Source of the DNA: Pseudoduganella lutea
GTDB lineage: Bacteria; Pseudomonadota; Gammaproteobacteria; Burkholderiales; Burkholderiaceae_D
Direction: 5' to 3'
Length of the DNA stretch: 64,000 nucleotides
Assembly: GCF_004209755.1 (NCBI RefSeq)
Contig: NZ_CP035913.1
Coordinates: forward strand, 4,278,001-4,342,000
Made by a program: the position numbers and the translations under genes. This document shows, in pieces, positions 1 through 64,000 of the stretch. Positions within the stretch are counted from its first letter, which is position 1, and each line of letters begins with the position of its first letter. Under the pieces are notes generated by a model. It ran no database searches and was not told the origin of the DNA. It was given only the letters and a program-made list of their open reading frames with translations.

Positions 1-1
1 G

Positions 2-2995
2 GCGATCGCCCGGCAGGAAGTGGCCGACAGCCAGGTCGACCTGGTGATGTTCATGCCCACCGGCTATGCGCGCGCCAACAAGGAGCGCACGGAAGCCAAT
101 GCCTATGCCACGCTGATGGAAATGGAAACGGCGATGCGCGACATGAACGCGCAGGTGCGCTGGGCCGATCCGGACAGCCTCGTCGGCCGCGGCGCGCCGT
201 ACGACGACGTGTACTTCGTCGATACGGCGAACCTGGCCAACAAGGCCACGCAGGACGTCAAGGACGTGTACCAGATGGTGGCCGATTCACTGTTCGAAGA
301 TTTCGCCTCGGCCGATTTCGCCAACCGCAAGCGCTCGGTGGCCGTCAACCAGCAGCAGCACAAGCTCGGGCCGTTCAATCCGAAGGTGCCGGAACAGCGC
401 TTCGGCGACATGCGCCTGTCGTACTCGAAGGTGTATTCGGCCTTCGGCCAGTCGGTGCTCGACACGCAGCAGGGCCTGCGCGAGGATATCCGCGCCTATG
501 AGCTGGCCGCGCTGATGGTGAAAGCCTTCTTCGGCATCATCGGCAAGGACGGCGCCCCGGCCCGCCGCGCCGGCGACGGCGAACGCGACGTGTTCATGCG
601 CGAGCACATGTGGCTGGCCGAGCGCCCGTTCGACGAATTCCCCGATTTCAAGAAGGGCACGGTGGAAGTGACGCCGTTCCAGGAATACGCGCTGACCGAC
701 CAGCTGTTGATGGACAAGGACCAGCGTTCGCTGCTGGAGCGCGTGGAAGCGAAGGTACAGGCCGAGATCGACCGCATCACGGGCGGCTACGACCTGAAGG
801 AATGGCGCGCCAAGATCGCCGAACTGCTGCCGCAGCTGGAACGCGATGCGATCCGCGAAGCCGGCGCTATCGCCGAGACGAGCGAAGACCGCCTGAAGCG
901 CCACACGCAGGAACTGGTGATGCGGCTGAAAGGTCGCGTGCGCGAGCGCCTGTATGCGCTGCTGGACGACCGCCGCCAGGGTGGCCTGGAATTCGTGCTG
1001 TCGCTGCTCGAGCAGGTCAAGGCCCGTGTGGCCCAGCGCGACATTCCGCGCATGGAGCACAACGAACGCCGCTACCGCGAGATGCGCGACGCGCTACGCA
1101 CGCGGCAGGTCGAGGAATCGCTGAACAACCTGGCGCAGGCCGCCAGCAAGTGGATCAACGCGGGCGCGCAGGCGCGCGAGGTGATCGTGCACTTGAAACG
1201 CGACATCGCCGACTACCTGCGCTTCCACCTGCTGGCCGTCACCGCCGGGCAGTCGGCCGAGGTGCTGCGCCAGACCTCTTCCTGGCTGGGCGAACCGCAG
1301 TCGGTCGACGAGAAGGGCCAGGCCGTGTGGTCCGGCATCGCCGGCGAATTCCAGGAAGGGCGCCGCCACGTGGAAGCCATGCTGGGCGCCGTCGACCAGC
1401 GCGTGGCGCAGTTGCGCGCCGATGCGCAGCACGACCATGCCACCTACATGAAGCTGGCGAACGACGAAGCGCCGCCGCCCGTCAAGCTGACCGGCGACGT
1501 GTCGGCATGGAGCGAGGAAGTGCTGCTGGAATTCGGCGGCTCGGCGCGGCTGTTCCCCCAGCTGGGCGACGAAAAGCTGCGCTCCTCGCTGCTGCTGAAA
1601 CTGTTCCGTCGCGCGCAGACGCAGCTCTCCACGGAAGAAGCCGAAGGAGGAATAAATTCGGAACCCTCCGATCCGCTGCTGGACCGCCTGCTGGCCATGT
1701 CCGTGCAGGAGCGGCAGCGCGTCTTTGCCGAATGGCTCAAGAGCGCGATGCCGTGGGTGAACGCCAGGTTCTCGGCGGAGTTTACGCCGGGTGCCGACCA
1801 GTTCAAGTGCTTCGTCGGCGTCGGCGACGTCAATGCGTGGAAGCGGCTGGAAGCGGAAATCCGCGCGGCCGCGCCCACCGGCTATTTCCACGGCGAGCTG
1901 GTCAACATCGTCAACACGGGCGTGAAGGGCAGGGCGGTGTGCTACATCGAACTGTCCGGCTATCCGATGACGGTGCTGCGCGGCCTGCCCACGTGGCGCA
2001 CGTCGTACCAGATCGAGAACCCGAAGATCCCCACGCACCTGCACTTCGACGCGACGCGTTTCCGCCACCCGATCGCACCCGGCATGGATGAACTGAACCG
2101 GCTGGCCGACGATTACGAATGGTTCCTGCAGGCCGTGGCCATCGGCGTGTTGAAACGCAAGGCCGACCTGGCCGACCGCGAGGCCTCGTTCCAGCCGCGT
2201 GGCCAGTACCTGTTCGAGGTCGAGCAGGGGTCCGGCGAATGGCTGCAGGTGGGGAACGAATACGCGATCCGTTCCAACGGCCTGCCATCGTTCTACCGCG
2301 AGCAGATCGTGGGGACCGTGCAGCAGCGCCTGGCGCGCATGGGGCCGCACCAGTTCCTGCTGCTGGCGGCGCTGATGCGCCACTACCAGCATCGCGTCTA
2401 CCAGCCGCGCCTGGAAGTGGACGAGACCGGGGCCGAGCTGCCGTCGCCGTCGCTGCCGAACATCACGGCCAAGCGGCTGCACGAGGAATGGCTGCGGCGC
2501 GCGCTGGCGGCCGAGCCGGCGCTGGCCGGGTCGTTCGACCGCGTGCTGGAGCTGCTGCCGCAGTGGAGCGAACTGGTGCCGGGTTCGGCGTCCGATGCCT
2601 ACCAGTGGGAAGTGCAGCACAGTGTCGACAAGCGCGTGCCGCGCGCCGAATACTCGGCTGGCGAAGCCGCCGCGAAGGCACTGCTCGGCGGTGGGGTGTC
2701 GATCGCCAAGGCGGTGGATGCGCCCGCCGGTGCCGTGGCGTCCGGCATGCCGGCCACTGCCTCGTCCGCGCTTTTCAAGGTGTTCGTCAACAGGACGCAG
2801 CAGGGGCCTTACACGGTTGCCGAACTGGCCGAGCGCATCGCGCGCGGCGAAGTGGATGCCGCCACCAAGACCTGGAACATGCGCTGGGTGCCGCACGTGG
2901 ATCAATGGCAGCCTGCCGGCGCCGTGGCGGAGCTGGCGCCGCTGTTCGCCCAGGCGATCCCCGATCCGGTGGATGACATCCCCGACCCGGAGTAA
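2..2995 (+). CDS. Tubulin-like protein with C-terminal GYF-type domain (5' end outside window)
   Basis: The frame is open to the window edge, so the N-terminus, where a tubulin-type GTP-binding loop would lie, is missing; about 997 residues are visible. The early part (FMPTGYARANKERTEANAYA, then a PYDDVYFVDTANLA stretch) resembles bacterial Tubulin_2-type proteins, large cytoplasmic proteins of unknown role. The middle is long, charged and helical. The last ~70 residues (FVNRTQQGPYTVAELAERI ... WNMRWVPHVDQW) fit a GYF_2 domain, a peptide-binding module often found in bacterial proteins with zinc ribbons. A zinc-ribbon membrane protein starts 3 bases after the stop, so the two are surely co-transcribed. 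The tubulin-like assignment is by memory of family patterns and moderate; the GYF-like tail is firmer. Confidence 0.55.
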   Translation, partial: AIARQEVADSQVDLVMFMPTGYARANKERTEANAYATLMEMETAMRDMNAQVRWADPDSLVGRGAPYDDVYFVDTANLANKATQDVKDVYQMVADSLFEDFASADFANRKRSVAVNQQQHKLGPFNPKVPEQRFGDMRLSYSKVYSAFGQSVLDTQQGLREDIRAYELAALMVKAFFGIIGKDGAPARRAGDGERDVFMREHMWLAERPFDEFPDFKKGTVEVTPFQEYALTDQLLMDKDQRSLLERVEAKVQAEIDRITGGYDLKEWRAKIAELLPQLERDAIREAGAIAETSEDRLKRHTQELVMRLKGRVRERLYALLDDRRQGGLEFVLSLLEQVKARVAQRDIPRMEHNERRYREMRDALRTRQVEESLNNLAQAASKWINAGAQAREVIVHLKRDIADYLRFHLLAVTAGQSAEVLRQTSSWLGEPQSVDEKGQAVWSGIAGEFQEGRRHVEAMLGAVDQRVAQLRADAQHDHATYMKLANDEAPPPVKLTGDVSAWSEEVLLEFGGSARLFPQLGDEKLRSSLLLKLFRRAQTQLSTEEAEGGINSEPSDPLLDRLLAMSVQERQRVFAEWLKSAMPWVNARFSAEFTPGADQFKCFVGVGDVNAWKRLEAEIRAAAPTGYFHGELVNIVNTGVKGRAVCYIELSGYPMTVLRGLPTWRTSYQIENPKIPTHLHFDATRFRHPIAPGMDELNRLADDYEWFLQAVAIGVLKRKADLADREASFQPRGQYLFEVEQGSGEWLQVGNEYAIRSNGLPSFYREQIVGTVQQRLARMGPHQFLLLAALMRHYQHRVYQPRLEVDETGAELPSPSLPNITAKRLHEEWLRRALAAEPALAGSFDRVLELLPQWSELVPGSASDAYQWEVQHSVDKRVPRAEYSAGEAAAKALLGGGVSIAKAVDAPAGAVASGMPATASSALFKVFVNRTQQGPYTVAELAERIARGEVDAATKTWNMRWVPHVDQWQPAGAVAELAPLFAQAIPDPVDDIPDPE

Positions 2996-2998
2996 GCG

Positions 2999-4324
2999 GT
3001 GACGTCCGATCTTCGTTGCATCAACCAGTCTTGCGGCCGCGGCTTTCCGCGCGCCGTGCGGTTTTGCCCGTATTGCGGTACCGGCCAGGCGGCCGGCGCA
3101 CCACGCACCGCCACGCCACCGGCCGCCGTGCCACCGCCCGCGCCCGTACCACCGCCGGCGCCGGTTCCCTCACCGGCAACAGTGACACCACCACCGGCAA
3201 CGGTGACGCCACCGCCACCGGCCCCCGTGCCGCCGCCGGTCCGTCCGCCCGCGCCGCCGGCGGCGGCGCCGGCACCTTCGCGTCCCGGTCCCACCCAGGC
3301 GCCGGGCTACCAGCAGGCGCAGCCGGCGGCCGGCGTGCCGCGGCCACCGGGCAGCATGCCGGGCGGGCCGTCGCTGCCACCGGTGCGCAAGCCGGTCGGC
3401 AAGGGCACGTGGATCTTCATCGGGCTGTTGCTGGTAGCGATCTGGTTCCTCGTCAAGCCGGGCGATCCGGCAAAGGCGCTGGCCGGCAAGGTCGATGAAG
3501 CCATTGTGCTGACGGAAGAGTGCAAGATCGCCGACGCGCGCGAGGCGCTTGCCGAACTGCGCAGCGCCAAGGCCGACACGGTCCAGCTGGCGCGGCTGCA
3601 GAAGGCGATCGCCAGTGCCGCCCCGGCGTGCGAAAAGAAAAAACAGCGTGACAAGGCCTGGTCCGATGCGCGTGCCGCACTGGAAACGGCATTGTCCGGC
3701 GATGCGCTCGACAAGGCGTCTGCGCGGCTGTCGGCGTTCGTCAAGCGCTGGAAGGACGACGAGGAAACCCGCGAGATGCGCGAACGCATCGACGTGCGCC
3801 GCGCCGAGAAGCTGCTGGACGAAGCCAACGCGTGCCTCGCCAGGAAAGATCGCGCCTGCGTGGAAGCCCGGCTGGACGCGGCGGAGAAACTGCGCCGGCC
3901 GGAAACCCGGCCGCGGATCGAGGCGCTGCGCGAATCGCTGTCGCGGATGCTGGAATCGACGCTGCTGGAAGGGGCAGGCCAGGGCAGTGGACAAGGCAGT
4001 GGACAAGGTACCGGACAGGGGGGCCAAGGTGGGCAGGCCGGGCAGGCCGCCTATCCGCCGCCGCTGTCGACGACGCCGCCACGCGTCGCCACGGCCGCGG
4101 TGCAAATGCCTGGCAGCAGTGCCGAGGCGCGGCGACTGCGCGCCGAGGCCGAACGCGAGCTCGCCCAGGGCAACTACCGCAGCGCGATGGGCCTTGCCGG
4201 ACAGTGCAGCGCACAGGGCGGCAGCGATTGCGGCGCGCTGCGCGACAGGGCCGCGCGGCTGGAGCGCGAAATGCACGCCTGCGTGCAGGGCGGCCGCGAA
4301 TGGGTTGGCGAACGCTGCGAGTAG
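2999..4324 (+). CDS. Zinc-ribbon, proline-rich, single-pass membrane protein
   Basis: 441 residues from a GTG start, with GGAG 6 bases upstream inside the end of the preceding gene. Residues ~5-28 carry a zinc ribbon (CINQSCGRGF ... FCPYCG). Residues ~38-120 are an extreme Pro/Ala/Val low-complexity linker. One membrane helix follows at ~137-155 (WIFIGLLLVAIWFLV). The region beyond is charged and helical with many Lys/Arg/Glu and scattered Cys residues, then a Gly/Gln repeat (GQGSGQGSGQGTGQG, ~325-345) and a short C-terminal region with four Cys. Orientation by the positive-inside rule would put the zinc ribbon in the cytosol. Function is unknown; the tight coupling to the tubulin-like gene suggests they act together, perhaps anchoring it to the membrane (inference). 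Confidence 0.8.
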   Translation: MTSDLRCINQSCGRGFPRAVRFCPYCGTGQAAGAPRTATPPAAVPPPAPVPPPAPVPSPATVTPPPATVTPPPPAPVPPPVRPPAPPAAAPAPSRPGPTQAPGYQQAQPAAGVPRPPGSMPGGPSLPPVRKPVGKGTWIFIGLLLVAIWFLVKPGDPAKALAGKVDEAIVLTEECKIADAREALAELRSAKADTVQLARLQKAIASAAPACEKKKQRDKAWSDARAALETALSGDALDKASARLSAFVKRWKDDEETREMRERIDVRRAEKLLDEANACLARKDRACVEARLDAAEKLRRPETRPRIEALRESLSRMLESTLLEGAGQGSGQGSGQGTGQGGQGGQAGQAAYPPPLSTTPPRVATAAVQMPGSSAEARRLRAEAERELAQGNYRSAMGLAGQCSAQGGSDCGALRDRAARLEREMHACVQGGREWVGERCE

Positions 4325-4464
4325 TTGGCGAACGTGGCGCAACGGGCGCAAGTGCGTGCAAATGCGTGCAACTGAGCACAACTGAGCGCAGGCGAGTAAG
4401 CTGACCGGCACGCGAACGGCGGCGCAAGGGCGAATTTTGTTAAGCTGCCGGCAAGGAGGAAATC

Positions 4465-4827
4465 ATGCAACCCATATCACGATTCACCACGACCACAGGC
4501 GTTCTTGCGCTGCTGCTGGCACTTGCCGGCTGCCACAAGGAGGACGACCGCCGCGTCGACGGTCCGGCCGAGCGCGCTGGCCGCGAGCTCGACGAGGCTA
4601 CCGGGAAAGCGGCCGAGCACCTGGAAAAAGCACGCGAAAATTTCCAGGAAGCCGCGAAGGAAACGGGCCGCGAGCTGGACCAGGCGGCGGAGAAAGCGGG
4701 CGAGAACCTGAACAAGGCCGCCGAAGTGGTCGGCGAAAAGCTCGAACGGGCCGGCGAAAAAGTGCAGGCCAGCGCGGAAGCTGCGCGCGAGGACCAGGAA
4801 GAAGCGGAAAAAGGCAAGTCGAAGTAA
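4465..4827 (+). CDS. Small lipoprotein with amphipathic 11-mer-like helix repeats
   Basis: 120 residues with a clear lipoprotein signal peptide: a hydrophobic stretch ending in the lipobox LAGC, lipidated Cys at ~25. The mature part is almost one long charged amphipathic helix, with repeats of the form GRELDEA.GKAAEHLEKA, GRELDQAAEKAGENLNKAA and GEKLERAGEKVQ, like LEA-type or apolipoprotein-type helices. AGGAGG lies just before the ATG. This pattern occurs in envelope stress proteins that coat membranes or act as chaperones, but I do not recognise a named family. It stands alone, 140 bases after the zinc-ribbon gene. Confidence 0.82.
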   Translation: MQPISRFTTTTGVLALLLALAGCHKEDDRRVDGPAERAGRELDEATGKAAEHLEKARENFQEAAKETGRELDQAAEKAGENLNKAAEVVGEKLERAGEKVQASAEAAREDQEEAEKGKSK

Positions 4828-4903
4828 AGGCATCGCCTGGCCCGGCCGCGACGCGGCGACTACCACGCGGCAACCACCACGCGGCAACTCGGGCCACAGC
4901 AAT

Positions 4904-7063
4904 TCAGGCCACCAGGTCCGCCCGCTCCAGGGTCTCCGCTGCGGCGGGCACGCCGTCCAGCATGTCGCCTGTCACGACAACCAGGTCGACGAAGCCGTTG
5001 CGCCACGCGCTCTCGAGATCCTGTTCGACGGCTTCCAGCGTTGTCCGCTCCAGGTCGTGGAAGCCGCGCACGCCATAGGCGCGGTTGCGGCCATGCGACT
5101 TGGCCATGTACAGCGCCATGTCGACGAGGTTGACGGCCCGCTCCCACGACATCGGCGTGTCGAGTGCCACCAGCGGGAACGGCGCGAATCCCACCGATGC
5201 GTTCACGGCCAGCATCCTGCCCTGGTACTCGACGGATTGCGATGAGATGCCGTGCAGGATGCGGCGTGCCACGTCGTCGAGGCCGCCACGCGGCACGGCC
5301 GGCAGGAATGCGAGGAATTCCTCGCCGCCCCAGCGCACGATCATGTCCGTTTCGCGCAGCGTCTCGCGCAGGCTCGCGGCGATCATCTTCAGCACCGCAT
5401 CGCCGGCCGCATGGCCGTGGCTGTCGTTGATGTGCTTGAAGTGGTCGACGTCCAGCAGGAACAGCGCGCCGATCAGGTCGCCATCCTGCTGGCGCCGCTC
5501 GGCCTTCCCATGCCCGGCCTGCCCGGGCTCGACCTGCCCATGGTGGCGCATGAACTCCTGGAAGTGCCGGCGGTTGTACAGCGCCGTCAGCGGATCGCGC
5601 GCGCTTTGCTGCTTCAGCTCCCGGTTCTTTACCTCGAGCTGGGCATTCGCCTGGCGCACCTTGCGGTACAACAGCCCCACGACCACGGCCGCCAATGCAA
5701 ACACGATCGCCAGCAGCCACCAGATGCGCTGCTGCAGCCGCCGGTTATCCAGTTCCACCCCTTTCACGCGGTTTTCCTGGCGCAGCGCGTCGATCTGCCG
5801 CTGCTTCTTTTCGGTGTCGTACTTCTGCTGCAGTTCCAGTACGGCTTTCTGGCGCTGCTCGGCGAACATCTCCTCGGAGATGTCGCGTTCCCGGTGATAC
5901 GCGTCGATGGCGCCCTTGTAGTCGCCAGCCTGTTCCAGGGCGGCGCCATATTCCACCAGCACGGCCTGCAGCTCCGGCTTTACGCCGTTCTTTTCATAGG
6001 CGTCCAGCCCCGCCTCGAACTGGCGCCTGCCTTCCGCCAGCCGGCCCATGCCCAGGTAAGCCTGGCCCAGGTTGACGCGGGCAGTGGCGATCACGAGGGG
6101 ACTTTTCACGTCCTCGCCGGCGGCCAGCGCCTGCTGCGCGAAGCCGACCGTGCTTCGGTAGTCGCGTTTCTTCAGGTACAGGTCCGACAGGTTGACGAGA
6201 GTGTCGGCGATCATTTGCCGCGCGCCCAGGCGGCGCTCGACATCGAGTTCCGCCAGCAGCGCGCGGCGGGCCTGTTCATGCTGCCCCGATTCGATCGCCA
6301 GGCCGTATTCGGTGGCCAGCGCGATCGCCAGTCGGCCGGGCGATTTCATGCGTTGCGCCACTTCCAGCGATTCGCGCTGCACCTCCCAGCCCTTGTCGAA
6401 CTGCTTCATGTCCGTGTAGAGGAATGCCAGCGCGTTCAGCGCGCCGGCCAGCGGCGCATTGTCCTTCTTTACCGTGCGCGCCAGGTCGATGGCCGCCTGC
6501 AGCCGGGCCAGCGCGGCCGGATAGTTGCCCTGTTCCTGGAACGACTGGCCGGCCGAGATCGTCGCCTGTACGCGCAGTGGCAGGTCGCCCGTGTTGTTGG
6601 CCGCCCGCTCCGCCTCGAAGTTCGCCTTGTGCGAACCGCCCAGGTCATCCAGATCGAACAATGCATAGGCGCGGGTCAGCTGGCCCTTGGCATACACGGC
6701 ATCGTCGCGTGCCGCGCGGCCCCAGGCCACCAGCTCGTCGCCCATCGCCAGAGCGCGTTTCGGGTCGCCGGCGCGCCGGATCGCACTGCTGTACAGCCAG
6801 TGCAACTCGGCACGGGTGGCCAGGGGCGCGGTCCGCGCCTGCGGCACCAGGCGGGCCAGGCGGGCCACGGCCTCGTCCGGGTTGAAGCGCACCATCTCGC
6901 GCGTGGCGGCCAGCTCCTCGTCGAGCGCAGCCTGGCCGAACGCGAGCGCCGGCGCCAGCACCAGGAGGGCGGCGAAGCGGCGAACGGCGCGGGAATGGAA
7001 AGCGGAGAGCAGGGCGGCCAACGGAAGGTCCTTGCCGCGCAAGGATGGGGCACGGGTGCACAT
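4904..7063 (-). CDS. TPR-containing membrane diguanylate cyclase (GGDEF)
   Basis: Up to 719 residues. A signal peptide or anchor (RRFAALLVLAPALAFGQA) is followed by a periplasmic array of TPR-like helices (~50-400), a coiled coil, one membrane helix (~437-457, IWWLLAIVFALAAVVV) and a cytoplasmic GGDEF domain (~485-685). The active-site loop is GGEEF (~578) and an RETD exactly five residues before it matches the RxxD product-inhibition site, so the enzyme should make cyclic-di-GMP from GTP and be feedback-controlled. DVDHFKHINDSHGH is the usual metal/substrate loop. A perfect TATAAT (7064-7069, minus strand) abuts the ATG used here, so the true start may be further in, for example a TTG at 7021 preceded by AAGGA. 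Confidence 0.93.
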   Translation of the reverse strand: MCTRAPSLRGKDLPLAALLSAFHSRAVRRFAALLVLAPALAFGQAALDEELAATREMVRFNPDEAVARLARLVPQARTAPLATRAELHWLYSSAIRRAGDPKRALAMGDELVAWGRAARDDAVYAKGQLTRAYALFDLDDLGGSHKANFEAERAANNTGDLPLRVQATISAGQSFQEQGNYPAALARLQAAIDLARTVKKDNAPLAGALNALAFLYTDMKQFDKGWEVQRESLEVAQRMKSPGRLAIALATEYGLAIESGQHEQARRALLAELDVERRLGARQMIADTLVNLSDLYLKKRDYRSTVGFAQQALAAGEDVKSPLVIATARVNLGQAYLGMGRLAEGRRQFEAGLDAYEKNGVKPELQAVLVEYGAALEQAGDYKGAIDAYHRERDISEEMFAEQRQKAVLELQQKYDTEKKQRQIDALRQENRVKGVELDNRRLQQRIWWLLAIVFALAAVVVGLLYRKVRQANAQLEVKNRELKQQSARDPLTALYNRRHFQEFMRHHGQVEPGQAGHGKAERRQQDGDLIGALFLLDVDHFKHINDSHGHAAGDAVLKMIAASLRETLRETDMIVRWGGEEFLAFLPAVPRGGLDDVARRILHGISSQSVEYQGRMLAVNASVGFAPFPLVALDTPMSWERAVNLVDMALYMAKSHGRNRAYGVRGFHDLERTTLEAVEQDLESAWRNGFVDLVVVTGDMLDGVPAAAETLERADLVA

Positions 7064-7195
7064 ATTATAGGCTTGTTGCTATAAGGAATTTCACGCGCAG
7101 CCGCGAATTTTCCCGGCCGCGCGGCACGTCACGGCATTTCTGCAACACAGTTATCTTGCCGTCATTGCCCAAGTCACAAGTCCGGGCGTTCAGGC

Positions 7196-9010
7196 TCACG
7201 CGGCCAGTTGCTGCAGCAGGTACAGCCGCTGGTACAGGCCGCCCTCGATCCGCATCAGCGCGTCATGCGGGCCCGATTCCTCGATACGGCCGTGGTTCAG
7301 CACCACGATGCGGTCGGCGTCGCGGATCGTCGACAGCCGGTGGGCGATCGCGATGATCGTCACCTGTCCGCGCAATTCGTCGAGCGCCTGCTGCACGATC
7401 TGCTCGGTGGAGCTGTCGATGCGCGAGGTGGCTTCGTCGAGCATGAGCACGCGCGGCTCGCCGGCCAGCGCGCGGGCGATCGCGATCAGCTGTTTCTGCC
7501 CAGATGAGAGCCGGGAGCCGCCTTCGCCCAGCAGCGTGTCGTAGCCGTTTTCCAATGCCATGATGAAGTCGTGCGCATGCGCCGCGCGCGCCGCCTGCTC
7601 GATCCGTTCGGGCGGCAGGTTGCGGCCCATGTCGATGTTTTCGCGGGCCGACGCGGCCAGCAGGAACGGGTCCTGCGGCACCAGGCCCACGCGGGCGCGG
7701 AACGCATCGTTCCCGATGTCGTCCAGCGGCACGCCGTTCATCAGGATGCTGCCGCGCGGTGCCGGGTAGTAGCGCAGCAGCAGCGACATCAGCGTGGACT
7801 TGCCGCTGCCGGTATGGCCCACGATGCCGTAGAACGCGCCCTGCGGGATCTGCAGCGAAAGATCGTGCAGCACTTTCTGGTTGTCGACATAGGCGAAATC
7901 CAAATGGCGGATGTCGATGGCCGGCGTGTCATGTGAGGCTGCTTCGTTCGCGGCGTCGGCCGCCGCGCTGTCGCGATATTCGGGCACACCCGCTTCATCG
8001 AGCAGCGTGGCCACGCGCGCCGTGGCCACCACCGATTGCTGCAATTGCGAAAATTGCGTGGTGATCTGGATCAGCGGCTCGATCACGCGCGCGATATAGC
8101 TGATGAACGCGTACAGCACGCCCACTTCCGCCACGCCGAGCACCGCGCTTTCGGCACGCTGGCCGAACAGCCAGATCACGGAGGCGAGCAGCACGATGTT
8201 CAGCATGTCCAGCGCCGGCCGCAGCAGCCAGGCATTGGCGCGGATCTCGGCCACCCGCTGCGTGTATTGGTCTTCGTTGGTGCGGAAAAAGCGCTCGGCA
8301 AAACGTTCCTGCGCATTGTTTGCCTGCAGCACGTTCATGCCGCCGATCGATTCGGCCACCTGGGCATTGATGTCGCTGCGCAGCTGGCGCGCCTTCGCCA
8401 CGGCCGGCGCCGACAGGCGCTGGTACAACCACACGATCAGCAGCACGCATGGCATGAGCGCCACCACCAGCAACATCAGCCGCCAGTCCAGCCACGCCAT
8501 CGCCAGGATCGTGCCGATCAACACGATGGTGCTGTCCAGGATCACGAACAGCACCTGGATGTACAGGCCCTTCACCGCCTCGGTATCGTTGGTCACGCGG
8601 GACACGAGCTGGCCGGTGATGGCACGGTCGAAGAACGCCATCGGCAGGCGCAGCACGTGGCCGTACACGCGCTCGCGCAGCCGCTGCACCGAGCGCATCG
8701 CCAGGCCGGACAGGCGCACCAGCTGCAGGTAGCGCAGCCAGGAAGCGGCGCAACCGGTGAGTACCACGCCGCCCAGCAGCAGCGCCATCGCCTGCCAGTC
8801 CAGCACGCGCGGCAGCAGGTGTTCGTCGATCAGCCGCTTGCCCAGCAGCGGGCCGACCACTTCCAGCCCAGCGGCAATGACGAGCCACAGCACGGCCCAC
8901 CACAGGTGGTGGCCATCCGGCCCGGCGGCATCCTTCAGCAGGCCCGTTGCCCGCCGCATCGATTCCGCGTGTGATTTTTCCTGCGGGTTTTCGTCCGTGC
9001 TAGCTTGCAT
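7196..9010 (-). CDS. mdlB: ABC exporter half-transporter, SmdB/MdlB type
   Basis: 604 residues with an N-terminal six-helix ABC_membrane domain (~40-340) and a C-terminal ATPase. Walker A GHTGSGKST is near 398, the signature LSSGQKQL near 503, and Walker B VLMLDEATSRID near 520 with an intact catalytic Glu; the switch His is in AHRLS. I chose ATG 9010 rather than an open extension to 9109 because it overlaps the end of the partner gene by 11 bases, as usual for this pair. With its upstream partner it should form a heterodimeric drug or lipid exporter of the inner membrane; the substrate cannot be read from sequence. Confidence 0.92.
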   Translation of the reverse strand: MQASTDENPQEKSHAESMRRATGLLKDAAGPDGHHLWWAVLWLVIAAGLEVVGPLLGKRLIDEHLLPRVLDWQAMALLLGGVVLTGCAASWLRYLQLVRLSGLAMRSVQRLRERVYGHVLRLPMAFFDRAITGQLVSRVTNDTEAVKGLYIQVLFVILDSTIVLIGTILAMAWLDWRLMLLVVALMPCVLLIVWLYQRLSAPAVAKARQLRSDINAQVAESIGGMNVLQANNAQERFAERFFRTNEDQYTQRVAEIRANAWLLRPALDMLNIVLLASVIWLFGQRAESAVLGVAEVGVLYAFISYIARVIEPLIQITTQFSQLQQSVVATARVATLLDEAGVPEYRDSAAADAANEAASHDTPAIDIRHLDFAYVDNQKVLHDLSLQIPQGAFYGIVGHTGSGKSTLMSLLLRYYPAPRGSILMNGVPLDDIGNDAFRARVGLVPQDPFLLAASARENIDMGRNLPPERIEQAARAAHAHDFIMALENGYDTLLGEGGSRLSSGQKQLIAIARALAGEPRVLMLDEATSRIDSSTEQIVQQALDELRGQVTIIAIAHRLSTIRDADRIVVLNHGRIEESGPHDALMRIEGGLYQRLYLLQQLAA

Positions 9011-10751
9011 CGAGGCTCGCCTCCAGTTGTTGATAGCGCCATTGCCGGGCATACCAGCCATCGTGCGCCAGCAATTCGTCGTGGGTGCCCTGTTCGACGA
9101 CGCGGCCATGGTGCAGCACGACGATCCAGTCGGCGTTTACCACGGCCGAGAGCCGGTGGCTGGCGATGATTGCGCTGCGCACCGGCCTCGCACGGCGCAG
9201 GTCTTCCAGGTGGTCGAGGATGCGCGTTTCGGTGCCCGTGTCGACGGCCGACAGTGCATCGTCCAGCAGCAGCAGGTCGTTGTCGGACAGCAGCGCGCGG
9301 GCGATCGCCACGCGCTGGCGCTGGCCGCCGGACAGCGTGATGCCGCGCTCGCCCACCTCCGTCTCGTAACGGTGCGGGAACAGCAGGATATCGTCGTGGA
9401 TGGCCGCCAGGTCGGCCGCGTGTTCCACTTCGGCCCGCGTTGCACCGGGCTTTGCCAGCGCGATGTTCTCGGCGATCGATGCCGAGAACAGGAACGATTC
9501 CTGCGGCACCCAGCTGATCGCGCCGCGCAGCGTCCCGAGCTTGTACTCCTCCAGCGCATGGCCATTCCAGCGCACGGTGCCCGACTGCGGCGCCAGCTGG
9601 CGCAGCAGCACGCGCAGCAGCGTGGTCTTGCCCGAACCGGTGGCGCCGACGAGGCCCAGCGTCTGCCCTGGCCGCAGGCGCAGCGTGACGTCTGCCAGCG
9701 CCGGTTCCACCTGGCCCGGGTAGCACACGGTCAGGTGGTCGACCGCCAGTTCGCCCGGCTGCAGTTCGGCCATCGTGCCGTGGTCGGCGATCGTCAGCGG
9801 CGCGTCGAGCATCGGCTGCAGCCGCTGCCATGCGGCGCGGCCCCGTTCCAGCAGGGACAGCACCCAGCCGGCGGCGAACATGGGCCAGATCAACTGGCCC
9901 AGGTACATCGAGAAGCTCGTCAACCCACCGATCGTCAGCTGGTCCGTCCACACGAGGTAGCCGCCCACGCCCAGCGTCAGGCCGGTGGCGGCCGTCAGCG
10001 TCAGTCCCACGGCCGGTTCATAGGCCGCTTCCCAGCGCTGCGCGGTGAGCGCCGCGTTAGATGCCTTGCCGGCCAGTTCGGAAAACGTGGCGGCGCTGCG
10101 CGCTTCCAGGCCGAGCGTGCGCAGTGTGCGCACGCCGGTCAGGGTTTCCTGCACATGGTCGTTCAGCGCGGCGAACCGTTTCAGCGAATCGCCCGCCGCC
10201 GTGTGGATCTGCGTGGAGATGCGCCAGAACGCATAGGCCATCAGCGGGAACGGCAGCAGGGCGACGAGCGCGAGGCGCCAGTCGACGCCCAGCGTCATGA
10301 TGCCGATGACCAGCACCAGGGTCAGTGCGCCGTCGAAGCCGGCCAGCATGGCTTCGCCGGCCGCCTGCTCGATCGAATCGATGTCGTTCGTGGCCAGCGC
10401 CATCAGGTCGCCGGTGCGCTGCTTCTGGTAGAAGGCCGGACCCTGCAGCGTAAGGCGCCTGTAGAAGCGCGTGCGCAATTCCACGCCGAGCCGGTAGGCG
10501 GTCGAATACAGACGGATCCGCCATGCCACGCGCAAGCCGTAGTTGGCCACGCCGACCAGCAACAGCAGGCCCACGCCCTCGATCAGTTCCGTGTGCGAAA
10601 GACGCTGCGCGGCCAGTGCGTCGACCATCTGGCCGATCTTGCGGGGAATCCAGACGCCGATGACGGCAACGAGGACCAGCATCACGCCGGCACCCGCATA
10701 CGCGCGCCAATGCGTGCGCACGAAGCCGGTGATTAGCCTCGATAAACTCAT
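9000..10751 (-). CDS. mdlA: ABC exporter half-transporter, SmdA/MdlA type
   Basis: 583 residues, starting MSLSRLITGFVRTHW. The transmembrane domain covers ~15-300, with the ATPase after it: Walker A GATGSGKTT near 370, signature LSGGQRQRVA near 475, Walker B LLLLDDALSAVD near 496. The residue after the Walker B Asp is Asp rather than the catalytic Glu, so this subunit contributes the degenerate ATP site, as is normal for the MdlA member of heterodimeric exporters. First gene of the two-gene operon; its stop lies inside the start of mdlB. Confidence 0.92.
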   Translation of the reverse strand: MSLSRLITGFVRTHWRAYAGAGVMLVLVAVIGVWIPRKIGQMVDALAAQRLSHTELIEGVGLLLLVGVANYGLRVAWRIRLYSTAYRLGVELRTRFYRRLTLQGPAFYQKQRTGDLMALATNDIDSIEQAAGEAMLAGFDGALTLVLVIGIMTLGVDWRLALVALLPFPLMAYAFWRISTQIHTAAGDSLKRFAALNDHVQETLTGVRTLRTLGLEARSAATFSELAGKASNAALTAQRWEAAYEPAVGLTLTAATGLTLGVGGYLVWTDQLTIGGLTSFSMYLGQLIWPMFAAGWVLSLLERGRAAWQRLQPMLDAPLTIADHGTMAELQPGELAVDHLTVCYPGQVEPALADVTLRLRPGQTLGLVGATGSGKTTLLRVLLRQLAPQSGTVRWNGHALEEYKLGTLRGAISWVPQESFLFSASIAENIALAKPGATRAEVEHAADLAAIHDDILLFPHRYETEVGERGITLSGGQRQRVAIARALLSDNDLLLLDDALSAVDTGTETRILDHLEDLRRARPVRSAIIASHRLSAVVNADWIVVLHHGRVVEQGTHDELLAHDGWYARQWRYQQLEASLDAS

Positions 10752-10821
10752 GACATATCCTTGAATGGGGCCAGCGGCCGATTCGGGGGACTAGGATACA
10801 TCAGGCGGGCAGAGCGCGTCG

Positions 10822-10841
10822 GCCGACCCGTGCGGGTCGGC
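10822..10841 (-). terminator. Perfect 9-bp stem hairpin after the phasin gene
   Basis: GCCGACCCG, a TG loop and CGGGTCGGC, 18 bases past the phasin stop. No T-run follows, so it may be a weak or factor-assisted terminator or an mRNA end stabiliser. Confidence 0.45.
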
Positions 10842-10858
10842 GACGTGGGGAGGGGAAA

Positions 10859-11878
10859 TTACTTGCGGGATTTGCCCGGTGCCGAGCGGGCCGGCTTGTT
10901 GTCGGCCAGTGCGGCCAGTGCTTCGGCAACGGGTTTCGTGGCCGGCTTGCCGCGCACGGTTTTCGCCGCCGCCTGTTCCGCCTCGAACAGCGTGGCCGAA
11001 GCCTCGGCGGCTTCGGCCGCGATCGGTGCGGCAACCGGCGTCGCTTGCGCCGCCGCGTCGGTCACGCGTTCCACGGCTTCGCTCACCGCGTCGCTTGCCT
11101 TCGACGTTGCGTCGGACCCGGCTTCGGCTGCCTTGGCGATCGACTCGCTGGCGGCTTCGACCGCATTGCTCGTGGTTTGCGCGGCTGCCTCGGTGGCCTC
11201 CTGCGTTGCCTTCGAGGTTGCCTCGGCCGCATCCTGCGTTGCCTTCGAGGTCGCCTCGGTGGCATCCTGCGTTGCCTTCGTGGCGGCTTGCGCCGTGCCT
11301 TGCGCCGCCGTGGCGGCCGCTTGCGTGACCGCGCGGGACGCTTCCACCGTGCTACTGGTGGCCGCTTGCGCGGCGTCGCTTGCCGCATGCGCCGCCTGGG
11401 AAGCCGTGGCGGTGGCGCCGGCAGCGGCCGACTGCGCCGCTTCCGCCGCCGCGTTCGTGGCTGCCAGCGCGGCGTTCGCGGCGGACTCGGACACTTGGGC
11501 AACGGCTGGCGCGGCCAGGCTCAGCGTCTTCGCCGGCACGTCGCGGAAGCGCTCCGTTGCCGTGCGCAGCAGCGCCTGCTGGGTCTTGGTGGCGATCGAG
11601 AACACTTCGCGGTTGTAGGCAAACAGGCCTTCGATCGCGGACAGCGGGCGGGCCAGTTCGAAGACCGCGCTGGAATCCTTTGCTTCGATCAGCTTGCGGG
11701 CGGCAACCGTGCTGCGTTCAGCGGCGTTGCGTGCCGTGCTGAGGTTCAGTGCCACGAGCTGGCCGGCACCGTCGACGGTGCTTTTCAGTACGCTGTTCAG
11801 GAAATTGAGCTGGCTCTCAAGCTGCGTTTTGCTCGTTCTGGAAATCTGTTCGGAAATCTGTTCGGTAATCGAAGACAT
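10859..11878 (-). CDS. Phasin family protein with long Ala-rich repeat tail
   Basis: 339 residues from the ATG preceded by GGGAGAG (MSSITEQISEQISRTSK); a six-residue upstream extension is open but lacks a ribosome site. The first ~105 residues look like a Phasin_2 domain (FLNSVLKSTVDGAGQLVALN ... YNREVFSIATKTQQALL), which coats polyhydroxyalkanoate granules. The remaining ~230 residues are mostly Ala, Thr, Ser, Glu and Lys in 11-residue steps (TSKATQDATEA type), ending in a basic Lys/Arg/Pro tail. Typical phasins are under 200 residues, so the tail is unusual and could bind DNA or other granule proteins, like PhaM or PhaF (inference). Divergent from codA across 202 bases. Confidence 0.85.
   Translation of the reverse strand: MSSITEQISEQISRTSKTQLESQLNFLNSVLKSTVDGAGQLVALNLSTARNAAERSTVAARKLIEAKDSSAVFELARPLSAIEGLFAYNREVFSIATKTQQALLRTATERFRDVPAKTLSLAAPAVAQVSESAANAALAATNAAAEAAQSAAAGATATASQAAHAASDAAQAATSSTVEASRAVTQAAATAAQGTAQAATKATQDATEATSKATQDAAEATSKATQEATEAAAQTTSNAVEAASESIAKAAEAGSDATSKASDAVSEAVERVTDAAAQATPVAAPIAAEAAEASATLFEAEQAAAKTVRGKPATKPVAEALAALADNKPARSAPGKSRK
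11187..11285 (-). repeat. Three tandem 33-bp units inside the phasin gene
   Basis: Units at 11187-11219, 11220-11252 and 11253-11285 differ at only a few bases; each encodes an 11-residue block of the type ATKATQDATEA. The repeat keeps frame, so copy-number changes would lengthen or shorten the tail without breaking the protein. Confidence 0.85.
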
Positions 11879-12080
11879 AAGCTCTCCCGGGAACAAGGAA
11901 TTGTGCGTTGCAATAAATGAATTCTAGCGATGAAACAAGGCATTGGAAAGCGGTTTGTGCGTTCTTTATTCGGAAATTAACGCACTGCAACATACGTTTC
12001 GGTATCCGAATTTTCAGTGCCATTGCGCCGTTTGCCTTGTTGTCCCTACAATCGGCCATCCCCATTGCTGGAGTTCACCC

Positions 12081-13364
12081 ATGGAATTCGTCATTCGCAA
12101 CGCCACGCTGCCCGACGGGCGCACCGGCATCGACATCGCCGTGCAGGATGGCCGCATCGCCGCGGTCGCGCCGCGCCTCGCCCTGACCGCCGCGCGCGAG
12201 ATCGATGCGGAGGGCGACCTGGTCACGCCGCCGTTCGTCGATGCGCACTTCCACATGGATGCCACGCTGTCCTACGGCCTGCCGCGCGTGAACGCCAGCG
12301 GCACGCTGCTCGAAGGGATCGCGTTGTGGGGCGAACTGAAACCGCAGCTCACGCAGGAAGCGCTGGTCGAACGGGCGATGCGCTATTGCGACTGGGCGGT
12401 AGCGCGCGGCCTGCTGGCGATCCGCACCCACGTCGATGTGTGCGACGACCGCCTGCTGGCCGTGGAGGCATTGCTGGAGGTGAAGCGACGCGTCGCGCCA
12501 TACCTCGACATGCAGCTGGTGGCGTTCCCGCAGGATGGCCTGCTGCGCAGCCCGACGGCGCTGGCCAACCTGAAGCGGGCGATCGCGATGGGCGTGGACG
12601 TCGTCGGCGGCATTCCCCATTTCGAGCGCACGATGGCCGATGGCGCCGAGTCGGTGCGCGTGCTGTGCGAATTCGCCGCGGCGCAAGGGTTGATGGTGGA
12701 CATGCACTGCGACGAATCGGACGATCCGCTGTCGCGTCACATCGAAACGCTGGCCGCCGAGACCCACCGCCTCGGCCTGCACGGCCGCGTGGCGGGCTCG
12801 CACCTGACATCGATGCACTCGATGGACAACTATTACGTGAGCAAGCTGCTGCCGCTGATCGCCGAATCCGGCGTCGCGGCGATCGCCAACCCGCTGATCA
12901 ACATCACGCTGCAAGGCCGGCACGACACCTACCCGAAACGGCGCGGCATGACGCGCGTGCCGGAATTGATGGCGGCCGGCGTGACCGTGGCGTTCGGCCA
13001 CGACTGCGTGATGGACCCGTGGTACGGCATGGGGTCCGGCGACATGCTCGAAGTGGCGCACATGGGCCTGCACGTGGCGCAGATGACCAGCCAGCATGGG
13101 ATACGCGCCTGCTTCGCGGCCATCACCGAAAACCCGGCAAGGATCCTGGGACTGGATGGCTATGGCCTGGAGCCCGGCTGCCACGCCGACCTGGTGCTGC
13201 TGGACGCGGGCGACCCGATCGAGGCGATCCGGCTGCGCGCGGCGCGCCGGCTGGTCATGCGGCGCGGCCGCATCCTGGCCGAATCGCCGCGTGCCGTGGC
13301 CCGGCTCCACCTGCCGGGCCGGCCCGACAGCGCCGACTTCCGCCAGTTGGGCCGGCCGAGCTAG
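12081..13364 (+). CDS. codA: Cytosine deaminase
   Basis: 427 residues, collinear with E. coli CodA throughout. Metal and active-site motifs are present: AHFHMD near 56, HCDESDD near 209, SHLTSMHS near 250 and FGHDCVMDPWY near 307; NPLINITLQGRHDTYPKRRG is the family's best-conserved stretch. It converts cytosine to uracil and ammonia in the cytoplasm (pyrimidine salvage). The ATG at 12081 with GGAG upstream starts MEFVIRNATLPDG, the normal amidohydrolase beginning; longer in-frame extensions are not credible. No cytosine permease (codB) is adjacent. It runs tail-to-tail with the next gene, 17 bases apart. Confidence 0.93.
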   Translation: MEFVIRNATLPDGRTGIDIAVQDGRIAAVAPRLALTAAREIDAEGDLVTPPFVDAHFHMDATLSYGLPRVNASGTLLEGIALWGELKPQLTQEALVERAMRYCDWAVARGLLAIRTHVDVCDDRLLAVEALLEVKRRVAPYLDMQLVAFPQDGLLRSPTALANLKRAIAMGVDVVGGIPHFERTMADGAESVRVLCEFAAAQGLMVDMHCDESDDPLSRHIETLAAETHRLGLHGRVAGSHLTSMHSMDNYYVSKLLPLIAESGVAAIANPLINITLQGRHDTYPKRRGMTRVPELMAAGVTVAFGHDCVMDPWYGMGSGDMLEVAHMGLHVAQMTSQHGIRACFAAITENPARILGLDGYGLEPGCHADLVLLDAGDPIEAIRLRAARRLVMRRGRILAESPRAVARLHLPGRPDSADFRQLGRPS

Positions 13365-13381
13365 CCAGCCGCGGCCGGCAC

Positions 13382-16300
13382 TTATTGCATCGGGTTCGCG
13401 TCCTTGTACGACCGGGAGGCCGGGAAGAACCACCGCAACGCGCGGTGCACGCGACCGGCCCAGGCCTGCTCGTTGTGCATGCCGCCTTCGTCTTCCACGT
13501 ACAGCAGGTCGTCGCCCTCGCGCCAGCCGTTCTTCAGCACGGCCTGGCGGAATGCCCGCGTGCCTTCGACGCCGTCCATGCCCGTGCCGGCATCCACGTA
13601 CAGCCGCACCGGCGTTGCCGCGATCTTGCGCGCAGTGGTGACGGGCGCGCCGCCATTCCACCAGAACGAACCGGACATGATGCCGGCCTGGCCGAACACG
13701 TTCGCATGGTGCTGCGCCAGGTACAGCGATGCCAGGCCGCCGAACGACGATCCCATGACGGCGGTATCGGCCCGGCCGGGCAGCGTGCGGTACTGCCCGT
13801 CGATGTAAGGCTTGACGGTATCGACGAGGAATCGGCCATAGGCCGCCAGCTTGCCGCCGCCGTAGCGCGCATCGCAGCAGGGCGTGTACTCGCTGTTGCG
13901 GTCCGGCGTGTTGTCGACGCCGACCACGATGATCTCGCGCATGTCGCCCTGCGCGGCCAGCCGGTCGACCACTTCATCGATGTGCCATTCGGTGCTGTAG
14001 GCCGTCTTCTGGTCGAACAGGTTCTGGCCGTCGTGCATGTACAGCACCGGGTAGCGCTTGCCGGGATTGCGGTCGTAGCCTGCCGGCAGCCAGATGCGCA
14101 GCTTGCGGGTATTGCCCAGTTGCGGCGATGCGAAGTCATCGACGATGACGAGGCGGCCTTTCGCCACAAGCGCCGGTGCTGTCGCGCCCGTGGCCAGCAG
14201 CCGGATGCCATGGATGTCGACCCGGTTCGCCGGCCCCGACTTGCCGCCCGCATCCGCGTACGTGGCATTCGATTGCAGGCTGCTCATGTTGATGAAGTCC
14301 GACAGCTCGACCGAGTGTTTGCCCGCCTTCAATTGCGCGGACAGCGGCGTCGAGTACACGGCCTGGCCGGCAGGGGAGTGCGGCAGCTGCACGACCCCCT
14401 GGGCGACGACGCCGCCTGCCGCGTCGCGCACCTTCATCCACTTGACGCCGCCCGTGATGCCCAGGTTGACCTGGTGCGCATTGTTGCGGTAGCGGACCTG
14501 CACGGCATAGGTGCCTGCCTGCGGCACGGCAAGCGTGGCCGAAAACGTATCGGCGGGCGCGCCCCAGCCGGCGAACGCGCCGTTCTTCGCCTTCACGCTC
14601 GATGCGATGCGCGCATCGCCGGCGGCCACTTCGATGGCGCGGCCCGTGCAGGCCGGCGCGCTGTGGTGGCTGCGGTTGCCGGAGTCGGGAAACATGGCTT
14701 CCACCGCGTAGCATGCCGCCGCGGCCGGCTTCGGATCGGACCAGCTGGCGCCTTTCACGCCCGCTGCCGCCAGCTGGCCATCGCGATACACGTTGTAGAC
14801 GGTGCCCGCCGCCGGCTTCGACGCGAATCCGAGCCTGCCATGCGCGGCCGACACGATCGCCGGTTCGGCCGGCGAGAACACGGCCGGATCGACCGTGAGC
14901 GGATCGGCCGCCACGCGCGTGATCGTTTGCCGCCCCGGCATCAGGCTGCCCAGCTGCACGACGATCGTGTTGTGTTCGCCGAGATCCGCCCACTTGATGC
15001 GGCCATCGACCGGCTTGCCGTTCAACAGCACCTGCTGCACGGGGTGGTAGCCGGCCATGGACTGCGCCGGCGGTAGCACCAGCTGCACGTCGATCACGTG
15101 GTTGCGCAGCTTCAGGCCGGCCAGCAGGGCCGTGCCGCTGCCCTGGAACGCTTCGTGGCGCAGCTTCGACGTGACGAAGGGCTTGACGTCGATGCCGTCC
15201 TGCGCGGTCGAGATGCCGAACACGCCGCCCACCAGCGCGCCGGCGAAGCCGCCCACGGACCATAGCTGGCGGCGCGAGTTGACGACGGGGCCCGCCAGGT
15301 CGGTCTGCCGGCCTCCACTCGGGTCGAACATCGGCAGGCCCGTGAGCCATTCGAAGTTTTCCATGTTGGACGCATTGACGGCGGCGCCGCGCAGGAGCGT
15401 GTCGTAGGCGGCATCGGCCGCAGCCACGTTCTGCACCTGGATCGCGGCCTTCAGCCCATAGGCGGTGACGAAAGGCCAGATCGCCCGGTTGTGGTACACG
15501 GCGCGGCCCGGCTGCTGCGGCCAGATCACCGGCGCGCCCATCGGCCCATGCGGGTAGCGGGCGACGATGCTGTTCGCCTGCTCGGCGTCCGCCACGCCGG
15601 TGACGATGGCCAGCGCCTGGCCCAGCCAGTCGAACTTGTGCAGCGGCGCGCCGTCGAAATGGCCGGCCGTGAGGCTGCTGTACATGCCGGCATCCTTCAG
15701 CCACAGCCGGCCGTTGATCGCATCCTTCAGCTGCACGGCCCAGTCGCCGTAGCGCTTTGCCGTGGCGGCATCGCCCTGTTCCTCCGCAAGTTGCGCCGCC
15801 AGCGTCAATGCCTTGTAGTGGGCCACGTTGGTCGACAGCGCCTTCGCCGTCGCCATGTGCGCCAGCTGGCCGGGAATCCAGTCCGCATACGTTTGCTCGC
15901 GCCAGTCGAGGAAGGACTCCTCGCCGTTGTACAGGCCCGCGGCCGGATCGAACGCCGCCACGCGGTCGATTTCGATCGTGTTCGACAGGGCTTTCAGGGC
16001 GACCGGCACGAACGCCGCGCGCTCGGCCGGCGGCAGTGCCTTCAGCGCCTCGTCGGCGCCGAACGCCCACGTGACGCGGTCGGTGCTGACGGGCCAGCTG
16101 CCGCCGCTGCCGGTATCCTGCACGATCTGCAGGCCGTCTTCGGTGCCCGGCACTTGCGCCGGCTTCTTCACGCCATCCCGGTAGCCCGAGAGCTTGAACT
16201 GCAGCGAGTTGCGCACCCGCTGCGGGTCCAGCATGCCCAGTCCCAGCCCGGCCGCGTAAGCCAGGTCGCGTGTCCATACGTAGTGCCATTTCTCGCCCGT

Positions 16301-16663
16301 TTCAAAGCATTCGCAGGGAATGGGCTGGCCGCCGTTATAGGAGTCGTCGCGGATCGCGGCCACGGCATCCTGCCGCATCTCGGCCATCGCCATTGCGAAC
16401 AGCGCGTCGAACGCCACGCTTCCACTGCGCACGCGTGGCAGGCCCGCGCTCTCGGCATAGGTGACGTTCCGCGGATCGCCGTCCCGCAGCGTCATCGTCG
16501 TGCCATGCGTGTAGGTGCGCAGCGGCGCCTTCTCGTCGTCCGTGGCGATGCGCACCGCTTCCGGCTTGCCCCACGAACCGAAGGGAATCGTCTGCTCGGC
16601 GCATTGCAGCGAACCGGCGACGAGCATGGCCAGGGTGGCGGTGGCGATGAGGGTGCGCTTCAT
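13382..16663 (-). CDS. Secreted fusion: six-hairpin glycosidase + beta-sandwich + esterase
   Basis: 1093 residues with a Sec signal peptide (LIATATLAMLVAGSLQCA). Residues ~40-570 form an (alpha/alpha)6-type glycosidase: EKWHYVWTRDLAYAAGLGLG (~125-144), then PGTEDGLQIVQDTGSGGSWP and a W/Y-rich barrel, related to glucoamylase or debranching-type enzymes. A beta-sandwich resembling a carbohydrate-binding module lies at ~673-825. Residues ~838-1093 are an Esterase-D-type alpha/beta hydrolase with nucleophile Ser in GSSFGG (~972) and a late His in EGGMHNEQAW (~1062). The ATG overlaps the stop of the upstream GH13 gene (ATGA), so the two are translationally coupled in a glucan operon. The exact substrate is unknown; an oligosaccharide-releasing plus ester-cleaving role is inferred. 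Confidence 0.8.
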   Translation of the reverse strand: MKRTLIATATLAMLVAGSLQCAEQTIPFGSWGKPEAVRIATDDEKAPLRTYTHGTTMTLRDGDPRNVTYAESAGLPRVRSGSVAFDALFAMAMAEMRQDAVAAIRDDSYNGGQPIPCECFETGEKWHYVWTRDLAYAAGLGLGMLDPQRVRNSLQFKLSGYRDGVKKPAQVPGTEDGLQIVQDTGSGGSWPVSTDRVTWAFGADEALKALPPAERAAFVPVALKALSNTIEIDRVAAFDPAAGLYNGEESFLDWREQTYADWIPGQLAHMATAKALSTNVAHYKALTLAAQLAEEQGDAATAKRYGDWAVQLKDAINGRLWLKDAGMYSSLTAGHFDGAPLHKFDWLGQALAIVTGVADAEQANSIVARYPHGPMGAPVIWPQQPGRAVYHNRAIWPFVTAYGLKAAIQVQNVAAADAAYDTLLRGAAVNASNMENFEWLTGLPMFDPSGGRQTDLAGPVVNSRRQLWSVGGFAGALVGGVFGISTAQDGIDVKPFVTSKLRHEAFQGSGTALLAGLKLRNHVIDVQLVLPPAQSMAGYHPVQQVLLNGKPVDGRIKWADLGEHNTIVVQLGSLMPGRQTITRVAADPLTVDPAVFSPAEPAIVSAAHGRLGFASKPAAGTVYNVYRDGQLAAAGVKGASWSDPKPAAAACYAVEAMFPDSGNRSHHSAPACTGRAIEVAAGDARIASSVKAKNGAFAGWGAPADTFSATLAVPQAGTYAVQVRYRNNAHQVNLGITGGVKWMKVRDAAGGVVAQGVVQLPHSPAGQAVYSTPLSAQLKAGKHSVELSDFINMSSLQSNATYADAGGKSGPANRVDIHGIRLLATGATAPALVAKGRLVIVDDFASPQLGNTRKLRIWLPAGYDRNPGKRYPVLYMHDGQNLFDQKTAYSTEWHIDEVVDRLAAQGDMREIIVVGVDNTPDRNSEYTPCCDARYGGGKLAAYGRFLVDTVKPYIDGQYRTLPGRADTAVMGSSFGGLASLYLAQHHANVFGQAGIMSGSFWWNGGAPVTTARKIAATPVRLYVDAGTGMDGVEGTRAFRQAVLKNGWREGDDLLYVEDEGGMHNEQAWAGRVHRALRWFFPASRSYKDANPMQ

Positions 16664-18579
16664 TGTTTCAACTCCAGGATGATGGCCGTGCGGGCCGGCA
16701 GCGTGATGCCGCGTTCGAGGTGGAAGGTTTGTCCGGTCAGGACATCGGTGCCGGCATGGACGCCGTCGAGCATCTCGCCGAAGCGGGCCGTGTCGAGCGT
16801 GACGGGCGTGCGGTTCTTGTTCAGGGCGACCATCACCTTGCCGCCGCCCTGCGCATTGCCGCCATACCGGAAGAACACATAGGTGTCTTGCTCGGGGCCG
16901 AAATGCATCGTTCGGCCACGGTGGATCACGGTGGCGCCCTTGCGCCAGTTCAGCAGTTTTTTCAAAAAAGCCTGTGCTTCGCGCTGCGCTGGCGTAAGGC
17001 CCGTGCCAGTGAACGCATTCACCTTGTCGCCCGGCCAGCCGCCCGGAAAATCGTGGCGGTACGACGCGTCGTCGCGGCCCTGCGTGGTGCTTCCCATCAG
17101 GATTTCGGTGCCGTAATAGAACTGGGGGATGCGCGGCGCCGTCAGCACGTAGGCCATCGCCATCTTCCACAGGCCCATGTCTTCGCCGAGCACGCTCCAG
17201 GTGCGGGGCAGGTCGTGATTCCCCTCGAACAGCACGAGGTCTTGCGGCGCCGGGTACAGGTGATCCTGGGCCAGCGTCTCATACAGATCGTTCAGGCTGA
17301 AGGTACCGTGGTCGCTGTCAGTCGCGGTACTGGTCAGCGCGCGGCGCAGCGCATCGTTCAGCGGGAAATCCATCAGCGACGGCAAATGGGACACGTAGCC
17401 ATCGTGGTTGGCCTTGCCGGCCTGCCATCGCGCCACGACGGGCACGCGCGTGCTCCACTCTTCGCCGACCAGGTTCAGGTTCGGATATTCCGCCATCACG
17501 CGGCGCGACCATTCGGCGAGGAAGGCATTGTTCGAGTAGCCCCACGTATCGACCCGCAGGCCGGACAGGCCCGCATACTCGATCCACCAGATCGTGTTCT
17601 GGATCAGGTAGTTCGCCACGTAGGGATTCGCCCCATTGAGGTCCGGCATGCCGCGCGAGAACCAGCCTTCCGTGAAATTGCGCGCGTCGGCGCGGCTGCC
17701 ATACGGATCGCCCACCGCCACGCGGTGGTGCCGCGTCATCACGGGCTTGCCTTCGTGGGTGATCCAGTCCGGCATGGGCAGATCCTTCATCCACCAGTGA
17801 CCGGCGCCGATGTGGTTGAGCACCACGTCCTGGATGACGCCGATGCCCCTGGCGCGCGCGGCGGCCACGAAGGCACGGAAATCGTCGTTGCTGCCATAGC
17901 GCCGGTCGATACGGTAATGGTCGGTGGCCGCGTAGCCGTGATACGAATAGGCCGGCATGTCGTTCTCGAGCAGTGGCGTGGGCCAGACCTGCGTGTAGCC
18001 CATCGCGGCAATGTAATCGAGATGCGCGGTCATGCCGGCCAGGTCGCCGCCATGCCGGCCGCCGCCGGCTGCGCGGTTCGCCTTGTCGGGCATGGCCGCG
18101 ATGCTGTCGTTCGCCGGATCACCGTTGGCGAAGCGGTCCGGCATCACCTGGTAGATGGCATCGCGGCCCGTGAAGCCCTGGCGCTCGCGCGAGCCCGGCG
18201 CGCGCGGCTGCAACTGGTAGCGGTGCTTCAGGACCGCCGCCTTGCCGGCCGCGCCGGGCGCGTGGAAGGCGATGTCGAAACTGCCCGGCCGCACGCCGGC
18301 GGCCAGCTCCAGGTCGATGAACAGGTAATTCGGGTTGGCCACGCGCGTGGTCCCGGCGATGCGCACGCCCGGGTAACCGATGTCCGGCCGCAGGTCGGCA
18401 ATGTGCTCGCCATGTACTATCAGCTGCAGTGCCGGGTGGCGCATGCCGGTCCACCACGATGCGGGTTCCAGGTGATCGATGCGGTAACTGGCGGGGCCGC
18501 CCTTGGCAGGCGCGGGGGCCACCAGCATGGCAAGCATCAAGGGCACGGCGAGCGCCGGCGGCAACAGGGCAGGGTGCAT
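16660..18579 (-). CDS. SusA-like GH13 neopullulanase / cyclomaltodextrinase
   Basis: 639 residues. A signal peptide (ALAVPLMLAMLVAPAPA) is followed by an N-terminal beta-sandwich of the cyclomaltodextrinase type (~30-125), the GH13 barrel (from DAIYQVMPDRFANGDPAND, ~145) and a C-terminal beta domain. Catalytic residues are in place: Asp in LRVDTWGYS (~342), Glu in LVGEEW (~372) and Asp in EGNHDLPR (~454). It should cut maltodextrins or pullulan in the periplasm, the SusA job in Bacteroides. First gene of a two-gene operon with the fusion enzyme, divergent from the TonB receptor. A TGTAGT-type operator lies 24-38 bases before the ATG, so repression by a cognate regulator is likely. Confidence 0.9.
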   Translation of the reverse strand: MHPALLPPALAVPLMLAMLVAPAPAKGGPASYRIDHLEPASWWTGMRHPALQLIVHGEHIADLRPDIGYPGVRIAGTTRVANPNYLFIDLELAAGVRPGSFDIAFHAPGAAGKAAVLKHRYQLQPRAPGSRERQGFTGRDAIYQVMPDRFANGDPANDSIAAMPDKANRAAGGGRHGGDLAGMTAHLDYIAAMGYTQVWPTPLLENDMPAYSYHGYAATDHYRIDRRYGSNDDFRAFVAAARARGIGVIQDVVLNHIGAGHWWMKDLPMPDWITHEGKPVMTRHHRVAVGDPYGSRADARNFTEGWFSRGMPDLNGANPYVANYLIQNTIWWIEYAGLSGLRVDTWGYSNNAFLAEWSRRVMAEYPNLNLVGEEWSTRVPVVARWQAGKANHDGYVSHLPSLMDFPLNDALRRALTSTATDSDHGTFSLNDLYETLAQDHLYPAPQDLVLFEGNHDLPRTWSVLGEDMGLWKMAMAYVLTAPRIPQFYYGTEILMGSTTQGRDDASYRHDFPGGWPGDKVNAFTGTGLTPAQREAQAFLKKLLNWRKGATVIHRGRTMHFGPEQDTYVFFRYGGNAQGGGKVMVALNKNRTPVTLDTARFGEMLDGVHAGTDVLTGQTFHLERGITLPARTAIILELKQ

Positions 18580-18602
18580 GGTCTCCTCCGCAAAAGCCTG
18601 TA

Positions 18603-18617
18603 AGTAGTGGGACTACA
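18603..18617. promoter_or_regulatory. Operator copy 1 of the TGTAGT-N3-ACTACA motif
   Basis: AGTAGT-GGG-ACTACA, 11 of 12 positions symmetric. It lies 24-38 bases upstream of the SusA-like start, where a bound protein would block transcription or its initiation. Confidence 0.65.
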
Positions 18618-18798
18618 AGCTCTTGGACGGCTTGCTGCCACGGGAAAACGTGAGCAGAATACTATGATTGCAGGGACTCTACAACGCCCCGGACAGCCAA
18701 TCCCCTAGTTTTAATACATGGTGTGGACGGCAGCAACATGGCCGAAAGACGGTTTCGTTACATCTTTACAGTGGAAACGGTTGTCTTGCCGTGTTTTT

Positions 18799-18813
18799 TG
18801 TAGTTCCACTACA
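18799..18813. promoter_or_regulatory. Operator copy 2, perfect palindrome
   Basis: TGTAGT-TCC-ACTACA, all 12 arm bases symmetric, mid-way between the two divergent genes. It is the best copy of the motif in the window. Confidence 0.7.
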
Positions 18814-18831
18814 GAGTGCCGCCATGATTTC

Positions 18832-18846
18832 TGTAGCCGCGATACA
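18832..18846. promoter_or_regulatory. Operator copy 3, degenerate
   Basis: TGTAGC-CGC-GATACA, same arm and spacer length, 33 bases (about three helical turns) from copy 2. The spacing suggests cooperative binding on one DNA face; taken alone it would be weak. Confidence 0.4.
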
Positions 18847-19050
18847 ACGAAAACGTTGCATGTGCCGCAAACACGGCGCAAAACCGCCAAAACAGGCGTA
18901 GTCGGATTGAACTTTAATTGACACTAGATCTAGTTTTAATACAAAATTCCCTCAGGACGTCTGACAGAGCGGCCGCAATCCTTGGAATCCCATGTAGTCG
19001 AGCTAATTATTGCGCGTGGGAAAAAATCGTACTTTAGTGAGGGGACTTCG

Positions 19051-21783
19051 ATGAAATTCTTTGCGCCTGAGCGCCGTGTGCGCACGGCCCTGCAACTGAG
19101 CCCGGTCGCGGCTGGCTGCGCACTCTTCGTAACCGCGCTGGCGAACCCCGCCGCCGCGCAAACCACCACCACCCCGGCGGCCGAGGCGCCGATCACCACG
19201 GTGACCGTGACCGGCATCCGCCGCGGCATCGAGGATGCCATCTCCGTCAAGAAGGACTCGTCGTCGATCGTCGAGGCCATCTCCGCGGAAGACATCGGCA
19301 AGCTGCCGGACGTGTCCATCGCCGAATCGATCGCCCGCCTGCCGGGCTTGGCCGCCCAGCGCGTGGCCGGCCGTGCGCAGGTGATCTCGGTGCGGGGCCT
19401 GTCCCCGGACTTTTCCACCACGCTGCTGAACGGCCGCGAACAGGTCTCCACCGGCGACAACCGCTCCGTGGAATTCGACCAGTACCCGTCCGAACTGCTG
19501 TCCGGCGTGACGATCTACAAGACCCCGGACGCTGGCCTGATCGGCCAGGGCCTGTCGGGCACGATCGACCTGCAGACCGTGCGTCCGCTGAACTTCGGCA
19601 AGCGCACCGTGGCGATGAACGCCCGCGCCGAGCACAATTCGCTGGGCAGCGTGGCCAACACGAAGTCGCTGGGCAACCGCTTCTCCATCAGCTACATCGA
19701 CCAGTTCCTGAACCGCAAGCTCGGTGTGGCGATCGGCTTCGCGCACCTGGAGTCCCCGGTGCTGGCCCACGAAACCGGCATCTACGAACCGTGGAAGACC
19801 GATTCCCGCACGGGCCTGCCGGCAGGCACCACCGCCACCGATGGCATCAAGGCACTGTCCCGCACCGGCTACAACCGCCGCGACGGCCTGATGGGCGTGG
19901 TGGAGTATCGCCCGACCAAGTCGTTCACCAGCACGCTGGATTTCTACGCGTCGGTGTTCAAGCATGAAGACACCGCCAACCAGTTCGAAGTGAACCTGTC
20001 CGGCTGGAATGGCGGCCTGCAGCCGGAGCCGTTCTATTCGAACGTGACGAAGAACGGCAACGCGATCGGCAGCGCCGTGGCCAACAACGTCTACCCGCTG
20101 GTGCGCGGCATGTACACCAACCGCCGCGACGACATCCGCGCGCTGGGCTGGAACAATGAATGGCGCCTCGATGGCGTGAAGCTGGTGGCCGACCTCTCCT
20201 GGTCGAAAGCCAAGCGCGATGAACTGGGCCTGGAAAACAACCTGCAACTGGGTGCCGTCAACAACGCGCAGTACCTCGATACGATCAACCTGGGCTTCAA
20301 CAGCGGCACGTTCCCGACGATGACGCCGGGCCGCGCCGACTATAGCGACGCATCGAACCTGTACGTGAAGAACACGATCTACGGCTCCGGCTATGGCAAG
20401 GTGCCGTACGTGGAAGATGAGCTCAAGAGCGTGAAGCTGGCCGCCAACTTCCAGGCGCCGGCCGCGCTGGAAAACTGGTTCTCGGGCTTCGACGTGGGCG
20501 TCAACCACAGCGACCGTTCGAAGGACAAGGATCAGCCGGAAGGCAACATCAACCTGGCCGGCAACCCGACCACGATCGATCCGTCGCTGCTGTACGGTTC
20601 CGTCGACCTGGGCTTCGCCGGCGTCGGCAACGTGCCCGCATGGGACGTGCCGGCCGTCGTCGCGCGCTACATGACGTTCAACCCGACCGCTGGCAGCGGC
20701 GCCATCCTGATCAAGAACTGGTCGGTGCGCGAGAAGATTTCCACGGCCTACGCCAAGGCGAACATCGAGCATGAGTTCGGCGACATCTCGCTGCGCGGTA
20801 ACGTGGGCGTGCAGGTGCAGCACACCAAGCAGTCGTCCGATTCGAAGTACTTCAACGGTGCGCTGGCCGGCGACCAGCAGGTGCAGCCGATCCACGACGG
20901 CAAGTCCTACAACGACTGGCTGCCGAGCATGAACCTGAACTTCGGCCTGCCGAACGACCAGACCGTGCGTGTGGCAATGGCCAAGCAGATCGCCCGCCCG
21001 CGCGTGGACCAGCTGCGCGCCGCGCTGGACTTCGGCGTGTCGGACACCACGTTCAAGCCGGGCGCTTCGGGCGGCAATGCGCAGCTCGATCCGTGGCGCG
21101 CCAAGGCGTTCGACGTGTCGTATGAAAAGTACTTCGGCAAGAAGGCCTACGTGGCCGCGGCATTCTTCTTCAAGAAGCTCGACACGTACATCTTCACGCA
21201 GACCAAGACCTATGACTTCTCGGCGTTCATCCCGGGCACGAAGGCCAACACGCAGTTCGGCGACTACAAGGCGCCGTACAACGGCAACGGCGGCACGATG
21301 CGCGGCATCGAACTGTCCGGCTCCCTGCCGCTGAACATGCTGACCCCGGTGCTGGATGGCTTCGGCATCGTGGCGTCCGGTACCTACACGGACAGCAATA
21401 TCGCGATCCAGGAACCGGATGGCTCGATCGGCCAGAACATCCCGCTGCCGGGCCTGTCGAAGCGCGTGACGAACCTGACCGTGTACTACGAGAAGAACGG
21501 CTTCGAGACCCGCCTGAGCCAGCGCAAGCGTTCCGACTTCGTGGGCGAGATCGGCAACTTCGCCGCCGAACGTTCGCTGCGCTACGTGGTGGGCGAGAGC
21601 ATCCTGGACTTCCAGGTCGGCTACACGTTCCAGAACGGCCCGCTGAAGGACATGGGCATCGTGCTGCAGGCGAACAACCTGCGCAACGCCGCCTACGAAA
21701 CCTACAACGGTTCGAAGAACCAGCAGCTGGAATACCAGAAGTACGGCCGCACCGTGCTGCTGGGTGTGAACTACAAGTTCTAA
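19051..21783 (+). CDS. TonB-dependent outer-membrane receptor, maltodextrin type
   Basis: 910 residues from the ATG after GAGGGG. A signal peptide ends near NPAAAQ; then comes a short TonB-box-like segment (ITTVTVTG), the plug (~50-170: EAISAEDIGKLPDVSIAESI, VISVRGLSPDFSTTLLNG) and a long barrel ending in an aromatic residue (VLLGVNYKF). The plug wording is that of the Xanthomonas/Caulobacter carbohydrate receptor group that includes Caulobacter MalA. It should import maltodextrins across the outer membrane. There is no SusD-like lipoprotein nearby, so this is a SusD-independent system. Divergent from the SusA-like operon with shared operators; followed by a strong terminator. Substrate is inferred from context. 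Confidence 0.88.
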   Translation: MKFFAPERRVRTALQLSPVAAGCALFVTALANPAAAQTTTTPAAEAPITTVTVTGIRRGIEDAISVKKDSSSIVEAISAEDIGKLPDVSIAESIARLPGLAAQRVAGRAQVISVRGLSPDFSTTLLNGREQVSTGDNRSVEFDQYPSELLSGVTIYKTPDAGLIGQGLSGTIDLQTVRPLNFGKRTVAMNARAEHNSLGSVANTKSLGNRFSISYIDQFLNRKLGVAIGFAHLESPVLAHETGIYEPWKTDSRTGLPAGTTATDGIKALSRTGYNRRDGLMGVVEYRPTKSFTSTLDFYASVFKHEDTANQFEVNLSGWNGGLQPEPFYSNVTKNGNAIGSAVANNVYPLVRGMYTNRRDDIRALGWNNEWRLDGVKLVADLSWSKAKRDELGLENNLQLGAVNNAQYLDTINLGFNSGTFPTMTPGRADYSDASNLYVKNTIYGSGYGKVPYVEDELKSVKLAANFQAPAALENWFSGFDVGVNHSDRSKDKDQPEGNINLAGNPTTIDPSLLYGSVDLGFAGVGNVPAWDVPAVVARYMTFNPTAGSGAILIKNWSVREKISTAYAKANIEHEFGDISLRGNVGVQVQHTKQSSDSKYFNGALAGDQQVQPIHDGKSYNDWLPSMNLNFGLPNDQTVRVAMAKQIARPRVDQLRAALDFGVSDTTFKPGASGGNAQLDPWRAKAFDVSYEKYFGKKAYVAAAFFFKKLDTYIFTQTKTYDFSAFIPGTKANTQFGDYKAPYNGNGGTMRGIELSGSLPLNMLTPVLDGFGIVASGTYTDSNIAIQEPDGSIGQNIPLPGLSKRVTNLTVYYEKNGFETRLSQRKRSDFVGEIGNFAAERSLRYVVGESILDFQVGYTFQNGPLKDMGIVLQANNLRNAAYETYNGSKNQQLEYQKYGRTVLLGVNYKF

Positions 21784-21804
21784 GCCAGCTTCGCTGCATG
21801 CAAG

Positions 21805-21837
21805 AAGCCCCGTCGCGCAAGCGGCGGGGCTTTTTTG
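21805..21837. terminator. Bidirectional intrinsic terminator
   Basis: Stem AAGCCCCGTCGC / GCGGCGGGGCTT with a GCAA tetraloop and a six-T run. The A's on the other side allow it to serve the convergent siderophore receptor gene too. Confidence 0.9.
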
Positions 21838-21840
21838 CTT

Positions 21841-24057
21841 TTACCAGAGATACCTTGCCGTCAGCATCACCGTGCGCCGCTGGCCGTAGAAGCAGTCGCC
21901 GCGGGCGAGGCAGGTGGTGATCTGCACCTTGTCGGCCAGGTTGACGGCGTTCAGCGCGAAGCGCCACGGGCCGGTCTCGTAGGCGAGCAGGGCGTCGACC
22001 AGCGTGGCGGACGGCGTTTCCAGCGAATCGGCGCCGTCCCATGATGTGCCGATGTAACGCACGCCGGCGCCCGCCGTGAAGCCGGTCACGCCGCCGACGG
22101 CGAAATCGCGCGCCAGCCAGGCCGACGCGTTGTGCTTCGGGATGCCGGACACGCGCTTGCCCAGGTCCGCGCCATTGCTGCGCGAGGTGCGTGCGTCGGT
22201 GTACGTGTAGGCGGCGGTCCAGTCCCAGCCGCGCACCGCGCCGGCCGTTTCCAGTTCGGCGCCGCGCACCTTCACTTCGCCCAGTTGCACGCTGTTTTGC
22301 GGGTTCGCCGGGTCGGCCGTCTTGCGGTTCTGGTCGCGCAACTGGTACAGCGCCAGCGACGCCGTCACCGCGGGGGCGGCTTGCCATTTAATGCCCGCCT
22401 CCCACTGCTTGCCGCGCTGCGGCTTGAACGGTTCGTTGTAGACATCGACACCGCCCAGCGGCAGGAACGATTCGGCATAGCTGACGTAAGGGGAAAAGCC
22501 GCCGTCGCCCAGGTACAGCAGGCCCACGCGTTTCGTGCTGGCCTTGTCGTCCGTGCGGGATGCGGGACGGCCCGCGATGTCGTTCTCCGCGTGGTCGCGG
22601 CGCCAGCCCAGCACACCGACCCAGCGCTCGTCGAACTTGGCCTGTTCCTGCACGTAGAAGCCCTTCTGGTGCAGCACGGCGGTCGGCTGTTGCGCCAGCG
22701 ATGCGGGCGGCGTGAAGTTGCCGTACACGGGGTTGTACACGTCCAGCGCGGCGGCGGTGCCACGGCCCGTCGCCTGGCGGGTCTCGGCGCGCTGCACGTC
22801 GAAGCCGGCCAGGAACGTGTGCTGCCAGCGGCCGGTGGCGAACTGCGCTTCGAGCTGGGTGTCGAAGAGCAGCGTGTCGAGCGCGTTCGCCTGCTGGATC
22901 AGGTCGCGCTCGATCGTGCGGTTGTCCGCGTTGAACACGGGGCGCCCGGGCCGGCTGCGCAACGGGATCGCGGTGAAGCTCGTGTAGGCACTGCGGTAGT
23001 CGACGTCCGAATTGCTCTTGCGGGCGTTCTGGCGCAGCGCGAGGTTGTCGCTGAAGTGGTGGCTGAACTGCCAGCCGAACGACGTCTGGTCCGTCTTGTA
23101 GGCATCCCAGCCCGGCTCGCCCGTGAACGTGTCGGTCGGGATCTGGCCATATTGCGACGGCAGCAGCGTGCCCTGCCACGGGAAGAAGCCGATCAGCGAG
23201 CCGCTTTCATCCTGCTGGCGCAGTGCATGCAGCGTCAGGGACGTGTCGGCGTCCGGCGCCCACGTCAGCGACGGCATCAGCACCTTGCGGTCGTCGGCCA
23301 CGTGGCCGACCTGCGAACCGCTGTCGCGGCCGATCGCCACCACGCGCAGGCGCCAGTGACCCGCATCGTCGAGCACCTCGTTGAAGTCCACGGCCACCTG
23401 CTTGCGGTCATGGCTGCCGACCTGCACCTGCACCTCGCGGCGCCGTTCGGCCACCGGTTTCTTGGTGACGTAGTTGACCACGCCGCCCACGCTGCCCTGG
23501 CCATACAGCACCGACGACGGGCCGCGCAGCACCTCCACGCGTTCCAGCATGAACGGATCGGGACGGGTGGTGTTGTAGAAGCCGAAGTTGTACTGCAGGC
23601 CATCGACGAGCGATGTCGGCGAACCGCCGCGCGACGTGACGCTGTCACCGCGGCTGTCGAGCGACACGGCAACGAGGCCGGCCGTGTAGTTCAGCGTCTG
23701 CCGCAATGTTTGCGCGCCCTGCAGCTGCAGGCGTTCGGCCGGGATCACGGAGATCGATTGCGGCGTTTCGATCAGCGGCGTGTCGGTCTTCGTGGCGGAG
23801 CCACTGCGCCGCGCCACGAAATCGTCGTCGGCCTTGCTGCCTTCGATCTTCACGACGGCGATCGGGGCCGCGTCGGCTTCCGCCGGGGCGTCGACGGCGG
23901 GCGCGGAGGCAGCCGCGTGGACGGGTGCCCAGGCGCACAGCAGCGCAAAGGCGATCGGACGAAGCCTGACCGGTTGACGTGCTTGAAGCGTTTGACGCGG
24001 GTGAACCGGAAGAAACGAAAGAAGGCCGGCCTGTGCCGGCTTGGAGAACTGCGCCAT
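21841..24057 (-). CDS. TonB-dependent siderophore receptor, ferrichrome (FhuA/FcuA) type
   Basis: 738 residues with an unusually long basic leader before the hydrophobic signal core (FALLCAWAPVHAAASA). The plug at ~75-190 carries TPQSISVIPAERL, TLNYTAGLVA, SPTSLVDGLQYNFGF and the FMLERVEVLRGPSSVLYGQG signature; the barrel ends in ARYLW. A Cys pair near the end (CLARGDCFYGQRR) is typical of ferrichrome-type receptors. It should take up a ferric hydroxamate siderophore. It is not part of the glucan pathway and interrupts that region. No Fur box was seen in the upstream 170 bases. Confidence 0.9.
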   Translation of the reverse strand: MAQFSKPAQAGLLSFLPVHPRQTLQARQPVRLRPIAFALLCAWAPVHAAASAPAVDAPAEADAAPIAVVKIEGSKADDDFVARRSGSATKTDTPLIETPQSISVIPAERLQLQGAQTLRQTLNYTAGLVAVSLDSRGDSVTSRGGSPTSLVDGLQYNFGFYNTTRPDPFMLERVEVLRGPSSVLYGQGSVGGVVNYVTKKPVAERRREVQVQVGSHDRKQVAVDFNEVLDDAGHWRLRVVAIGRDSGSQVGHVADDRKVLMPSLTWAPDADTSLTLHALRQQDESGSLIGFFPWQGTLLPSQYGQIPTDTFTGEPGWDAYKTDQTSFGWQFSHHFSDNLALRQNARKSNSDVDYRSAYTSFTAIPLRSRPGRPVFNADNRTIERDLIQQANALDTLLFDTQLEAQFATGRWQHTFLAGFDVQRAETRQATGRGTAAALDVYNPVYGNFTPPASLAQQPTAVLHQKGFYVQEQAKFDERWVGVLGWRRDHAENDIAGRPASRTDDKASTKRVGLLYLGDGGFSPYVSYAESFLPLGGVDVYNEPFKPQRGKQWEAGIKWQAAPAVTASLALYQLRDQNRKTADPANPQNSVQLGEVKVRGAELETAGAVRGWDWTAAYTYTDARTSRSNGADLGKRVSGIPKHNASAWLARDFAVGGVTGFTAGAGVRYIGTSWDGADSLETPSATLVDALLAYETGPWRFALNAVNLADKVQITTCLARGDCFYGQRRTVMLTARYLW

Positions 24058-24150
24058 GAAACCCTTCCCGATGGTGGCAGAAGCGGGCTGGCGTCGGCTG
24101 GCTGGCTAATAGTTGACTGGAATCGTCAAGTATAGCCTTTGCGTGCAGGA

Positions 24151-24190
24151 AGGACAAGGCGGGACAAGGCGAGACAAGGTGGAACACGGC
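24151..24190. repeat. Four 10-bp tandem repeats upstream of the siderophore receptor
   Basis: Units of the type GGACAAGGCG run at exact 10-base steps, the last one degenerate. The 10-bp period equals one DNA turn. It lies between the receptor start and the peptidase stop. Confidence 0.6.
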
Positions 24191-24227
24191 GGCACCGGAT
24201 GCATCGAGTGCCCGCCGTGCGCAAGGG

Positions 24228-26093
24228 TCACCACTTCTGCTGCGCGGCCAGCACCCGGTTCTGCTCATCGAGCCAGCCTTTCAGCGGCGCGAAGTACTCG
24301 AGCAGGGCGCCGCCATCGATGCGGTCTTCGCCGCTGATCGCCTTCAGCGCCTCGGGCCACGGCTTGCTGGTGCCCAGTTCCAGCATGGCCTGCAGCTTCT
24401 TCCCCGCCTTTTCGTTGCCGTGGATCGAGCACGCGTGCAGCGGGCCTTCGTGGCCGGCCTCGCGGCACAGCGCGCGGTGGAACTGGAACTGCAGCAGGTT
24501 GGCCAGGAAGTAGCGGGCATAAGGCACGTCCGCCGGAACGTGGTACTTGGCGCCGGCGTCGAAGCCGTTCGCCGCCATGGGCAGCGGGCGGCCGATGCCC
24601 ATGTACTGTTCGCGCAACTGCCACCAGCTGCGGTCGTAGTCGGCCGGCTGCGTGTTGCCCGCGTAGACGTCCCAGCGCCAGCGGTCGACCATGTAGGCCC
24701 ACGGCAGCACCGCCACTTTCGACAGCGCGCGGCGCAGCAGTTCGCCCATGTCCGCCTTCGGGTCCGGGTCTTCCTTCATCAGGCCGATGCGCTTCAGGTA
24801 GGCGGGCGTGATCGACAGGGCGATGGTGTCGCCGATCGCCTCGTGGAAGCCGTCGTTGGCGCCGTTGCGGAACAGCGCCGGCTGGTTCTGGTAGGCGAGG
24901 AAGTAGTAGACGTGGCCCAGCTCATGATGGATGACGGTGAAATCCTCGGCCGTGGGATTGATGCACATCTTGATGCGCACGTCGTCGCGGGCATCGATCG
25001 ACCACGCCGACGCATGGCACACCACTTCGCGGTCGCGCGGCTTGGCCAGCAGCGAACGTTCCCAGAAGGTGGCCGGCAGCTTCGGCATGCCCAGCGAGGT
25101 GTAGAAGCGTTCGGCGTATTCCGTCATCTGCCTGGGCGTGGTCTTGCGCTGTTCCAGCACCTTCGTCAGGTCGAAGCCGCTGGCGCCGGACTTCGGCCTG
25201 ACCAGCGGGTAGAGGTTGTCCCATGTCTGGCTCCACATATTGCCGAACAGGTGTGCGGGGACAGGGCCGGTCAGCGGCACCGCTTCCGGGCCGTAGGCGG
25301 CGCGCAGTTTGTAGCGCGTGTATTCGTGCAGCGCGTCGTACAGCGGCTTCACCTGCAGCCACAGGCGTTCCATCTCGAACGCGAATTCGTCGGGCGCCAT
25401 GTCGTAGCCGGAGCGCCACAGTGCGCCGGTATCGGCATAGCCCATCTCGCGGGCGCCCTTGTTCGACAGGGCCACGAAGCCGGCATAGCGGTCCTTCCAG
25501 CCTGGCGACTGCGCATGCCAGCCGGACCATGCATCGAGCAGCTTCTTCGGATCGCGGCTGGTGGCCAGGATCTTTTCCAGCTCGCCCAGGGCCATGCAGG
25601 GGCGGCCATCGGCTGGGCAGTATTTCGCCTTGCCGTAGGCACCGGCCAGGGCTGCCCGTGCGGCAGCGTAATCGGCGCGTTCCTTCGGGTCGGACAGCAT
25701 CAGGGTCAGCTGCAGCAACTTCAGCTTGCGCGCATCAGCGTGGCTCAGCGACTGGACGAAACCCGGGCTGTTGAAGCGGCGTGCGGCCAACGCCGCCTGG
25801 CCCGCCGCGTCCAGCTGCAGTTCGCCGAAATACGCGGCGATCGCTTCGGTATCGTCGGTGATGAAATTTGCGCCCACCCAGTCGGCGCGTGCCTGGTCCG
25901 CATTGACCCTGTCGAATCCTGCCTCGGTCTGGGCCAGGAAACGCTTGGCTTCGACGAGCGTGGGTTTCGCCGGTGCCCTGGCCTGCGCCTTCGTCTTGCC
26001 CGGCTTTGCCGGCGCCTTCGGCTGCGCATGCGCCTGGGTCATGCCCGCGCCCAGCGCCAGCAACGTGATGAGTGAAACAGCGGACAGCTTCAT
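24228..26093 (-). CDS. M2-family peptidyl-dipeptidase (ACE-like)
   Basis: 621 residues. A signal peptide (SVSL...GAGMTQAHAQ) is followed by a Lys/Ala/Pro linker and the M2 catalytic domain. Zinc motif HHELGHVYY (HEXXH ~389-393) with the third ligand Glu in FHEAIGDTIALS (~417). NMWSQTWDNLYPLV and the C-terminal YFLANLLQFQFHRALC are hallmark angiotensin-converting-enzyme stretches. It removes C-terminal dipeptides from peptides in the periplasm. GGAGGGG precedes the ATG. Divergent from the GH31 gene; possibly linked by niche with the POT peptide transporter at 38.5 kb. Confidence 0.93.
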   Translation of the reverse strand: MKLSAVSLITLLALGAGMTQAHAQPKAPAKPGKTKAQARAPAKPTLVEAKRFLAQTEAGFDRVNADQARADWVGANFITDDTEAIAAYFGELQLDAAGQAALAARRFNSPGFVQSLSHADARKLKLLQLTLMLSDPKERADYAAARAALAGAYGKAKYCPADGRPCMALGELEKILATSRDPKKLLDAWSGWHAQSPGWKDRYAGFVALSNKGAREMGYADTGALWRSGYDMAPDEFAFEMERLWLQVKPLYDALHEYTRYKLRAAYGPEAVPLTGPVPAHLFGNMWSQTWDNLYPLVRPKSGASGFDLTKVLEQRKTTPRQMTEYAERFYTSLGMPKLPATFWERSLLAKPRDREVVCHASAWSIDARDDVRIKMCINPTAEDFTVIHHELGHVYYFLAYQNQPALFRNGANDGFHEAIGDTIALSITPAYLKRIGLMKEDPDPKADMGELLRRALSKVAVLPWAYMVDRWRWDVYAGNTQPADYDRSWWQLREQYMGIGRPLPMAANGFDAGAKYHVPADVPYARYFLANLLQFQFHRALCREAGHEGPLHACSIHGNEKAGKKLQAMLELGTSKPWPEALKAISGEDRIDGGALLEYFAPLKGWLDEQNRVLAAQQKW

Positions 26094-26199
26094 CGTCCCC
26101 TCCGATCCTTTATGAAGCCTTCAATATAAAGCATTTACCCTTGTTTTCATTGCGCCGTTTTGTCATGCTCGCGGTTCTCCATCATCACACTTCCACACC

Positions 26200-28587
26200 A
26201 TGAAAATCTCCACGACCGCGGCGCTCGCGCTGACCTTCGCCTGTCAAACCGCCGTTGCGCAGAACAGCGCGCGGCAGGTGGAAAGCTGGACTGAAAAGGA
26301 TGGCGCGCTACAGATCGTTACCAACGACGGCCGCTACGTGATCCGCCCGTACTCCGCGGCGATTGTCGAGACCACGTTCATCCCGAATGGCGAGCAGCAG
26401 GATGCGCGGTCGCACGCCGTGGTGCTGCGGCCAGCGGGCGTGCCGGCCACGGTGAAGGAAGCCGCTGGCCGCATCGAGTACGCCACGCCGGGCATCACCG
26501 TCACGATCGAGCGCCGGCCGCTGCGCATCAGCTACGCTTACAAGGGCCAGCCGCTGCTGGCGGAAAAGCTGGGCTACACGAGAAGGAACGGCATGGAGGC
26601 GCTGGAGTTCGCGCTCGATGCCGACGAGGCGCTGTACGGCGCAGGTGCCCGCGCCGTGGGCATGAACCGCCGCGGCTACCGCTTCCAGCTCTACAACAAG
26701 GCGCACTACGGCTACGGCAACCGCTCGGAGCTGCTGAACTTCACGATCCCCGTGGCGCTGTCGTCGAAAAAGTACGCGGTGCACTTCGATAACCCGCAAA
26801 CGGGCTACCTGGATTTCGACAGCCGCAAGGACGGCACGCTCGCGTACGAAACGATCGGCGGCAGGAAGACCTACCAGGTGATCGCCGGCGATGCGTGGGC
26901 CGACGTGATGGCGAACTACACGAGCCTGACGGGCCGCCAGCCGCTACCGCCGCGCTGGGCATTCGGCAATTTCGCCAGCCGCTTCGGCTACCACGACGAA
27001 AAGGAAGTACGTGCCGTCGTCGACAGGTTCAGGGAAGAGAAGATCCCGCTCGATGCGGTGGTGCTCGACCTGTACTGGTTCGGCAAGGAGGTGCAGGGTA
27101 CGATGGGCAACCTGGCATGGGACAAGGACAAGTTTCCCGAGCCGCAACGCATGCTGCGCGACCTCCAGAGCAAGGGCGTGAACACGGTGGTCATCACCGA
27201 ACCGTTCGTGCTGACCACGTCGGGCCGCTGGCAGGAAGCGGTGGCGGCGAAAGCGCTGGCCACCACGAAGGATGGCGCACCCTATACGTACGACTTCTTC
27301 TTCGGGAATACCGGTCTGGTCGATATCTTCAGCCCGCAGGGCAAGGGCTGGTTCTGGAACATCTACAAGGGGCTGAAGGAGCAGGGCGTGGCCGGGTGGT
27401 GGGGCGACCTGGGCGAGCCGGAGCTGCATCCGGCGGCGCTGCAGCACGCCACCGGTTCGGCGGACCAGGTGCACAACATCTATGGCCATGACTGGGCGCG
27501 GCTGATCGCCGAGGGCTATGCGAAGGACTTCCCGGACGAGCGCCCGTTCATCCTGATGCGCGCCGGCTATTCTGGGTCGCAGCGCTTCGGCATGATTCCG
27601 TGGTCCGGTGACGTGTCGCGCAGCTGGGGCGGGCTGCAGTCGCAGATGGAGATCGCGCTGCAGATGGGCATGCAGGGCCTGGCCTACATGCATTCCGACC
27701 TGGGCGGCTTCGCCGGCCCCGCGCTCGACGACGAACTGTATGTGCGCTGGCTGCAGTATGGCGTGTTCCAGCCGGTGTTCCGCCCGCATGCGCAGGAAGA
27801 GGTGGCTTCCGAGCCCGTGTACCGCGCGCCGCGCGCGAAACGCCTGGCCGCCGATGCGATCCGGTTGCGCTATGCGCTGCTGCCGTATCACTACACGATG
27901 GCGTTCGAGAACAGCACCACCGGCATGCCGCTGATGCGCCCCGTGCTGTTCGAGGATACGAAGAACGATGCGGGCCTGCTGGCCTCCACTTACCTGTGGG
28001 GCGGCAGTTTCCTCGTTGCGCCGGTGACCGAGCCGGGCGCGCGGCGCAAGGAAGTGTATTTCCCGACCAAGGGCAGCGCATGGTTCGACTTCCATACCGG
28101 CGCGCGGCACGCCGGGGGTATCCTGGAAACGGTCGACGTGGTGGAAGAACGCATCCCGGTGTACGTGCGCGCCGGCGCGTTCGTGCCGATGGCGCCGGTC
28201 GTGCAGACCACGCGCGACTACACGAGCAGGAACATCGATCTGCATTACTGGCATGACCACAGCGTGACGGCGTCGAAGGGCATGCTGTACGACGACGATG
28301 GCGCCACCGCCGATGCGTGGGGCAAGGGCAAGTACGAGATTGCCAGCTTCACCGCGGCCGCGCGGCCGGATGCGCTCGACATCGGCATCGCCACCGAGGC
28401 GGGCAGCGCGATGGCGCCGGTAGTGCGTGCTTACACACTGCACGTGCATGGTCTCGCGAAACCGAAACGCGTGCTGCTCGATGGCCGCGCGCTGGCTTTC
28501 ACGTGGGACGCGAAAACGCGGGTGGCGCGGGTGGCCATCCCGGCGCGGGCGCGGCTCGCGGCAAAGGTCACCGTGCAGTTTTCGTGA
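26200..28587 (+). CDS. GH31 alpha-glucosidase / alpha-transglucosylase (Agd31B-like)
   Basis: 795 residues with a signal peptide cleaved after ALTFACQTAVAQ. An N-terminal beta-sandwich (~25-230) precedes the GH31 barrel (PRWAFGNFASRFGYHDEKEV from ~248). Nucleophile Asp is in WWGDLGEPE (~401) and the acid/base Asp in WSGDVSRSW (~470); C-terminal beta domains follow. The DLGEPE form, rather than the more common DMNE of maltases, is what I recall for Cellvibrio Agd31B, a 4-alpha-glucosyltransferase acting on maltooligosaccharides. It should be periplasmic and either trim or rearrange malto-oligomers before import. Followed by a palindromic repeat and the sugar importer gene. Confidence 0.88.
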   Translation: MKISTTAALALTFACQTAVAQNSARQVESWTEKDGALQIVTNDGRYVIRPYSAAIVETTFIPNGEQQDARSHAVVLRPAGVPATVKEAAGRIEYATPGITVTIERRPLRISYAYKGQPLLAEKLGYTRRNGMEALEFALDADEALYGAGARAVGMNRRGYRFQLYNKAHYGYGNRSELLNFTIPVALSSKKYAVHFDNPQTGYLDFDSRKDGTLAYETIGGRKTYQVIAGDAWADVMANYTSLTGRQPLPPRWAFGNFASRFGYHDEKEVRAVVDRFREEKIPLDAVVLDLYWFGKEVQGTMGNLAWDKDKFPEPQRMLRDLQSKGVNTVVITEPFVLTTSGRWQEAVAAKALATTKDGAPYTYDFFFGNTGLVDIFSPQGKGWFWNIYKGLKEQGVAGWWGDLGEPELHPAALQHATGSADQVHNIYGHDWARLIAEGYAKDFPDERPFILMRAGYSGSQRFGMIPWSGDVSRSWGGLQSQMEIALQMGMQGLAYMHSDLGGFAGPALDDELYVRWLQYGVFQPVFRPHAQEEVASEPVYRAPRAKRLAADAIRLRYALLPYHYTMAFENSTTGMPLMRPVLFEDTKNDAGLLASTYLWGGSFLVAPVTEPGARRKEVYFPTKGSAWFDFHTGARHAGGILETVDVVEERIPVYVRAGAFVPMAPVVQTTRDYTSRNIDLHYWHDHSVTASKGMLYDDDGATADAWGKGKYEIASFTAAARPDALDIGIATEAGSAMAPVVRAYTLHVHGLAKPKRVLLDGRALAFTWDAKTRVARVAIPARARLAAKVTVQFS

Positions 28588-28601
28588 TCCACACAAAACC
28601 C

Positions 28602-28651
28602 GGGACAGACCCCTGTTTAGAGGAAATTTCCTAGAAACACGGGTCTGTCCC
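28602..28651. repeat. Family A intergenic palindrome
   Basis: Arms GGGACAGACCC (28602-28612) and GGGTCTGTCCC (28641-28651) enclose an inner imperfect palindrome around GTTTAGAGGAAATTTCC. Likely folds as one long hairpin at the end of the GH31 transcript. The inner block recurs at 50.6 kb. Confidence 0.8.
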
Positions 28652-28660
28652 TAGTTTTTC

Positions 28661-28675
28661 TGTTGTTTGACTACA
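28661..28675. promoter_or_regulatory. Operator copy 4 (sugar importer promoter)
   Basis: TGTTGT-TTG-ACTACA, one mismatch from a perfect match, 107 bases before the importer ATG. Confidence 0.6.
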
Positions 28676-28734
28676 AAACAACTGAAATCTGGCGTTTTGG
28701 CCACTGAAGTGACGTTGACTGCGTGGTTCGTCCA

Positions 28735-28749
28735 TGTTATTTTGCTACA
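28735..28749. promoter_or_regulatory. Operator copy 5, degenerate (sugar importer promoter)
   Basis: TGTTAT-TTT-GCTACA, 9 of 12 arm positions match, 74 bases (about seven turns) from copy 4 and 33 bases before the ATG. Confidence 0.45.
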
Positions 28750-28781
28750 TATAGAGTAGCGCATAACATCGGAGACCGCGG

Positions 28782-30107
28782 ATGCATTCTTCTTCCACCA
28801 AACCACGGCTGTCGTTCTGGCAGCTGTGGAACATGAGCTTCGGCTTTTTCGGCATCCAGTTCGGCTTTGCGCTGCAAAATGCCAATACCAGCCGCATCTT
28901 TTCCACGCTGGGCGCCAATCCCGATGAACTGCCGCTGCTATGGCTGGCGGCGCCGGCCACCGGCCTGCTGGTGCAGCCCATCATCGGCTACCTGTCCGAC
29001 AATACCTGGCACCCGAAATGGGGCCGCCGCAGGCCGTTCTTCTTCCTCGGTGCCGTGTTCGCGTCGCTGGCGCTGGTCCTGATGCCCAATTCGCAGTCGC
29101 TGTGGATGGCGGCCGCCGTGTTGTGGATGATGGATGCCGCGATCAACGTATCGATGGAGCCGTTCCGTGCCTTCGTCGGCGACAAGCTCGATGAGTCGCA
29201 GCAGACGGCCGGTTTCGCGATGCAGACCTTCTTCATCGGCTGCGGCGCCGTCATCGCCTCGCTGCTGCCGACCATCTTCACCGACTACCTCGGCGTCAGC
29301 AACGTGGCGCCCGCCGGTACCATTCCCGATTCGGTCCGCTATGCGTTCTACGCGGGTGGCACGGTGTACCTGCTGGCCGTGCTGTGGACCGTGTTCACCG
29401 CCGACGAACTGCCGCCCGAGAACCTGGAAGAGTTCCAGCGCGAGCGCAGCCTGTCCAAGGGGCTGGGCCATGCGCTGGCGGAGATCCTCGGCGGCTTTGG
29501 CCGCATGCCGAAGACGATGGTGCAGCTGGCCTACGTGTCGTTCTTCACCTGGGTCGGTCTCTACACGATGTGGATCTACACCACCGCTTCCGTGGCCGAG
29601 AATGTGTTCGGCACGACCGATGCCACGTCGGCCGCCTACCAGGCTGCCGGCAACTGGGTCGGCATGATGTTCGCCGTGTACTCGGGCGTTTCCGCGCTGG
29701 CCGCGTTCATCCTGCCCGTGCTGGCCCGCCTCACGAGCCGCAAGACAGTGCACATGGCCTGCCTTGCCATCGGCGGCGTCTCGCTGGCCAGCGTGTTCCA
29801 GATCCACGACAAGCAGATGCTGATGCTGCCGATGATCGGCGTGGGCCTTGCCTGGGCCAGCATCCTGACGATGCCCTACGCGATCCTGGCCGGCTCGCTG
29901 CCGGCCAAGCGGATGGGCTACTACATGGGCCTCTTCAATTTCTTCGTCGTGATCCCGCAGATCATCGCCGGTGTCGTGCTGGGCTTCGTGATCCGCCACG
30001 CGTTCGATGGCCATGCCGCCAAGACGCTGGTGCTGGGCGGCGTCTCGTTGCTGGTGGCCGCCGCGCTGACGGTGTTCGTGAAGGACAACGTGCGGCGCCC
30101 GAAGTGA
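28782..30107 (+). CDS. MFS sugar importer, sucrose/maltose (SLC45/GPH-like) type
   Basis: 441 residues, about twelve membrane helices. The opening (LSFWQLWNMSFGFFGIQFGFALQ) and the loop motif GYLSDNTWHPKWGRRRPFFF are those of the SUT/GPH-like disaccharide:proton symporters, a group that includes the maltose carrier beside malA in Caulobacter. It should carry maltose or short maltodextrins across the inner membrane. GGAG lies 9 bases before the ATG. Two operator-like sites stand upstream; pgm follows after 120 bases on the same strand. Confidence 0.88.
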   Translation: MHSSSTKPRLSFWQLWNMSFGFFGIQFGFALQNANTSRIFSTLGANPDELPLLWLAAPATGLLVQPIIGYLSDNTWHPKWGRRRPFFFLGAVFASLALVLMPNSQSLWMAAAVLWMMDAAINVSMEPFRAFVGDKLDESQQTAGFAMQTFFIGCGAVIASLLPTIFTDYLGVSNVAPAGTIPDSVRYAFYAGGTVYLLAVLWTVFTADELPPENLEEFQRERSLSKGLGHALAEILGGFGRMPKTMVQLAYVSFFTWVGLYTMWIYTTASVAENVFGTTDATSAAYQAAGNWVGMMFAVYSGVSALAAFILPVLARLTSRKTVHMACLAIGGVSLASVFQIHDKQMLMLPMIGVGLAWASILTMPYAILAGSLPAKRMGYYMGLFNFFVVIPQIIAGVVLGFVIRHAFDGHAAKTLVLGGVSLLVAAALTVFVKDNVRRPK

Positions 30108-30185
30108 GCGTCAACCTGTAGCGCCGACCTGGAAACGGCGCGTTCGGCACCGAGCCGCGCGCCGTCGCGCACTGGATCGCGGTAG

Positions 30186-31859
<1,674 letters not shown>

Positions 31860-31895
31860 TTAACCTCGCCAACCTCGCCAACCTAGAAAGGTCGC

Positions 31896-33563
31896 ATGAA
31901 GCTCACATCCATTGCATTGTCCATCCTTTTGGCCGCATCCGGCACGTCCGCGCTGGCGGCGACACCGAAACCAATGCCGTTCATGTGGGAGAACGCGACC
32001 GTTTATTTCCTGCTCACCGACCGCTTCGCCAACGGCGACAAATCGAACGACCTGGCCTATGGCCGGAAAGCCGACGCGGCGCCGTTGCGCGGTTACCTGG
32101 GCGGCGACCTGAAAGGGCTGACGGCGAAGGTCAAGGAAGGCTATTTCGACAGCCTGGGCGTGAACGCGATCTGGCTCACGCCACCCGTGGAGCAGATCCA
32201 CGCCGGTACCGATGAAGGTACCGGCAAGTCGTATGGCTTCCACGGTTACTGGGCACGCGATTTCACGGCCGTCGATGCCAACCTGGGCACCGAGCAGGAT
32301 TTCCGCGACTTCGTCGACGCGGCCCATGCGCGCGGCATCCGCGTGCTGCTGGACGTGGTGATGAACCACACCGGCCCGGTAACGGATGCCGATCCCGTGT
32401 GGCCGGCGGATTGGGTGCGCACGTCGCCCACGTGCGCGCACAAGGATGCGCCGACGACGATCTCCTGCACGCTGGTGGACAACCTGCCGGACGTGCGCAC
32501 GGAAAGCGATACGCCGGTGGCCCTGCCGCCAGCGCTTGTTGAAAAATGGAAGAAGGAAGGGCGCTACGAGCGCGAAGCGAAGGAGCTGGACGACTTCTTC
32601 GCCCGCACCGGCTACCCGCGCGCGCCGCGTTACTACCTGATGAAATGGCACGCGGACTGGGTACGCAAGTACGGCCTCGATGGCTATCGCGCCGACACCG
32701 TCAAGCACACCGAGGCGGGTGTATGGAAGGAACTGCGCACCGTCACCGAGGCGGCGCATGCCGAATGGAAGAAGGCCAACCCGGGCAAGGTGCTTGGCGA
32801 CGGAAAATTCTTCACCGTGGCCGAGGTGTACAACTATGCCATCGGCCATGGCCGCGAGTTCGACATGGGCGGCGGCGTGAAGACCGACTTCTACGCGAAC
32901 GGCTTCGACAGCCTGATCAACTTCAGCCTGCCCGGCGATGGCAAGGGCGACTACGAAAGCATCTTTGCGAAATTCTCGGCGCAGCTGCATGGCCCGCTGA
33001 AGGGCAAGTCCGTACTGAACTACATGGACTCGCACGACGACGCCAACGCCTTCGATGCGGCGCGCGTCAAGCCTTTCGAGACCGCGAACAAGCTGCTGCT
33101 GGCACCGGGCGCCGCGCAGGTCTACTACGGTGACGAAACCGCGCGGCGGCTCGACATCGCCGATGCTGTCGGCGATGCGAAGCTGCGCTCGTTCATGAAC
33201 TGGGACGAGCTGGCATCGAACGGCGCACGCGACGGTTACCGCGTCGCCGATGTGCGCGCGCACTGGGCGAAGCTGGGCCAGTTCCGGCGCGCCCACCTGT
33301 CGGTCGGCGCCGGCACGCATGCGAAGCTGGCCGATGCGCCGTATACGTTCTCGCGCACCTTCAGCGGCAATGGCGCCAGCGACAAGGTCGTGGTGGCGCT
33401 GGACGCCCCGGTCGGCAAGCCCGTCGCGATCAAGGTCGGCGGCATCTTCGCCAACGGCACCAAGGTGCGCGACGCCTACGCGGGCGCCACCTACACCGTC
33501 GCCAATGGCGCCGTGCGCACGAGCGGCAAGTTCAGCACCATCCTCCTCGAACTTGCCCGTTAA
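31896..33563 (+). CDS. Periplasmic GH13 alpha-amylase (MalS-like)
   Basis: 555 residues with signal peptide (SIALSILLAASGTSALAA). The barrel starts WENATVYFLLTDRFANGDKSND. Catalytic Asp is in GYRADTVKHTE (~266), Glu in VAEVYNYAIGHG (~309) and the third Asp in YMDSHDDANAF (~378). An extra Cys-bearing insert after the first barrel strands (TCAHKDAPTTISC) suggests a disulfide and fits secreted MalS-type (GH13_19) enzymes. It cuts long maltodextrins to shorter ones in the periplasm. 36 bases after pgm with a repeat of AACCTCGCC between them; no operator copy here, so it probably belongs to the importer-pgm transcript. Confidence 0.9.
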   Translation: MKLTSIALSILLAASGTSALAATPKPMPFMWENATVYFLLTDRFANGDKSNDLAYGRKADAAPLRGYLGGDLKGLTAKVKEGYFDSLGVNAIWLTPPVEQIHAGTDEGTGKSYGFHGYWARDFTAVDANLGTEQDFRDFVDAAHARGIRVLLDVVMNHTGPVTDADPVWPADWVRTSPTCAHKDAPTTISCTLVDNLPDVRTESDTPVALPPALVEKWKKEGRYEREAKELDDFFARTGYPRAPRYYLMKWHADWVRKYGLDGYRADTVKHTEAGVWKELRTVTEAAHAEWKKANPGKVLGDGKFFTVAEVYNYAIGHGREFDMGGGVKTDFYANGFDSLINFSLPGDGKGDYESIFAKFSAQLHGPLKGKSVLNYMDSHDDANAFDAARVKPFETANKLLLAPGAAQVYYGDETARRLDIADAVGDAKLRSFMNWDELASNGARDGYRVADVRAHWAKLGQFRRAHLSVGAGTHAKLADAPYTFSRTFSGNGASDKVVVALDAPVGKPVAIKVGGIFANGTKVRDAYAGATYTVANGAVRTSGKFSTILLELAR

Positions 33564-33580
33564 AAAAATTCCCTGAAACC

Positions 33581-33629
33581 GGGGACTGTCCCTCCAAGGG
33601 GGACAGTCCCCCAGGGAGGGACAGTCCCC
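33581..33629. terminator. Perfect 15-bp-arm palindrome between convergent genes (family A)
   Basis: Arms GGGGACTGTCCCTCC and GGAGGGACAGTCCCC with a nested GGGACAGTCCCC copy between. It sits between the amylase stop and the pullulanase stop, followed by TGGTTTTTA, so it probably ends both transcripts. Confidence 0.75.
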
Positions 33630-33657
33630 ATGGTTTTTACAACACTGTTTGTCGGGT

Positions 33658-36393
33658 TTATTCCACAAACACGACGGCGGTGCGGGCGGGGATGGTGAAG
33701 CGGCCGGTGGGGGCGTCGTAGCGGGCTTCGCGGGCGCGTGTGTCAGCGGCGGTGGGAGAGGCCTGCACCGGGTGCAGCGTCCAGGTGCGCCCGGCTTCCT
33801 GCGGCACGACGATCGATTGTGCGGTCTTGTCGACGTTGAGCAGGTACAGCACGGCCTTGAAGCCGGCGCCGGCGTAGCCGTTGCCGTCGAGGCGGCCGGC
33901 GATCACGGTGGGGACCTGGGCGGGGCCGGTGTTGTAGAAGCGCAGGCGCTGTTCGACGTCGGCGGTGCTGCGCAGCCGGAACAGCGTGCTGCCGGCGCGG
34001 ATCTTCAGCAGGTCGCGGAAGGCGTCGCGGGTGAACGCGATGTCGGCTGGCGAAGGCTTGAAGGCCGGATTGGCCAGCAGCGGCTGGAACAGCGCGTAAT
34101 CCTTGCCGTTGTCGGCCGCGGGCGGCAGGCCCGTGCCGAAATGGTTGTCGCGGTAGGTCCAGTCCAGCCGGTTGAACCAGTCGCCCGATTCGAAGCTGTT
34201 GCGGTCCAGCGATTTGGAGCGGAGGATGTCGAAGCCGGCGTGGAAGTAGGCCACGCCCTGGCTGAACGCGTTGATGGCGGCGGCCAGCACCTGCACGCGG
34301 GCGCGGTCGGCCGTCGATGTCGAAGCGGGCAGGCGCAGCACGTTCAGGTCGTACAGCGTCTGGTTGTCGTGGTTTTCCACGTAGTTCACCACTTCGCCCG
34401 GTTCGCTCGCGTAACCGGCCGGCTGGCCGCCGTAGTCGATGCGCTGCAGTTCGCGGATCTCGCCCGTGTGCGTTGGCAGCGGGTAGGTGCGCAGCGTGCC
34501 GGCCAGGCCCGCCTTGACGAGATCCGCCGCCTTCAGCAGGTCCGCAGGGTTGCGGGAGGCGCCCTCGTTGGGGTCATACACCAGCCCGTTGACATAGCCC
34601 TGGCGCGTGATCATGTCGCGCCCGGCGTCGCCGGCGCCGCCACCGCGCACGGCATCGCGGCCACGGTCGCTGAAGGTGCCGATGCCGCTGCCGTTCAGCG
34701 ACAGCTGTGAAGCCTGCACGAAGCGCTTGCCATCGGCCACCTCGCCGAAGTTCCAGCCTTCGCCGATCAGGTGCACGTGCCGGCCGGCGGCCGCGTTCAC
34801 GCGGCGCTGCAGCGTTTCCATGACGGCGCGGGGCTGGTGGCCCATCAGGTCGAAGCGGAATGAATCGATGTGGTAGGCCTGCGTCCACAGCACGCTCGAA
34901 TCGACCATCAGCTTGCCCATCATGCGGTGCTCGGTGGCCGTGTTCTCGCAGCAGGTGGAGCGCTCGATCGCACCTTTCGCATCGAGGCGATGGTAGTAGC
35001 CGGGCACCACGCGGTCCAGCACGGATTTTTCATCCTGGCCGGCCGTGTAGGTGTGGTTGTAGACAACGTCCATGCCCACGCGCAGGCCGGCGCCGTGCAG
35101 CGCCATCACCATCTGTCGCAGCTCCAGCACGCGCTTGCCGCCGTCCGCCGGATCGGTGCTGTAGCTGCCTTCCGGCGCGTTGTAGTGGTAGGGGTCGTAG
35201 CCCCAGTTGTAGCAGTCCGCCAGCTTGCTCGCGCCGATGAGTTTCTGCTGGGCGTCGCTGTCCGCCGCGCCCACCGGGGCTTGCGTCACGCAGCCTTTCT
35301 CGGGAATGCTGCCGATGTCGTACACCGGCAGCAGGTGCACATCCGTGAGCCCGGCCTGCGACAGCGCACGCAGGTGCTTCATGCCGTCCGAGCCCTGTTC
35401 GAGGAAGGCCGTGTACTTGCCGCGGTTCGCCGGGCTCACGGTCGCGTCGCCGATCGAGAAATCGCGCACGTGCAATTCGTAGATCGACATGTCCGGCTGT
35501 GCGCGCACCTTGGCCGGCGGTGCATCCTTGTCCCAGCCGGCGGGCTTCAGGCGCGGCGACGACAGGTCGGCGATGTAGCTGCGCCGCGAATCGGTGGTGA
35601 GGCTGACGGAATACGGGTCGGTGACGAGGTTGCGCACGATGCCGGCGCCCGGCACGGGCACGTCCACCGCATACCGGTAGTACTTGCCGTCCAGGTTGCC
35701 GCCCACCGTGGCGGACCAGACGCCGGTCTTCGGGTCGAAGCGCAGCGGCGTCGCGGCGCGCGAGGGGCTGGTGCCCTTGTCGTAGGTGCACACGGATACC
35801 CGTTGCGCGGTCGGCGCCCACAGCTTGAACGTGGTGCCGTTCGCGCGCGGCGTGGCGCCCAGGTCGGGCACCGCTTCCGCCGCCGCATACAGGTCGTCGA
35901 GCGCGCCCGCCACCTGTACCCGCGTGGCATCGAGCACGGTGCCGTCCGCGGCTTCGCTCACCAGCAGAAGCTTGCCGCGGTGCAGGCGGGCGATATCGGC
36001 CACGTCGGCGTCGCGCAATGCGAACACGGGGGCCTGCCCCAGGTAGCGCAGGCGTTCCGGCATGGCGGCAGGCGTGGCATCGAGGGCTAGGAACCCGTCC
36101 GCGCCGCCGACCTTGCCGCCGGCCGGCGCCGTCACCGAAGCGTTGCGCGCGTGGTAGAGCCTCACGCGGCTGTCGGCACGGGCACCCGGCCACGCCAGCG
36201 TGCGCCGGTCCAGCCATGCGGCACGCGCGTCGAACGTCGCGGTATTGGAAGAAAGGACAACCTGGAATCCATCGCCATCGCAGAGGGCGGCGGATGAAGT
36301 GGCGGCGTGCGCTGCACCCGCCGCGGCGATGGCGTTGGCGAGTGCCGCGGCAACGGCGAGGCGCAGCGCGCGGCTGCGGTATTGATGGTCCAT
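33658..36393 (-). CDS. pulA: Pullulanase-type alpha-1,6-glucosidase
   Basis: 911 residues from [12 protein letters not shown] with a long signal peptide. An N-terminal starch-binding-type domain is followed by a CBM48 (~215-320, [21 protein letters not shown]), the GH13 barrel (from ~330, [15 protein letters not shown]) and a C-terminal beta domain. Catalytic Asp is in [11 protein letters not shown] (~514), Glu in [11 protein letters not shown] (~544) and Asp in [12 protein letters not shown] (~672); [17 protein letters not shown] is the pullulanase signature. It debranches pullulan, glycogen or amylopectin. The frame is open 23 residues further upstream, but that extension runs through the palindrome, so ATG 36393 is preferred. 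The preceding gene on this strand is a chemoreceptor. Confidence 0.93.
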
Positions 36394-36435
36394 GCGTCCC
36401 CCTGTTTCGATGGGGACGTATGGTAAAGGAAGCTT

Positions 36436-36460
36436 GCGACTACAGCCATGCTGTAGTCGC
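36436..36460. promoter_or_regulatory. 25-bp perfect palindrome upstream of pullulanase
   Basis: Arms GCGACTACAGC and GCTGTAGTCGC around CAT, 43-67 bases before the pullulanase ATG. Each arm contains the TGTAGT half-site of the operators elsewhere, but facing outward, so it could hold two weakly matched overlapping sites or a related regulator's operator. Confidence 0.65.
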
Positions 36461-36479
36461 ACCGGTCATGCACGGGGGA

Positions 36480-38222
36480 TCAGAACTCTTCCCAGTCGGT
36501 CTCGGAACCCACGGTCACGGGCGCCTTGCGGGCCGCCGGTGCCGCCGGCCGGGTGGTGTTTGCCGCCGGCAGGGCTGCGCGGACGACAGGCTTTGCCACC
36601 GGCTTTGCGGCCGGCCTGGTGGCATGGGCGCGCGTGGCTGGCGCCGGGGCGCTGCCCTGTGCCACCGTGAACGTGCCCACCAGCTCGGCCAGGCGGCGCG
36701 CCTGTTCCTGCATCGATTCGGAAGCGGCGCTGGCCTGTTCCACGAGCGCGGCGTTCTGCTGCGTCACTTCGTCCATCTGCGTGATCGCCACGTTCACCTG
36801 GTCGATGCCGCTGCTCTGCTCGCGGCTGGCCGACGAGATTTCCGCCATGATGTCCGTCACGCGCTGCACGCTGCCGACCACTTCGGTCATCGTGGCGCCG
36901 GCCTGGCCCACCAGCTGGGTGCCGACGCCGACCTTGTTCACGGAATCGTCGATCAGCACCTTGATTTCCTTGGCGGCGGTGGCGGAACGGTGCGCCAGGT
37001 TGCGGACCTCGCTGGCCACGACGGCGAAGCCACGGCCCTGTTCGCCGGCACGCGCCGCTTCGACGGCCGCATTCAACGCCAGGATATTGGTCTGGAACGC
37101 GATGCCGTCGATGACGGAAATGATGTCGACGATCTTCTTCGCGGACGCATCGATCGCGCCCATCGTGTCGACCACCTGCGCCACCACGGCGCCGCCCTGG
37201 GCGGCAACGGTGGAAGCCGATGCGGCCATCGCGCTGGCCTGCTGTGCATTCTCGGCGTTCTGGCGCACGGTCGACGTCAGTTCTTCCATCGACGATGCGG
37301 TTTCTTCCAGCGAGCTGGCCTGCTCTTCGGTGCGCGACGACAGGTCCAGGTTGCCGGCCGAGACTTCGGCGGCAGCGGTGGCGATCGTGTCGGTGCCAGT
37401 GCGCACTTCGGTGACGATGGCGGCCAGCTTGTCGCGCATGTTACGCATGGCGAACATCATGCTGGCGGTATCGCCGGCCTTTACCGGTACGTCCACCGTC
37501 AGGTCGCCATCGGCGATGCGGGCGGCAATCGCAGCCGCGTCGTTCGGTTCGCCGCCCAGCTGCTTGAGCAGGGCACGCGTAATCGTCACGGCGGCCGCGA
37601 TACCCACGACGAGCGCCAGCGCCGCCAGGGACAGCATCAGCGTCACGGCGCTCCGGTATGCCTCCTTGGCCGCCTCGGCATCTTCCTTGTTCAGCTTGTT
37701 CTCGAGCTGGATGAGCTGGGACATGGCGGTTTGCCATGCGATCTGCACTGGGCGCACCTTTTCCAGCAGGACCTTCGTGGCCGCTTCGGCCTCGTTGGCC
37801 AGGCCCAGCTTTTCAGCTTCGGCCATCAGCGGCATGGCGATGCGTTCCTGTTCGCGGATCGTGGCGAACAGCACCTTTTCCTCCGGTGCCGTGTCGGGTG
37901 CGTTCAGGGATTTCTCCAGCAGGACGATCCGTTCCGCATACATCTTTTCCAGTTCGCGCATGCGTTCCGCTTCCGGGCGCATCACGTTCACGTCGGTCAG
38001 CAGCGCCAGATTGCGCAGGATGATCGCGCGTTCCATCAGGCTGTCCTTCAGGGCGCCGATATTCGAGATCTGGACGTTGTTGAAATCGGTGATCCCGTCG
38101 ATGCGTTCCTGCATCGTACGCATTTTCATCAGGCCAGCGCCCACGATGACGAGCAGCAGGACAAAGACGATCGCATAGCCCAGCGCCAGCCGGGTGCCGA
38201 CTTTCATATTCTTGAAGTTCAT
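36480..38222 (-). CDS. Methyl-accepting chemotaxis protein with CheR-tether tail
   Basis: 580 residues: TM1 (~11-31, [20 protein letters not shown]), four-helix-bundle periplasmic sensor (~32-190), TM2 (~192-214), HAMP (~215-268), then the signalling domain with the invariant hairpin [20 protein letters not shown] (~375-395). After an Ala/Pro linker it ends SETDWEEF, whose WxxF form fits the CheR/CheB-binding pentapeptide of high-abundance receptors. The ligand is unknown. Its place directly before the pullulanase gene on the same strand hints at sensing maltodextrins, but only by context. Confidence 0.94.
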
Positions 38223-38418
38223 GGTTTTCCGTTCGGTATCGACGACCGCGAGAAAGCAGGGGCGGTCAATGGGGCCGGCGACGCGAGGACTGGGCGGGGC
38301 CGGTCGGCACTGTCATAGTGCCTTCGGGCAATTATACGGAAATTTCCGTATGGAATGAGTTTGCTTGCACTGTTTTGTTGCGTGTGCGCCGCAGGAAGCG
38401 TCGGAATTCTTGTATGTT

Positions 38419-38455
38419 CTACCGGTACTCCATCGAAAGGATCGAGTACCGGTAG
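38419..38455. terminator. Hairpin with perfect 12-bp arms after the POT transporter gene
   Basis: CTACCGGTACTC and GAGTACCGGTAG with a 13-base loop, 14 bases past the stop; outer TGTT/AACA can extend the stem. No T-run, so termination is probable but not certain. Confidence 0.55.
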
Positions 38456-38468
38456 CCGAACATGAAAA

Positions 38469-40061
38469 TCAGGCAACGGCCGGCTGCGCCCGGTAGTTGT
38501 CGACCATCTTGTAGCGCCGCGCGTAAAGGCCGAACAGCAGGGCCGTCACCATGGCAAAAGCAGCAAAGAAGAACATCTGGAAGGCGATCACGGACAGCCC
38601 CGTATCGCCGATATGGCCCAGCACCGCGTCGTTCTTCACGCTGGCGTTGACGATCAGCACCCACAGGTTGCCCACCGTGACGGCCAGCGTCCAGAAGCTC
38701 ATGATCGATCCCTTCATCGATGCCGGTGCCTGGCTGTAGGCGAATTCCAGGCCCGTGGCGGAGACCAGCACTTCGCCCATCGTCAGCAGCGCGTAGGGTG
38801 CCAGCTGCCACAGGATCGACATCGGCGTGCCGGCATCCATCGATACCTGGATCCAGCCGATCACCAGCCACGACACGGCCGAGAAGACGATGCCGGCCGT
38901 CATGCGGCGCAGCGCGGTCGGTTCCACGCCGCCTTTGCGCAGCAGCGGGTAGATCACCAGGTTGTTGAACGGGATCAGGAGCATCACCAGGGCCGGGTTC
39001 ACGGCCTGCATCTGCGCCGGCAGGATCTGGAATTCCCAGCCGAGCAGGTTCAGCACGGGGCTCGTCATGGCATTGGCCTGCACGATCCACGTGGAAGCCT
39101 TCTGGTCGAACAGCGACCAGAATGGCGTGACCAGCGCGAAGACGACGAGGATGCGCAGCACCGCGCGCACGCCTTCCACCGCTTCATCGGGGTGATGGCC
39201 GCGCGCCCGTTCCAGCTGCATCGCGGTGCCGATGCCGCCGAATGCCAGCAGCAGCACCAGCGCCGTGCAGGCCGCGATCACGAAGCCCCATGAGAACGAC
39301 ATGAGCAGCGACACCACTGCCCCGGCGGCGCCCATGGCGGCCACCACCAGGCCGGGGCGGCCCTGGCCCGGCTTTTTCGCCAGCAGCGCGGTGCGCGCCA
39401 CGCGCGTCAGCGAATCCGGGCTGGGCGGCGCCGGTGGCACGTGCACGTATTTCTTGTTCCCCAGCCAGAAGATGAGGGTGGCCAGGGCCATCAGCAGGCC
39501 GGGAATACCGAAGGCCACGGAAGGGCCATAGTTCTTCAGGAACAGGGGCATCAGCAGCGACGCGAAGAACGAGCCGAAATTGATGATCCAGTAGAAGGCG
39601 TCGTAGACGACCTTGGCCCGCTTCTTGTTGGTCTGGTCGAACTGGTCGCCCACGAAGGCCGACACGAGCGGCTTGATGCCGCCCGCGCCCAGCGCGATCA
39701 GGAACAGGCCGAAGTAGAAGCCCGTGAGGTTGTCCTCGAAGATCGCCAGGCAGGCGTGGCCGGCCACGTAGACGAGGCTGAGCCAGAAGATCGTGTTGTA
39801 TTTGCCGAAGTAGCGGTCGGCCAGGAAGCCGCCCAGCAGCGGGAAGAAATACACGCCGATGACGAACGTGTGGAACACGTGCTTTGCTTCGCCCGTGCGG
39901 TCTTCCAATGGAATGAACAGCAGCAGGGTGCTGATCAGGAAAGGCGTCAGGATATTGCGCATGCCATAGAAGGAAAAGCGTTCGGCCCCTTCGTTGGCGA
40001 TGATGTACGGTATCTGGCGCGGCAGCGGGCCGGAGCCCGCTTCGTGGGTGGCGTTTGCCAT
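38469..40061 (-). CDS. POT/PTR2-family proton-dependent oligopeptide transporter
   Basis: 530 residues with about fourteen membrane helices. The family signatures are visible: helix 1 ANEGAERFSFYGMRNIL (the ExxERFxYY proton site), FPLLGGFLADRYFGKYNTI and GAGGIKPLVSAFVGDQF. It imports di- and tripeptides with protons. Single gene, divergent from the alpha-glucosidase; no operator match is closer than 103 bases to its start. It is probably unrelated to glucan use, though peptides from the M2 peptidase would be natural substrates. Confidence 0.93.
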   Translation of the reverse strand: MANATHEAGSGPLPRQIPYIIANEGAERFSFYGMRNILTPFLISTLLLFIPLEDRTGEAKHVFHTFVIGVYFFPLLGGFLADRYFGKYNTIFWLSLVYVAGHACLAIFEDNLTGFYFGLFLIALGAGGIKPLVSAFVGDQFDQTNKKRAKVVYDAFYWIINFGSFFASLLMPLFLKNYGPSVAFGIPGLLMALATLIFWLGNKKYVHVPPAPPSPDSLTRVARTALLAKKPGQGRPGLVVAAMGAAGAVVSLLMSFSWGFVIAACTALVLLLAFGGIGTAMQLERARGHHPDEAVEGVRAVLRILVVFALVTPFWSLFDQKASTWIVQANAMTSPVLNLLGWEFQILPAQMQAVNPALVMLLIPFNNLVIYPLLRKGGVEPTALRRMTAGIVFSAVSWLVIGWIQVSMDAGTPMSILWQLAPYALLTMGEVLVSATGLEFAYSQAPASMKGSIMSFWTLAVTVGNLWVLIVNASVKNDAVLGHIGDTGLSVIAFQMFFFAAFAMVTALLFGLYARRYKMVDNYRAQPAVA

Positions 40062-40164
40062 GGATAGCCTTCTCGAATTGTGGATGGACGCGATGCTATG
40101 CCGAATACGGTTGCGCTGGCAATGGCACGCCAGCGCCGGCTTGAGCCATCTTTATTGAGGGTGA

Positions 40165-40179
40165 TGTAGTTTGACTACG
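40165..40179. promoter_or_regulatory. Operator copy 6 (alpha-glucosidase promoter)
   Basis: TGTAGT-TTG-ACTACG, 11 of 12 arm positions, between the POT and alpha-glucosidase genes, 169 bases before the ATG used here. Confidence 0.6.
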
Positions 40180-40233
40180 GATGGCCTGACAAATATTTTA
40201 TCGATGAATGTATAAGTCATTGATTTATAAGGA

Positions 40234-40248
40234 TGGTGTGCGACTACG
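40234..40248. promoter_or_regulatory. Operator copy 7, degenerate (alpha-glucosidase promoter)
   Basis: TGGTGT-GCG-ACTACG; the right half is good, the left poor. It lies 69 bases from copy 6, similar to the 74-base pair spacing at the importer promoter. Confidence 0.35.
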
Positions 40249-40347
40249 TCGTTACAGCGCGCCGTTGAACTATTCATACGCATGATGTATATTCTCTACA
40301 GCACCATCAATTTTGTTCCACATTCTCCTTTACCACTCTCTCTCTCA

Positions 40348-41979
40348 ATGAGCCAGCCCATGACCGTGTCCCCGTCTTCGACCTGGTGGCAGGAAGCCAT
40401 CATTTATCAGGTGTACCCGCGCAGCTACCTTGACACGAATGGTGACGGCGTGGGCGATCTGAACGGCATTACCAATCGCCTCGACTACATCGCGAAGCTG
40501 GGGGTGGACATCGTGTGGATCTCGCCCTTCTTCAAGTCGCCGATGAAGGACTTCGGCTACGACATCGCCGATTACTGCGACGTCGATCCGATGTTCGGCA
40601 CGCTGGCCGATTTCGACCGGCTGATCGCCAAGGCCCATTCCGTGGGCGTGAAGATCATGATCGACCAGGTGATGAGCCATTGCTCGGAACAGCACCCGTG
40701 GTTCGTGGAAAGCCGTTCGAGCCGCGACAACCCGAAGGCCGACTGGTTCGTGTGGTCCGATCCGCTGCCGGACGGGAATCCGCCGAACAACTGGCTGTCG
40801 ATCTTCGGCGGCTCGGCGTGGCAATGGGATGCGCGCCGCAAGCAGTACTACATGCACAATTTCCTGACCAGCCAGCCGGACCTGAACTTCCACAATCCGG
40901 AAGTGCAGCAGGCCATGCTGGACAGCCTGCGCTTCTGGCTGCAGCGCGGCGTGGACGGCGTGCGGCTCGACGCGGTCACATTCCACTTCCATGACAAGGA
41001 ATTGCGCAGCAACGCGCCGGCGACGGTGCGCGACACGGCGACCGTGACGGACGTGAACCCGTACGGCATGCAGGCGCACGTGTACGACAAGTGCCGCCCG
41101 GAGAACGTGCCTTTCCTGCGGCGCGTGCGCCAGGTGCTCGATGAATTCGGCGCCGTGTCGATCGGCGAAGTGGGCGCGGACGATGCGCTGGCCTTCATGG
41201 CCGAATACACGGCCGGCGGCGACAAGCTGCACATGGCGTATAGCTTCAACCTGCTGACCGAAGACCATTCGGCGCGCCACATCCGCACGCAAGTGGAGGA
41301 TTTCAAGCGCCGCGTGAAGGATGGCTGGGCTTCCTGGTCGGTGGGCAACCACGACGTGCCGCGCGTGGCCACGCGCTGGGGCAAGGGCAAGGACCCCGTG
41401 GCGTTCGGCAAGCTGGCGCTGGCGATGCAGCTGTCGCTGAAGGGCACGCCGTGCCTGTACCAGGGCGACGAGCTGGCGTTCACGGAGGCCGACGTGCCCT
41501 ATGAACTGATCCAGGACCCGTACGGCATCACGTTCTGGCCCGAGTTCAAGGGCCGCGACGGTTGCCGCACGCCGATCGCCTGGACCGATGGCGAGAATGG
41601 CGGCTTCACGACCGGCAAGCCTTGGCTGCCGGTGGCGCCGGAACACATCGCCGCCGCCGCTTCCGTGCAGGAAGCCGATCCGGAATCGCCATTGAACTTT
41701 GCGCGCCGCCTGATTGCGTGGCGCCGCACGATGCCGCAGCTCACGCGCGGCGACATCGAATTCCTCGAGGTGCCCGAGCCGGTGCTGGCATTCCGGCGCA
41801 CGCTGGCCGGCGAGCGTTCCGTGCTGTGCGTGTTCAACCTGGGCGGCGCAGACGTCACGTTCACGCTGCCGCAGGCCAGGGGCGCGCAAAAGATCGGCGA
41901 AGCCGGCCTGCCAGGCGATGTCGTCGATGGTGTCGTCACCCTGCCGGCCTGCGGCGGGTGGTACGGGTACGAAGGCTGA
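40348..41979 (+). CDS. Cytoplasmic GH13 alpha-glucosidase
   Basis: 543 residues from MSQPMTVSPSSTWWQEAIIY; there is no signal peptide. Barrel motifs: IYQVYPRSYLDTNGDGVGDL, Asp in VDGVRLDAVTFHF (~208), Glu in SIGEVGADDA (~273) and Asp in VGNHDVPRV (~334). VTFHFHD after the nucleophile, and the short C-terminal domain, are like the GH13_23 exo-alpha-glucosidases of alphaproteobacteria and Xanthomonas. It releases glucose from imported maltose and maltodextrins for the glucokinase encoded just downstream. The start is uncertain: no good ribosome site, and ATG codons at 40282 and 40360 are alternatives. Two operator-like sites lie upstream. Confidence 0.92.
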   Translation: MSQPMTVSPSSTWWQEAIIYQVYPRSYLDTNGDGVGDLNGITNRLDYIAKLGVDIVWISPFFKSPMKDFGYDIADYCDVDPMFGTLADFDRLIAKAHSVGVKIMIDQVMSHCSEQHPWFVESRSSRDNPKADWFVWSDPLPDGNPPNNWLSIFGGSAWQWDARRKQYYMHNFLTSQPDLNFHNPEVQQAMLDSLRFWLQRGVDGVRLDAVTFHFHDKELRSNAPATVRDTATVTDVNPYGMQAHVYDKCRPENVPFLRRVRQVLDEFGAVSIGEVGADDALAFMAEYTAGGDKLHMAYSFNLLTEDHSARHIRTQVEDFKRRVKDGWASWSVGNHDVPRVATRWGKGKDPVAFGKLALAMQLSLKGTPCLYQGDELAFTEADVPYELIQDPYGITFWPEFKGRDGCRTPIAWTDGENGGFTTGKPWLPVAPEHIAAAASVQEADPESPLNFARRLIAWRRTMPQLTRGDIEFLEVPEPVLAFRRTLAGERSVLCVFNLGGADVTFTLPQARGAQKIGEAGLPGDVVDGVVTLPACGGWYGYEG

Positions 41980-42080
41980 CGACCAGCCTTGGTGGGGCGG
42001 GCGTGCTTTTTCAGCGCGCCCGTTTCAGGTATGCTGCGACCTCGCCCGCATGAGCGAAGCAACAAGTAAAAGAGAGCGAG

Positions 42081-43946
42081 ATGAGACAAGTGGAAGTGGA
42101 ACAGAAACTGGGACGTGCCGCGTTTGCCGACGGCCCGCGGCTGCTGGCCGACATCGGCGCCACGCATGCGCGCTTTGCGCTGCAGACGGGGCCGGGCGAG
42201 TACCAGGCCGTGCGCGTGCTGCAATGCGACGACTATACCGGCATCGTTCCACTGCTGCGCAGCTATCTCGCAGACCATCCGGACATCAACCTGAACCACG
42301 GCGCGCTGGCGCTGGCGAACCCGGTGCACGGCGACTACATCCGCATGACGAACCGCGACTGGCAGTTCTCGACGGATGAAGTGCGCCGGGAGCTGGGCCT
42401 GCACACGCTGCTGGTGGTGAACGACTTCACCGCGCTGGCGATGGCGATTCCGGGCCTGAAGCCGACGGACCTGATGCAGGTGGGCGGCGGTGCCCCGGCG
42501 GCGAACTCCGTGATCGGCGTGCTCGGCCCCGGCACGGGCCTGGGTTGCTCGGGCGTGATCCCCACCGTCGATGGATTCGTCACGCTCGGTTCCGAAGGTG
42601 GTCACAACAACTTCGCGCCGGCGGACGAGCGCGAATACGCGATCCTGCAATATGCGTGGCAAACGTGGTCGCACGTGTCGAACGAGCGCCTGATTTCCGG
42701 GCCGGGCATGGAAATCATCTACCGCGCGCTGGCACGCCGCAACGGCTTGCACGTGCGCGACCTCACATCGCAGCAGATCATCTCCGGCGCGCTGAAGGAC
42801 AAGGACGCGCTGTGCATCGAAGTGCTCGAGTGCTTTTCCGCGATGCTGGGTGGCGCGGCCGCGAACCTGGCCGTCACGCTCGGTTCGTTCGGCGGCATCT
42901 TCATCGGCGGCGGCATCGTGCCGCGCATGGGCGACTGGTTCCGCACGTCGCCGTTCCGTGCCCGCTTCGAAGCCAAGGGCCGCTTTTCGTCCTACCTGGC
43001 CGAGATTCCTACTTACGTGATCACCACGCCAAACCCGGCGTTCTACGGCGTGGCCACGATCCTCTCGGAACACCTGCGCGGGCGCAGCGGCGCCAACACG
43101 CTGATGGAGCGCGTGCAGACCCTGCTGCGCGAACTCACGCCGGCCGAGCAGCGCGTGGCGCAGCTGGTGCTGGAACAGCCCCGCCTCGTGCTGAACGAGC
43201 CGATCGCCGATATCGCGCGGCTGGCCGAAGTGTCGCAGCCGACCGTGATCCGCTTCTGCCGCTCGCTGGGCTTCACGGGGCTGGCCGACTTCAAGCTGAA
43301 GTTCGCCAGCAGCCTGACCGGTGCCATTCCCGTGCGCCACAGCCAGGTGCGCATCAGCGACAGCACGCACGACCTGTCGGCCAAGGTGGTCGACAACACC
43401 GTGTCGGCGATCCTGAAGTTCCGCGACCAGCTCGACGTGCGCGCCATCGACCGCGCCATCGCCCTCGTGGCCAAGGCAAAGAAGGTGGAGTTCTACGCGA
43501 TGGGCAATTCGCGCGTGGTGGGGCTGGACGGGCAGCACAAGTTCTTCCGCTTCCGCATTCCCACGGCTTCCTATGGCGACTCGCATCTGCTGTCGCTGGC
43601 GGCCGAACTGCTGCAGCCTGGCGACGTGGTCATCGCCATCTCGAATTCGGGCCGGCTACCGGAACTGCTGGAAGCGGTGGACACGGCGCGCGCGGCCGGC
43701 GCCGACGTCATCGCCATCACCACCAGCCAGTCGCCATTGGCCAAGAAGGCCAGCGTGTGCCTGGCCGTGGACCATAGCGAAGACAGCACCACGTTCCTGT
43801 CGATGATCTCGCGCATCCTGCAACTGCTGCTGATCGACATCCTCACCGTGGGCATCTCGCTCGACGAGCAGAACAAGTCGCTCGTGCTGGAAGGGAAGGG
43901 CGCGGCCAATGGCCAGCGGCTGCAGATCTCGCACCTGGACAGCTGA
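42081..43946 (+). CDS. glk: Bifunctional glucokinase / RpiR-family (HexR-like) regulator
   Basis: 621 residues in two parts. Residues ~1-335 are a bacterial glucokinase (LLADIGATHARFALQTG phosphate loop, VVNDFTALAMAIPGL, LGPGTGLGCSG, GSEGGHNNFAP), making glucose-6-phosphate. Residues ~345-420 are an RpiR helix-turn-helix (EPIADIARLAEVSQPTVIRF) and ~460-595 a SIS sugar-phosphate domain (AMGNSRVVG, AISNSGRLPELLEA). The same fusion is known from Burkholderia. The regulator half is HexR-like and may sense a phosphorylated sugar acid; the TGTAGT-N3-ACTACA sites nearby are candidate targets (inference). GAGAGCGAG precedes the ATG, 101 bases after the alpha-glucosidase; a strong terminator follows. 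Confidence 0.93.
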   Translation: MRQVEVEQKLGRAAFADGPRLLADIGATHARFALQTGPGEYQAVRVLQCDDYTGIVPLLRSYLADHPDINLNHGALALANPVHGDYIRMTNRDWQFSTDEVRRELGLHTLLVVNDFTALAMAIPGLKPTDLMQVGGGAPAANSVIGVLGPGTGLGCSGVIPTVDGFVTLGSEGGHNNFAPADEREYAILQYAWQTWSHVSNERLISGPGMEIIYRALARRNGLHVRDLTSQQIISGALKDKDALCIEVLECFSAMLGGAAANLAVTLGSFGGIFIGGGIVPRMGDWFRTSPFRARFEAKGRFSSYLAEIPTYVITTPNPAFYGVATILSEHLRGRSGANTLMERVQTLLRELTPAEQRVAQLVLEQPRLVLNEPIADIARLAEVSQPTVIRFCRSLGFTGLADFKLKFASSLTGAIPVRHSQVRISDSTHDLSAKVVDNTVSAILKFRDQLDVRAIDRAIALVAKAKKVEFYAMGNSRVVGLDGQHKFFRFRIPTASYGDSHLLSLAAELLQPGDVVIAISNSGRLPELLEAVDTARAAGADVIAITTSQSPLAKKASVCLAVDHSEDSTTFLSMISRILQLLLIDILTVGISLDEQNKSLVLEGKGAANGQRLQISHLDS

Positions 43947-43963
43947 CGTTGCACGCGCCAATG

Positions 43964-43994
43964 AAAAACGCCGGGTTGCCCCGGCGTTTTTTTT
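43964..43994 (+). terminator. Intrinsic terminator of glk-rpiR
   Basis: Stem AAAAACGCCGGG / CCCGGCGTTTTT, loop TTGC, nine T's. The A-run on the other strand also serves the convergent small gene. Confidence 0.93.
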
Positions 43995-44007
43995 TGCTTC
44001 CGCCGCG

Positions 44008-44112
44008 TTAATAGCGGCGGCGCACGGTCTGGGCCGGCGCCCGGTTCAGCATCCGCGCCTGCACCTTCTTCCAGATGAAACCGGCGATCGCCATCATGAT
44101 CATCTTGCGCAT
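44008..44112 (-). CDS. 34-residue small basic protein
   Basis: Starts MRKMIMMAIAGFIWKKVQAR and ends TVRRRY. A strong AGGAGG sits 6 bases before the ATG. A hydrophobic N-terminal half and a strongly basic C-terminal half suggest a membrane-surface peptide. Too short for most gene finders; I do not know its function. It shares the bidirectional terminator with glk. Confidence 0.65.
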   Translation of the reverse strand: MRKMIMMAIAGFIWKKVQARMLNRAPAQTVRRRY

Positions 44113-44236
44113 ACATCCTCCTGTCAGCTTGGTTTGTTGTACCACGGCACGACCCAATGCCTGCCGCAGCGATGAGTACACGATACCGTAAATGAAAAAT
44201 TGCCAGCGCAGCAAAGGATTCCGCTACTGCCCAGCC

Positions 44237-44358
44237 CGTGTCCACCTTGGGGTCAACCCCATTTGTGGACACGTGCTCATCCGTAGACAAGCCCTTTGTT
44301 GTGATTTATGGCCGAGCCTGTGTCCGATTCTGGGCCTGACCCCAGGGTGGACACGGGC
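44237..44358. repeat. Family B repeat: inverted pair of hairpins (BIME-like), copy 1
   Basis: Hairpin 1 at 44237-44273 (CGTGTCCAC ... GTGGACACG with nested TGGGGT/ACCCCA) and hairpin 2 at 44316-44358 (GCCTGTGTCC ... GGACACGGGC). Hairpin 2 reads as hairpin 1 in reverse orientation, with 42 bases between. The region 44113-44438 holds only this and the PadR operator. Confidence 0.85.
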
Positions 44359-44398
44359 GCGGCTGTAAAAATTGTGCTTGCACTGCGGCGCAAAAGGA

Positions 44399-44429
44399 TT
44401 AAGATATATCTTATTGCGATATATCTTAA
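44399..44429. promoter_or_regulatory. PadR operator
   Basis: Perfect inverted repeat TTAAGATATATC - N7 - GATATATCTTAA, ending 9 bases before the padR ATG and overlapping its ribosome site. Position and ATAT-rich symmetry fit autorepression by a PadR protein. Confidence 0.8.
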
Positions 44430-44438
44430 GGAGTTCAC

Positions 44439-44984
44439 ATGTTCCACAAGTTCCGACACCATGGCCCGCGCTCGCACGAGCATGCTCATCACCGCGGCGG
44501 CCACGGCGGCCCGGCTGGCGCGCAGGGGGCGAGGGGGCCGCGCATGTTCGATGCGGGTGCCATGCGCTATGTCGTGCTGCAACTGATCGCGGAAAAGCCG
44601 CGCCATGGCTATGAGATCATCAAGGAGCTGGAAGGGCGCGTGGGTGGCGGCTATGCACCGAGCCCGGGCGCGATCTATCCACTGATGGCCATGCTGTACG
44701 ACATGGGCCACGTGTCGATCAGCAGCGAAGGCAACAAGAAGCTGCATTCGATCACGCCGGAAGGGCAGGCGTTCCTGGACGAGAACCGGCAGATGGTCGA
44801 TGCGTTGATGGCGCGGCTGTCCGAGCCCGGCAGTGGGGGGCGCGACAACCTGCGTTCGGTGATGCACGAGCTGAAGCACGTCGTCATCGAGAAGGGCCGC
44901 GATCCCGCCGCACCGTCGGCCAGGGGCGAGCAGATCGCGGCGATCCTGCGCCGCGCCGCGGAAGAGATCCGGCAGCTGGCGTAA
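44439..44984 (+). CDS. PadR-family repressor with His-rich N-terminus (YqjI-like)
   Basis: 181 residues. The first ~35 are His/Gly-rich (RHHGPRSHEHAHHRGGHGG), then the PadR winged helix (MRYVVLQLIAEKPRHGYEII ... YAPSPGAIYPLMAMLYDMG) and a helical dimerisation tail. A His-rich leader before a PadR domain is the layout of E. coli YqjI, which responds to nickel and iron, so metal sensing is plausible. AAGGAG precedes the ATG. The MFS exporter gene follows 54 bases on and is the obvious target. Confidence 0.9.
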   Translation: MFHKFRHHGPRSHEHAHHRGGHGGPAGAQGARGPRMFDAGAMRYVVLQLIAEKPRHGYEIIKELEGRVGGGYAPSPGAIYPLMAMLYDMGHVSISSEGNKKLHSITPEGQAFLDENRQMVDALMARLSEPGSGGRDNLRSVMHELKHVVIEKGRDPAAPSARGEQIAAILRRAAEEIRQLA

Positions 44985-45038
44985 CGTGCCGGGTAATGAA
45001 ACCGGCGGGCCCGCTGGGCCCGCTGACCGACAGGAAAA

Positions 45039-46277
45039 ATGCACATGACAACATCCCTGACTCCCGCACGCGAACGGCTCGTGCTGTGGCTGCTGGCGCT
45101 GACCCAATTCACCGTGATCATGGATTTCATGGTGATGATGCCGCTGGCGCCGCAGCTGATGACGGCGTTCGCGATCAGCCCGGCACAGTTTTCCGGCGCC
45201 GTGTCCACGTATGCATGGTGCGCCGGCCTGTCCGGCCTGCTGGCCGCCACGTACATCGACCGCTTCGACCGCAAGCGCATGCTGCTCGCGGTATTCCTGC
45301 TGTTCAACGTGTCGAACCTGGCGTGCGCGCTGGCGCCGAACTTCCACGTGCTGGTGCTGTCGCGCGCATTTGCCGGCTTGACCGGCGGCGTGCTGGGCGC
45401 GATCGGCATGGCGATCATTGGCGATCTCATCGCGCCGCAGCGGCGTGGCTATGCGACCGGCATCGTGATGACGTCGTTCTCGATGGCGGCGATCCTCGGC
45501 GTGCCGCTGGGCGTTGGCCTGGCCGCGCGCTTCGGCTGGCAGTCGCCGTTCTACCTGCTGGTGGTGTTCTCGATGGCGATCTGGTGTCTCGCCGCGTTCG
45601 TGTTGCCGTCGCTGCCGGCGCAGCTGGACCGGAAGACACCGCTGGCCCGGGCGGTGCCCGACCTGGTGGCGCTGTTCCGCGTGCCGGAACACCTGCGGGC
45701 CTTCCTGCTGACGTTCGTGACGATGTTGAACGGCATGCTGGTGATCCCCTTCATTTCGCCGGTCCTGGTGGGCAACCTGGGCGTGCGTCCCGGCGACATC
45801 ACGTGGATCTACATGGCGGGTGGCGTTGCGGCGTTCTTCAGCTCGCGCTTCGTCGGGACATGGTCCGACCGCGCCGGCCGGCACAAGGTATTCCGCCTGT
45901 TCGTGCTGTTCTCCATCGTGCCGATCCTGGCGGTGACGCACCTGCCCCAGCTGCCGCTGCTTGCGCTGGTCTGCCTGTTTCCGTTCTTCATGGTGACGAT
46001 GAATGGCCGCAACGTGCCGCTGCAGGCCCTGATGACGACGGTACCCGATCCGCGGCAGCGTGGCGCCTTCCTCAGCGCGAACGCGGCCGTGCAGCAGGTC
46101 GGCACCGGCCTCGGGGCATTGCTGGGCGGGCTGTGGCTGCGCACGGACGCGGCGGGCCACATCAGCGGCTACGGCCTGAATGGCTGGCTCGCCGCCGGGC
46201 TGTCGCTGTTCACGTGGTGGTGGGTGGCCAAGGTGCAGGAAGTGCCGGCACCCGCGGCGCTCAGGAGCCCTGCCTGA
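45039..46277 (+). CDS. MFS efflux transporter under PadR control
   Basis: 412 residues, twelve predicted helices. FTVIMDFMVMMPLAPQLMTAF and the loop DRFDRKRML are typical of the drug:H+ / arabinose-efflux MFS group. It probably exports a toxic compound or metal complex. Start is ATG 45039 or the ATG six bases later; CAGGAAA lies just upstream. Its last 17 bases overlap the end of the convergent gene. Confidence 0.88.
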   Translation: MHMTTSLTPARERLVLWLLALTQFTVIMDFMVMMPLAPQLMTAFAISPAQFSGAVSTYAWCAGLSGLLAATYIDRFDRKRMLLAVFLLFNVSNLACALAPNFHVLVLSRAFAGLTGGVLGAIGMAIIGDLIAPQRRGYATGIVMTSFSMAAILGVPLGVGLAARFGWQSPFYLLVVFSMAIWCLAAFVLPSLPAQLDRKTPLARAVPDLVALFRVPEHLRAFLLTFVTMLNGMLVIPFISPVLVGNLGVRPGDITWIYMAGGVAAFFSSRFVGTWSDRAGRHKVFRLFVLFSIVPILAVTHLPQLPLLALVCLFPFFMVTMNGRNVPLQALMTTVPDPRQRGAFLSANAAVQQVGTGLGALLGGLWLRTDAAGHISGYGLNGWLAAGLSLFTWWWVAKVQEVPAPAALRSPA

Positions 46278-46914
46278 CGACGAGGTCGAGCAGGCGTTGC
46301 GCCTGCTTCAGCACGGGCGATGCGATCTTGTCGCGGTCGATGTCGCCGAACGTGCCGTCGCGCACGTGCAGCCCGTCCGCGGCCAGCAGCGACAGGCGCA
46401 CGTTGCCCAGCACCGGTGGCGCGGCGCGGTGTTTCACCAGCCCCTTCGCCGCCAGCGGAATCGCGGCATGCACGAGCAGCTTGCCCTGCTGGGCAATATC
46501 CTCGGGCGTTCCCTCGAAGACCGCGACACGGCCGGTATGGTGGATATAGCGCACGCTGCCATCGGCATAGGCGGCCAGGACGTCGAGCCCGCCCTCGAGC
46601 GGCACTTCCACGACCACGCCCAGCAGTTCGCGCGACGCCACCGGCTGGCCGGCAACGCGCAGCCATTGCCATGCCAGCAGCCGCACGCGGCTTTCCTCGG
46701 CGGGATCTTCGCCGATCGTCTGCACCACGCGCGGATCGGGTGCGGCGCCGAACAGTGACGCAGGCTCGGGCCCCTGTTGCACCAGCTGCGCATCGTCGCA
46801 GAACAGCAGCTGGTACATCAGGTTCAGTTCTTCCTGCTTGTAGGGCAGGGCGGCGGCCGCGGGCCGGGATGCGTGACGCCGCGACGACAGCGCGGCAATG
46901 AGTTTCTTGAACAT
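46261..46914 (-). CDS. Hypothetical protein, 217 residues
   Basis: Starts MFKKLIAALSSRRHASR (basic amphipathic leader), then a globular soluble sequence with EELNLMYQLLFCDDAQLV and YADGSVRYIHHTGRVAVFEG; no membrane helix. Such YADGSVRYI...G wording occurs in uncharacterised betaproteobacterial proteins, but I cannot name a family. It begins 4 bases after the stop of the GST gene, so it is co-transcribed with it. Confidence 0.75.
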   Translation of the reverse strand: MFKKLIAALSSRRHASRPAAAALPYKQEELNLMYQLLFCDDAQLVQQGPEPASLFGAAPDPRVVQTIGEDPAEESRVRLLAWQWLRVAGQPVASRELLGVVVEVPLEGGLDVLAAYADGSVRYIHHTGRVAVFEGTPEDIAQQGKLLVHAAIPLAAKGLVKHRAAPPVLGNVRLSLLAADGLHVRDGTFGDIDRDKIASPVLKQAQRLLDLVVRQGS

Positions 46915-46918
46915 GTCG

Positions 46919-47569
46919 TCATTGTACTGGTTCAGCGCTATCGAGATGCCAGCCACGCAGGCCTTCCATCGCCACCGCGTTGCGCCAGGCCGGCCGTGCG
47001 CTGACCAGCCGCGCCAGGCGGTCGAGTTCCGGCCATTCGGTAGCGGGTTTGGGCATCGCGCGCGACCAGCGCATGTACATGCACAGCTGGTAGTCGGCGA
47101 TGCTGAAGCGCTCGCCCAGCAGGTAGGGACCGTGCGCCTGCAGGTGCGAGGCAATGCGCTCGAAGCCCGCCTCGAGCGTGCGGCGGACCGGCGCGCGGCT
47201 GTTTTCGTCATGCGCTTCCAGGCCCAGGTCGCGCGGATAGAACCATAGCCGGAACGGGCCGCCCAGCGACGTGGCCAGTGCCACCGTCCATTGCAGCCAT
47301 TCGGCCCGGCCGGGCGTTCCCGGTGCCGGCGCGAGGTTCGCTTCGGGGTGGCGTTCGGCCAGCAGGATCAGCAGGGCCGCCGACTCGCGGTGCGCCAGGC
47401 CATCGATGACCAGCGTGGGAACGGTGCCTTGCGGATTCAGGCGCAGGTAGTCGTCGGTACGCGGCACGTTCAGATCGACGTTGACGAGCTCGTGTGCCGC
47501 GCCGCTTTCATGGATCGCGGCGTGCACGGCCAGGCTGGCCGCGCCGGGGGAATAGAACAGTTTGTACAT
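46919..47569 (-). CDS. Glutathione S-transferase family protein
   Basis: 216 residues. N-terminal thioredoxin-like domain (MYKLFYSPGAASLAVHAAIHESG, NPQGTVPTLVIDG, ESAALLILLAERHP) and C-terminal helical domain (GERFSIADYQLCMYMRW). Ser in YSPGAASL is the likely glutathione-activating residue (beta/GstA-like class). ATG 47569 is preferred over the one at 47596 because AAAGGAG lies between them. First gene of a pair with the hypothetical protein downstream. Confidence 0.9.
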   Translation of the reverse strand: MYKLFYSPGAASLAVHAAIHESGAAHELVNVDLNVPRTDDYLRLNPQGTVPTLVIDGLAHRESAALLILLAERHPEANLAPAPGTPGRAEWLQWTVALATSLGGPFRLWFYPRDLGLEAHDENSRAPVRRTLEAGFERIASHLQAHGPYLLGERFSIADYQLCMYMRWSRAMPKPATEWPELDRLARLVSARPAWRNAVAMEGLRGWHLDSAEPVQ

Positions 47570-47623
47570 CGCCTCGGGTTCTCCTTTGTTTTCCATTGTT
47601 CCCGCAATTTCCCATCCTGCCGC

Positions 47624-48208
47624 TTACTCGGGCCGACGGGGAGCGCTGTCGGGACCCGCACGGTCCATTGGCTTCTTTTCGCTGCGCCAGCGGGCGAGCG
47701 GCAGCAGGGTGTCATCGTCGTCGACGAGGATGTCGCCATCGGCCGCGCCAACGAGGAAGCTTTCCCACGTGACGACGGCTTCCGGCCGGTTTTCGACAAA
47801 GCTGAGCTGGTGATACTGCTTGCCATCCACCGTGCGCAAGGCCGGATCGAACGGGATCACGGCGCCGCGCACCGTGCCGTTCGAGCCGGATTCGATCTGC
47901 CTTGCCCACGCCTGCAGTTCGGGGAGCGCCATCAGGCGCGCCACCGCCTGGTCGCGGCCCAGCGCCTGCCGCTGCCCGGCGGGCGCCACCGTGGTGGCGG
48001 GAACCGTGGCCGCATTGGGGACGGAACCCGCGGCAGAACTGGCGATGGAACCCGCGGCGGTGCCCGGCCTCGCCGGCGCGGTGCCCGGTCCCACGTGCTG
48101 CGGATACAGGTACCACGCTCCGAACACGGCGGCCAGCAAGCCAGCCAGCGTGCCGGCCACGGCGGGGAGGTGGGAGGATTTGCTCATGCGGCGTGCTTTC
48201 ATGTTCAT
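47624..48208 (-). CDS. Hypothetical single-pass membrane protein
   Basis: Up to 194 residues. One N-terminal membrane helix (LPAVAGTLAGLLAAVFGAWYLY), an Ala/Pro/Thr/Gly linker, then a small soluble domain (ARLMALPELQAWARQI ... KQYHQLSFVENRPEAVVTWESFLV, DGDILVDDDDTLLPLARW). Alternative starts lie at 48202 and 48187. No named family recognised; the C-terminal domain is likely periplasmic. Located between poxB-like and GST genes on the same strand. Confidence 0.7.
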   Translation of the reverse strand: MNMKARRMSKSSHLPAVAGTLAGLLAAVFGAWYLYPQHVGPGTAPARPGTAAGSIASSAAGSVPNAATVPATTVAPAGQRQALGRDQAVARLMALPELQAWARQIESGSNGTVRGAVIPFDPALRTVDGKQYHQLSFVENRPEAVVTWESFLVGAADGDILVDDDDTLLPLARWRSEKKPMDRAGPDSAPRRPE

Positions 48209-48259
48209 GTTGCGAACATGGTAATCGAAAGCTCCCGTGCGTGGCGGTCGCTTATCCGG

Positions 48260-50053
48260 TCACGTATCCTTCTTGGGCGGGAACCAGGATTCCCAGGTTT
48301 CCTTGATGCTGGCGCGAACGGTGGCCAGCGCGTCCGGGTCGCCCTTGAGCAGCGCCTTGAAGTAGGCGGCGGCCTGCTTGGCCGGCACGTCGGGCGGCAG
48401 CGGCGGCACGTTCGGATCCGTCACCATCTCCAGCACACAGGGGCGATCCGACGCCAGCGCCGCTTCCCAGCCGGCGGCCACCGCGTCCGCGCTGTCGATC
48501 CGGATGCCTTTCAGGCCCACCAGTTCCGCATATTGCGCGTAAGGGAAGTCCGGCATCACCTGCGAGGCTTCGAACTTGGGGTTGGCGCCCATCACGCGCT
48601 CTTCCCAGGTGACGAGGTTCAGGTCCTGGTTGTTGAGTACCATGACGACGAGTTTGCCGTTGCCCCAGCGCTGCCAGTACTTGGCGATGGTGATCAGGCC
48701 ATTGATGCCGTTCATCTGCATCGCGCCATCGCCCACCAGCGCGATCACGTGGCGATCGGGATGCGCGAACTTGGCGGCGATCGCATAGGGCACCGCGCAA
48801 CCCATCGTGGACAGGCCGCCCGATACGCTCGTCATCATGCCGCGCCGTATCTTGACGTCGCGCGCATACCAGTTGGTGGCCGAGCCGGAATCGCCGACGA
48901 CGATGCAGTTGTCCGGCAGCCGCGGTGACAGTTCCCAGAACACCCGCTGCGGATTGATCGGGTTGGCGTCGTTCATGGCGCGGCCTTCGAGCACCCGCCA
49001 CCAGCGCTCCACGTTGGCGCGGATATCGTCCTGCCATTGCCGGTCGGCCTTGCGCTGCAGGAGGGGAATCAGTGCGCGCAGGGTTTCGCGCGAATCGCCG
49101 ATCAGGTTGAATTCCATCGGGTAGCGCACGCTGGCGCGGCGCGCATCGATGTCGATCTGCACGCCGCGTGCCTGGCCTTCCTTCGGCAGGTGCTCGCTGT
49201 ACGGGAAGTTCGAGCCCACCATCAGCAGCGTGTCGCAGTCGTTCATCATGTCGTGGCTGGGCTTGGTGCCGAGCAGGCCGATGGTGCCGGTGACGAACGG
49301 CAGGTCGTCCGGCACCGCCGCCTTGCCCAGCAGCGCCTTGGCGATGCCGGCACCGAGGATCTCGGCCACTTCGATCAGTTCATCGGTCGCGTGCAGGGCG
49401 CCGGCACCCGCGAGGATCGCGACCTTCTTTCCTTCATTGAGGATGCGCGCGGCCTGCTGCAAGGCATCGAGCGGCGGCACGTGGCTGCGCGTGAGCGCGC
49501 CGATGCCGGACACCACGGTGCCATGCTCGCGCGGCGGCTTCGGTACCGCTTCGAGTTCCTGCACGTCGTTCGGAAAGATGAGGCACGTGACGGCGCGTTC
49601 TTCCTTGGCGATGCGGAAGGCGCGGTCGATCAGGTGGCGCACCTGGGCCGGATCGGTGGCCATGTGCACGTATTCGTGCGCCACGTCCTTGAACAGCGTC
49701 TGCAGGTCGACTTCCTGCTGGTAGTCGCTGCCCATCGACATGCGCTTCTGCTGGCCCACGATCGCCACCACGCCCTGGTGATCGAGCTTGGCGTCATACA
49801 GGCCGTTGAGCAGATGCACCGCGCCAGGGCCGGAGGTGGCGAGACAGACGCCCACCTCACCCGTGAATTTCGCGTGCGCGGTGGCCATGAAGGCGGCCAT
49901 CTCCTCGTGGCGCACCTGGATGAATTCGATCTGCTCCTGCCGCCCGAAAGCGCCCATGATGCCGTTGATGCCATCGCCGGGGTAGCCGTACACGCGGCGC
50001 ACGCCCCATTCGCCCAGCCGTTGCAGCAAGAAGTCGCCTACCGTATCTGCCAT
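48260..50053 (-). CDS. ThDP-dependent pyruvate oxidase/dehydrogenase-like enzyme (PoxB family)
   Basis: 597 residues with three ThDP-enzyme domains. Catalytic Glu in VRHEEMAAFMA (~50), FAD/central domain, and C-terminal ThDP site with GDGAMQMNGINGL ... NNQDLN (~425-460). The opening FLLQRLGEWGVRRVYGYPGDGINGIM is PoxB-like rather than acetolactate-synthase-like. Probably oxidises pyruvate to acetate and CO2 at the membrane face; the C-terminal membrane-binding helix of E. coli PoxB is not obvious, and substrate could differ. Single gene. Confidence 0.85.
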   Translation of the reverse strand: MADTVGDFLLQRLGEWGVRRVYGYPGDGINGIMGAFGRQEQIEFIQVRHEEMAAFMATAHAKFTGEVGVCLATSGPGAVHLLNGLYDAKLDHQGVVAIVGQQKRMSMGSDYQQEVDLQTLFKDVAHEYVHMATDPAQVRHLIDRAFRIAKEERAVTCLIFPNDVQELEAVPKPPREHGTVVSGIGALTRSHVPPLDALQQAARILNEGKKVAILAGAGALHATDELIEVAEILGAGIAKALLGKAAVPDDLPFVTGTIGLLGTKPSHDMMNDCDTLLMVGSNFPYSEHLPKEGQARGVQIDIDARRASVRYPMEFNLIGDSRETLRALIPLLQRKADRQWQDDIRANVERWWRVLEGRAMNDANPINPQRVFWELSPRLPDNCIVVGDSGSATNWYARDVKIRRGMMTSVSGGLSTMGCAVPYAIAAKFAHPDRHVIALVGDGAMQMNGINGLITIAKYWQRWGNGKLVVMVLNNQDLNLVTWEERVMGANPKFEASQVMPDFPYAQYAELVGLKGIRIDSADAVAAGWEAALASDRPCVLEMVTDPNVPPLPPDVPAKQAAAYFKALLKGDPDALATVRASIKETWESWFPPKKDT

Positions 50054-50328
50054 GGTGCTCTCGCTCGATTAGTCAAGCGGAAATGATAGGTTGGCCGACA
50101 AACGGCAGGCGCACGCAAGCGGTGCAGTGCAGCATCCTGGCTCCTTCCAGGGTTGTCTGCGAGCTCTCCTTTAGGACGGAAATGCGTGATTTGATGCGGC
50201 GCAAAAGCATGTTGGGCGGGGCGCTGAAAACGTTGTTCACGTGGGACGGTGCGCTTAAAAAAACGGCAGAGAGATCAAAAACCGGGTGTATATTGAATGC
50301 ACAACAACCACGGAACAGGAGACGCAAG

Positions 50329-50502
50329 ATGGATATGGAACCGGACGACCGCACCGGGCGCTATGTTGGCTTCGGTATCAGCCTGGGTGCAGCGATCGGC
50401 TGCGCGATCGGTGTTGCAATGGGTAATTTCGCGATGGGCATCGGCCTCGGTGTCGGCGTCGGCAGCGCCGTCGGAGCCGGCCTCGCGCGACGGCGACCCT
50501 GA
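50329..50502 (+). CDS. 57-residue glycine-zipper membrane protein
   Basis: Starts MDMEPDDRTGRYVGFGISLG; the remainder is Gly/Ala/Val with GxxxG spacing (GCAIGVAMGNFAMGIGLGVGVG) forming one or two membrane helices, ending in LARRRP. AACAGGAGA precedes the ATG and a TATATT lies near 50288. An intrinsic hairpin terminator follows. Function unknown. Confidence 0.75.
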   Translation: MDMEPDDRTGRYVGFGISLGAAIGCAIGVAMGNFAMGIGLGVGVGSAVGAGLARRRP

Positions 50503-50524
50503 TCGGCCTCTTGCAAAGTAATCA

Positions 50525-50551
50525 CGGCTGCCTCGGCAGCCGTTGTTGTTT
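50525..50551 (+). terminator. Terminator of the glycine-zipper gene
   Basis: CGGCTGCC-TC-GGCAGCCG followed by TTGTTGTTT. Confidence 0.8.
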
Positions 50552-50563
50552 CCGCAGTCCAAA

Positions 50564-50714
50564 ACTGGGGACGTACCCCTGTTTAGAGGAAACATCTCGA
50601 GAGAAACCGGGGAAGAAAACTGGGGACGTACCCCTGTTTAGAGGAAACATCCCGCGAGCTTACCCTAGTCGGTGCGCCAGCAGTCTTGCCTGGAAACAGG
50701 GGTACGTCCCCAGT
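50564..50714. repeat. Family A repeat cluster: two direct copies and one inverted
   Basis: A 33-base unit (ACTGGGGACGTACCCCTGTT then TAGAGGAAACATC) occurs at 50564-50596 and 50619-50651; 50693-50714 holds its first ~20 bases inverted (GGGGTACGTCCCCAGT core). The stretch 50503-50798 has only this cluster and two terminators. Confidence 0.85.
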
Positions 50715-50728
50715 TTGTTGGCCAGGCA

Positions 50729-50762
50729 ATAAAAAAGGCTGCTTCCGAAGAAGCAGCCTTTC
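50729..50762 (-). terminator. Terminator of groES-groEL
   Basis: On the minus strand AAGGCTGCTTC / GAAGCAGCCTT with a TTCG tetraloop, followed by a T-run. Confidence 0.93.
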
Positions 50763-50798
50763 CAGGTGCAGCTGGCCGGAGCCGGCTTTACCGCATGA

Positions 50799-52463
<1,665 letters not shown>

Positions 52464-52483
52464 CTAGGTAAGGGGTCGGCCGA

Positions 52484-52774
52484 TTACTTGTTGACGATGG
52501 CCAGGATGTCTTCTTCGCGCATCACCAGCAGCTCTTCGCCGTCAACCTTGACAGCTTGGCCCGAGTATTTGCCGAACAGAACGCGATCGCCAACTTTGAC
52601 TTCCAGTGCGCGCAGCGTGCCATTGTCGGCAACCTTGCCGTTGCCCACTGCCAGTACTTCACCCTGGTCCGGCTTTTCGGCGGCGGCATCAGGGATGATC
52701 AGACCGGATGCGGTCTTGGTTTCCTGGTCCAGGCGTTTGACGATGACGCGATCGTGCAAGGGGCGAAGGTTCAT
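52484..52774 (-). CDS. groS: Co-chaperonin GroES
   Basis: 96 residues, [20 protein letters not shown], mobile loop [13 protein letters not shown], end [10 protein letters not shown]. Caps the GroEL ring. AAGGAG precedes the ATG. Controlled by the promoter and CIRCE element upstream. Confidence 0.99.
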
Positions 52775-52812
52775 ACAAAACTCCTTATGTGTACAGTGAG
52801 GTTGATTCGTTG

Positions 52813-52839
52813 TTAGCACTCTCGACTAACGAGTGCCAA
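52813..52839 (-). promoter_or_regulatory. CIRCE element (HrcA operator)
   Basis: TTAGCACTC-N9-GAGTGCCAA, one mismatch from the classic inverted repeat, 39 bases upstream of groES. HrcA bound here represses the operon until heat stress. Confidence 0.95.
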
Positions 52840-52841
52840 CG

Positions 52842-52870
52842 ATTATAGGGATGGTCACAGGTGATTTCAA
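52842..52870 (-). promoter_or_regulatory. Sigma-70 promoter of groES-groEL
   Basis: Minus strand -35 TTGAAA (52870-52865), 17-base spacer, -10 TATAAT (52847-52842). The start point would fall inside CIRCE, so HrcA binding blocks it. Confidence 0.8.
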
Positions 52871-53037
52871 GAGGATTCATATTGGAAAAATGTCTAAGGC
52901 CTCTCCGGAGGGCTCAAGCGCGCGCCGGAGAAGCCCGGTTTGTGTTTTGACAAAGCCGCGGCGGAGGTGCACACTGTCCATTCGCATTCGGAAGCAATCA
53001 TCAAACACTGCAACAACATTGTTGAGCGGAGGCTGCG

Positions 53038-53172
53038 ATGTTCCAGACGAAATTCCCAAGAGACTTGCATGCGCCCGGGTGGGTGCGTGTCGCGCTCAAT
53101 GTTGCCGCCGGCGCGGCGTTGGGTGTACTGGCCGGGGCAGCATTGCTGCTGGCGGTGGGTGCCATCACCTGA
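53038..53172 (+). CDS. 44-residue small membrane protein
   Basis: Starts MFQTKFPRDLHAPGWVRVAL; the second half (VAAGAALGVLAGAALLLAVGAIT) is one membrane helix with small-residue spacing. GGAGG stands 5 bases before the ATG. Function unknown; resembles in style the glycine-zipper gene at 50.3 kb but shares no clear sequence with it. Transcribed away from groES. Confidence 0.6.
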   Translation: MFQTKFPRDLHAPGWVRVALNVAAGAALGVLAGAALLLAVGAIT

Positions 53173-53347
53173 ACACCGATTTCCTGAACTTCCCCTGGGC
53201 TGTCTTCCATGCCGCCTCGTGGCGGCATGTCGTCATGCATCTTGTTAAGACGCATTCTCATCAAGACGCATTCCATTAAGATTATATTAAGTATATAAGT
53301 CAGCCGATTCGGTTGACCGTGTCATCGTGCCGTCCTATAGTGACGGG

Positions 53348-53578
53348 ATGATTGCAGACTTCCAAGAACTTTCCGACAAGATCGAGCAGTTGGCCGAGAT
53401 GACGCAGGCATTGCGCCGTGAAAACGCGCAACTGCGCCAGGCCAATGCCGCCATGGTCGCCGAAAACCTCGGCCACCAGAAGCGCCTGGCCGAAGCGCAT
53501 GCGCGGGTGTCGGCTTTGCTGGAACATATTCCACCGCTGGAAACGGCCACCCCTGAAAACGAGGACATCCCGTCATGA
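53348..53578 (+). CDS. Small coiled-coil protein upstream of zapA (ZapB-like)
   Basis: 76 residues, almost all heptad coiled coil: IADFQELSDKIEQLAEMTQA then LRRENAQLRQANAAMVAENL, with a Glu/Pro-rich end. Its stop overlaps the zapA start (ATGA), a conserved pairing in betaproteobacteria. Likely a division or cell-envelope associated factor working with ZapA (inference). Confidence 0.82.
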   Translation: MIADFQELSDKIEQLAEMTQALRRENAQLRQANAAMVAENLGHQKRLAEAHARVSALLEHIPPLETATPENEDIPS

Positions 53579-53886
53579 GCAATGTGGACGTCATCATCCT
53601 GGGTTCGTCGTACCGCCTCGTCTGCAAGGAAGGCGAGGAGCGCGCGTTGCGCGAAGCCGCGGCATTGCTGGACAAGAAAATGACCGCCATCCGCGATACC
53701 GGCAAGGTCAAGGGCAACGACCGCATCGCCGTGATGGCCGCGCTGTCGATGGCGGCCGAATTCCTGACGGCGAAAGCGCCGGCCGGACCGCTGTCCGAGA
53801 TTTCCCTGCTCGAGGTGCAGCACAAGATCGCCGCGATGCACCGGGTGCTCGACAGTGCGCTGACCCCGCAAGAAAATCTCTTCTGA
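53575..53886 (+). CDS. zapA: Cell division protein ZapA
   Basis: 103 residues: VDVIILGSSYRLVCKEGEE followed by LREAAALLDKKMTAIRD, the usual ZapA beta-strand plus coiled-coil layout. It bundles FtsZ filaments at mid-cell. Translationally coupled to the coiled-coil gene and followed by 6S RNA, the standard arrangement. Confidence 0.93.
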   Translation: MSNVDVIILGSSYRLVCKEGEERALREAAALLDKKMTAIRDTGKVKGNDRIAVMAALSMAAEFLTAKAPAGPLSEISLLEVQHKIAAMHRVLDSALTPQENLF

Positions 53887-53936
53887 CGCACGATAAGACT
53901 TTCCCTTATCAGGATTGAGGAGTAAACTCCGTGTCA

Positions 53937-54112
53937 CCCTGCGGTGTTCGAGAAGTGCCATATATTCCTTGAACCATTTACACGCATAGGTCGCGGAACA
54001 TTGTTTGGCGGGTGTGAGCGTCGCTAGTCCGATGAACCCGAAGTTGAACTGACTGTGACCGCCTTGAACCGTAAGGTTCAGGATGCCGGCATGACGGCAC
54101 AGGCGGGGCCCT
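53937..54112 (+). ncRNA. ssrS: 6S RNA
   Basis: About 176 bases directly after zapA. Starts CCCTGCGGTGTTCG and ends in GCACAGGCGGGG; these ends pair to close the structure. The large central bubble is flanked by GTTCGAGAAGTGCC near the 5' end and CTTGAACCGTAAGGTTCAGG on the 3' side, as in betaproteobacterial 6S. It mimics an open promoter and sequesters sigma-70 RNA polymerase in stationary phase. Ends are approximate. Confidence 0.85.
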
Positions 54113-54122
54113 ATTCAGTGAG

Positions 54123-54160
54123 AGCGGTTGCATGCATCGAAAGATGCGCAACCGCTTTTT
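54123..54160 (+). terminator. Intrinsic terminator after 6S RNA
   Basis: AGCGGTTGC ... GCAACCGCT with inner GCATC-GAAA-GATGC, then seven T's. Confidence 0.9.
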
Positions 54161-54209
54161 TTATGCCCTGGTTTTTCATGTCCATCATTGTTACGTCCGG
54201 AGGAGCGCG

Positions 54210-54674
54210 ATGGCAAAACGGTACTGGTTGATGAAGTCCGAACCCGATGATGTGAGTTTCGACGACGTGCTGTCGGCCAAGGACCAGACCACGTCATGGT
54301 ATGGCGTGCGCAACTACCAGGCCCGCAACTTCATCCGCGATGGCATGGCGGTTGGCGATGGCGTGCTGTTCTACCACTCCAGCTGCGCGGTGCCCGGTAT
54401 CGCCGGCATCGCCGAAATCGCCAGCGCGCCGTACCCGGATGCCACGCAGTTCGACGTGGAGAGCCCGTATTACGACGCCAAGGCCACGCGGGAAAATCCC
54501 CGCTGGACCGGCATCGACGTGAAGGCCGTGAAGAAGGGGCGCTACCTGGAGTTGAAGGAATTGCGCAGCCACCCGGCGCTGGAAAACATGCGCCTGCTGG
54601 CCAAGGGCAGCAGGCTGTCCGTGATGCCGGTGGAGCCCGAAGAGTGGCGCTTCATCCTGAAGCTGATCGGCTGA
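54210..54674 (+). CDS. EVE-domain protein (THYN1 family)
   Basis: 154 residues: YWLMKSEPDDVSFDDV, SWYGVRNYQARNFIRD and GVLFYHSSC are the family signatures. EVE domains fold like PUA/YTH and bind modified bases in nucleic acid; the bacterial role is unsettled. GGAGGAG before the ATG fixes the start. Follows zapA and 6S RNA, a common betaproteobacterial order. Confidence 0.92.
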   Translation: MAKRYWLMKSEPDDVSFDDVLSAKDQTTSWYGVRNYQARNFIRDGMAVGDGVLFYHSSCAVPGIAGIAEIASAPYPDATQFDVESPYYDAKATRENPRWTGIDVKAVKKGRYLELKELRSHPALENMRLLAKGSRLSVMPVEPEEWRFILKLIG

Positions 54675-54735
54675 TCGGCGGACTGGCTGAACGCGCAGGC
54701 GCTTGGCCCGCGCGTGCCAGCCTCCCGCAGCCGCC

Positions 54736-55596
54736 TTATCCGGCTGCCTGTGCGGCCGTCGGTGCCACGCCGTAGACTTTGCGCCGGTACGACCACACGA
54801 GCATCGCGATGGCCGCCATGATCATCGGCAGCGACAGCACCTGGCCCGACGTGATGGGCAGGCCCAGTACCGTGGTTTCCCAGTCCGGCGTGCGGAAGTA
54901 TTCGGTGAAGAAGCGCGCGCAGCCATACAGCAGCGTGTACATGGCACCCACCGCGAGGCGCGGGCGGGCATGGCGGGCATAGGGCCACAGGATCGCAAAG
55001 ACCAGCAAGCCGTCGACCAGCATCTGGTAGAGCGGCGACGGATGGCGCAGGCCTTCCAGGAATACCGGGTCCGGCAGCAGCGGGAAATGCAGGTCCGGCC
55101 ACTGCATGGCCCACGGCAGCGAAGGATCGCTCACCACCCGGCCGGGCAGTTCGGCGTTGATGAAGTTGCCGAGACGCCCGGCCGCGTACCCGAGCGGTAC
55201 CATCGGCGCGATGAAGTCATACACGTCCAGCAGGTTGCGCTTTGCCTTGCGCGACCAGAACCACATCGCGATCAGCACGCCGATGAACCCGCCATGGAAG
55301 CTCATGCCGCCACGCCAGACCTTGAAGATCTCCAGCGGCGTGGCGAACAAGTGCGGCTGATAGAAGATCACTTCGCCGAGCCGGCCGCCGAGCACCACGC
55401 CCAGCATGCCATAGAACAGCATGTCGTCCAGGTCCTGGTTCTTCCAGCCTAATGCGGCGATGTGCGGCTGCCTGATCCGTACGCGACCCAGCGCGATGAA
55501 CAGCGCGAACGCCAGCACGTACATCAGGCCATACCAGTGGATCGCCACCGGGCCGACATGCAGGGCGACGGGATCGGGCATCGGGTGAATCAGCAT
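54736..55596 (-). CDS. lgt: Prolipoprotein diacylglyceryl transferase
   Basis: 286 residues, seven membrane helices. HWYGLMY, the essential-His region FHGGFIG (~103) and signature [14 protein letters not shown] (~143) are in place. Adds diacylglycerol to the lipobox Cys of lipoproteins such as the one at 4.5 kb. It begins at the base after the LysR gene's stop, so the two probably share a transcript. Confidence 0.97.
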
Positions 55597-56493
55597 TCAG
55601 AGTCTCTTTCTCATCAAGTCCAGGAAGCCCTTGAGAACGGGGGAAGTATTGTCGCGGCGCCAGGCCAGGCCCGTTTCCACGAGCGGCGTGGCCTGCGCCA
55701 GCGGGCGGTATTCTACCCCCGGGCGGCGCAGGTTGGAGACCGATTGTGGCACAAGTGCGATGCCCATGCCGGCCGACACCAGGCTCACGATCGTCTGCAT
55801 CTGGATCGCTTCCTGCCCGATCACGGGTGTGATGCCGGCGGCGCGGAACACGGCCAGGATCGCGTCGTACAGGCTCGGAGATATCGCGCGCGGAAAGATG
55901 ATCAAAGGCAGGGGTGGCAGCGTGCGCAGGCTGGCTTCATGCTTGCCGCGCAGCTCCGGCAGGTTGGCTGGCGACGCGAGGATCAGCGGCTCGTTCAGCA
56001 CCGGCAGGTAATCCAGTTCGGCCTTTGCTTTTTCCGGCAGTGGCGGGATCAGCAAGCCCGCATCGACGCGGCCATGCAGCAGTTCTTCCAGCTGCAGGTC
56101 GGAGGTGGCTTCCTGCAGCGTGATCCGCACCTGCGGAAAGGCGGCACGGTAGGCGCGCAGCGAAGGCGGCAGCACGCTGTAGTCGGCCGACGACACGAAT
56201 GCCAGCACCAGCTTGCCCGTAGCGCCCGATGCGGCCCGCTGCACGAGACCCGGCAGCTCGCCGGCCTGCGCGATCAGCCGGCGCGCCTCGGGCAACAGGG
56301 CTTCGCCGGCCGCGGTCAGTGCCACGCCGCGGCGGTTACGGTCGAACAGCAGGGCGCCCAGCGTGTCTTCCAGCGCGAGGATCGTTTGCGACAGCGGCGG
56401 TTGCGTCATGTGCAGGCGCTTCGCGGCGCGGCCGAAATGAAGCTCTTCGGCGACTGTGACGAAGTAGCGCAGCTGGCGGAGTTCAACGTTCAT
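55597..56493 (-). CDS. LysR-family regulator divergent from ilvD
   Basis: 298 residues. N-terminal winged helix (LHFGRAAKRLHMTQPPLSQT, ~17-36) and a periplasmic-binding-type effector domain from ~92. Its divergent position with 133 bases to ilvD suggests it controls ilvD or branched-chain amino-acid synthesis, but it may be conserved there for lgt. Effector unknown. Confidence 0.92.
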   Translation of the reverse strand: MNVELRQLRYFVTVAEELHFGRAAKRLHMTQPPLSQTILALEDTLGALLFDRNRRGVALTAAGEALLPEARRLIAQAGELPGLVQRAASGATGKLVLAFVSSADYSVLPPSLRAYRAAFPQVRITLQEATSDLQLEELLHGRVDAGLLIPPLPEKAKAELDYLPVLNEPLILASPANLPELRGKHEASLRTLPPLPLIIFPRAISPSLYDAILAVFRAAGITPVIGQEAIQMQTIVSLVSAGMGIALVPQSVSNLRRPGVEYRPLAQATPLVETGLAWRRDNTSPVLKGFLDLMRKRL

Positions 56494-56626
56494 TGGCGGG
56501 TCTGTGAGAGTTCATGTGAATCACAGCGCATTAAATCATATATTTGACAACTGATGGCAACGGGCGCAAGCTGATGTCCTTTACGCGTTACCACGCATCA
56601 CTGAACAAGTCTGAGGAGACATCGTC

Positions 56627-58489
56627 ATGCCAACCTACCGTTCATATACCACCACCCAGGGCCGCAACATGGCGGGCGCACGCGCGCTGTGGCGCGCCAC
56701 CGGCATGAAGGATGGCGATTTCTCCAAGCCGATCATTGCCGTCGTCAACTCGTTCACGCAGTTCGTGCCGGGCCACGTGCACCTGAAGGACCTGGGCCAG
56801 ATGGTGGCCCGCGAAATCGAGGCATCCGGCGGCGTGGCCAAGGAATTCAACACGATCGCCGTCGACGACGGCATCGCGATGGGCCATGGCGGCATGCTGT
56901 ACTCGCTGCCGTCGCGCGACCTGATCGCCGACTCCGTCGAATACATGGTCAACGCGCACTGCGCCGACGCGATGGTGTGCATCTCGAACTGCGACAAGAT
57001 CACCCCGGGCATGCTGATGGCCGCGATGCGCCTGAATATCCCGACCATCTTCGTGTCCGGCGGGCCGATGGAAGCGGGCAAGGTGATCAAGGTCGTCAAC
57101 AACGACAGGAAGATCATCAAGCTGGACCTCGTGGATGCGATGATCAAGGCCGGCGACGCCACCGTGTCCGATGCGGACGTGGCGGAAATCGAGCGCTCCG
57201 CCTGCCCGACCTGCGGCTCCTGCTCCGGCATGTTCACGGCGAACTCGATGAACTGCCTGACCGAGGCGCTGGGCCTGTCGCTGCCGGGTAACGGCACCAT
57301 CCTGGCCACGCACTCGGACCGGAAGGAACTGTTCCTGCGCGCCGGCCGCATGATCGTCGAGATCACCAAGCGCCACTACGAGCAGGACGACTACTCGGTC
57401 CTGCCGCGCAATATCGCCAGCAAGGCCGCATGGGAAAACGCCATGGCGCTGGACGTGTCGATGGGCGGCTCCACCAACACCGTGCTGCACCTGCTGGCCG
57501 CCGCGCACGAAGCGGAAGTGTCGTTCACGATGGCCGACATCGACCGCATCTCGCGCAACGTGCCATGCCTGTGCAAGGTCGCGCCGATGACGGACAAGTA
57601 CCACATCGAGGACGTGCACCGCGCCGGCGGCATCATTGCGATCCTGGGCGAGCTGGCGCGTGCCGGCCTGCTCGATACATCGCTGCCGACCGTGCACTCG
57701 AAAACGCTGGGCGAGGCGATCGAGAAATACGACATCAAGCGCAGCGATGACCAGGCGGTACATCAATTGTTCCGCGCCGCGCCGGGCGGCGTGCCCACGC
57801 AGACGGCGTTCTCGCAATCGGAACGCTTCGAGGCCAACGACCTCGATCGCACGGCCGGCTGCATCCGCGACCGCGAGCACGCCTATTCGCAGGATGGCGG
57901 CCTGGCCGTCCTGTACGGCAATATCGCCGAGAAGGGCTGCATCGTGAAGACGGCCGGCGTCGATGAAAGCATCCTGAAATTCTCCGGCAAGGCGCGCGTG
58001 TTCGAAAGCCAGGACGCGGCGGTGGAAGGCATCCTCGGCGATACCGTGCACGCGGGCGACGTGGTCATCATCCGCTACGAAGGCCCGAAGGGCGGCCCGG
58101 GCATGCAGGAAATGCTGTACCCCACGTCGTACATCAAGTCGAAGGGCCTCGGCAAGGCGTGCGCACTGTTCACGGACGGCCGCTTCTCCGGCGGTTCCTC
58201 CGGCCTCGTGATCGGCCATGCTTCGCCGGAAGCGGCCGAAGGCGGCGCGATCGGCCTGGTGGAAGAGGGCGACATGATCGACATCGACATCCCGAACCGC
58301 ACGATCAACCTGCGCGTGACGACCGAGGAACTGGCGCACCGCCGCGCCAAGATGGAAGACCTGGGCGCCGCCGCATGGCATCCGGTCAACCGCGAGCGCG
58401 CTGTCTCGCAGGCGCTGCGCGCCTACGCCGCGCTGACCACCTCCGCCGACCGCGGCGCCGTGCGCGACCTGTCGCAGCTGAAGCGGTAA
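56627..58489 (+). CDS. ilvD: Dihydroxy-acid dehydratase
   Basis: 620 residues, the length of the E. coli-type enzyme. Iron-sulfur cysteines in [10 protein letters not shown] (~122) and [17 protein letters not shown] (~195-211), active-site region [19 protein letters not shown] near 520. Dehydrates dihydroxy acids in valine and isoleucine synthesis. ATG after GAGGAGAC. A BIME-like repeat pair follows. Confidence 0.98.
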
Positions 58490-58500
58490 CAGCAACGGCC

Positions 58501-58609
58501 GGGCTCGTGTCCACCTTGGGGTCAACCCCAAAATCGGACACGAGCCCGACAATTATCCGGATGAGCTCGTGTCCGAAAAAAGGCCTGACCCCAAGGTGGA
58601 CACGAACTC
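58501..58609. repeat. Family B repeat: inverted pair of hairpins (BIME-like), copy 2
   Basis: Hairpin 1 58501-58547 (GGGCTCGTGTCC ... GGACACGAGCCC, perfect 12-bp arms, nested GGGGT/ACCCC) and hairpin 2 58563-58609 (GAGCTCGTGTCC ... GGACACGAACTC). Reading hairpin 2 on the other strand reproduces hairpin 1, including ACCTTGGGGTCA. The unit matches the one at 44.3 kb. It lies between the convergent ilvD and small-Trp-protein stops. Confidence 0.88.
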
Positions 58610-58621
58610 AACTGCACTAGA

Positions 58622-58852
58622 TTACTTTTTCCTCGATGCGCCGAAGCGATCGGTGACCCGGTCCTTGCGTCGCTTCGCATCCACGTCGTGCGCCTTGCGT
58701 TTGTCCAGCCCCAGCATCGGTTCGACGAACTCGAACCAGACGAAGGCGGCCACCATCGATCCCGCGATCCACCACCACGACAGGTCGGCAAAGCGCCATA
58801 CTTCGAAAAAGCGCAGTATGCAAAGTGCAAGGATGGCAAGGATGATCGGCAT
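58622..58852 (-). CDS. Small Trp-rich membrane protein (TIGR04438-like)
   Basis: 76 residues: a first helix (IILAILALCILRFFEVW), a Trp-rich turn (ADLSWWWIAGSMVAAFVWFEF) and a basic tail (KRKAHDVDAKRRKDRVTDRF). Fits the small Trp-rich protein family of betaproteobacteria, function unknown. GGAG before ATG 58852. Confidence 0.82.
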   Translation of the reverse strand: MPIILAILALCILRFFEVWRFADLSWWWIAGSMVAAFVWFEFVEPMLGLDKRKAHDVDAKRRKDRVTDRFGASRKK

Positions 58853-59040
58853 GGCGGGCTCCGGTAAGCTGTCCATGGTACTTACAAAATTTACGTATTG
58901 CAACAATTGGAGGTCAACGGACTGCCCGGGCGCCCCGTTGTGTCGATAGACGCTATACGTACCCCGCCATACGTACTCGCTGATGCGAAACGCGTTAGAA
59001 TCACCGCGGGTTTAATGTAGAGAAATCGTTGGAGAAATCG

Positions 59041-59352
59041 ATGAAACGTTTCGTGATGGGTGCAATGGTAGTGGGCGCGGCGTTCGTGTCGCAGTCAGCA
59101 ATGGCGAGCGCCGATCTGGCGAAGGCAAAGAACTGCATGGCTTGCCACGCTGTTGCGAACAAGCTGGTGGGACCGGCCTACAAGGACGTGGCCGCCAAAT
59201 ATGCGGGCCAGAAGGATGCCGAAGCCAAGCTGGTGGGTAAGGTAATCAAGGGCGGCGTGGGCACGTGGGGCGCGATCCCGATGCCGGCCAACCCGCAGGT
59301 GAGCGAAGCGGATGCGAAAACGCTCGTCAAATGGATCCTGGCGCAGAAGTAA
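59041..59352 (+). CDS. Periplasmic class I c-type cytochrome (c551/c552-like)
   Basis: 103 residues. Signal peptide (GAMVVGAAFVSQSAMA), heme site CMACH (~32), probable axial Met in AIPMPANPQV (~81). Carries electrons in the periplasm to a terminal oxidase or peroxidase. GGAGAAATCG precedes ATG. Followed by a strong terminator. Confidence 0.95.
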   Translation: MKRFVMGAMVVGAAFVSQSAMASADLAKAKNCMACHAVANKLVGPAYKDVAAKYAGQKDAEAKLVGKVIKGGVGTWGAIPMPANPQVSEADAKTLVKWILAQK

Positions 59353-59370
59353 TCTTCCGCGCCATGTAGA

Positions 59371-59396
59371 AAAACCGGGCAACGCCCGGTTTTTTA
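59371..59396 (+). terminator. Terminator of the cytochrome c gene
   Basis: AAAACCGGGC-AAC-GCCCGGTTTT then further T's. Confidence 0.92.
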
Positions 59397-59442
59397 TTGC
59401 CGCGCATTATTGCCGCGCATTATTCCCACATATCGTTGCTGT

Positions 59443-60573
59443 TTACTTCACGACTTCGATCAGCGTCTTCTTCCCGCCACGGAACGTGAACAGCGTCAAC
59501 GCGCCATCCTTGATGTCGCCAAAAGCATCGAACGCGATCGTGCCGGTGATGCCGGGGTAGCTGACTTTCGCCAGGCTCGGCAGGTACTTCTTCGGATCGG
59601 CCGATTTGGCCGTCGCCATGGCGGTTGCCATCGCCATCACCGCGTCATACGAATACGGCGCGTAGATCTGCAACTCCTGCCCGTAGCGTTTCCTGTAGCG
59701 GCCGGCGAATTCCTCCATCTTCTTTTGCTGTACAGGCGTCACGCCGCCGGCTTCGGCGCACACGATCGCATCGTCGCCGGCCGTGGGGCCGGCCAGTTTC
59801 GGCATCGCTTCCGTGCAGATGCCGTCGCCGCCCATCAGCTTCGTCCTGATGCCGAGCGCCTTCATCTGGCGCAGCAGCGGGCCGCCCACCGAGTCCATGC
59901 CGCCGAAGAACACCAGGTCCGGGTTTTTCGACCGGATGCTGGTGAGGATGGCGTTGAAGTCGGTGGCCTTGTCGGTGGTGAACTGCTTGTCGACGATCTG
60001 CGCGCCTTTCGCGGCCTTGACGAACTCGGTCGCCACGCCCATGCCATAGGCGGTGCGGTCGTCGATCACGGCGATCCGCTTCGCGCCCAGCTTCTGCACC
60101 GCGTACTTGCCCAGCGTGCCGCCCAGCTTCAGGTCGTTGGCAACGACACGGAAGGTGGTGTTGAACTTCTGGCGCGTATAGACGGGGCTGGTGGCCGAGG
60201 CGGAAATCTGCGGGATCCCCGCGTTGTAGTAGATGCGCGAGGCGGGGATCGACGTGCCCGAGGTCTGGTGGCCGATCACGCCGTTGACCTTCTGGTCCGC
60301 CAGCTTCTGGGCGGCGGCCGTGGCCTGCTTCGGTTCGGCGCCATCATCCTCGGCCATCAGCACGAACTTGACGGGCTTGCCGTCGATCTTGAAACCCTTG
60401 GCGTTCAAGTCTTCCACGGCCAGGCGCGCGCCATTCGACGTATCCGTGCCCAGGTGCGCGGACTGGCCCGACAGCGGGCCCACGTAGCCGATCTTGACCA
60501 CTTCCTGCGCCATCGCGCCGCCGGTGGCAAGCAGCGTGGCGCCGATGGCGAGGGAAATCAGCTTCTGTTGCAT
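59443..60573 (-). CDS. Branched-chain amino-acid ABC substrate-binding protein (copy 2)
   Basis: 376 residues with signal peptide (LAIGATLLATGGAMAQ) and the LivJ/LivK fold: VVKIGYVGPLSGQSAHLG, GHQTSGTSIPASRIYYNAG, FRVVANDLKLGG, VIDDRTAYGMG. Paralogue of the gene immediately upstream and surely its tandem duplicate. No permease or ATPase genes lie within the window, so it must share a transporter encoded elsewhere. Confidence 0.94.
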   Translation of the reverse strand: MQQKLISLAIGATLLATGGAMAQEVVKIGYVGPLSGQSAHLGTDTSNGARLAVEDLNAKGFKIDGKPVKFVLMAEDDGAEPKQATAAAQKLADQKVNGVIGHQTSGTSIPASRIYYNAGIPQISASATSPVYTRQKFNTTFRVVANDLKLGGTLGKYAVQKLGAKRIAVIDDRTAYGMGVATEFVKAAKGAQIVDKQFTTDKATDFNAILTSIRSKNPDLVFFGGMDSVGGPLLRQMKALGIRTKLMGGDGICTEAMPKLAGPTAGDDAIVCAEAGGVTPVQQKKMEEFAGRYRKRYGQELQIYAPYSYDAVMAMATAMATAKSADPKKYLPSLAKVSYPGITGTIAFDAFGDIKDGALTLFTFRGGKKTLIEVVK

Positions 60574-60620
60574 ATGCGTTTTACTCCAATACTTATGCGA
60601 CCACCTCATAAGGGTCGCTG

Positions 60621-60652
60621 AAAAAACAAAAGGCCGCCCATGATGGACGGCC
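60621..60652 (-). terminator. Terminator between the two binding-protein genes
   Basis: Minus strand GGCCGTCCA-TCA-TGGGCGGCC then TTTTGTTTTTT, placed after the first copy; it shows the copies are expressed at least partly separately. Confidence 0.85.
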
Positions 60653-60681
60653 ACTCGGGTGTCTCCCGTTTTTTGTCCTTG

Positions 60682-61818
60682 TTACCTGACGACTTCCATC
60701 CGCGTCTTCTTGCCGCCCGTGTAGGTGAACAGCGTCAGCGAGCCATCGTTGATGTCGCCGAACTGGTCGAACGTGATCAGTCCCGTCACGCCCTGGTACT
60801 TCACCTTCTTCAGGAACGGCAGGTATTTCTTCGGATCGCTCGAGCCGGCATCCTGCATCGCCTGGGCCAGCGTCATCACCGAATCGTACACGTACGGCGC
60901 ATACAGCTGCACTTCCTGGTTGTATGCCTTCTTGTAGCGGGCGCGGAAGTCGTCCATGTTCTTCTGCAGTTCGGGTGGCACGCCGCCCGCTTCGGCGCAG
61001 GTCACCACGCCATCGGCCGCGGCGGTGCCGGCCAGGCGCGGCAGCGCATCCGTGCACACGCCGTCGCCGCCCATGAATTTCGCCTTGATGCCCAGCGCCT
61101 TCATCTGGCGCAGCAGCGGGCCGCCCACCGCATCCATGCCGCCGAAGAACACCAGGTCCGGATTCTTCGCCTTGATGCTGGTGAGGATCGCGTTGAAGTC
61201 GGTGGCCTTGTCGTTCGTGAACTGCTTGTCGACGATCTGCGCGCCCTTGGCACCCTTGATGAACTCGGTCGCCACGCCCATGCCGTAAGCGGTGCGGTCA
61301 TCGATCACGGCGATCTTCTTCGCGCCCAGCTTGTCGACGGCGTACTTGCCCAGCGTGCCGCCCAGCTTGGCGTCGTTGGCGACCACGCGGAACGTGGTGT
61401 TGAACTTCTGCTTGGTATAGACGGGATTCGTGGAGGCCGGCGAAACCTGCGGGATACCGGCATTGTAATAGATGCGCGACGCCGGCACCGTGGTGCCCGA
61501 ATTCAGGTGGCCGACCACGCCGTTGACCTTGGCATCGACCAGCTTCTGGGCCACGGTGGTGCCCTGTTTCGGATCGGCGCCGTCGTCTTCCAGCACGAGC
61601 ACGAACTTCACGGGCTTGCCACCGATCTTGATGCCCTTGGCATTCAGGTCGCTGATGGCCATGTTGGCGCCATTCTCGTTGTCCTTGCCCAGGTGGGACT
61701 GGGCGCCGGAGACCGGACCCACGTGGCCGATCTTGACGATCTCCTGGGCGCCGGCCGATACCGTGGCGCCAGCGCCGAAGGCGAGGGCAATGGCAACTGC
61801 GATGAATTTCGTCTGCAT
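60682..61818 (-). CDS. Branched-chain amino-acid ABC substrate-binding protein (copy 1)
   Basis: 378 residues. Signal peptide (AVAIALAFGAGATVSAGA), LivJ-like fold. Large blocks are shared with copy 2, for example KQKFNTTFRVVAND without change apart from the first residue. ATG follows GGAGAGACGAG. Differences cluster near the ligand-pocket segments early in the protein (GHLNSGTTVPAS versus GHQTSGTSIPAS), so ligand preference may have shifted. Confidence 0.94.
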   Translation of the reverse strand: MQTKFIAVAIALAFGAGATVSAGAQEIVKIGHVGPVSGAQSHLGKDNENGANMAISDLNAKGIKIGGKPVKFVLVLEDDGADPKQGTTVAQKLVDAKVNGVVGHLNSGTTVPASRIYYNAGIPQVSPASTNPVYTKQKFNTTFRVVANDAKLGGTLGKYAVDKLGAKKIAVIDDRTAYGMGVATEFIKGAKGAQIVDKQFTNDKATDFNAILTSIKAKNPDLVFFGGMDAVGGPLLRQMKALGIKAKFMGGDGVCTDALPRLAGTAAADGVVTCAEAGGVPPELQKNMDDFRARYKKAYNQEVQLYAPYVYDSVMTLAQAMQDAGSSDPKKYLPFLKKVKYQGVTGLITFDQFGDINDGSLTLFTYTGGKKTRMEVVR

Positions 61819-61979
61819 ACTCGTCTCTCCAATGAAAGTAATGGATGCCTCGTGGGCATCATCTTGCGTGAAGGTACAACAAATTTTTCGATTGGCAAAG
61901 GCGCAAATGCCGATTGTTGCCGCATGCACCGGCAGGGGGCGCGGATGCACCGGCCGGGGTCGCGCTTTTTACTCCCTGC

Positions 61980-62495
61980 TCACCCTTTCGGTGCCCGCCG
62001 CCTGGCAAGTTCGTCCTGCACGGCGGCACTGACCACTTTCGTGACCGAGTCGCCAAGGCCGGCCCTGAGGTCGGCGGCCAGGTGCCGCAGAAGCTGTTCG
62101 ACGCGCTCGGTCACCAGCGCGTCGACACGGGGCATCAGCTGCTCCAGGATGCGTTCGGTGATCGCGTGTTCGAGTGCTGTGAAGTCGGGGGCGGCCTGTT
62201 CGACGGGCTCAATGGGCTCAACGGGCTCGACATGTTCGATGGGCGCCACAGTGATCGGCGGTTCATCCGGTTCGTCCGCTTCGGCAGGCACGACCAGGTC
62301 GATGTGCGGAGCCGGTGCGGTCTCGATGACAGGTACAGGCGCGGTTATCGCTGTCCCGGTGCGCCAGACGGCCGGCTTCATCACCGCGGACGCGGCAGCA
62401 GGGGCGGGAGCGGGCACGGCGTCAGGCAACGCAACCTCCTGCAGCACTTCGGTGAGTACGGGAATGCCGGCATCGAATGGGGCTGATGTGCTCAT
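61980..62495 (-). CDS. Ala/Pro-rich protein paired with holC (DUF2486-like)
   Basis: 171 residues. Low-complexity Pro/Glu/Val first part (PIEHVEPVEPIEPVEQ) and a helical C-terminal segment (LEHAITERILEQLMPRVDAL then VTERVEQLLRHLAADL). The gene just after holC in Burkholderia relatives encodes a similar protein of unknown function (DUF2486), which I think this is. Starts 22 bases after holC. Confidence 0.72.
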   Translation of the reverse strand: MSTSAPFDAGIPVLTEVLQEVALPDAVPAPAPAAASAVMKPAVWRTGTAITAPVPVIETAPAPHIDLVVPAEADEPDEPPITVAPIEHVEPVEPIEPVEQAAPDFTALEHAITERILEQLMPRVDALVTERVEQLLRHLAADLRAGLGDSVTKVVSAAVQDELARRRAPKG

Positions 62496-62517
62496 GCTGC
62501 CTGCCTGTGATGCGTGC

Positions 62518-62961
62518 TCATGATTTACCCACGCTGAGGTGCTCCGGCTTGAAATCCTGACGCTTGTAGGCAACGAAACGGATGCGGCCCGCGGCTGCAT
62601 CGGCCTCTTCCGTGGACACCACTTCGATCAGGCGGGGAAAGGCCTCGAACTGCGCCGGCGCGCGCTGCGCCAGGTTGATCAGCAGGTCGGCCTGCGGCAG
62701 CTCCACGTCGTCGCTGTCGGCCAGCACGATCGGCGTATCCGGCGCCAGCGGGTCGTTCGCATGCACGTGCGGCAGGAAATCGACATCCGACACGGCCCAC
62801 AGCGCCGCATCGAAGCGGGCCAGCTGGTCGCTGTCTTCCGTCATCACGACGATGCGGTTCTTTGCACCCGACGTGCTTGCAGCATTGTAGGCCTTGCGCA
62901 CCAGGCGGCACGCGTAGGCGATCTTGTCGGGAACGTTGGTGTGAAAATCGATGCGGGTCAT
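62518..62961 (-). CDS. holC: DNA polymerase III chi subunit
   Basis: 147 residues: MTRIDFHTNVPDKIAYACRL, VVMTEDSDQLARFDAALWAV, FLPHV and PIVLADSDDVELP are HolC hallmarks. Links the clamp loader to single-strand binding protein. In relatives pepA usually stands upstream; here an IS110 transposase is met instead. Confidence 0.95.
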   Translation of the reverse strand: MTRIDFHTNVPDKIAYACRLVRKAYNAASTSGAKNRIVVMTEDSDQLARFDAALWAVSDVDFLPHVHANDPLAPDTPIVLADSDDVELPQADLLINLAQRAPAQFEAFPRLIEVVSTEEADAAAGRIRFVAYKRQDFKPEHLSVGKS

Positions 62962-63009
62962 GGGCGCTATTGTAGCGCGGCGGGAAATGCAAACCCAGAA
63001 GCAAAACCT

Positions 63010-63033
63010 GGGGTCAGACCCAGGTCTGACCCC
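63010..63033. repeat. Perfect 11-bp-arm palindrome
   Basis: GGGGTCAGACC-CA-GGTCTGACCCC, between holC and the IS110 gene. Related in style to the families A and B palindromes (GGGTCA/TGACCC) but a third variant. Confidence 0.8.
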
Positions 63034-63079
63034 GGCATGTGCCGTTGGGGTGAAAGCAGGCGCGAAAACCAATGGGATG

Positions 63080-63158
63080 GACGCCCCCACCCTAAAACGG
63101 CATCAATGTGCCAAAGTGGAGTTGTCGAGAAACCACTTAACTAGAGGGGGGCGTCACC
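63080..63158 (+). mobile_element. Probable left-end noncoding part of an IS110-family element
   Basis: GACGCCCCC (63080-63088) and GGGGGCGTC (63147-63155) are inverted 58 bases apart, just before the transposase ATG. In IS110-group elements this upstream segment carries the bridge RNA. The true boundary with host DNA cannot be fixed from one end. Confidence 0.45.
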
Positions 63159-64000
63159 ATGAAGATTACGGTATGCGGTGTTGATTTGGCAAAGGAAGTT
63201 TTCCAATTCCACGGTGTGAATGCGGCTGGCAAGGTGGAGAAGCGTATCCAGCTGAGGCGTGGCAAGGTAATGGAATTTTTCGCCAACATGGCACCGTGCC
63301 TGATCGGGATGGAGGCATGTGGGAGCGCGCATTACTGGGCGCGGCAGTTACAAAGCCTGGGGCACACGGTCAAGCTGATAGCTCCGCAGTTCGTCAAGCC
63401 GTACGTGAAGACCAACAAGCACGATGCAGCAGATGCAGAAGCGATCTGCGAAGCAGTACAACGACCAAGCATGCGTTTCGTGCCGATCAAGAATATCGAA
63501 CAGCAGGCGATCCTTGCTGTCCACACGGCCCGGGCAGGATTCGTCAAGCAGCGCACGGCGCAGGCTAATCAGATTCGCGGGCTATTGGCGGAGTTTGGAT
63601 TGATCGTGCCAAAGGGCCTGGCCCTGCTTAAGGAGCGGGTGCCGACATTGCTCGATGAAGCGAAGGATGAACTGCCCGGCGCGTTCCGCCAGACCATCCT
63701 CGAACTTCTTGATCACTTGAACGTATTGGACAAGCGAGTTAAGCAATTCGAGCTGGAGATCCAGAATTGGCATCGCTCGAATTCGATGTCTCAGCGACTA
63801 GAGAAGATACCGGGCATTGGTCCGATTACAGCGAGCGCATTGGTGGCAGCGATCGGTAACGCCAAGCACTTCGCCAACGGCCGACAGCTCGCTGCATGGC
63901 TTGGCCTGGTGCCGAAACAGCATTCAACGGGCGGCCGAACCAACCTTCTTGGCATCAGCAAACGAGGCGATACGTATCTGCGCACGTTGCTCATTCATGG
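63159..64000 (+). mobile_element. IS110-family transposase (3' end outside window)
   Basis: About 280 residues are visible. N-terminal RuvC-like DEDD domain: VCGVDLAKEVFQFHG, GMEACGSAHYWARQL, NKHDAADAEAICEA. Then a coiled-coil stretch and the C-terminal transposase_20 domain (EKIPGIGPITASALVAAIG, AAWLGLVPKQHSTGG), whose catalytic Ser would lie near or past the edge. Such enzymes use a bridge RNA to choose target and donor DNA. GGGGGG precedes the ATG. Lower GC than neighbours, as expected for a mobile gene. Confidence 0.93.

Follow-up and report, generated by a model that had tools for sequence, protein, structure and literature searches.

The 64-kb window analyzed here (the whole stretch of DNA, at its full length) carries part of a dispersed set of starch- and maltodextrin-use genes of Duganella-type bacteria, marked by an operator of the RccR type that is most likely read by a glucokinase-fused repressor from a known class of sugar-phosphate sensors. 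Sequence comparisons make it quite probable that the operator, TGTAGT-N3-ACTACA, belongs to GlkR, a glucokinase–RpiR fusion encoded directly behind an alpha-glucosidase gene. For alpha-glucan use in a large bacterial group, this assignment provides a regulator, a set of operators, and a list of targets that can be tested; it also presents a case in which a central-carbon regulator, its operator nearly unchanged, seems to have moved to a polysaccharide regulon. The kinase–repressor fusion also raises the question of whether, by being joined to its own transcription factor, an enzyme could report flux rather than a metabolite pool.

Operator sites in the window

The TGTAGT-N3-ACTACA sites are real and lie far above chance expectation. 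All four main sites fall within one mismatch of this sequence (18603, one; 18799, none; 28661, one; 40165, one), and the weaker partners at 18832, 28735, and 40234 have three mismatches each; these palindromes, their partners, and the spacings of 33 (18799/18832), 74 (28661/28735), and 69 (40165/40234) had been described in an earlier note, and every coordinate was verified. The three noncoding stretches hold four matches with at most one mismatch against 0.003 expected, and 12 with at most three against 0.38 expected—counts reached by none of 2000 dinucleotide shuffles—and the whole window holds 23 matches at up to three mismatches versus 4.4 in shuffles. Among 4096 possible 6-3-6 dyads, the TGTAGT dyad ranks first in the three noncoding stretches; its window-wide rank is only 53 because G+C-rich dyads lead, and it is first of 960 among dyads with two G/C per half. 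Two glucan genes, encoding a GH31 enzyme (26200) and a pullulanase (33658–36462), have no match directly upstream in the window scan, which also bore out the remark that none lies just before the siderophore receptor or M2 peptidase genes. Further sites, beyond those listed in the earlier note, occur at 18704, 18929, and 40286.

Divergent genes for a GH13 enzyme of the cyclomaltodextrinase type (16660–18579, minus strand) and a TonB-dependent receptor of the TIGR01782 type (19051–21783, plus strand) enclose the exact operator TGTAGTTCCACTACA at 18799–18813, retained with at most one mismatch in 14 of 14 receptor orthologues (identity of 65% or more), and its partner TGTAGCCGCGATACA at 18832–18846, whose 33-bp spacing is likewise kept in all 14 at up to three mismatches. 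On the cyclomaltodextrinase side, AGTAGTGGGACTACA (18603–18617) has a counterpart with two or fewer mismatches upstream of the cyclomaltodextrinase gene in 13 of 15 loci; the weak operator-like site CCTAGTTTTAATACA (18704–18718; three mismatches) is matched there by similar sites, at up to three mismatches, in 13 of 15 loci. A proximal site, TCTAGTTTTAATACA (18929–18943; 14/14 orthologues), lies in the spacer and touches the −10 box of the predicted receptor promoter, TTGACA-18-CAAAAT (18918–18947, plus strand; a consensus match, 0.6 in shuffles).

The gene for a sugar importer of the GPH/MFS type (28782–30107, plus strand) is preceded by a distal operator, TGTTGTTTGACTACA (28661–28675), present with two or fewer mismatches in 22 of 22 orthologous promoters, and by a proximal one (28735–28749; 21 of 22) that overlaps the −10 box of the predicted importer-operon promoter, TTGACT-17-TATTTT (28715–28743, plus strand; a consensus match, 0.3 in shuffles). 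Phosphoglucomutase (30192–31859, plus strand) and alpha-amylase (31896–33563, plus strand) genes probably belong to the same operon.

At the third locus, a POT-family transporter gene (38469–40061, minus strand) shares its operator stretch with the divergent gene for a GH13 alpha-glucosidase (40360–41979, plus strand; start chosen inside an ORF of 40282–41979). Behind the latter lies the gene for GlkR (42081–43946, plus strand), a glucokinase fused to an RpiR/HexR-type regulator (HTH_6 and SIS domains) and the candidate operator reader. The distal operator between transporter and alpha-glucosidase, TGTAGTTTGACTACG (40165–40179), is found with two or fewer mismatches in 23 of 23 same-genus promoters and in 64 of 69 promoters of a wider set; the five degenerate promoters (L272 and L340, three mismatches; L291, L292, and L295, four) come from loci in which the GlkR recognition helix is almost unchanged, which counts against GlkR as reader. 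The proximal site TGTATATTCTCTACA (40286–40300; 22 of 23 same-genus loci), the right half of which has decayed in some Massilia, lies over the −10 box of the predicted alpha-glucosidase–GlkR operon promoter, TTGAAC-17-TATATT (40265–40293, plus strand). Three consensus matches occur in this stretch (0.6 in shuffles), this promoter among them; another, at 40171–40199 on the plus strand, overlaps the distal site. At three of three promoters a proximal site overlaps the predicted −10 box. In the wider set, no site with two or fewer mismatches precedes the neighboring MFS gene (0/46), the phosphoglucomutase gene (0/10), or GlkR directly (0/86).

The pairs had been taken to suggest cooperative or looping control. 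The partners at 18832 and 28735 are conserved, but that at 40234–40248 occurs in one of 23 same-genus loci, its own, and is probably a chance match; 40165/40234 is accordingly rejected as a conserved pair. The spacings themselves stand, but the pair distances (33 and about 98 bp at the TonB receptor, 74–76 or 98–101 at the importer, 110–124 or 77 at the alpha-glucosidase, and 52–54 or 62–64 at glk) do not share a helical phase at 10.5 bp (R 0.21, ten hand-picked distances), and phasing is rejected as support for looping. Phase values were higher near 11.25–11.5 after 11 periods had been tried on ten hand-picked distances, and are not counted.

Extent and conservation of the regulon

As a shared operator for glucan genes, which the earlier note had proposed, TGTAGT-N3-ACTACA is strongly supported by its genome-wide concentration upstream of glucan genes and by its conservation in orthologous promoters. 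The exact core, GTAGTNNNACTAC, has five copies in the 7.5-Mb genome, all five upstream of glucan or glucose genes. A one-mismatch search of the same genome returned 13 sites, four of them inside the window, and six of the seven sites outside called ORFs precede glucan genes; at two mismatches there are 127 sites versus 347 for a reversed control, the matches listed reaching about 3.0 Mb. Across 18 genomes, this one included, 69 of 74 core sites lie upstream of glucan or glucose genes, and in the same-genus loci scanned the sites are kept throughout (alpha-glucosidase 23/23, importer 22/22, TonB receptor 14/14, stand-alone glk 24/24). A reading of the repeats as chance palindromes, or as structural elements with no regulatory role, is hardly credible: the unconserved partner at 40234 and the five of 74 core sites that do not precede glucan or glucose genes fit such a reading, but it is contradicted by the genome counts and conserved placement, and the shuffle and dyad tests reject chance or base composition as the cause.

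The regulon is dispersed across the genome, with further members at 0.28, 1.76, and 3.64 Mb. These distant members and the genome-wide core sites rule out a regulon confined to the local cluster, as had been supposed; nor is the operator peculiar to it, since RccR, a regulator of the HexR/RpiR kind, is known to use the same 15-bp type (PMC5489143, in excerpt). The alpha-amylase gene at 0.28 Mb has orthologues with core sites in G031, G027, and G156, and one in G023 with a two-mismatch site only. In G024, where the fusion is present and the alpha-glucosidase absent, no site with two or fewer mismatches lies between the fusion and the POT gene, which likewise counts against GlkR as reader.

The candidate regulator and its rivals

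The genome contains only two RpiR-type HTH genes. GlkR has both the RpiR HTH and the SIS domain (PF01418, 63 bits; PF01380, 67.5 bits) and matches glucokinase TIGR00749 at 315.1 bits, above the curated 225.45; against the HexR subfamily model NF008451 (curated 296 bits), both GlkR (227.5) and the stand-alone HexR (263.7) fall short. A bifunctional glucokinase/HexR-type regulator, NCBIfam PRK14101, is named for Paraburkholderia xenovorans in the available text of PMC12568896. GlkR shares its domain order and matches its model (NF010701) nearly full-length, over residues 13–596, but at 809.2 bits it lies beneath the curated cut-off of 920. The portions of the literature searched yielded neither an operator nor a glucan regulon for a PRK14101-type fusion. 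The fusions form a single group in the tree (support 100/100). All of those compared, 80 from the Telluria group and 30 others, retain the arginines that contact DNA in RccR (R53 and R56). Among solved structures, chain 8ju9 is the best relative of the regulator half of GlkR (203 bits); we take it for RccR, since the KDPG contacts given in PMC10810197 (in excerpt) have the same numbering within the compared stretch. The structure prediction for GlkR, made from 15 close sequences, has a mean pLDDT of 45, too low to be informative.

The stand-alone HexR encoded beside zwf might bind the sites in place of the fusion, and would then couple glucan use to the Entner–Doudoroff pathway via KDPG, an arrangement we consider improbable. 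HexR is of the same family as GlkR, with identical DNA-contact arginines; it scores 225 bits against chain 8ju9, above the fusion, and is found in at least 35 of 36 same-genus genomes among the matches listed. One of these, G006 (83% complete), yielded no fusion yet retains the site pair at glk, where the motif may be read by another protein; an extra motif pair also occurs near hexR in other genera. However, the element at the HexR locus itself is a different one in this genus—TGTAGTAAAATTTC ahead of edd (all 14 loci that have edd) and GTAGTAAATTTACA ahead of zwf (8 of 15)—and the glucan motif, at one mismatch or fewer, is absent from every zwf (15), edd (14), and pgi (14) promoter compared. 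As sole reader HexR appears unlikely. It is conceivable, if doubtful, that both paralogues bind with unequal preference, GlkR reading the glucan regulon and HexR modulating it; this overlaps with reading by GlkR, and the likelihoods given to the two are not exclusive. Both motifs are 15 bp long and have TGTAGT as their left half, and Pseudomonas possesses twin regulators, HexR and RccR (PMC5489143, in excerpt), but no promoter among the loci compared carries both elements.

Very little weight can be given to a different regulator, such as an unlinked maltose regulator of the LacI type or the PadR-type protein encoded at 44439. A PadR gene does follow GlkR in many Duganella-group loci, and the LacI-type proteins MalR, MalI, and MdxR govern maltodextrin genes elsewhere (PMC4052901, in excerpt). 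But RpiR-type is the kind of regulator to which the motif belongs, and a Pfam scan of 20 window proteins showed none of the LacI type. The PadR protein at 44439 is rejected as reader, since the site is kept in loci without PadR in the stretch examined (e.g., L277, L279, L282, and L290, and likewise L293, L294, L296, and L297) and is missing, at two or fewer mismatches, from 46 of 46 PadR promoters. GlkR is the reader preferred here.

Relation to known systems

MalT and SusR are maltodextrin regulators with the same physiological job as the one proposed for GlkR, and belong to a different regulator family; this is also true of the LacI-type maltodextrin regulons of MalR, MalI, and MdxR (PMC4052901, in excerpt). 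The closer likeness is to RccR of Pseudomonas, an RpiR-type, KDPG-sensing regulator with a 15-bp operator (excerpts of PMC5489143 and PMC10810197), for which the sites TGTAGTTTTACTACT and TGTAGTAAAACTACA are described 68 bp apart at aceE (PMC5489143). The 15-bp TGTAGT-N3-ACTACA sequence, its paired use, and an HTH and SIS protein are common to both systems, a comparison that covers the 15-bp site class of RccR, whose second class is 28 bp long. Unlike the genes described here, RccR targets are aceEF, glyoxylate shunt, and gluconeogenesis genes, and the available text of the two papers mentions no glucokinase fusion for RccR. Other proteobacterial HexR proteins, such as those of Vibrio, with the site TGTAATTAAATTACA (excerpt of PMC11906056), and Neisseria (excerpt of PMC6957213), likewise share with GlkR the RpiR family, a similar 15-bp dyad, and a link to glucose metabolism. 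Their targets are Entner–Doudoroff and central carbon genes, whereas here they are TonB uptake and glucan cleavage genes; the exact cores precede glucan genes and a glucokinase gene rather than RccR/HexR-type targets.

The sensor half also differs. The KDPG contacts of RccR are S139, H148, R152, H164, S183, S185, S188, K270, and R277, of which the first eight were scored; GlkR of this genome keeps six of the nine (S139 to S185), so KDPG may still be its effector. S188 is replaced by leucine in 80 of 80 Telluria-group fusions, this one included; at position 270, lysine is present in four of the 80 Telluria-group fusions and in 12 of the 30 others, and GlkR of this genome has alanine there, in a poorly aligned tail that is unrelated to that of RccR. 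Because the sensor half is without part of the KDPG pocket of RccR, the effector of GlkR may have changed.

Possible mechanism and origin

Conserved 15-bp dyads stand in arrays ahead of a glucokinase gene and of genes that import and cleave glucan, with the proximal copy over the predicted −10 box. In the switch proposed here, GlkR would bind the strong distal and weak proximal sites and, when glucan is absent, block RNA polymerase; a phosphorylated sugar derived from imported glucan would then fill the SIS domain and release the protein. KDPG, the effector of RccR and HexR, could play this part. The kinase half of GlkR is expected to produce glucose-6-phosphate, and GlkR may therefore react to flux through itself. 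We raise, with more doubt than confidence, the possibility that GlkR is a one-protein flux sensor, in which glucose-6-phosphate, its kinase product, induces the fused repressor: after the fusion, the SIS pocket would have given up part of its KDPG recognition and acquired a conserved, histidine-bearing C-terminal tail. In this scenario, an old glucose/Entner–Doudoroff regulator, along with its RccR-type operator, would have been recruited to switch a dispersed starch regulon of the TonB type in the Duganella/Massilia group.

Across genera, the motif and the fusion tend to occur together. In other genera the fusion is part of a zwf operon accompanied by a pair of the same motif and, where these were scanned, by adjacent sugar ABC transporter genes; regulator and motif are therefore probably older than their use in glucan control. 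An upstream site pair 72 bp apart occurs in 7 of 18 other-genus fusion loci, ahead of the zwf gene preceding the fusion in L332, L336, L341, L343, L344, and L345 and ahead of the fusion itself in L331. In the same survey, L329, L340, and L342 have no site at two or fewer mismatches, L328 has only a two-mismatch site, and L335 has one only inside a GH31 gene. An extra one-mismatch pair in L331, L332, L341, and L343–L345 lies either between the two genes, fusion and stand-alone hexR, or nearer to the latter (upstream of a porin-like gene in L332 and L341), so the motif also occurs outside fusion operons. In other families, an unfused glk–hexR pair (L213, L214) or hexR (L215) adjoins Entner–Doudoroff genes with TGTAGT-type sites; the one-mismatch site of L214 lies just within the called edd gene.

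Distribution of the operator in the window and genome

The 15-bp dyad TGTAGT-N3-ACTACA is the RccR-type operator of a real, conserved, and dispersed alpha-glucan regulon. Its sites lie between the divergent cyclomaltodextrinase and TonB receptor genes (18603; 18799, the main site; 18832, its 33-bp partner; and 18929, proximal), before the sugar importer (28661 and 28735), and before the alpha-glucosidase (40165 and 40286); a sequence check of the window finds every site proposed in the earlier note where it had been placed. Within these three noncoding stretches, which together offer 921 scan positions, four matches have at most one mismatch; 2000 dinucleotide shuffles average 0.003 and never exceed 1. 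Allowing up to three mismatches raises the count to 12, where the shuffles give 0.38. TGTAGT ranks first of all 4096 h-N3-rc(h) dyads in these stretches. Window-wide it is only 53rd of 4096, because G+C-rich dyads lead in 65% G+C sequence, and it is first among the 960 dyads with equal G+C content.

The window occupies positions 4278001-4342000 of a single 7.50 Mb contig, which carries 13 sites with at most one mismatch (4 inside the window; 27 for the reversed control pattern). By our own ORF calls, six lie within ORFs and seven outside, and six of those seven precede glucan genes. These are the four window sites plus two sites, spaced 109 bp apart, immediately before an alpha-amylase gene (0.275 Mb). 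The exact core, GTAGTNNNACTAC, has five genomic copies, every one outside called genes: at the alpha-amylase, at a stand-alone glucokinase (1.755 Mb), at the alpha-glucosidase, and, twice, in the cyclomaltodextrinase/TonB receptor stretch. Upstream of a TonB receptor paralogue at 3.636 Mb are three two-mismatch sites, two of them 98 bp apart and the third 31 bp further. The genome-wide concentration near carbohydrate genes is borne out by the exact cores, 5/5 of which stand at glucan or glucose genes. The regulon had been supposed to be local; members at 0.275, 1.755, and 3.636 Mb make it dispersed.

Conservation among relatives

Counts made without any choice of promoter give 1 to 7 cores in each of 40 same-genus genomes; the reversed control occurs 23 to 52 times. 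Complete place lists cover 18 genomes, including this one, and 74 core sites, of which 34 were placed by inspecting the surrounding sequence and 40 by gene coordinates. Sixty-nine are placed upstream of glucan or glucose genes or in the gap between two of them: alpha-glucosidase, cyclomaltodextrinase/TonB receptor, TonB receptor paralogue, glucokinase, alpha-amylases (one such site, in L400, is common to a radical-SAM gene on the opposite side), pullulanase, and one sugar MFS transporter. The five exceptions are upstream of a PEP carboxylase gene (L382), within an Hsp70-like gene (L387), downstream of a SpoVR-like gene (L388), in a glutamate dehydrogenase/LysR gap (L395), and in sequence that has no clear gene (L393). 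The first, an RccR-type site about 100 bp upstream of its gene (L382:3950, genome G031), may be an extra target or chance. Genome G024, which has no alpha-glucosidase, and the incomplete G006 each have one core site, upstream of the stand-alone glucokinase. The core is several-fold rarer than its reversed control in this genome (5 vs. 26) and in 39 relatives; avoidance or a codon effect may be the cause.

Conservation in orthologous promoters, which the regulon reading implied, is extensive. Within the genus, the distal alpha-glucosidase site is present with at most two mismatches in 23/23 loci and the proximal site, TGTATATT-N-TCTACA, is kept in 22/23; importer promoters have the distal site in 22/22 and the proximal site in 21/22. 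The main, 33-bp partner, and proximal sites all occur in 14/14 TonB receptor orthologues (at least 65% identity). Of the more distant receptors, L133, L135, and L138-L141 have similar upstream arrays, and the upstream scan shows none in L134, L136, L137, and L142. Two sites with at most two mismatches precede the stand-alone glucokinase in each of the 24 loci scanned within the genus (the truncated L193 is not counted) and in 0/5 loci outside it.

A wider set added L337, L338, and L340 to 79 named loci from Duganella, Pseudoduganella, Rugamonas, Massilia, and a few others. Among its 69 alpha-glucosidase promoters, 62 carry a site with no more than one mismatch, two a site with two, two a site with three, and three carry none; 300 shuffled-hexamer dyads reach 1/69 at most. 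Sites with at most two mismatches occur in 8/10 importer promoters, before 0/10 PGM and 0/13 amylase genes within operons, and directly before the glucokinase-regulator fusion in 0/86; 9/27 pullulanase promoters have a site. The PadR-type regulator and MFS genes (window 44439-46277) come after the fusion at many Duganella-group loci and are missing from the compared stretch in many Massilia loci; their promoters have a site with at most two mismatches in 0/46 and 0/46.

Promoter architecture

The proximal site overlaps the -10 box of a predicted sigma-70-type promoter, a consensus match only, in all three transcription units, an overlap that suits repression. Another such match overlaps the distal site before the alpha-glucosidase. 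Some Massilia lack the right half of the proximal alpha-glucosidase site, and its conservation may therefore be due in part to the -10 box itself. The distal sites lie 130 bp (18799), 74 bp (28661), and 121 bp (40165) upstream of the proximal ones. These spacings have no helical phase in common at 10.5 bp, so the looping control suggested from the paired sites is possible yet unsupported.

A candidate regulator

The dyad matches a known operator: Pseudomonas fluorescens RccR, which senses KDPG, binds a 15-bp dyad with half-sites TGTAGT/ACTACA, two copies of which lie 68 bp apart upstream of aceE (PMC5489143). Only two genes in this genome encode an RpiR-type HTH. One is the stand-alone HexR, which adjoins zwf, with pgi and edd nearby; the other, here GlkR (42081-43946, +), immediately follows the alpha-glucosidase and joins a glucokinase to HTH_6 and SIS domains. 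HexR-locus promoters have the glucan motif (at most one mismatch) in 0/15 zwf, 0/14 edd, and 0/14 pgi cases, edd and pgi having one common stretch. They carry other conserved elements: TGTAGTAAAATTTC, 38-39 bp upstream of edd in 14/14 loci with edd, and GTAGTAAATTTACA, upstream of zwf in 8/15. The predicted Vibrio HexR site is TGTAATTAAATTACA (PMC11906056). The fusion occurs in 35/36 same-genus genomes, including this one (the exception, G006, is 83% complete), and in the named loci it is placed among glucan genes; a few compared stretches (e.g., L265 and L289) have just one of the other sought genes beside it. In G024 the fusion adjoins a POT gene, the alpha-glucosidase is missing, and the gap between fusion and POT gene has no site with at most two mismatches. 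GlkR is most likely the motif's reader. Operator binding by GlkR, the sign of control, and the effector are what we infer from these comparisons. A Paraburkholderia paper (PMC12568896) already names the glucokinase-regulator fusion; our literature search, mostly without subscription journals, listed no report of a glucan regulon under this fusion.

In other genera, 7/18 fusion loci carry two sites spaced 72 bp apart; the pair stands immediately before the fusion in L331 and upstream of a zwf that precedes it in L332, L336, L341, L343, L344, and L345. In L341, sugar ABC transporter genes lie opposite the zwf operon, and the best match of their binding protein, a weak one, is the glucose-binding GlcS. 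All seven but L336 have a second, one-mismatch pair near a stand-alone hexR or between hexR and the fusion, preceding a porin-like gene in L332 and L341; either regulator could use this second pair. At L334, one-mismatch sites lie next to the fusion and upstream of pullulanase, the sole site of L335 is within a GH31 gene, that of L328 has two mismatches, and L329, L340, and L342 have none at two or fewer. In L342 (8181-11759) the fusion gene adjoins a LamB-type maltoporin gene. In three loci of other families an unfused hexR lies beside Entner-Doudoroff genes: the edd-zwf gap holds one-mismatch sites in L213 and L215, and L214 has a two-mismatch intergenic site and a one-mismatch site just within the called edd. 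In a tree of 48 regulator domains, a branch supported at 100/100 separates the 39 fusions from the rest. Taken together, these loci and the tree indicate that motif and fusion tend to occur together across genera, and that the motif probably predates the fusion.

Effector of the fusion protein

RccR contacts KDPG through S139, H148, R152, H164, S183, S185, S188, K270, and R277, and single changes at R152, K270, or R277 abolish binding (PMC10810197). Of the contacts scored, S139 to K270, GlkR of this genome retains six (S139, H148, R152, H164, S183, and S185). Unlike RccR, 80/80 Telluria-group fusions have leucine at S188, and lysine at K270, in a poorly alignable tail, is found in 4/80 (this GlkR not among them) and in 12/30 other fusions. 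The 30 other fusions have H148 in 12, R152 in 22, and H164 in 9. Near their C-terminus, within eight residues of the end, 80/80 Telluria-group and 29/30 other fusions carry a Ser/Gly/Ala/Thr-His pair, mostly as ISHLD (the match in the exception, L322, ends at a contig end); the pair was not found in the four unfused proteins compared. The contact changes and this tail suggest that the effector has shifted from KDPG, and glucose-6-phosphate, the fused kinase's product, suggests itself as the natural candidate. KDPG is also a possible effector, since R152 is kept in 80/80 Telluria-group fusions.

In several Massilia genomes a single glucan cluster holds two glucokinase-RpiR fusion genes, separated by about 10-15 kb (L279/L288, L283/L290, L287/L293, L284/L297, L274/L296, and L268/L294). 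A further glucokinase-like match in this genome, split over two frames (G000:C1:5206562-5207541), is perhaps a decayed copy. The alpha-glucosidase (40360-41979) scores 797 bits against NF051899, "beta-galactosidase BglA" (cut-off 900), an NCBIfam name that looks wrong for its GH13 fold.
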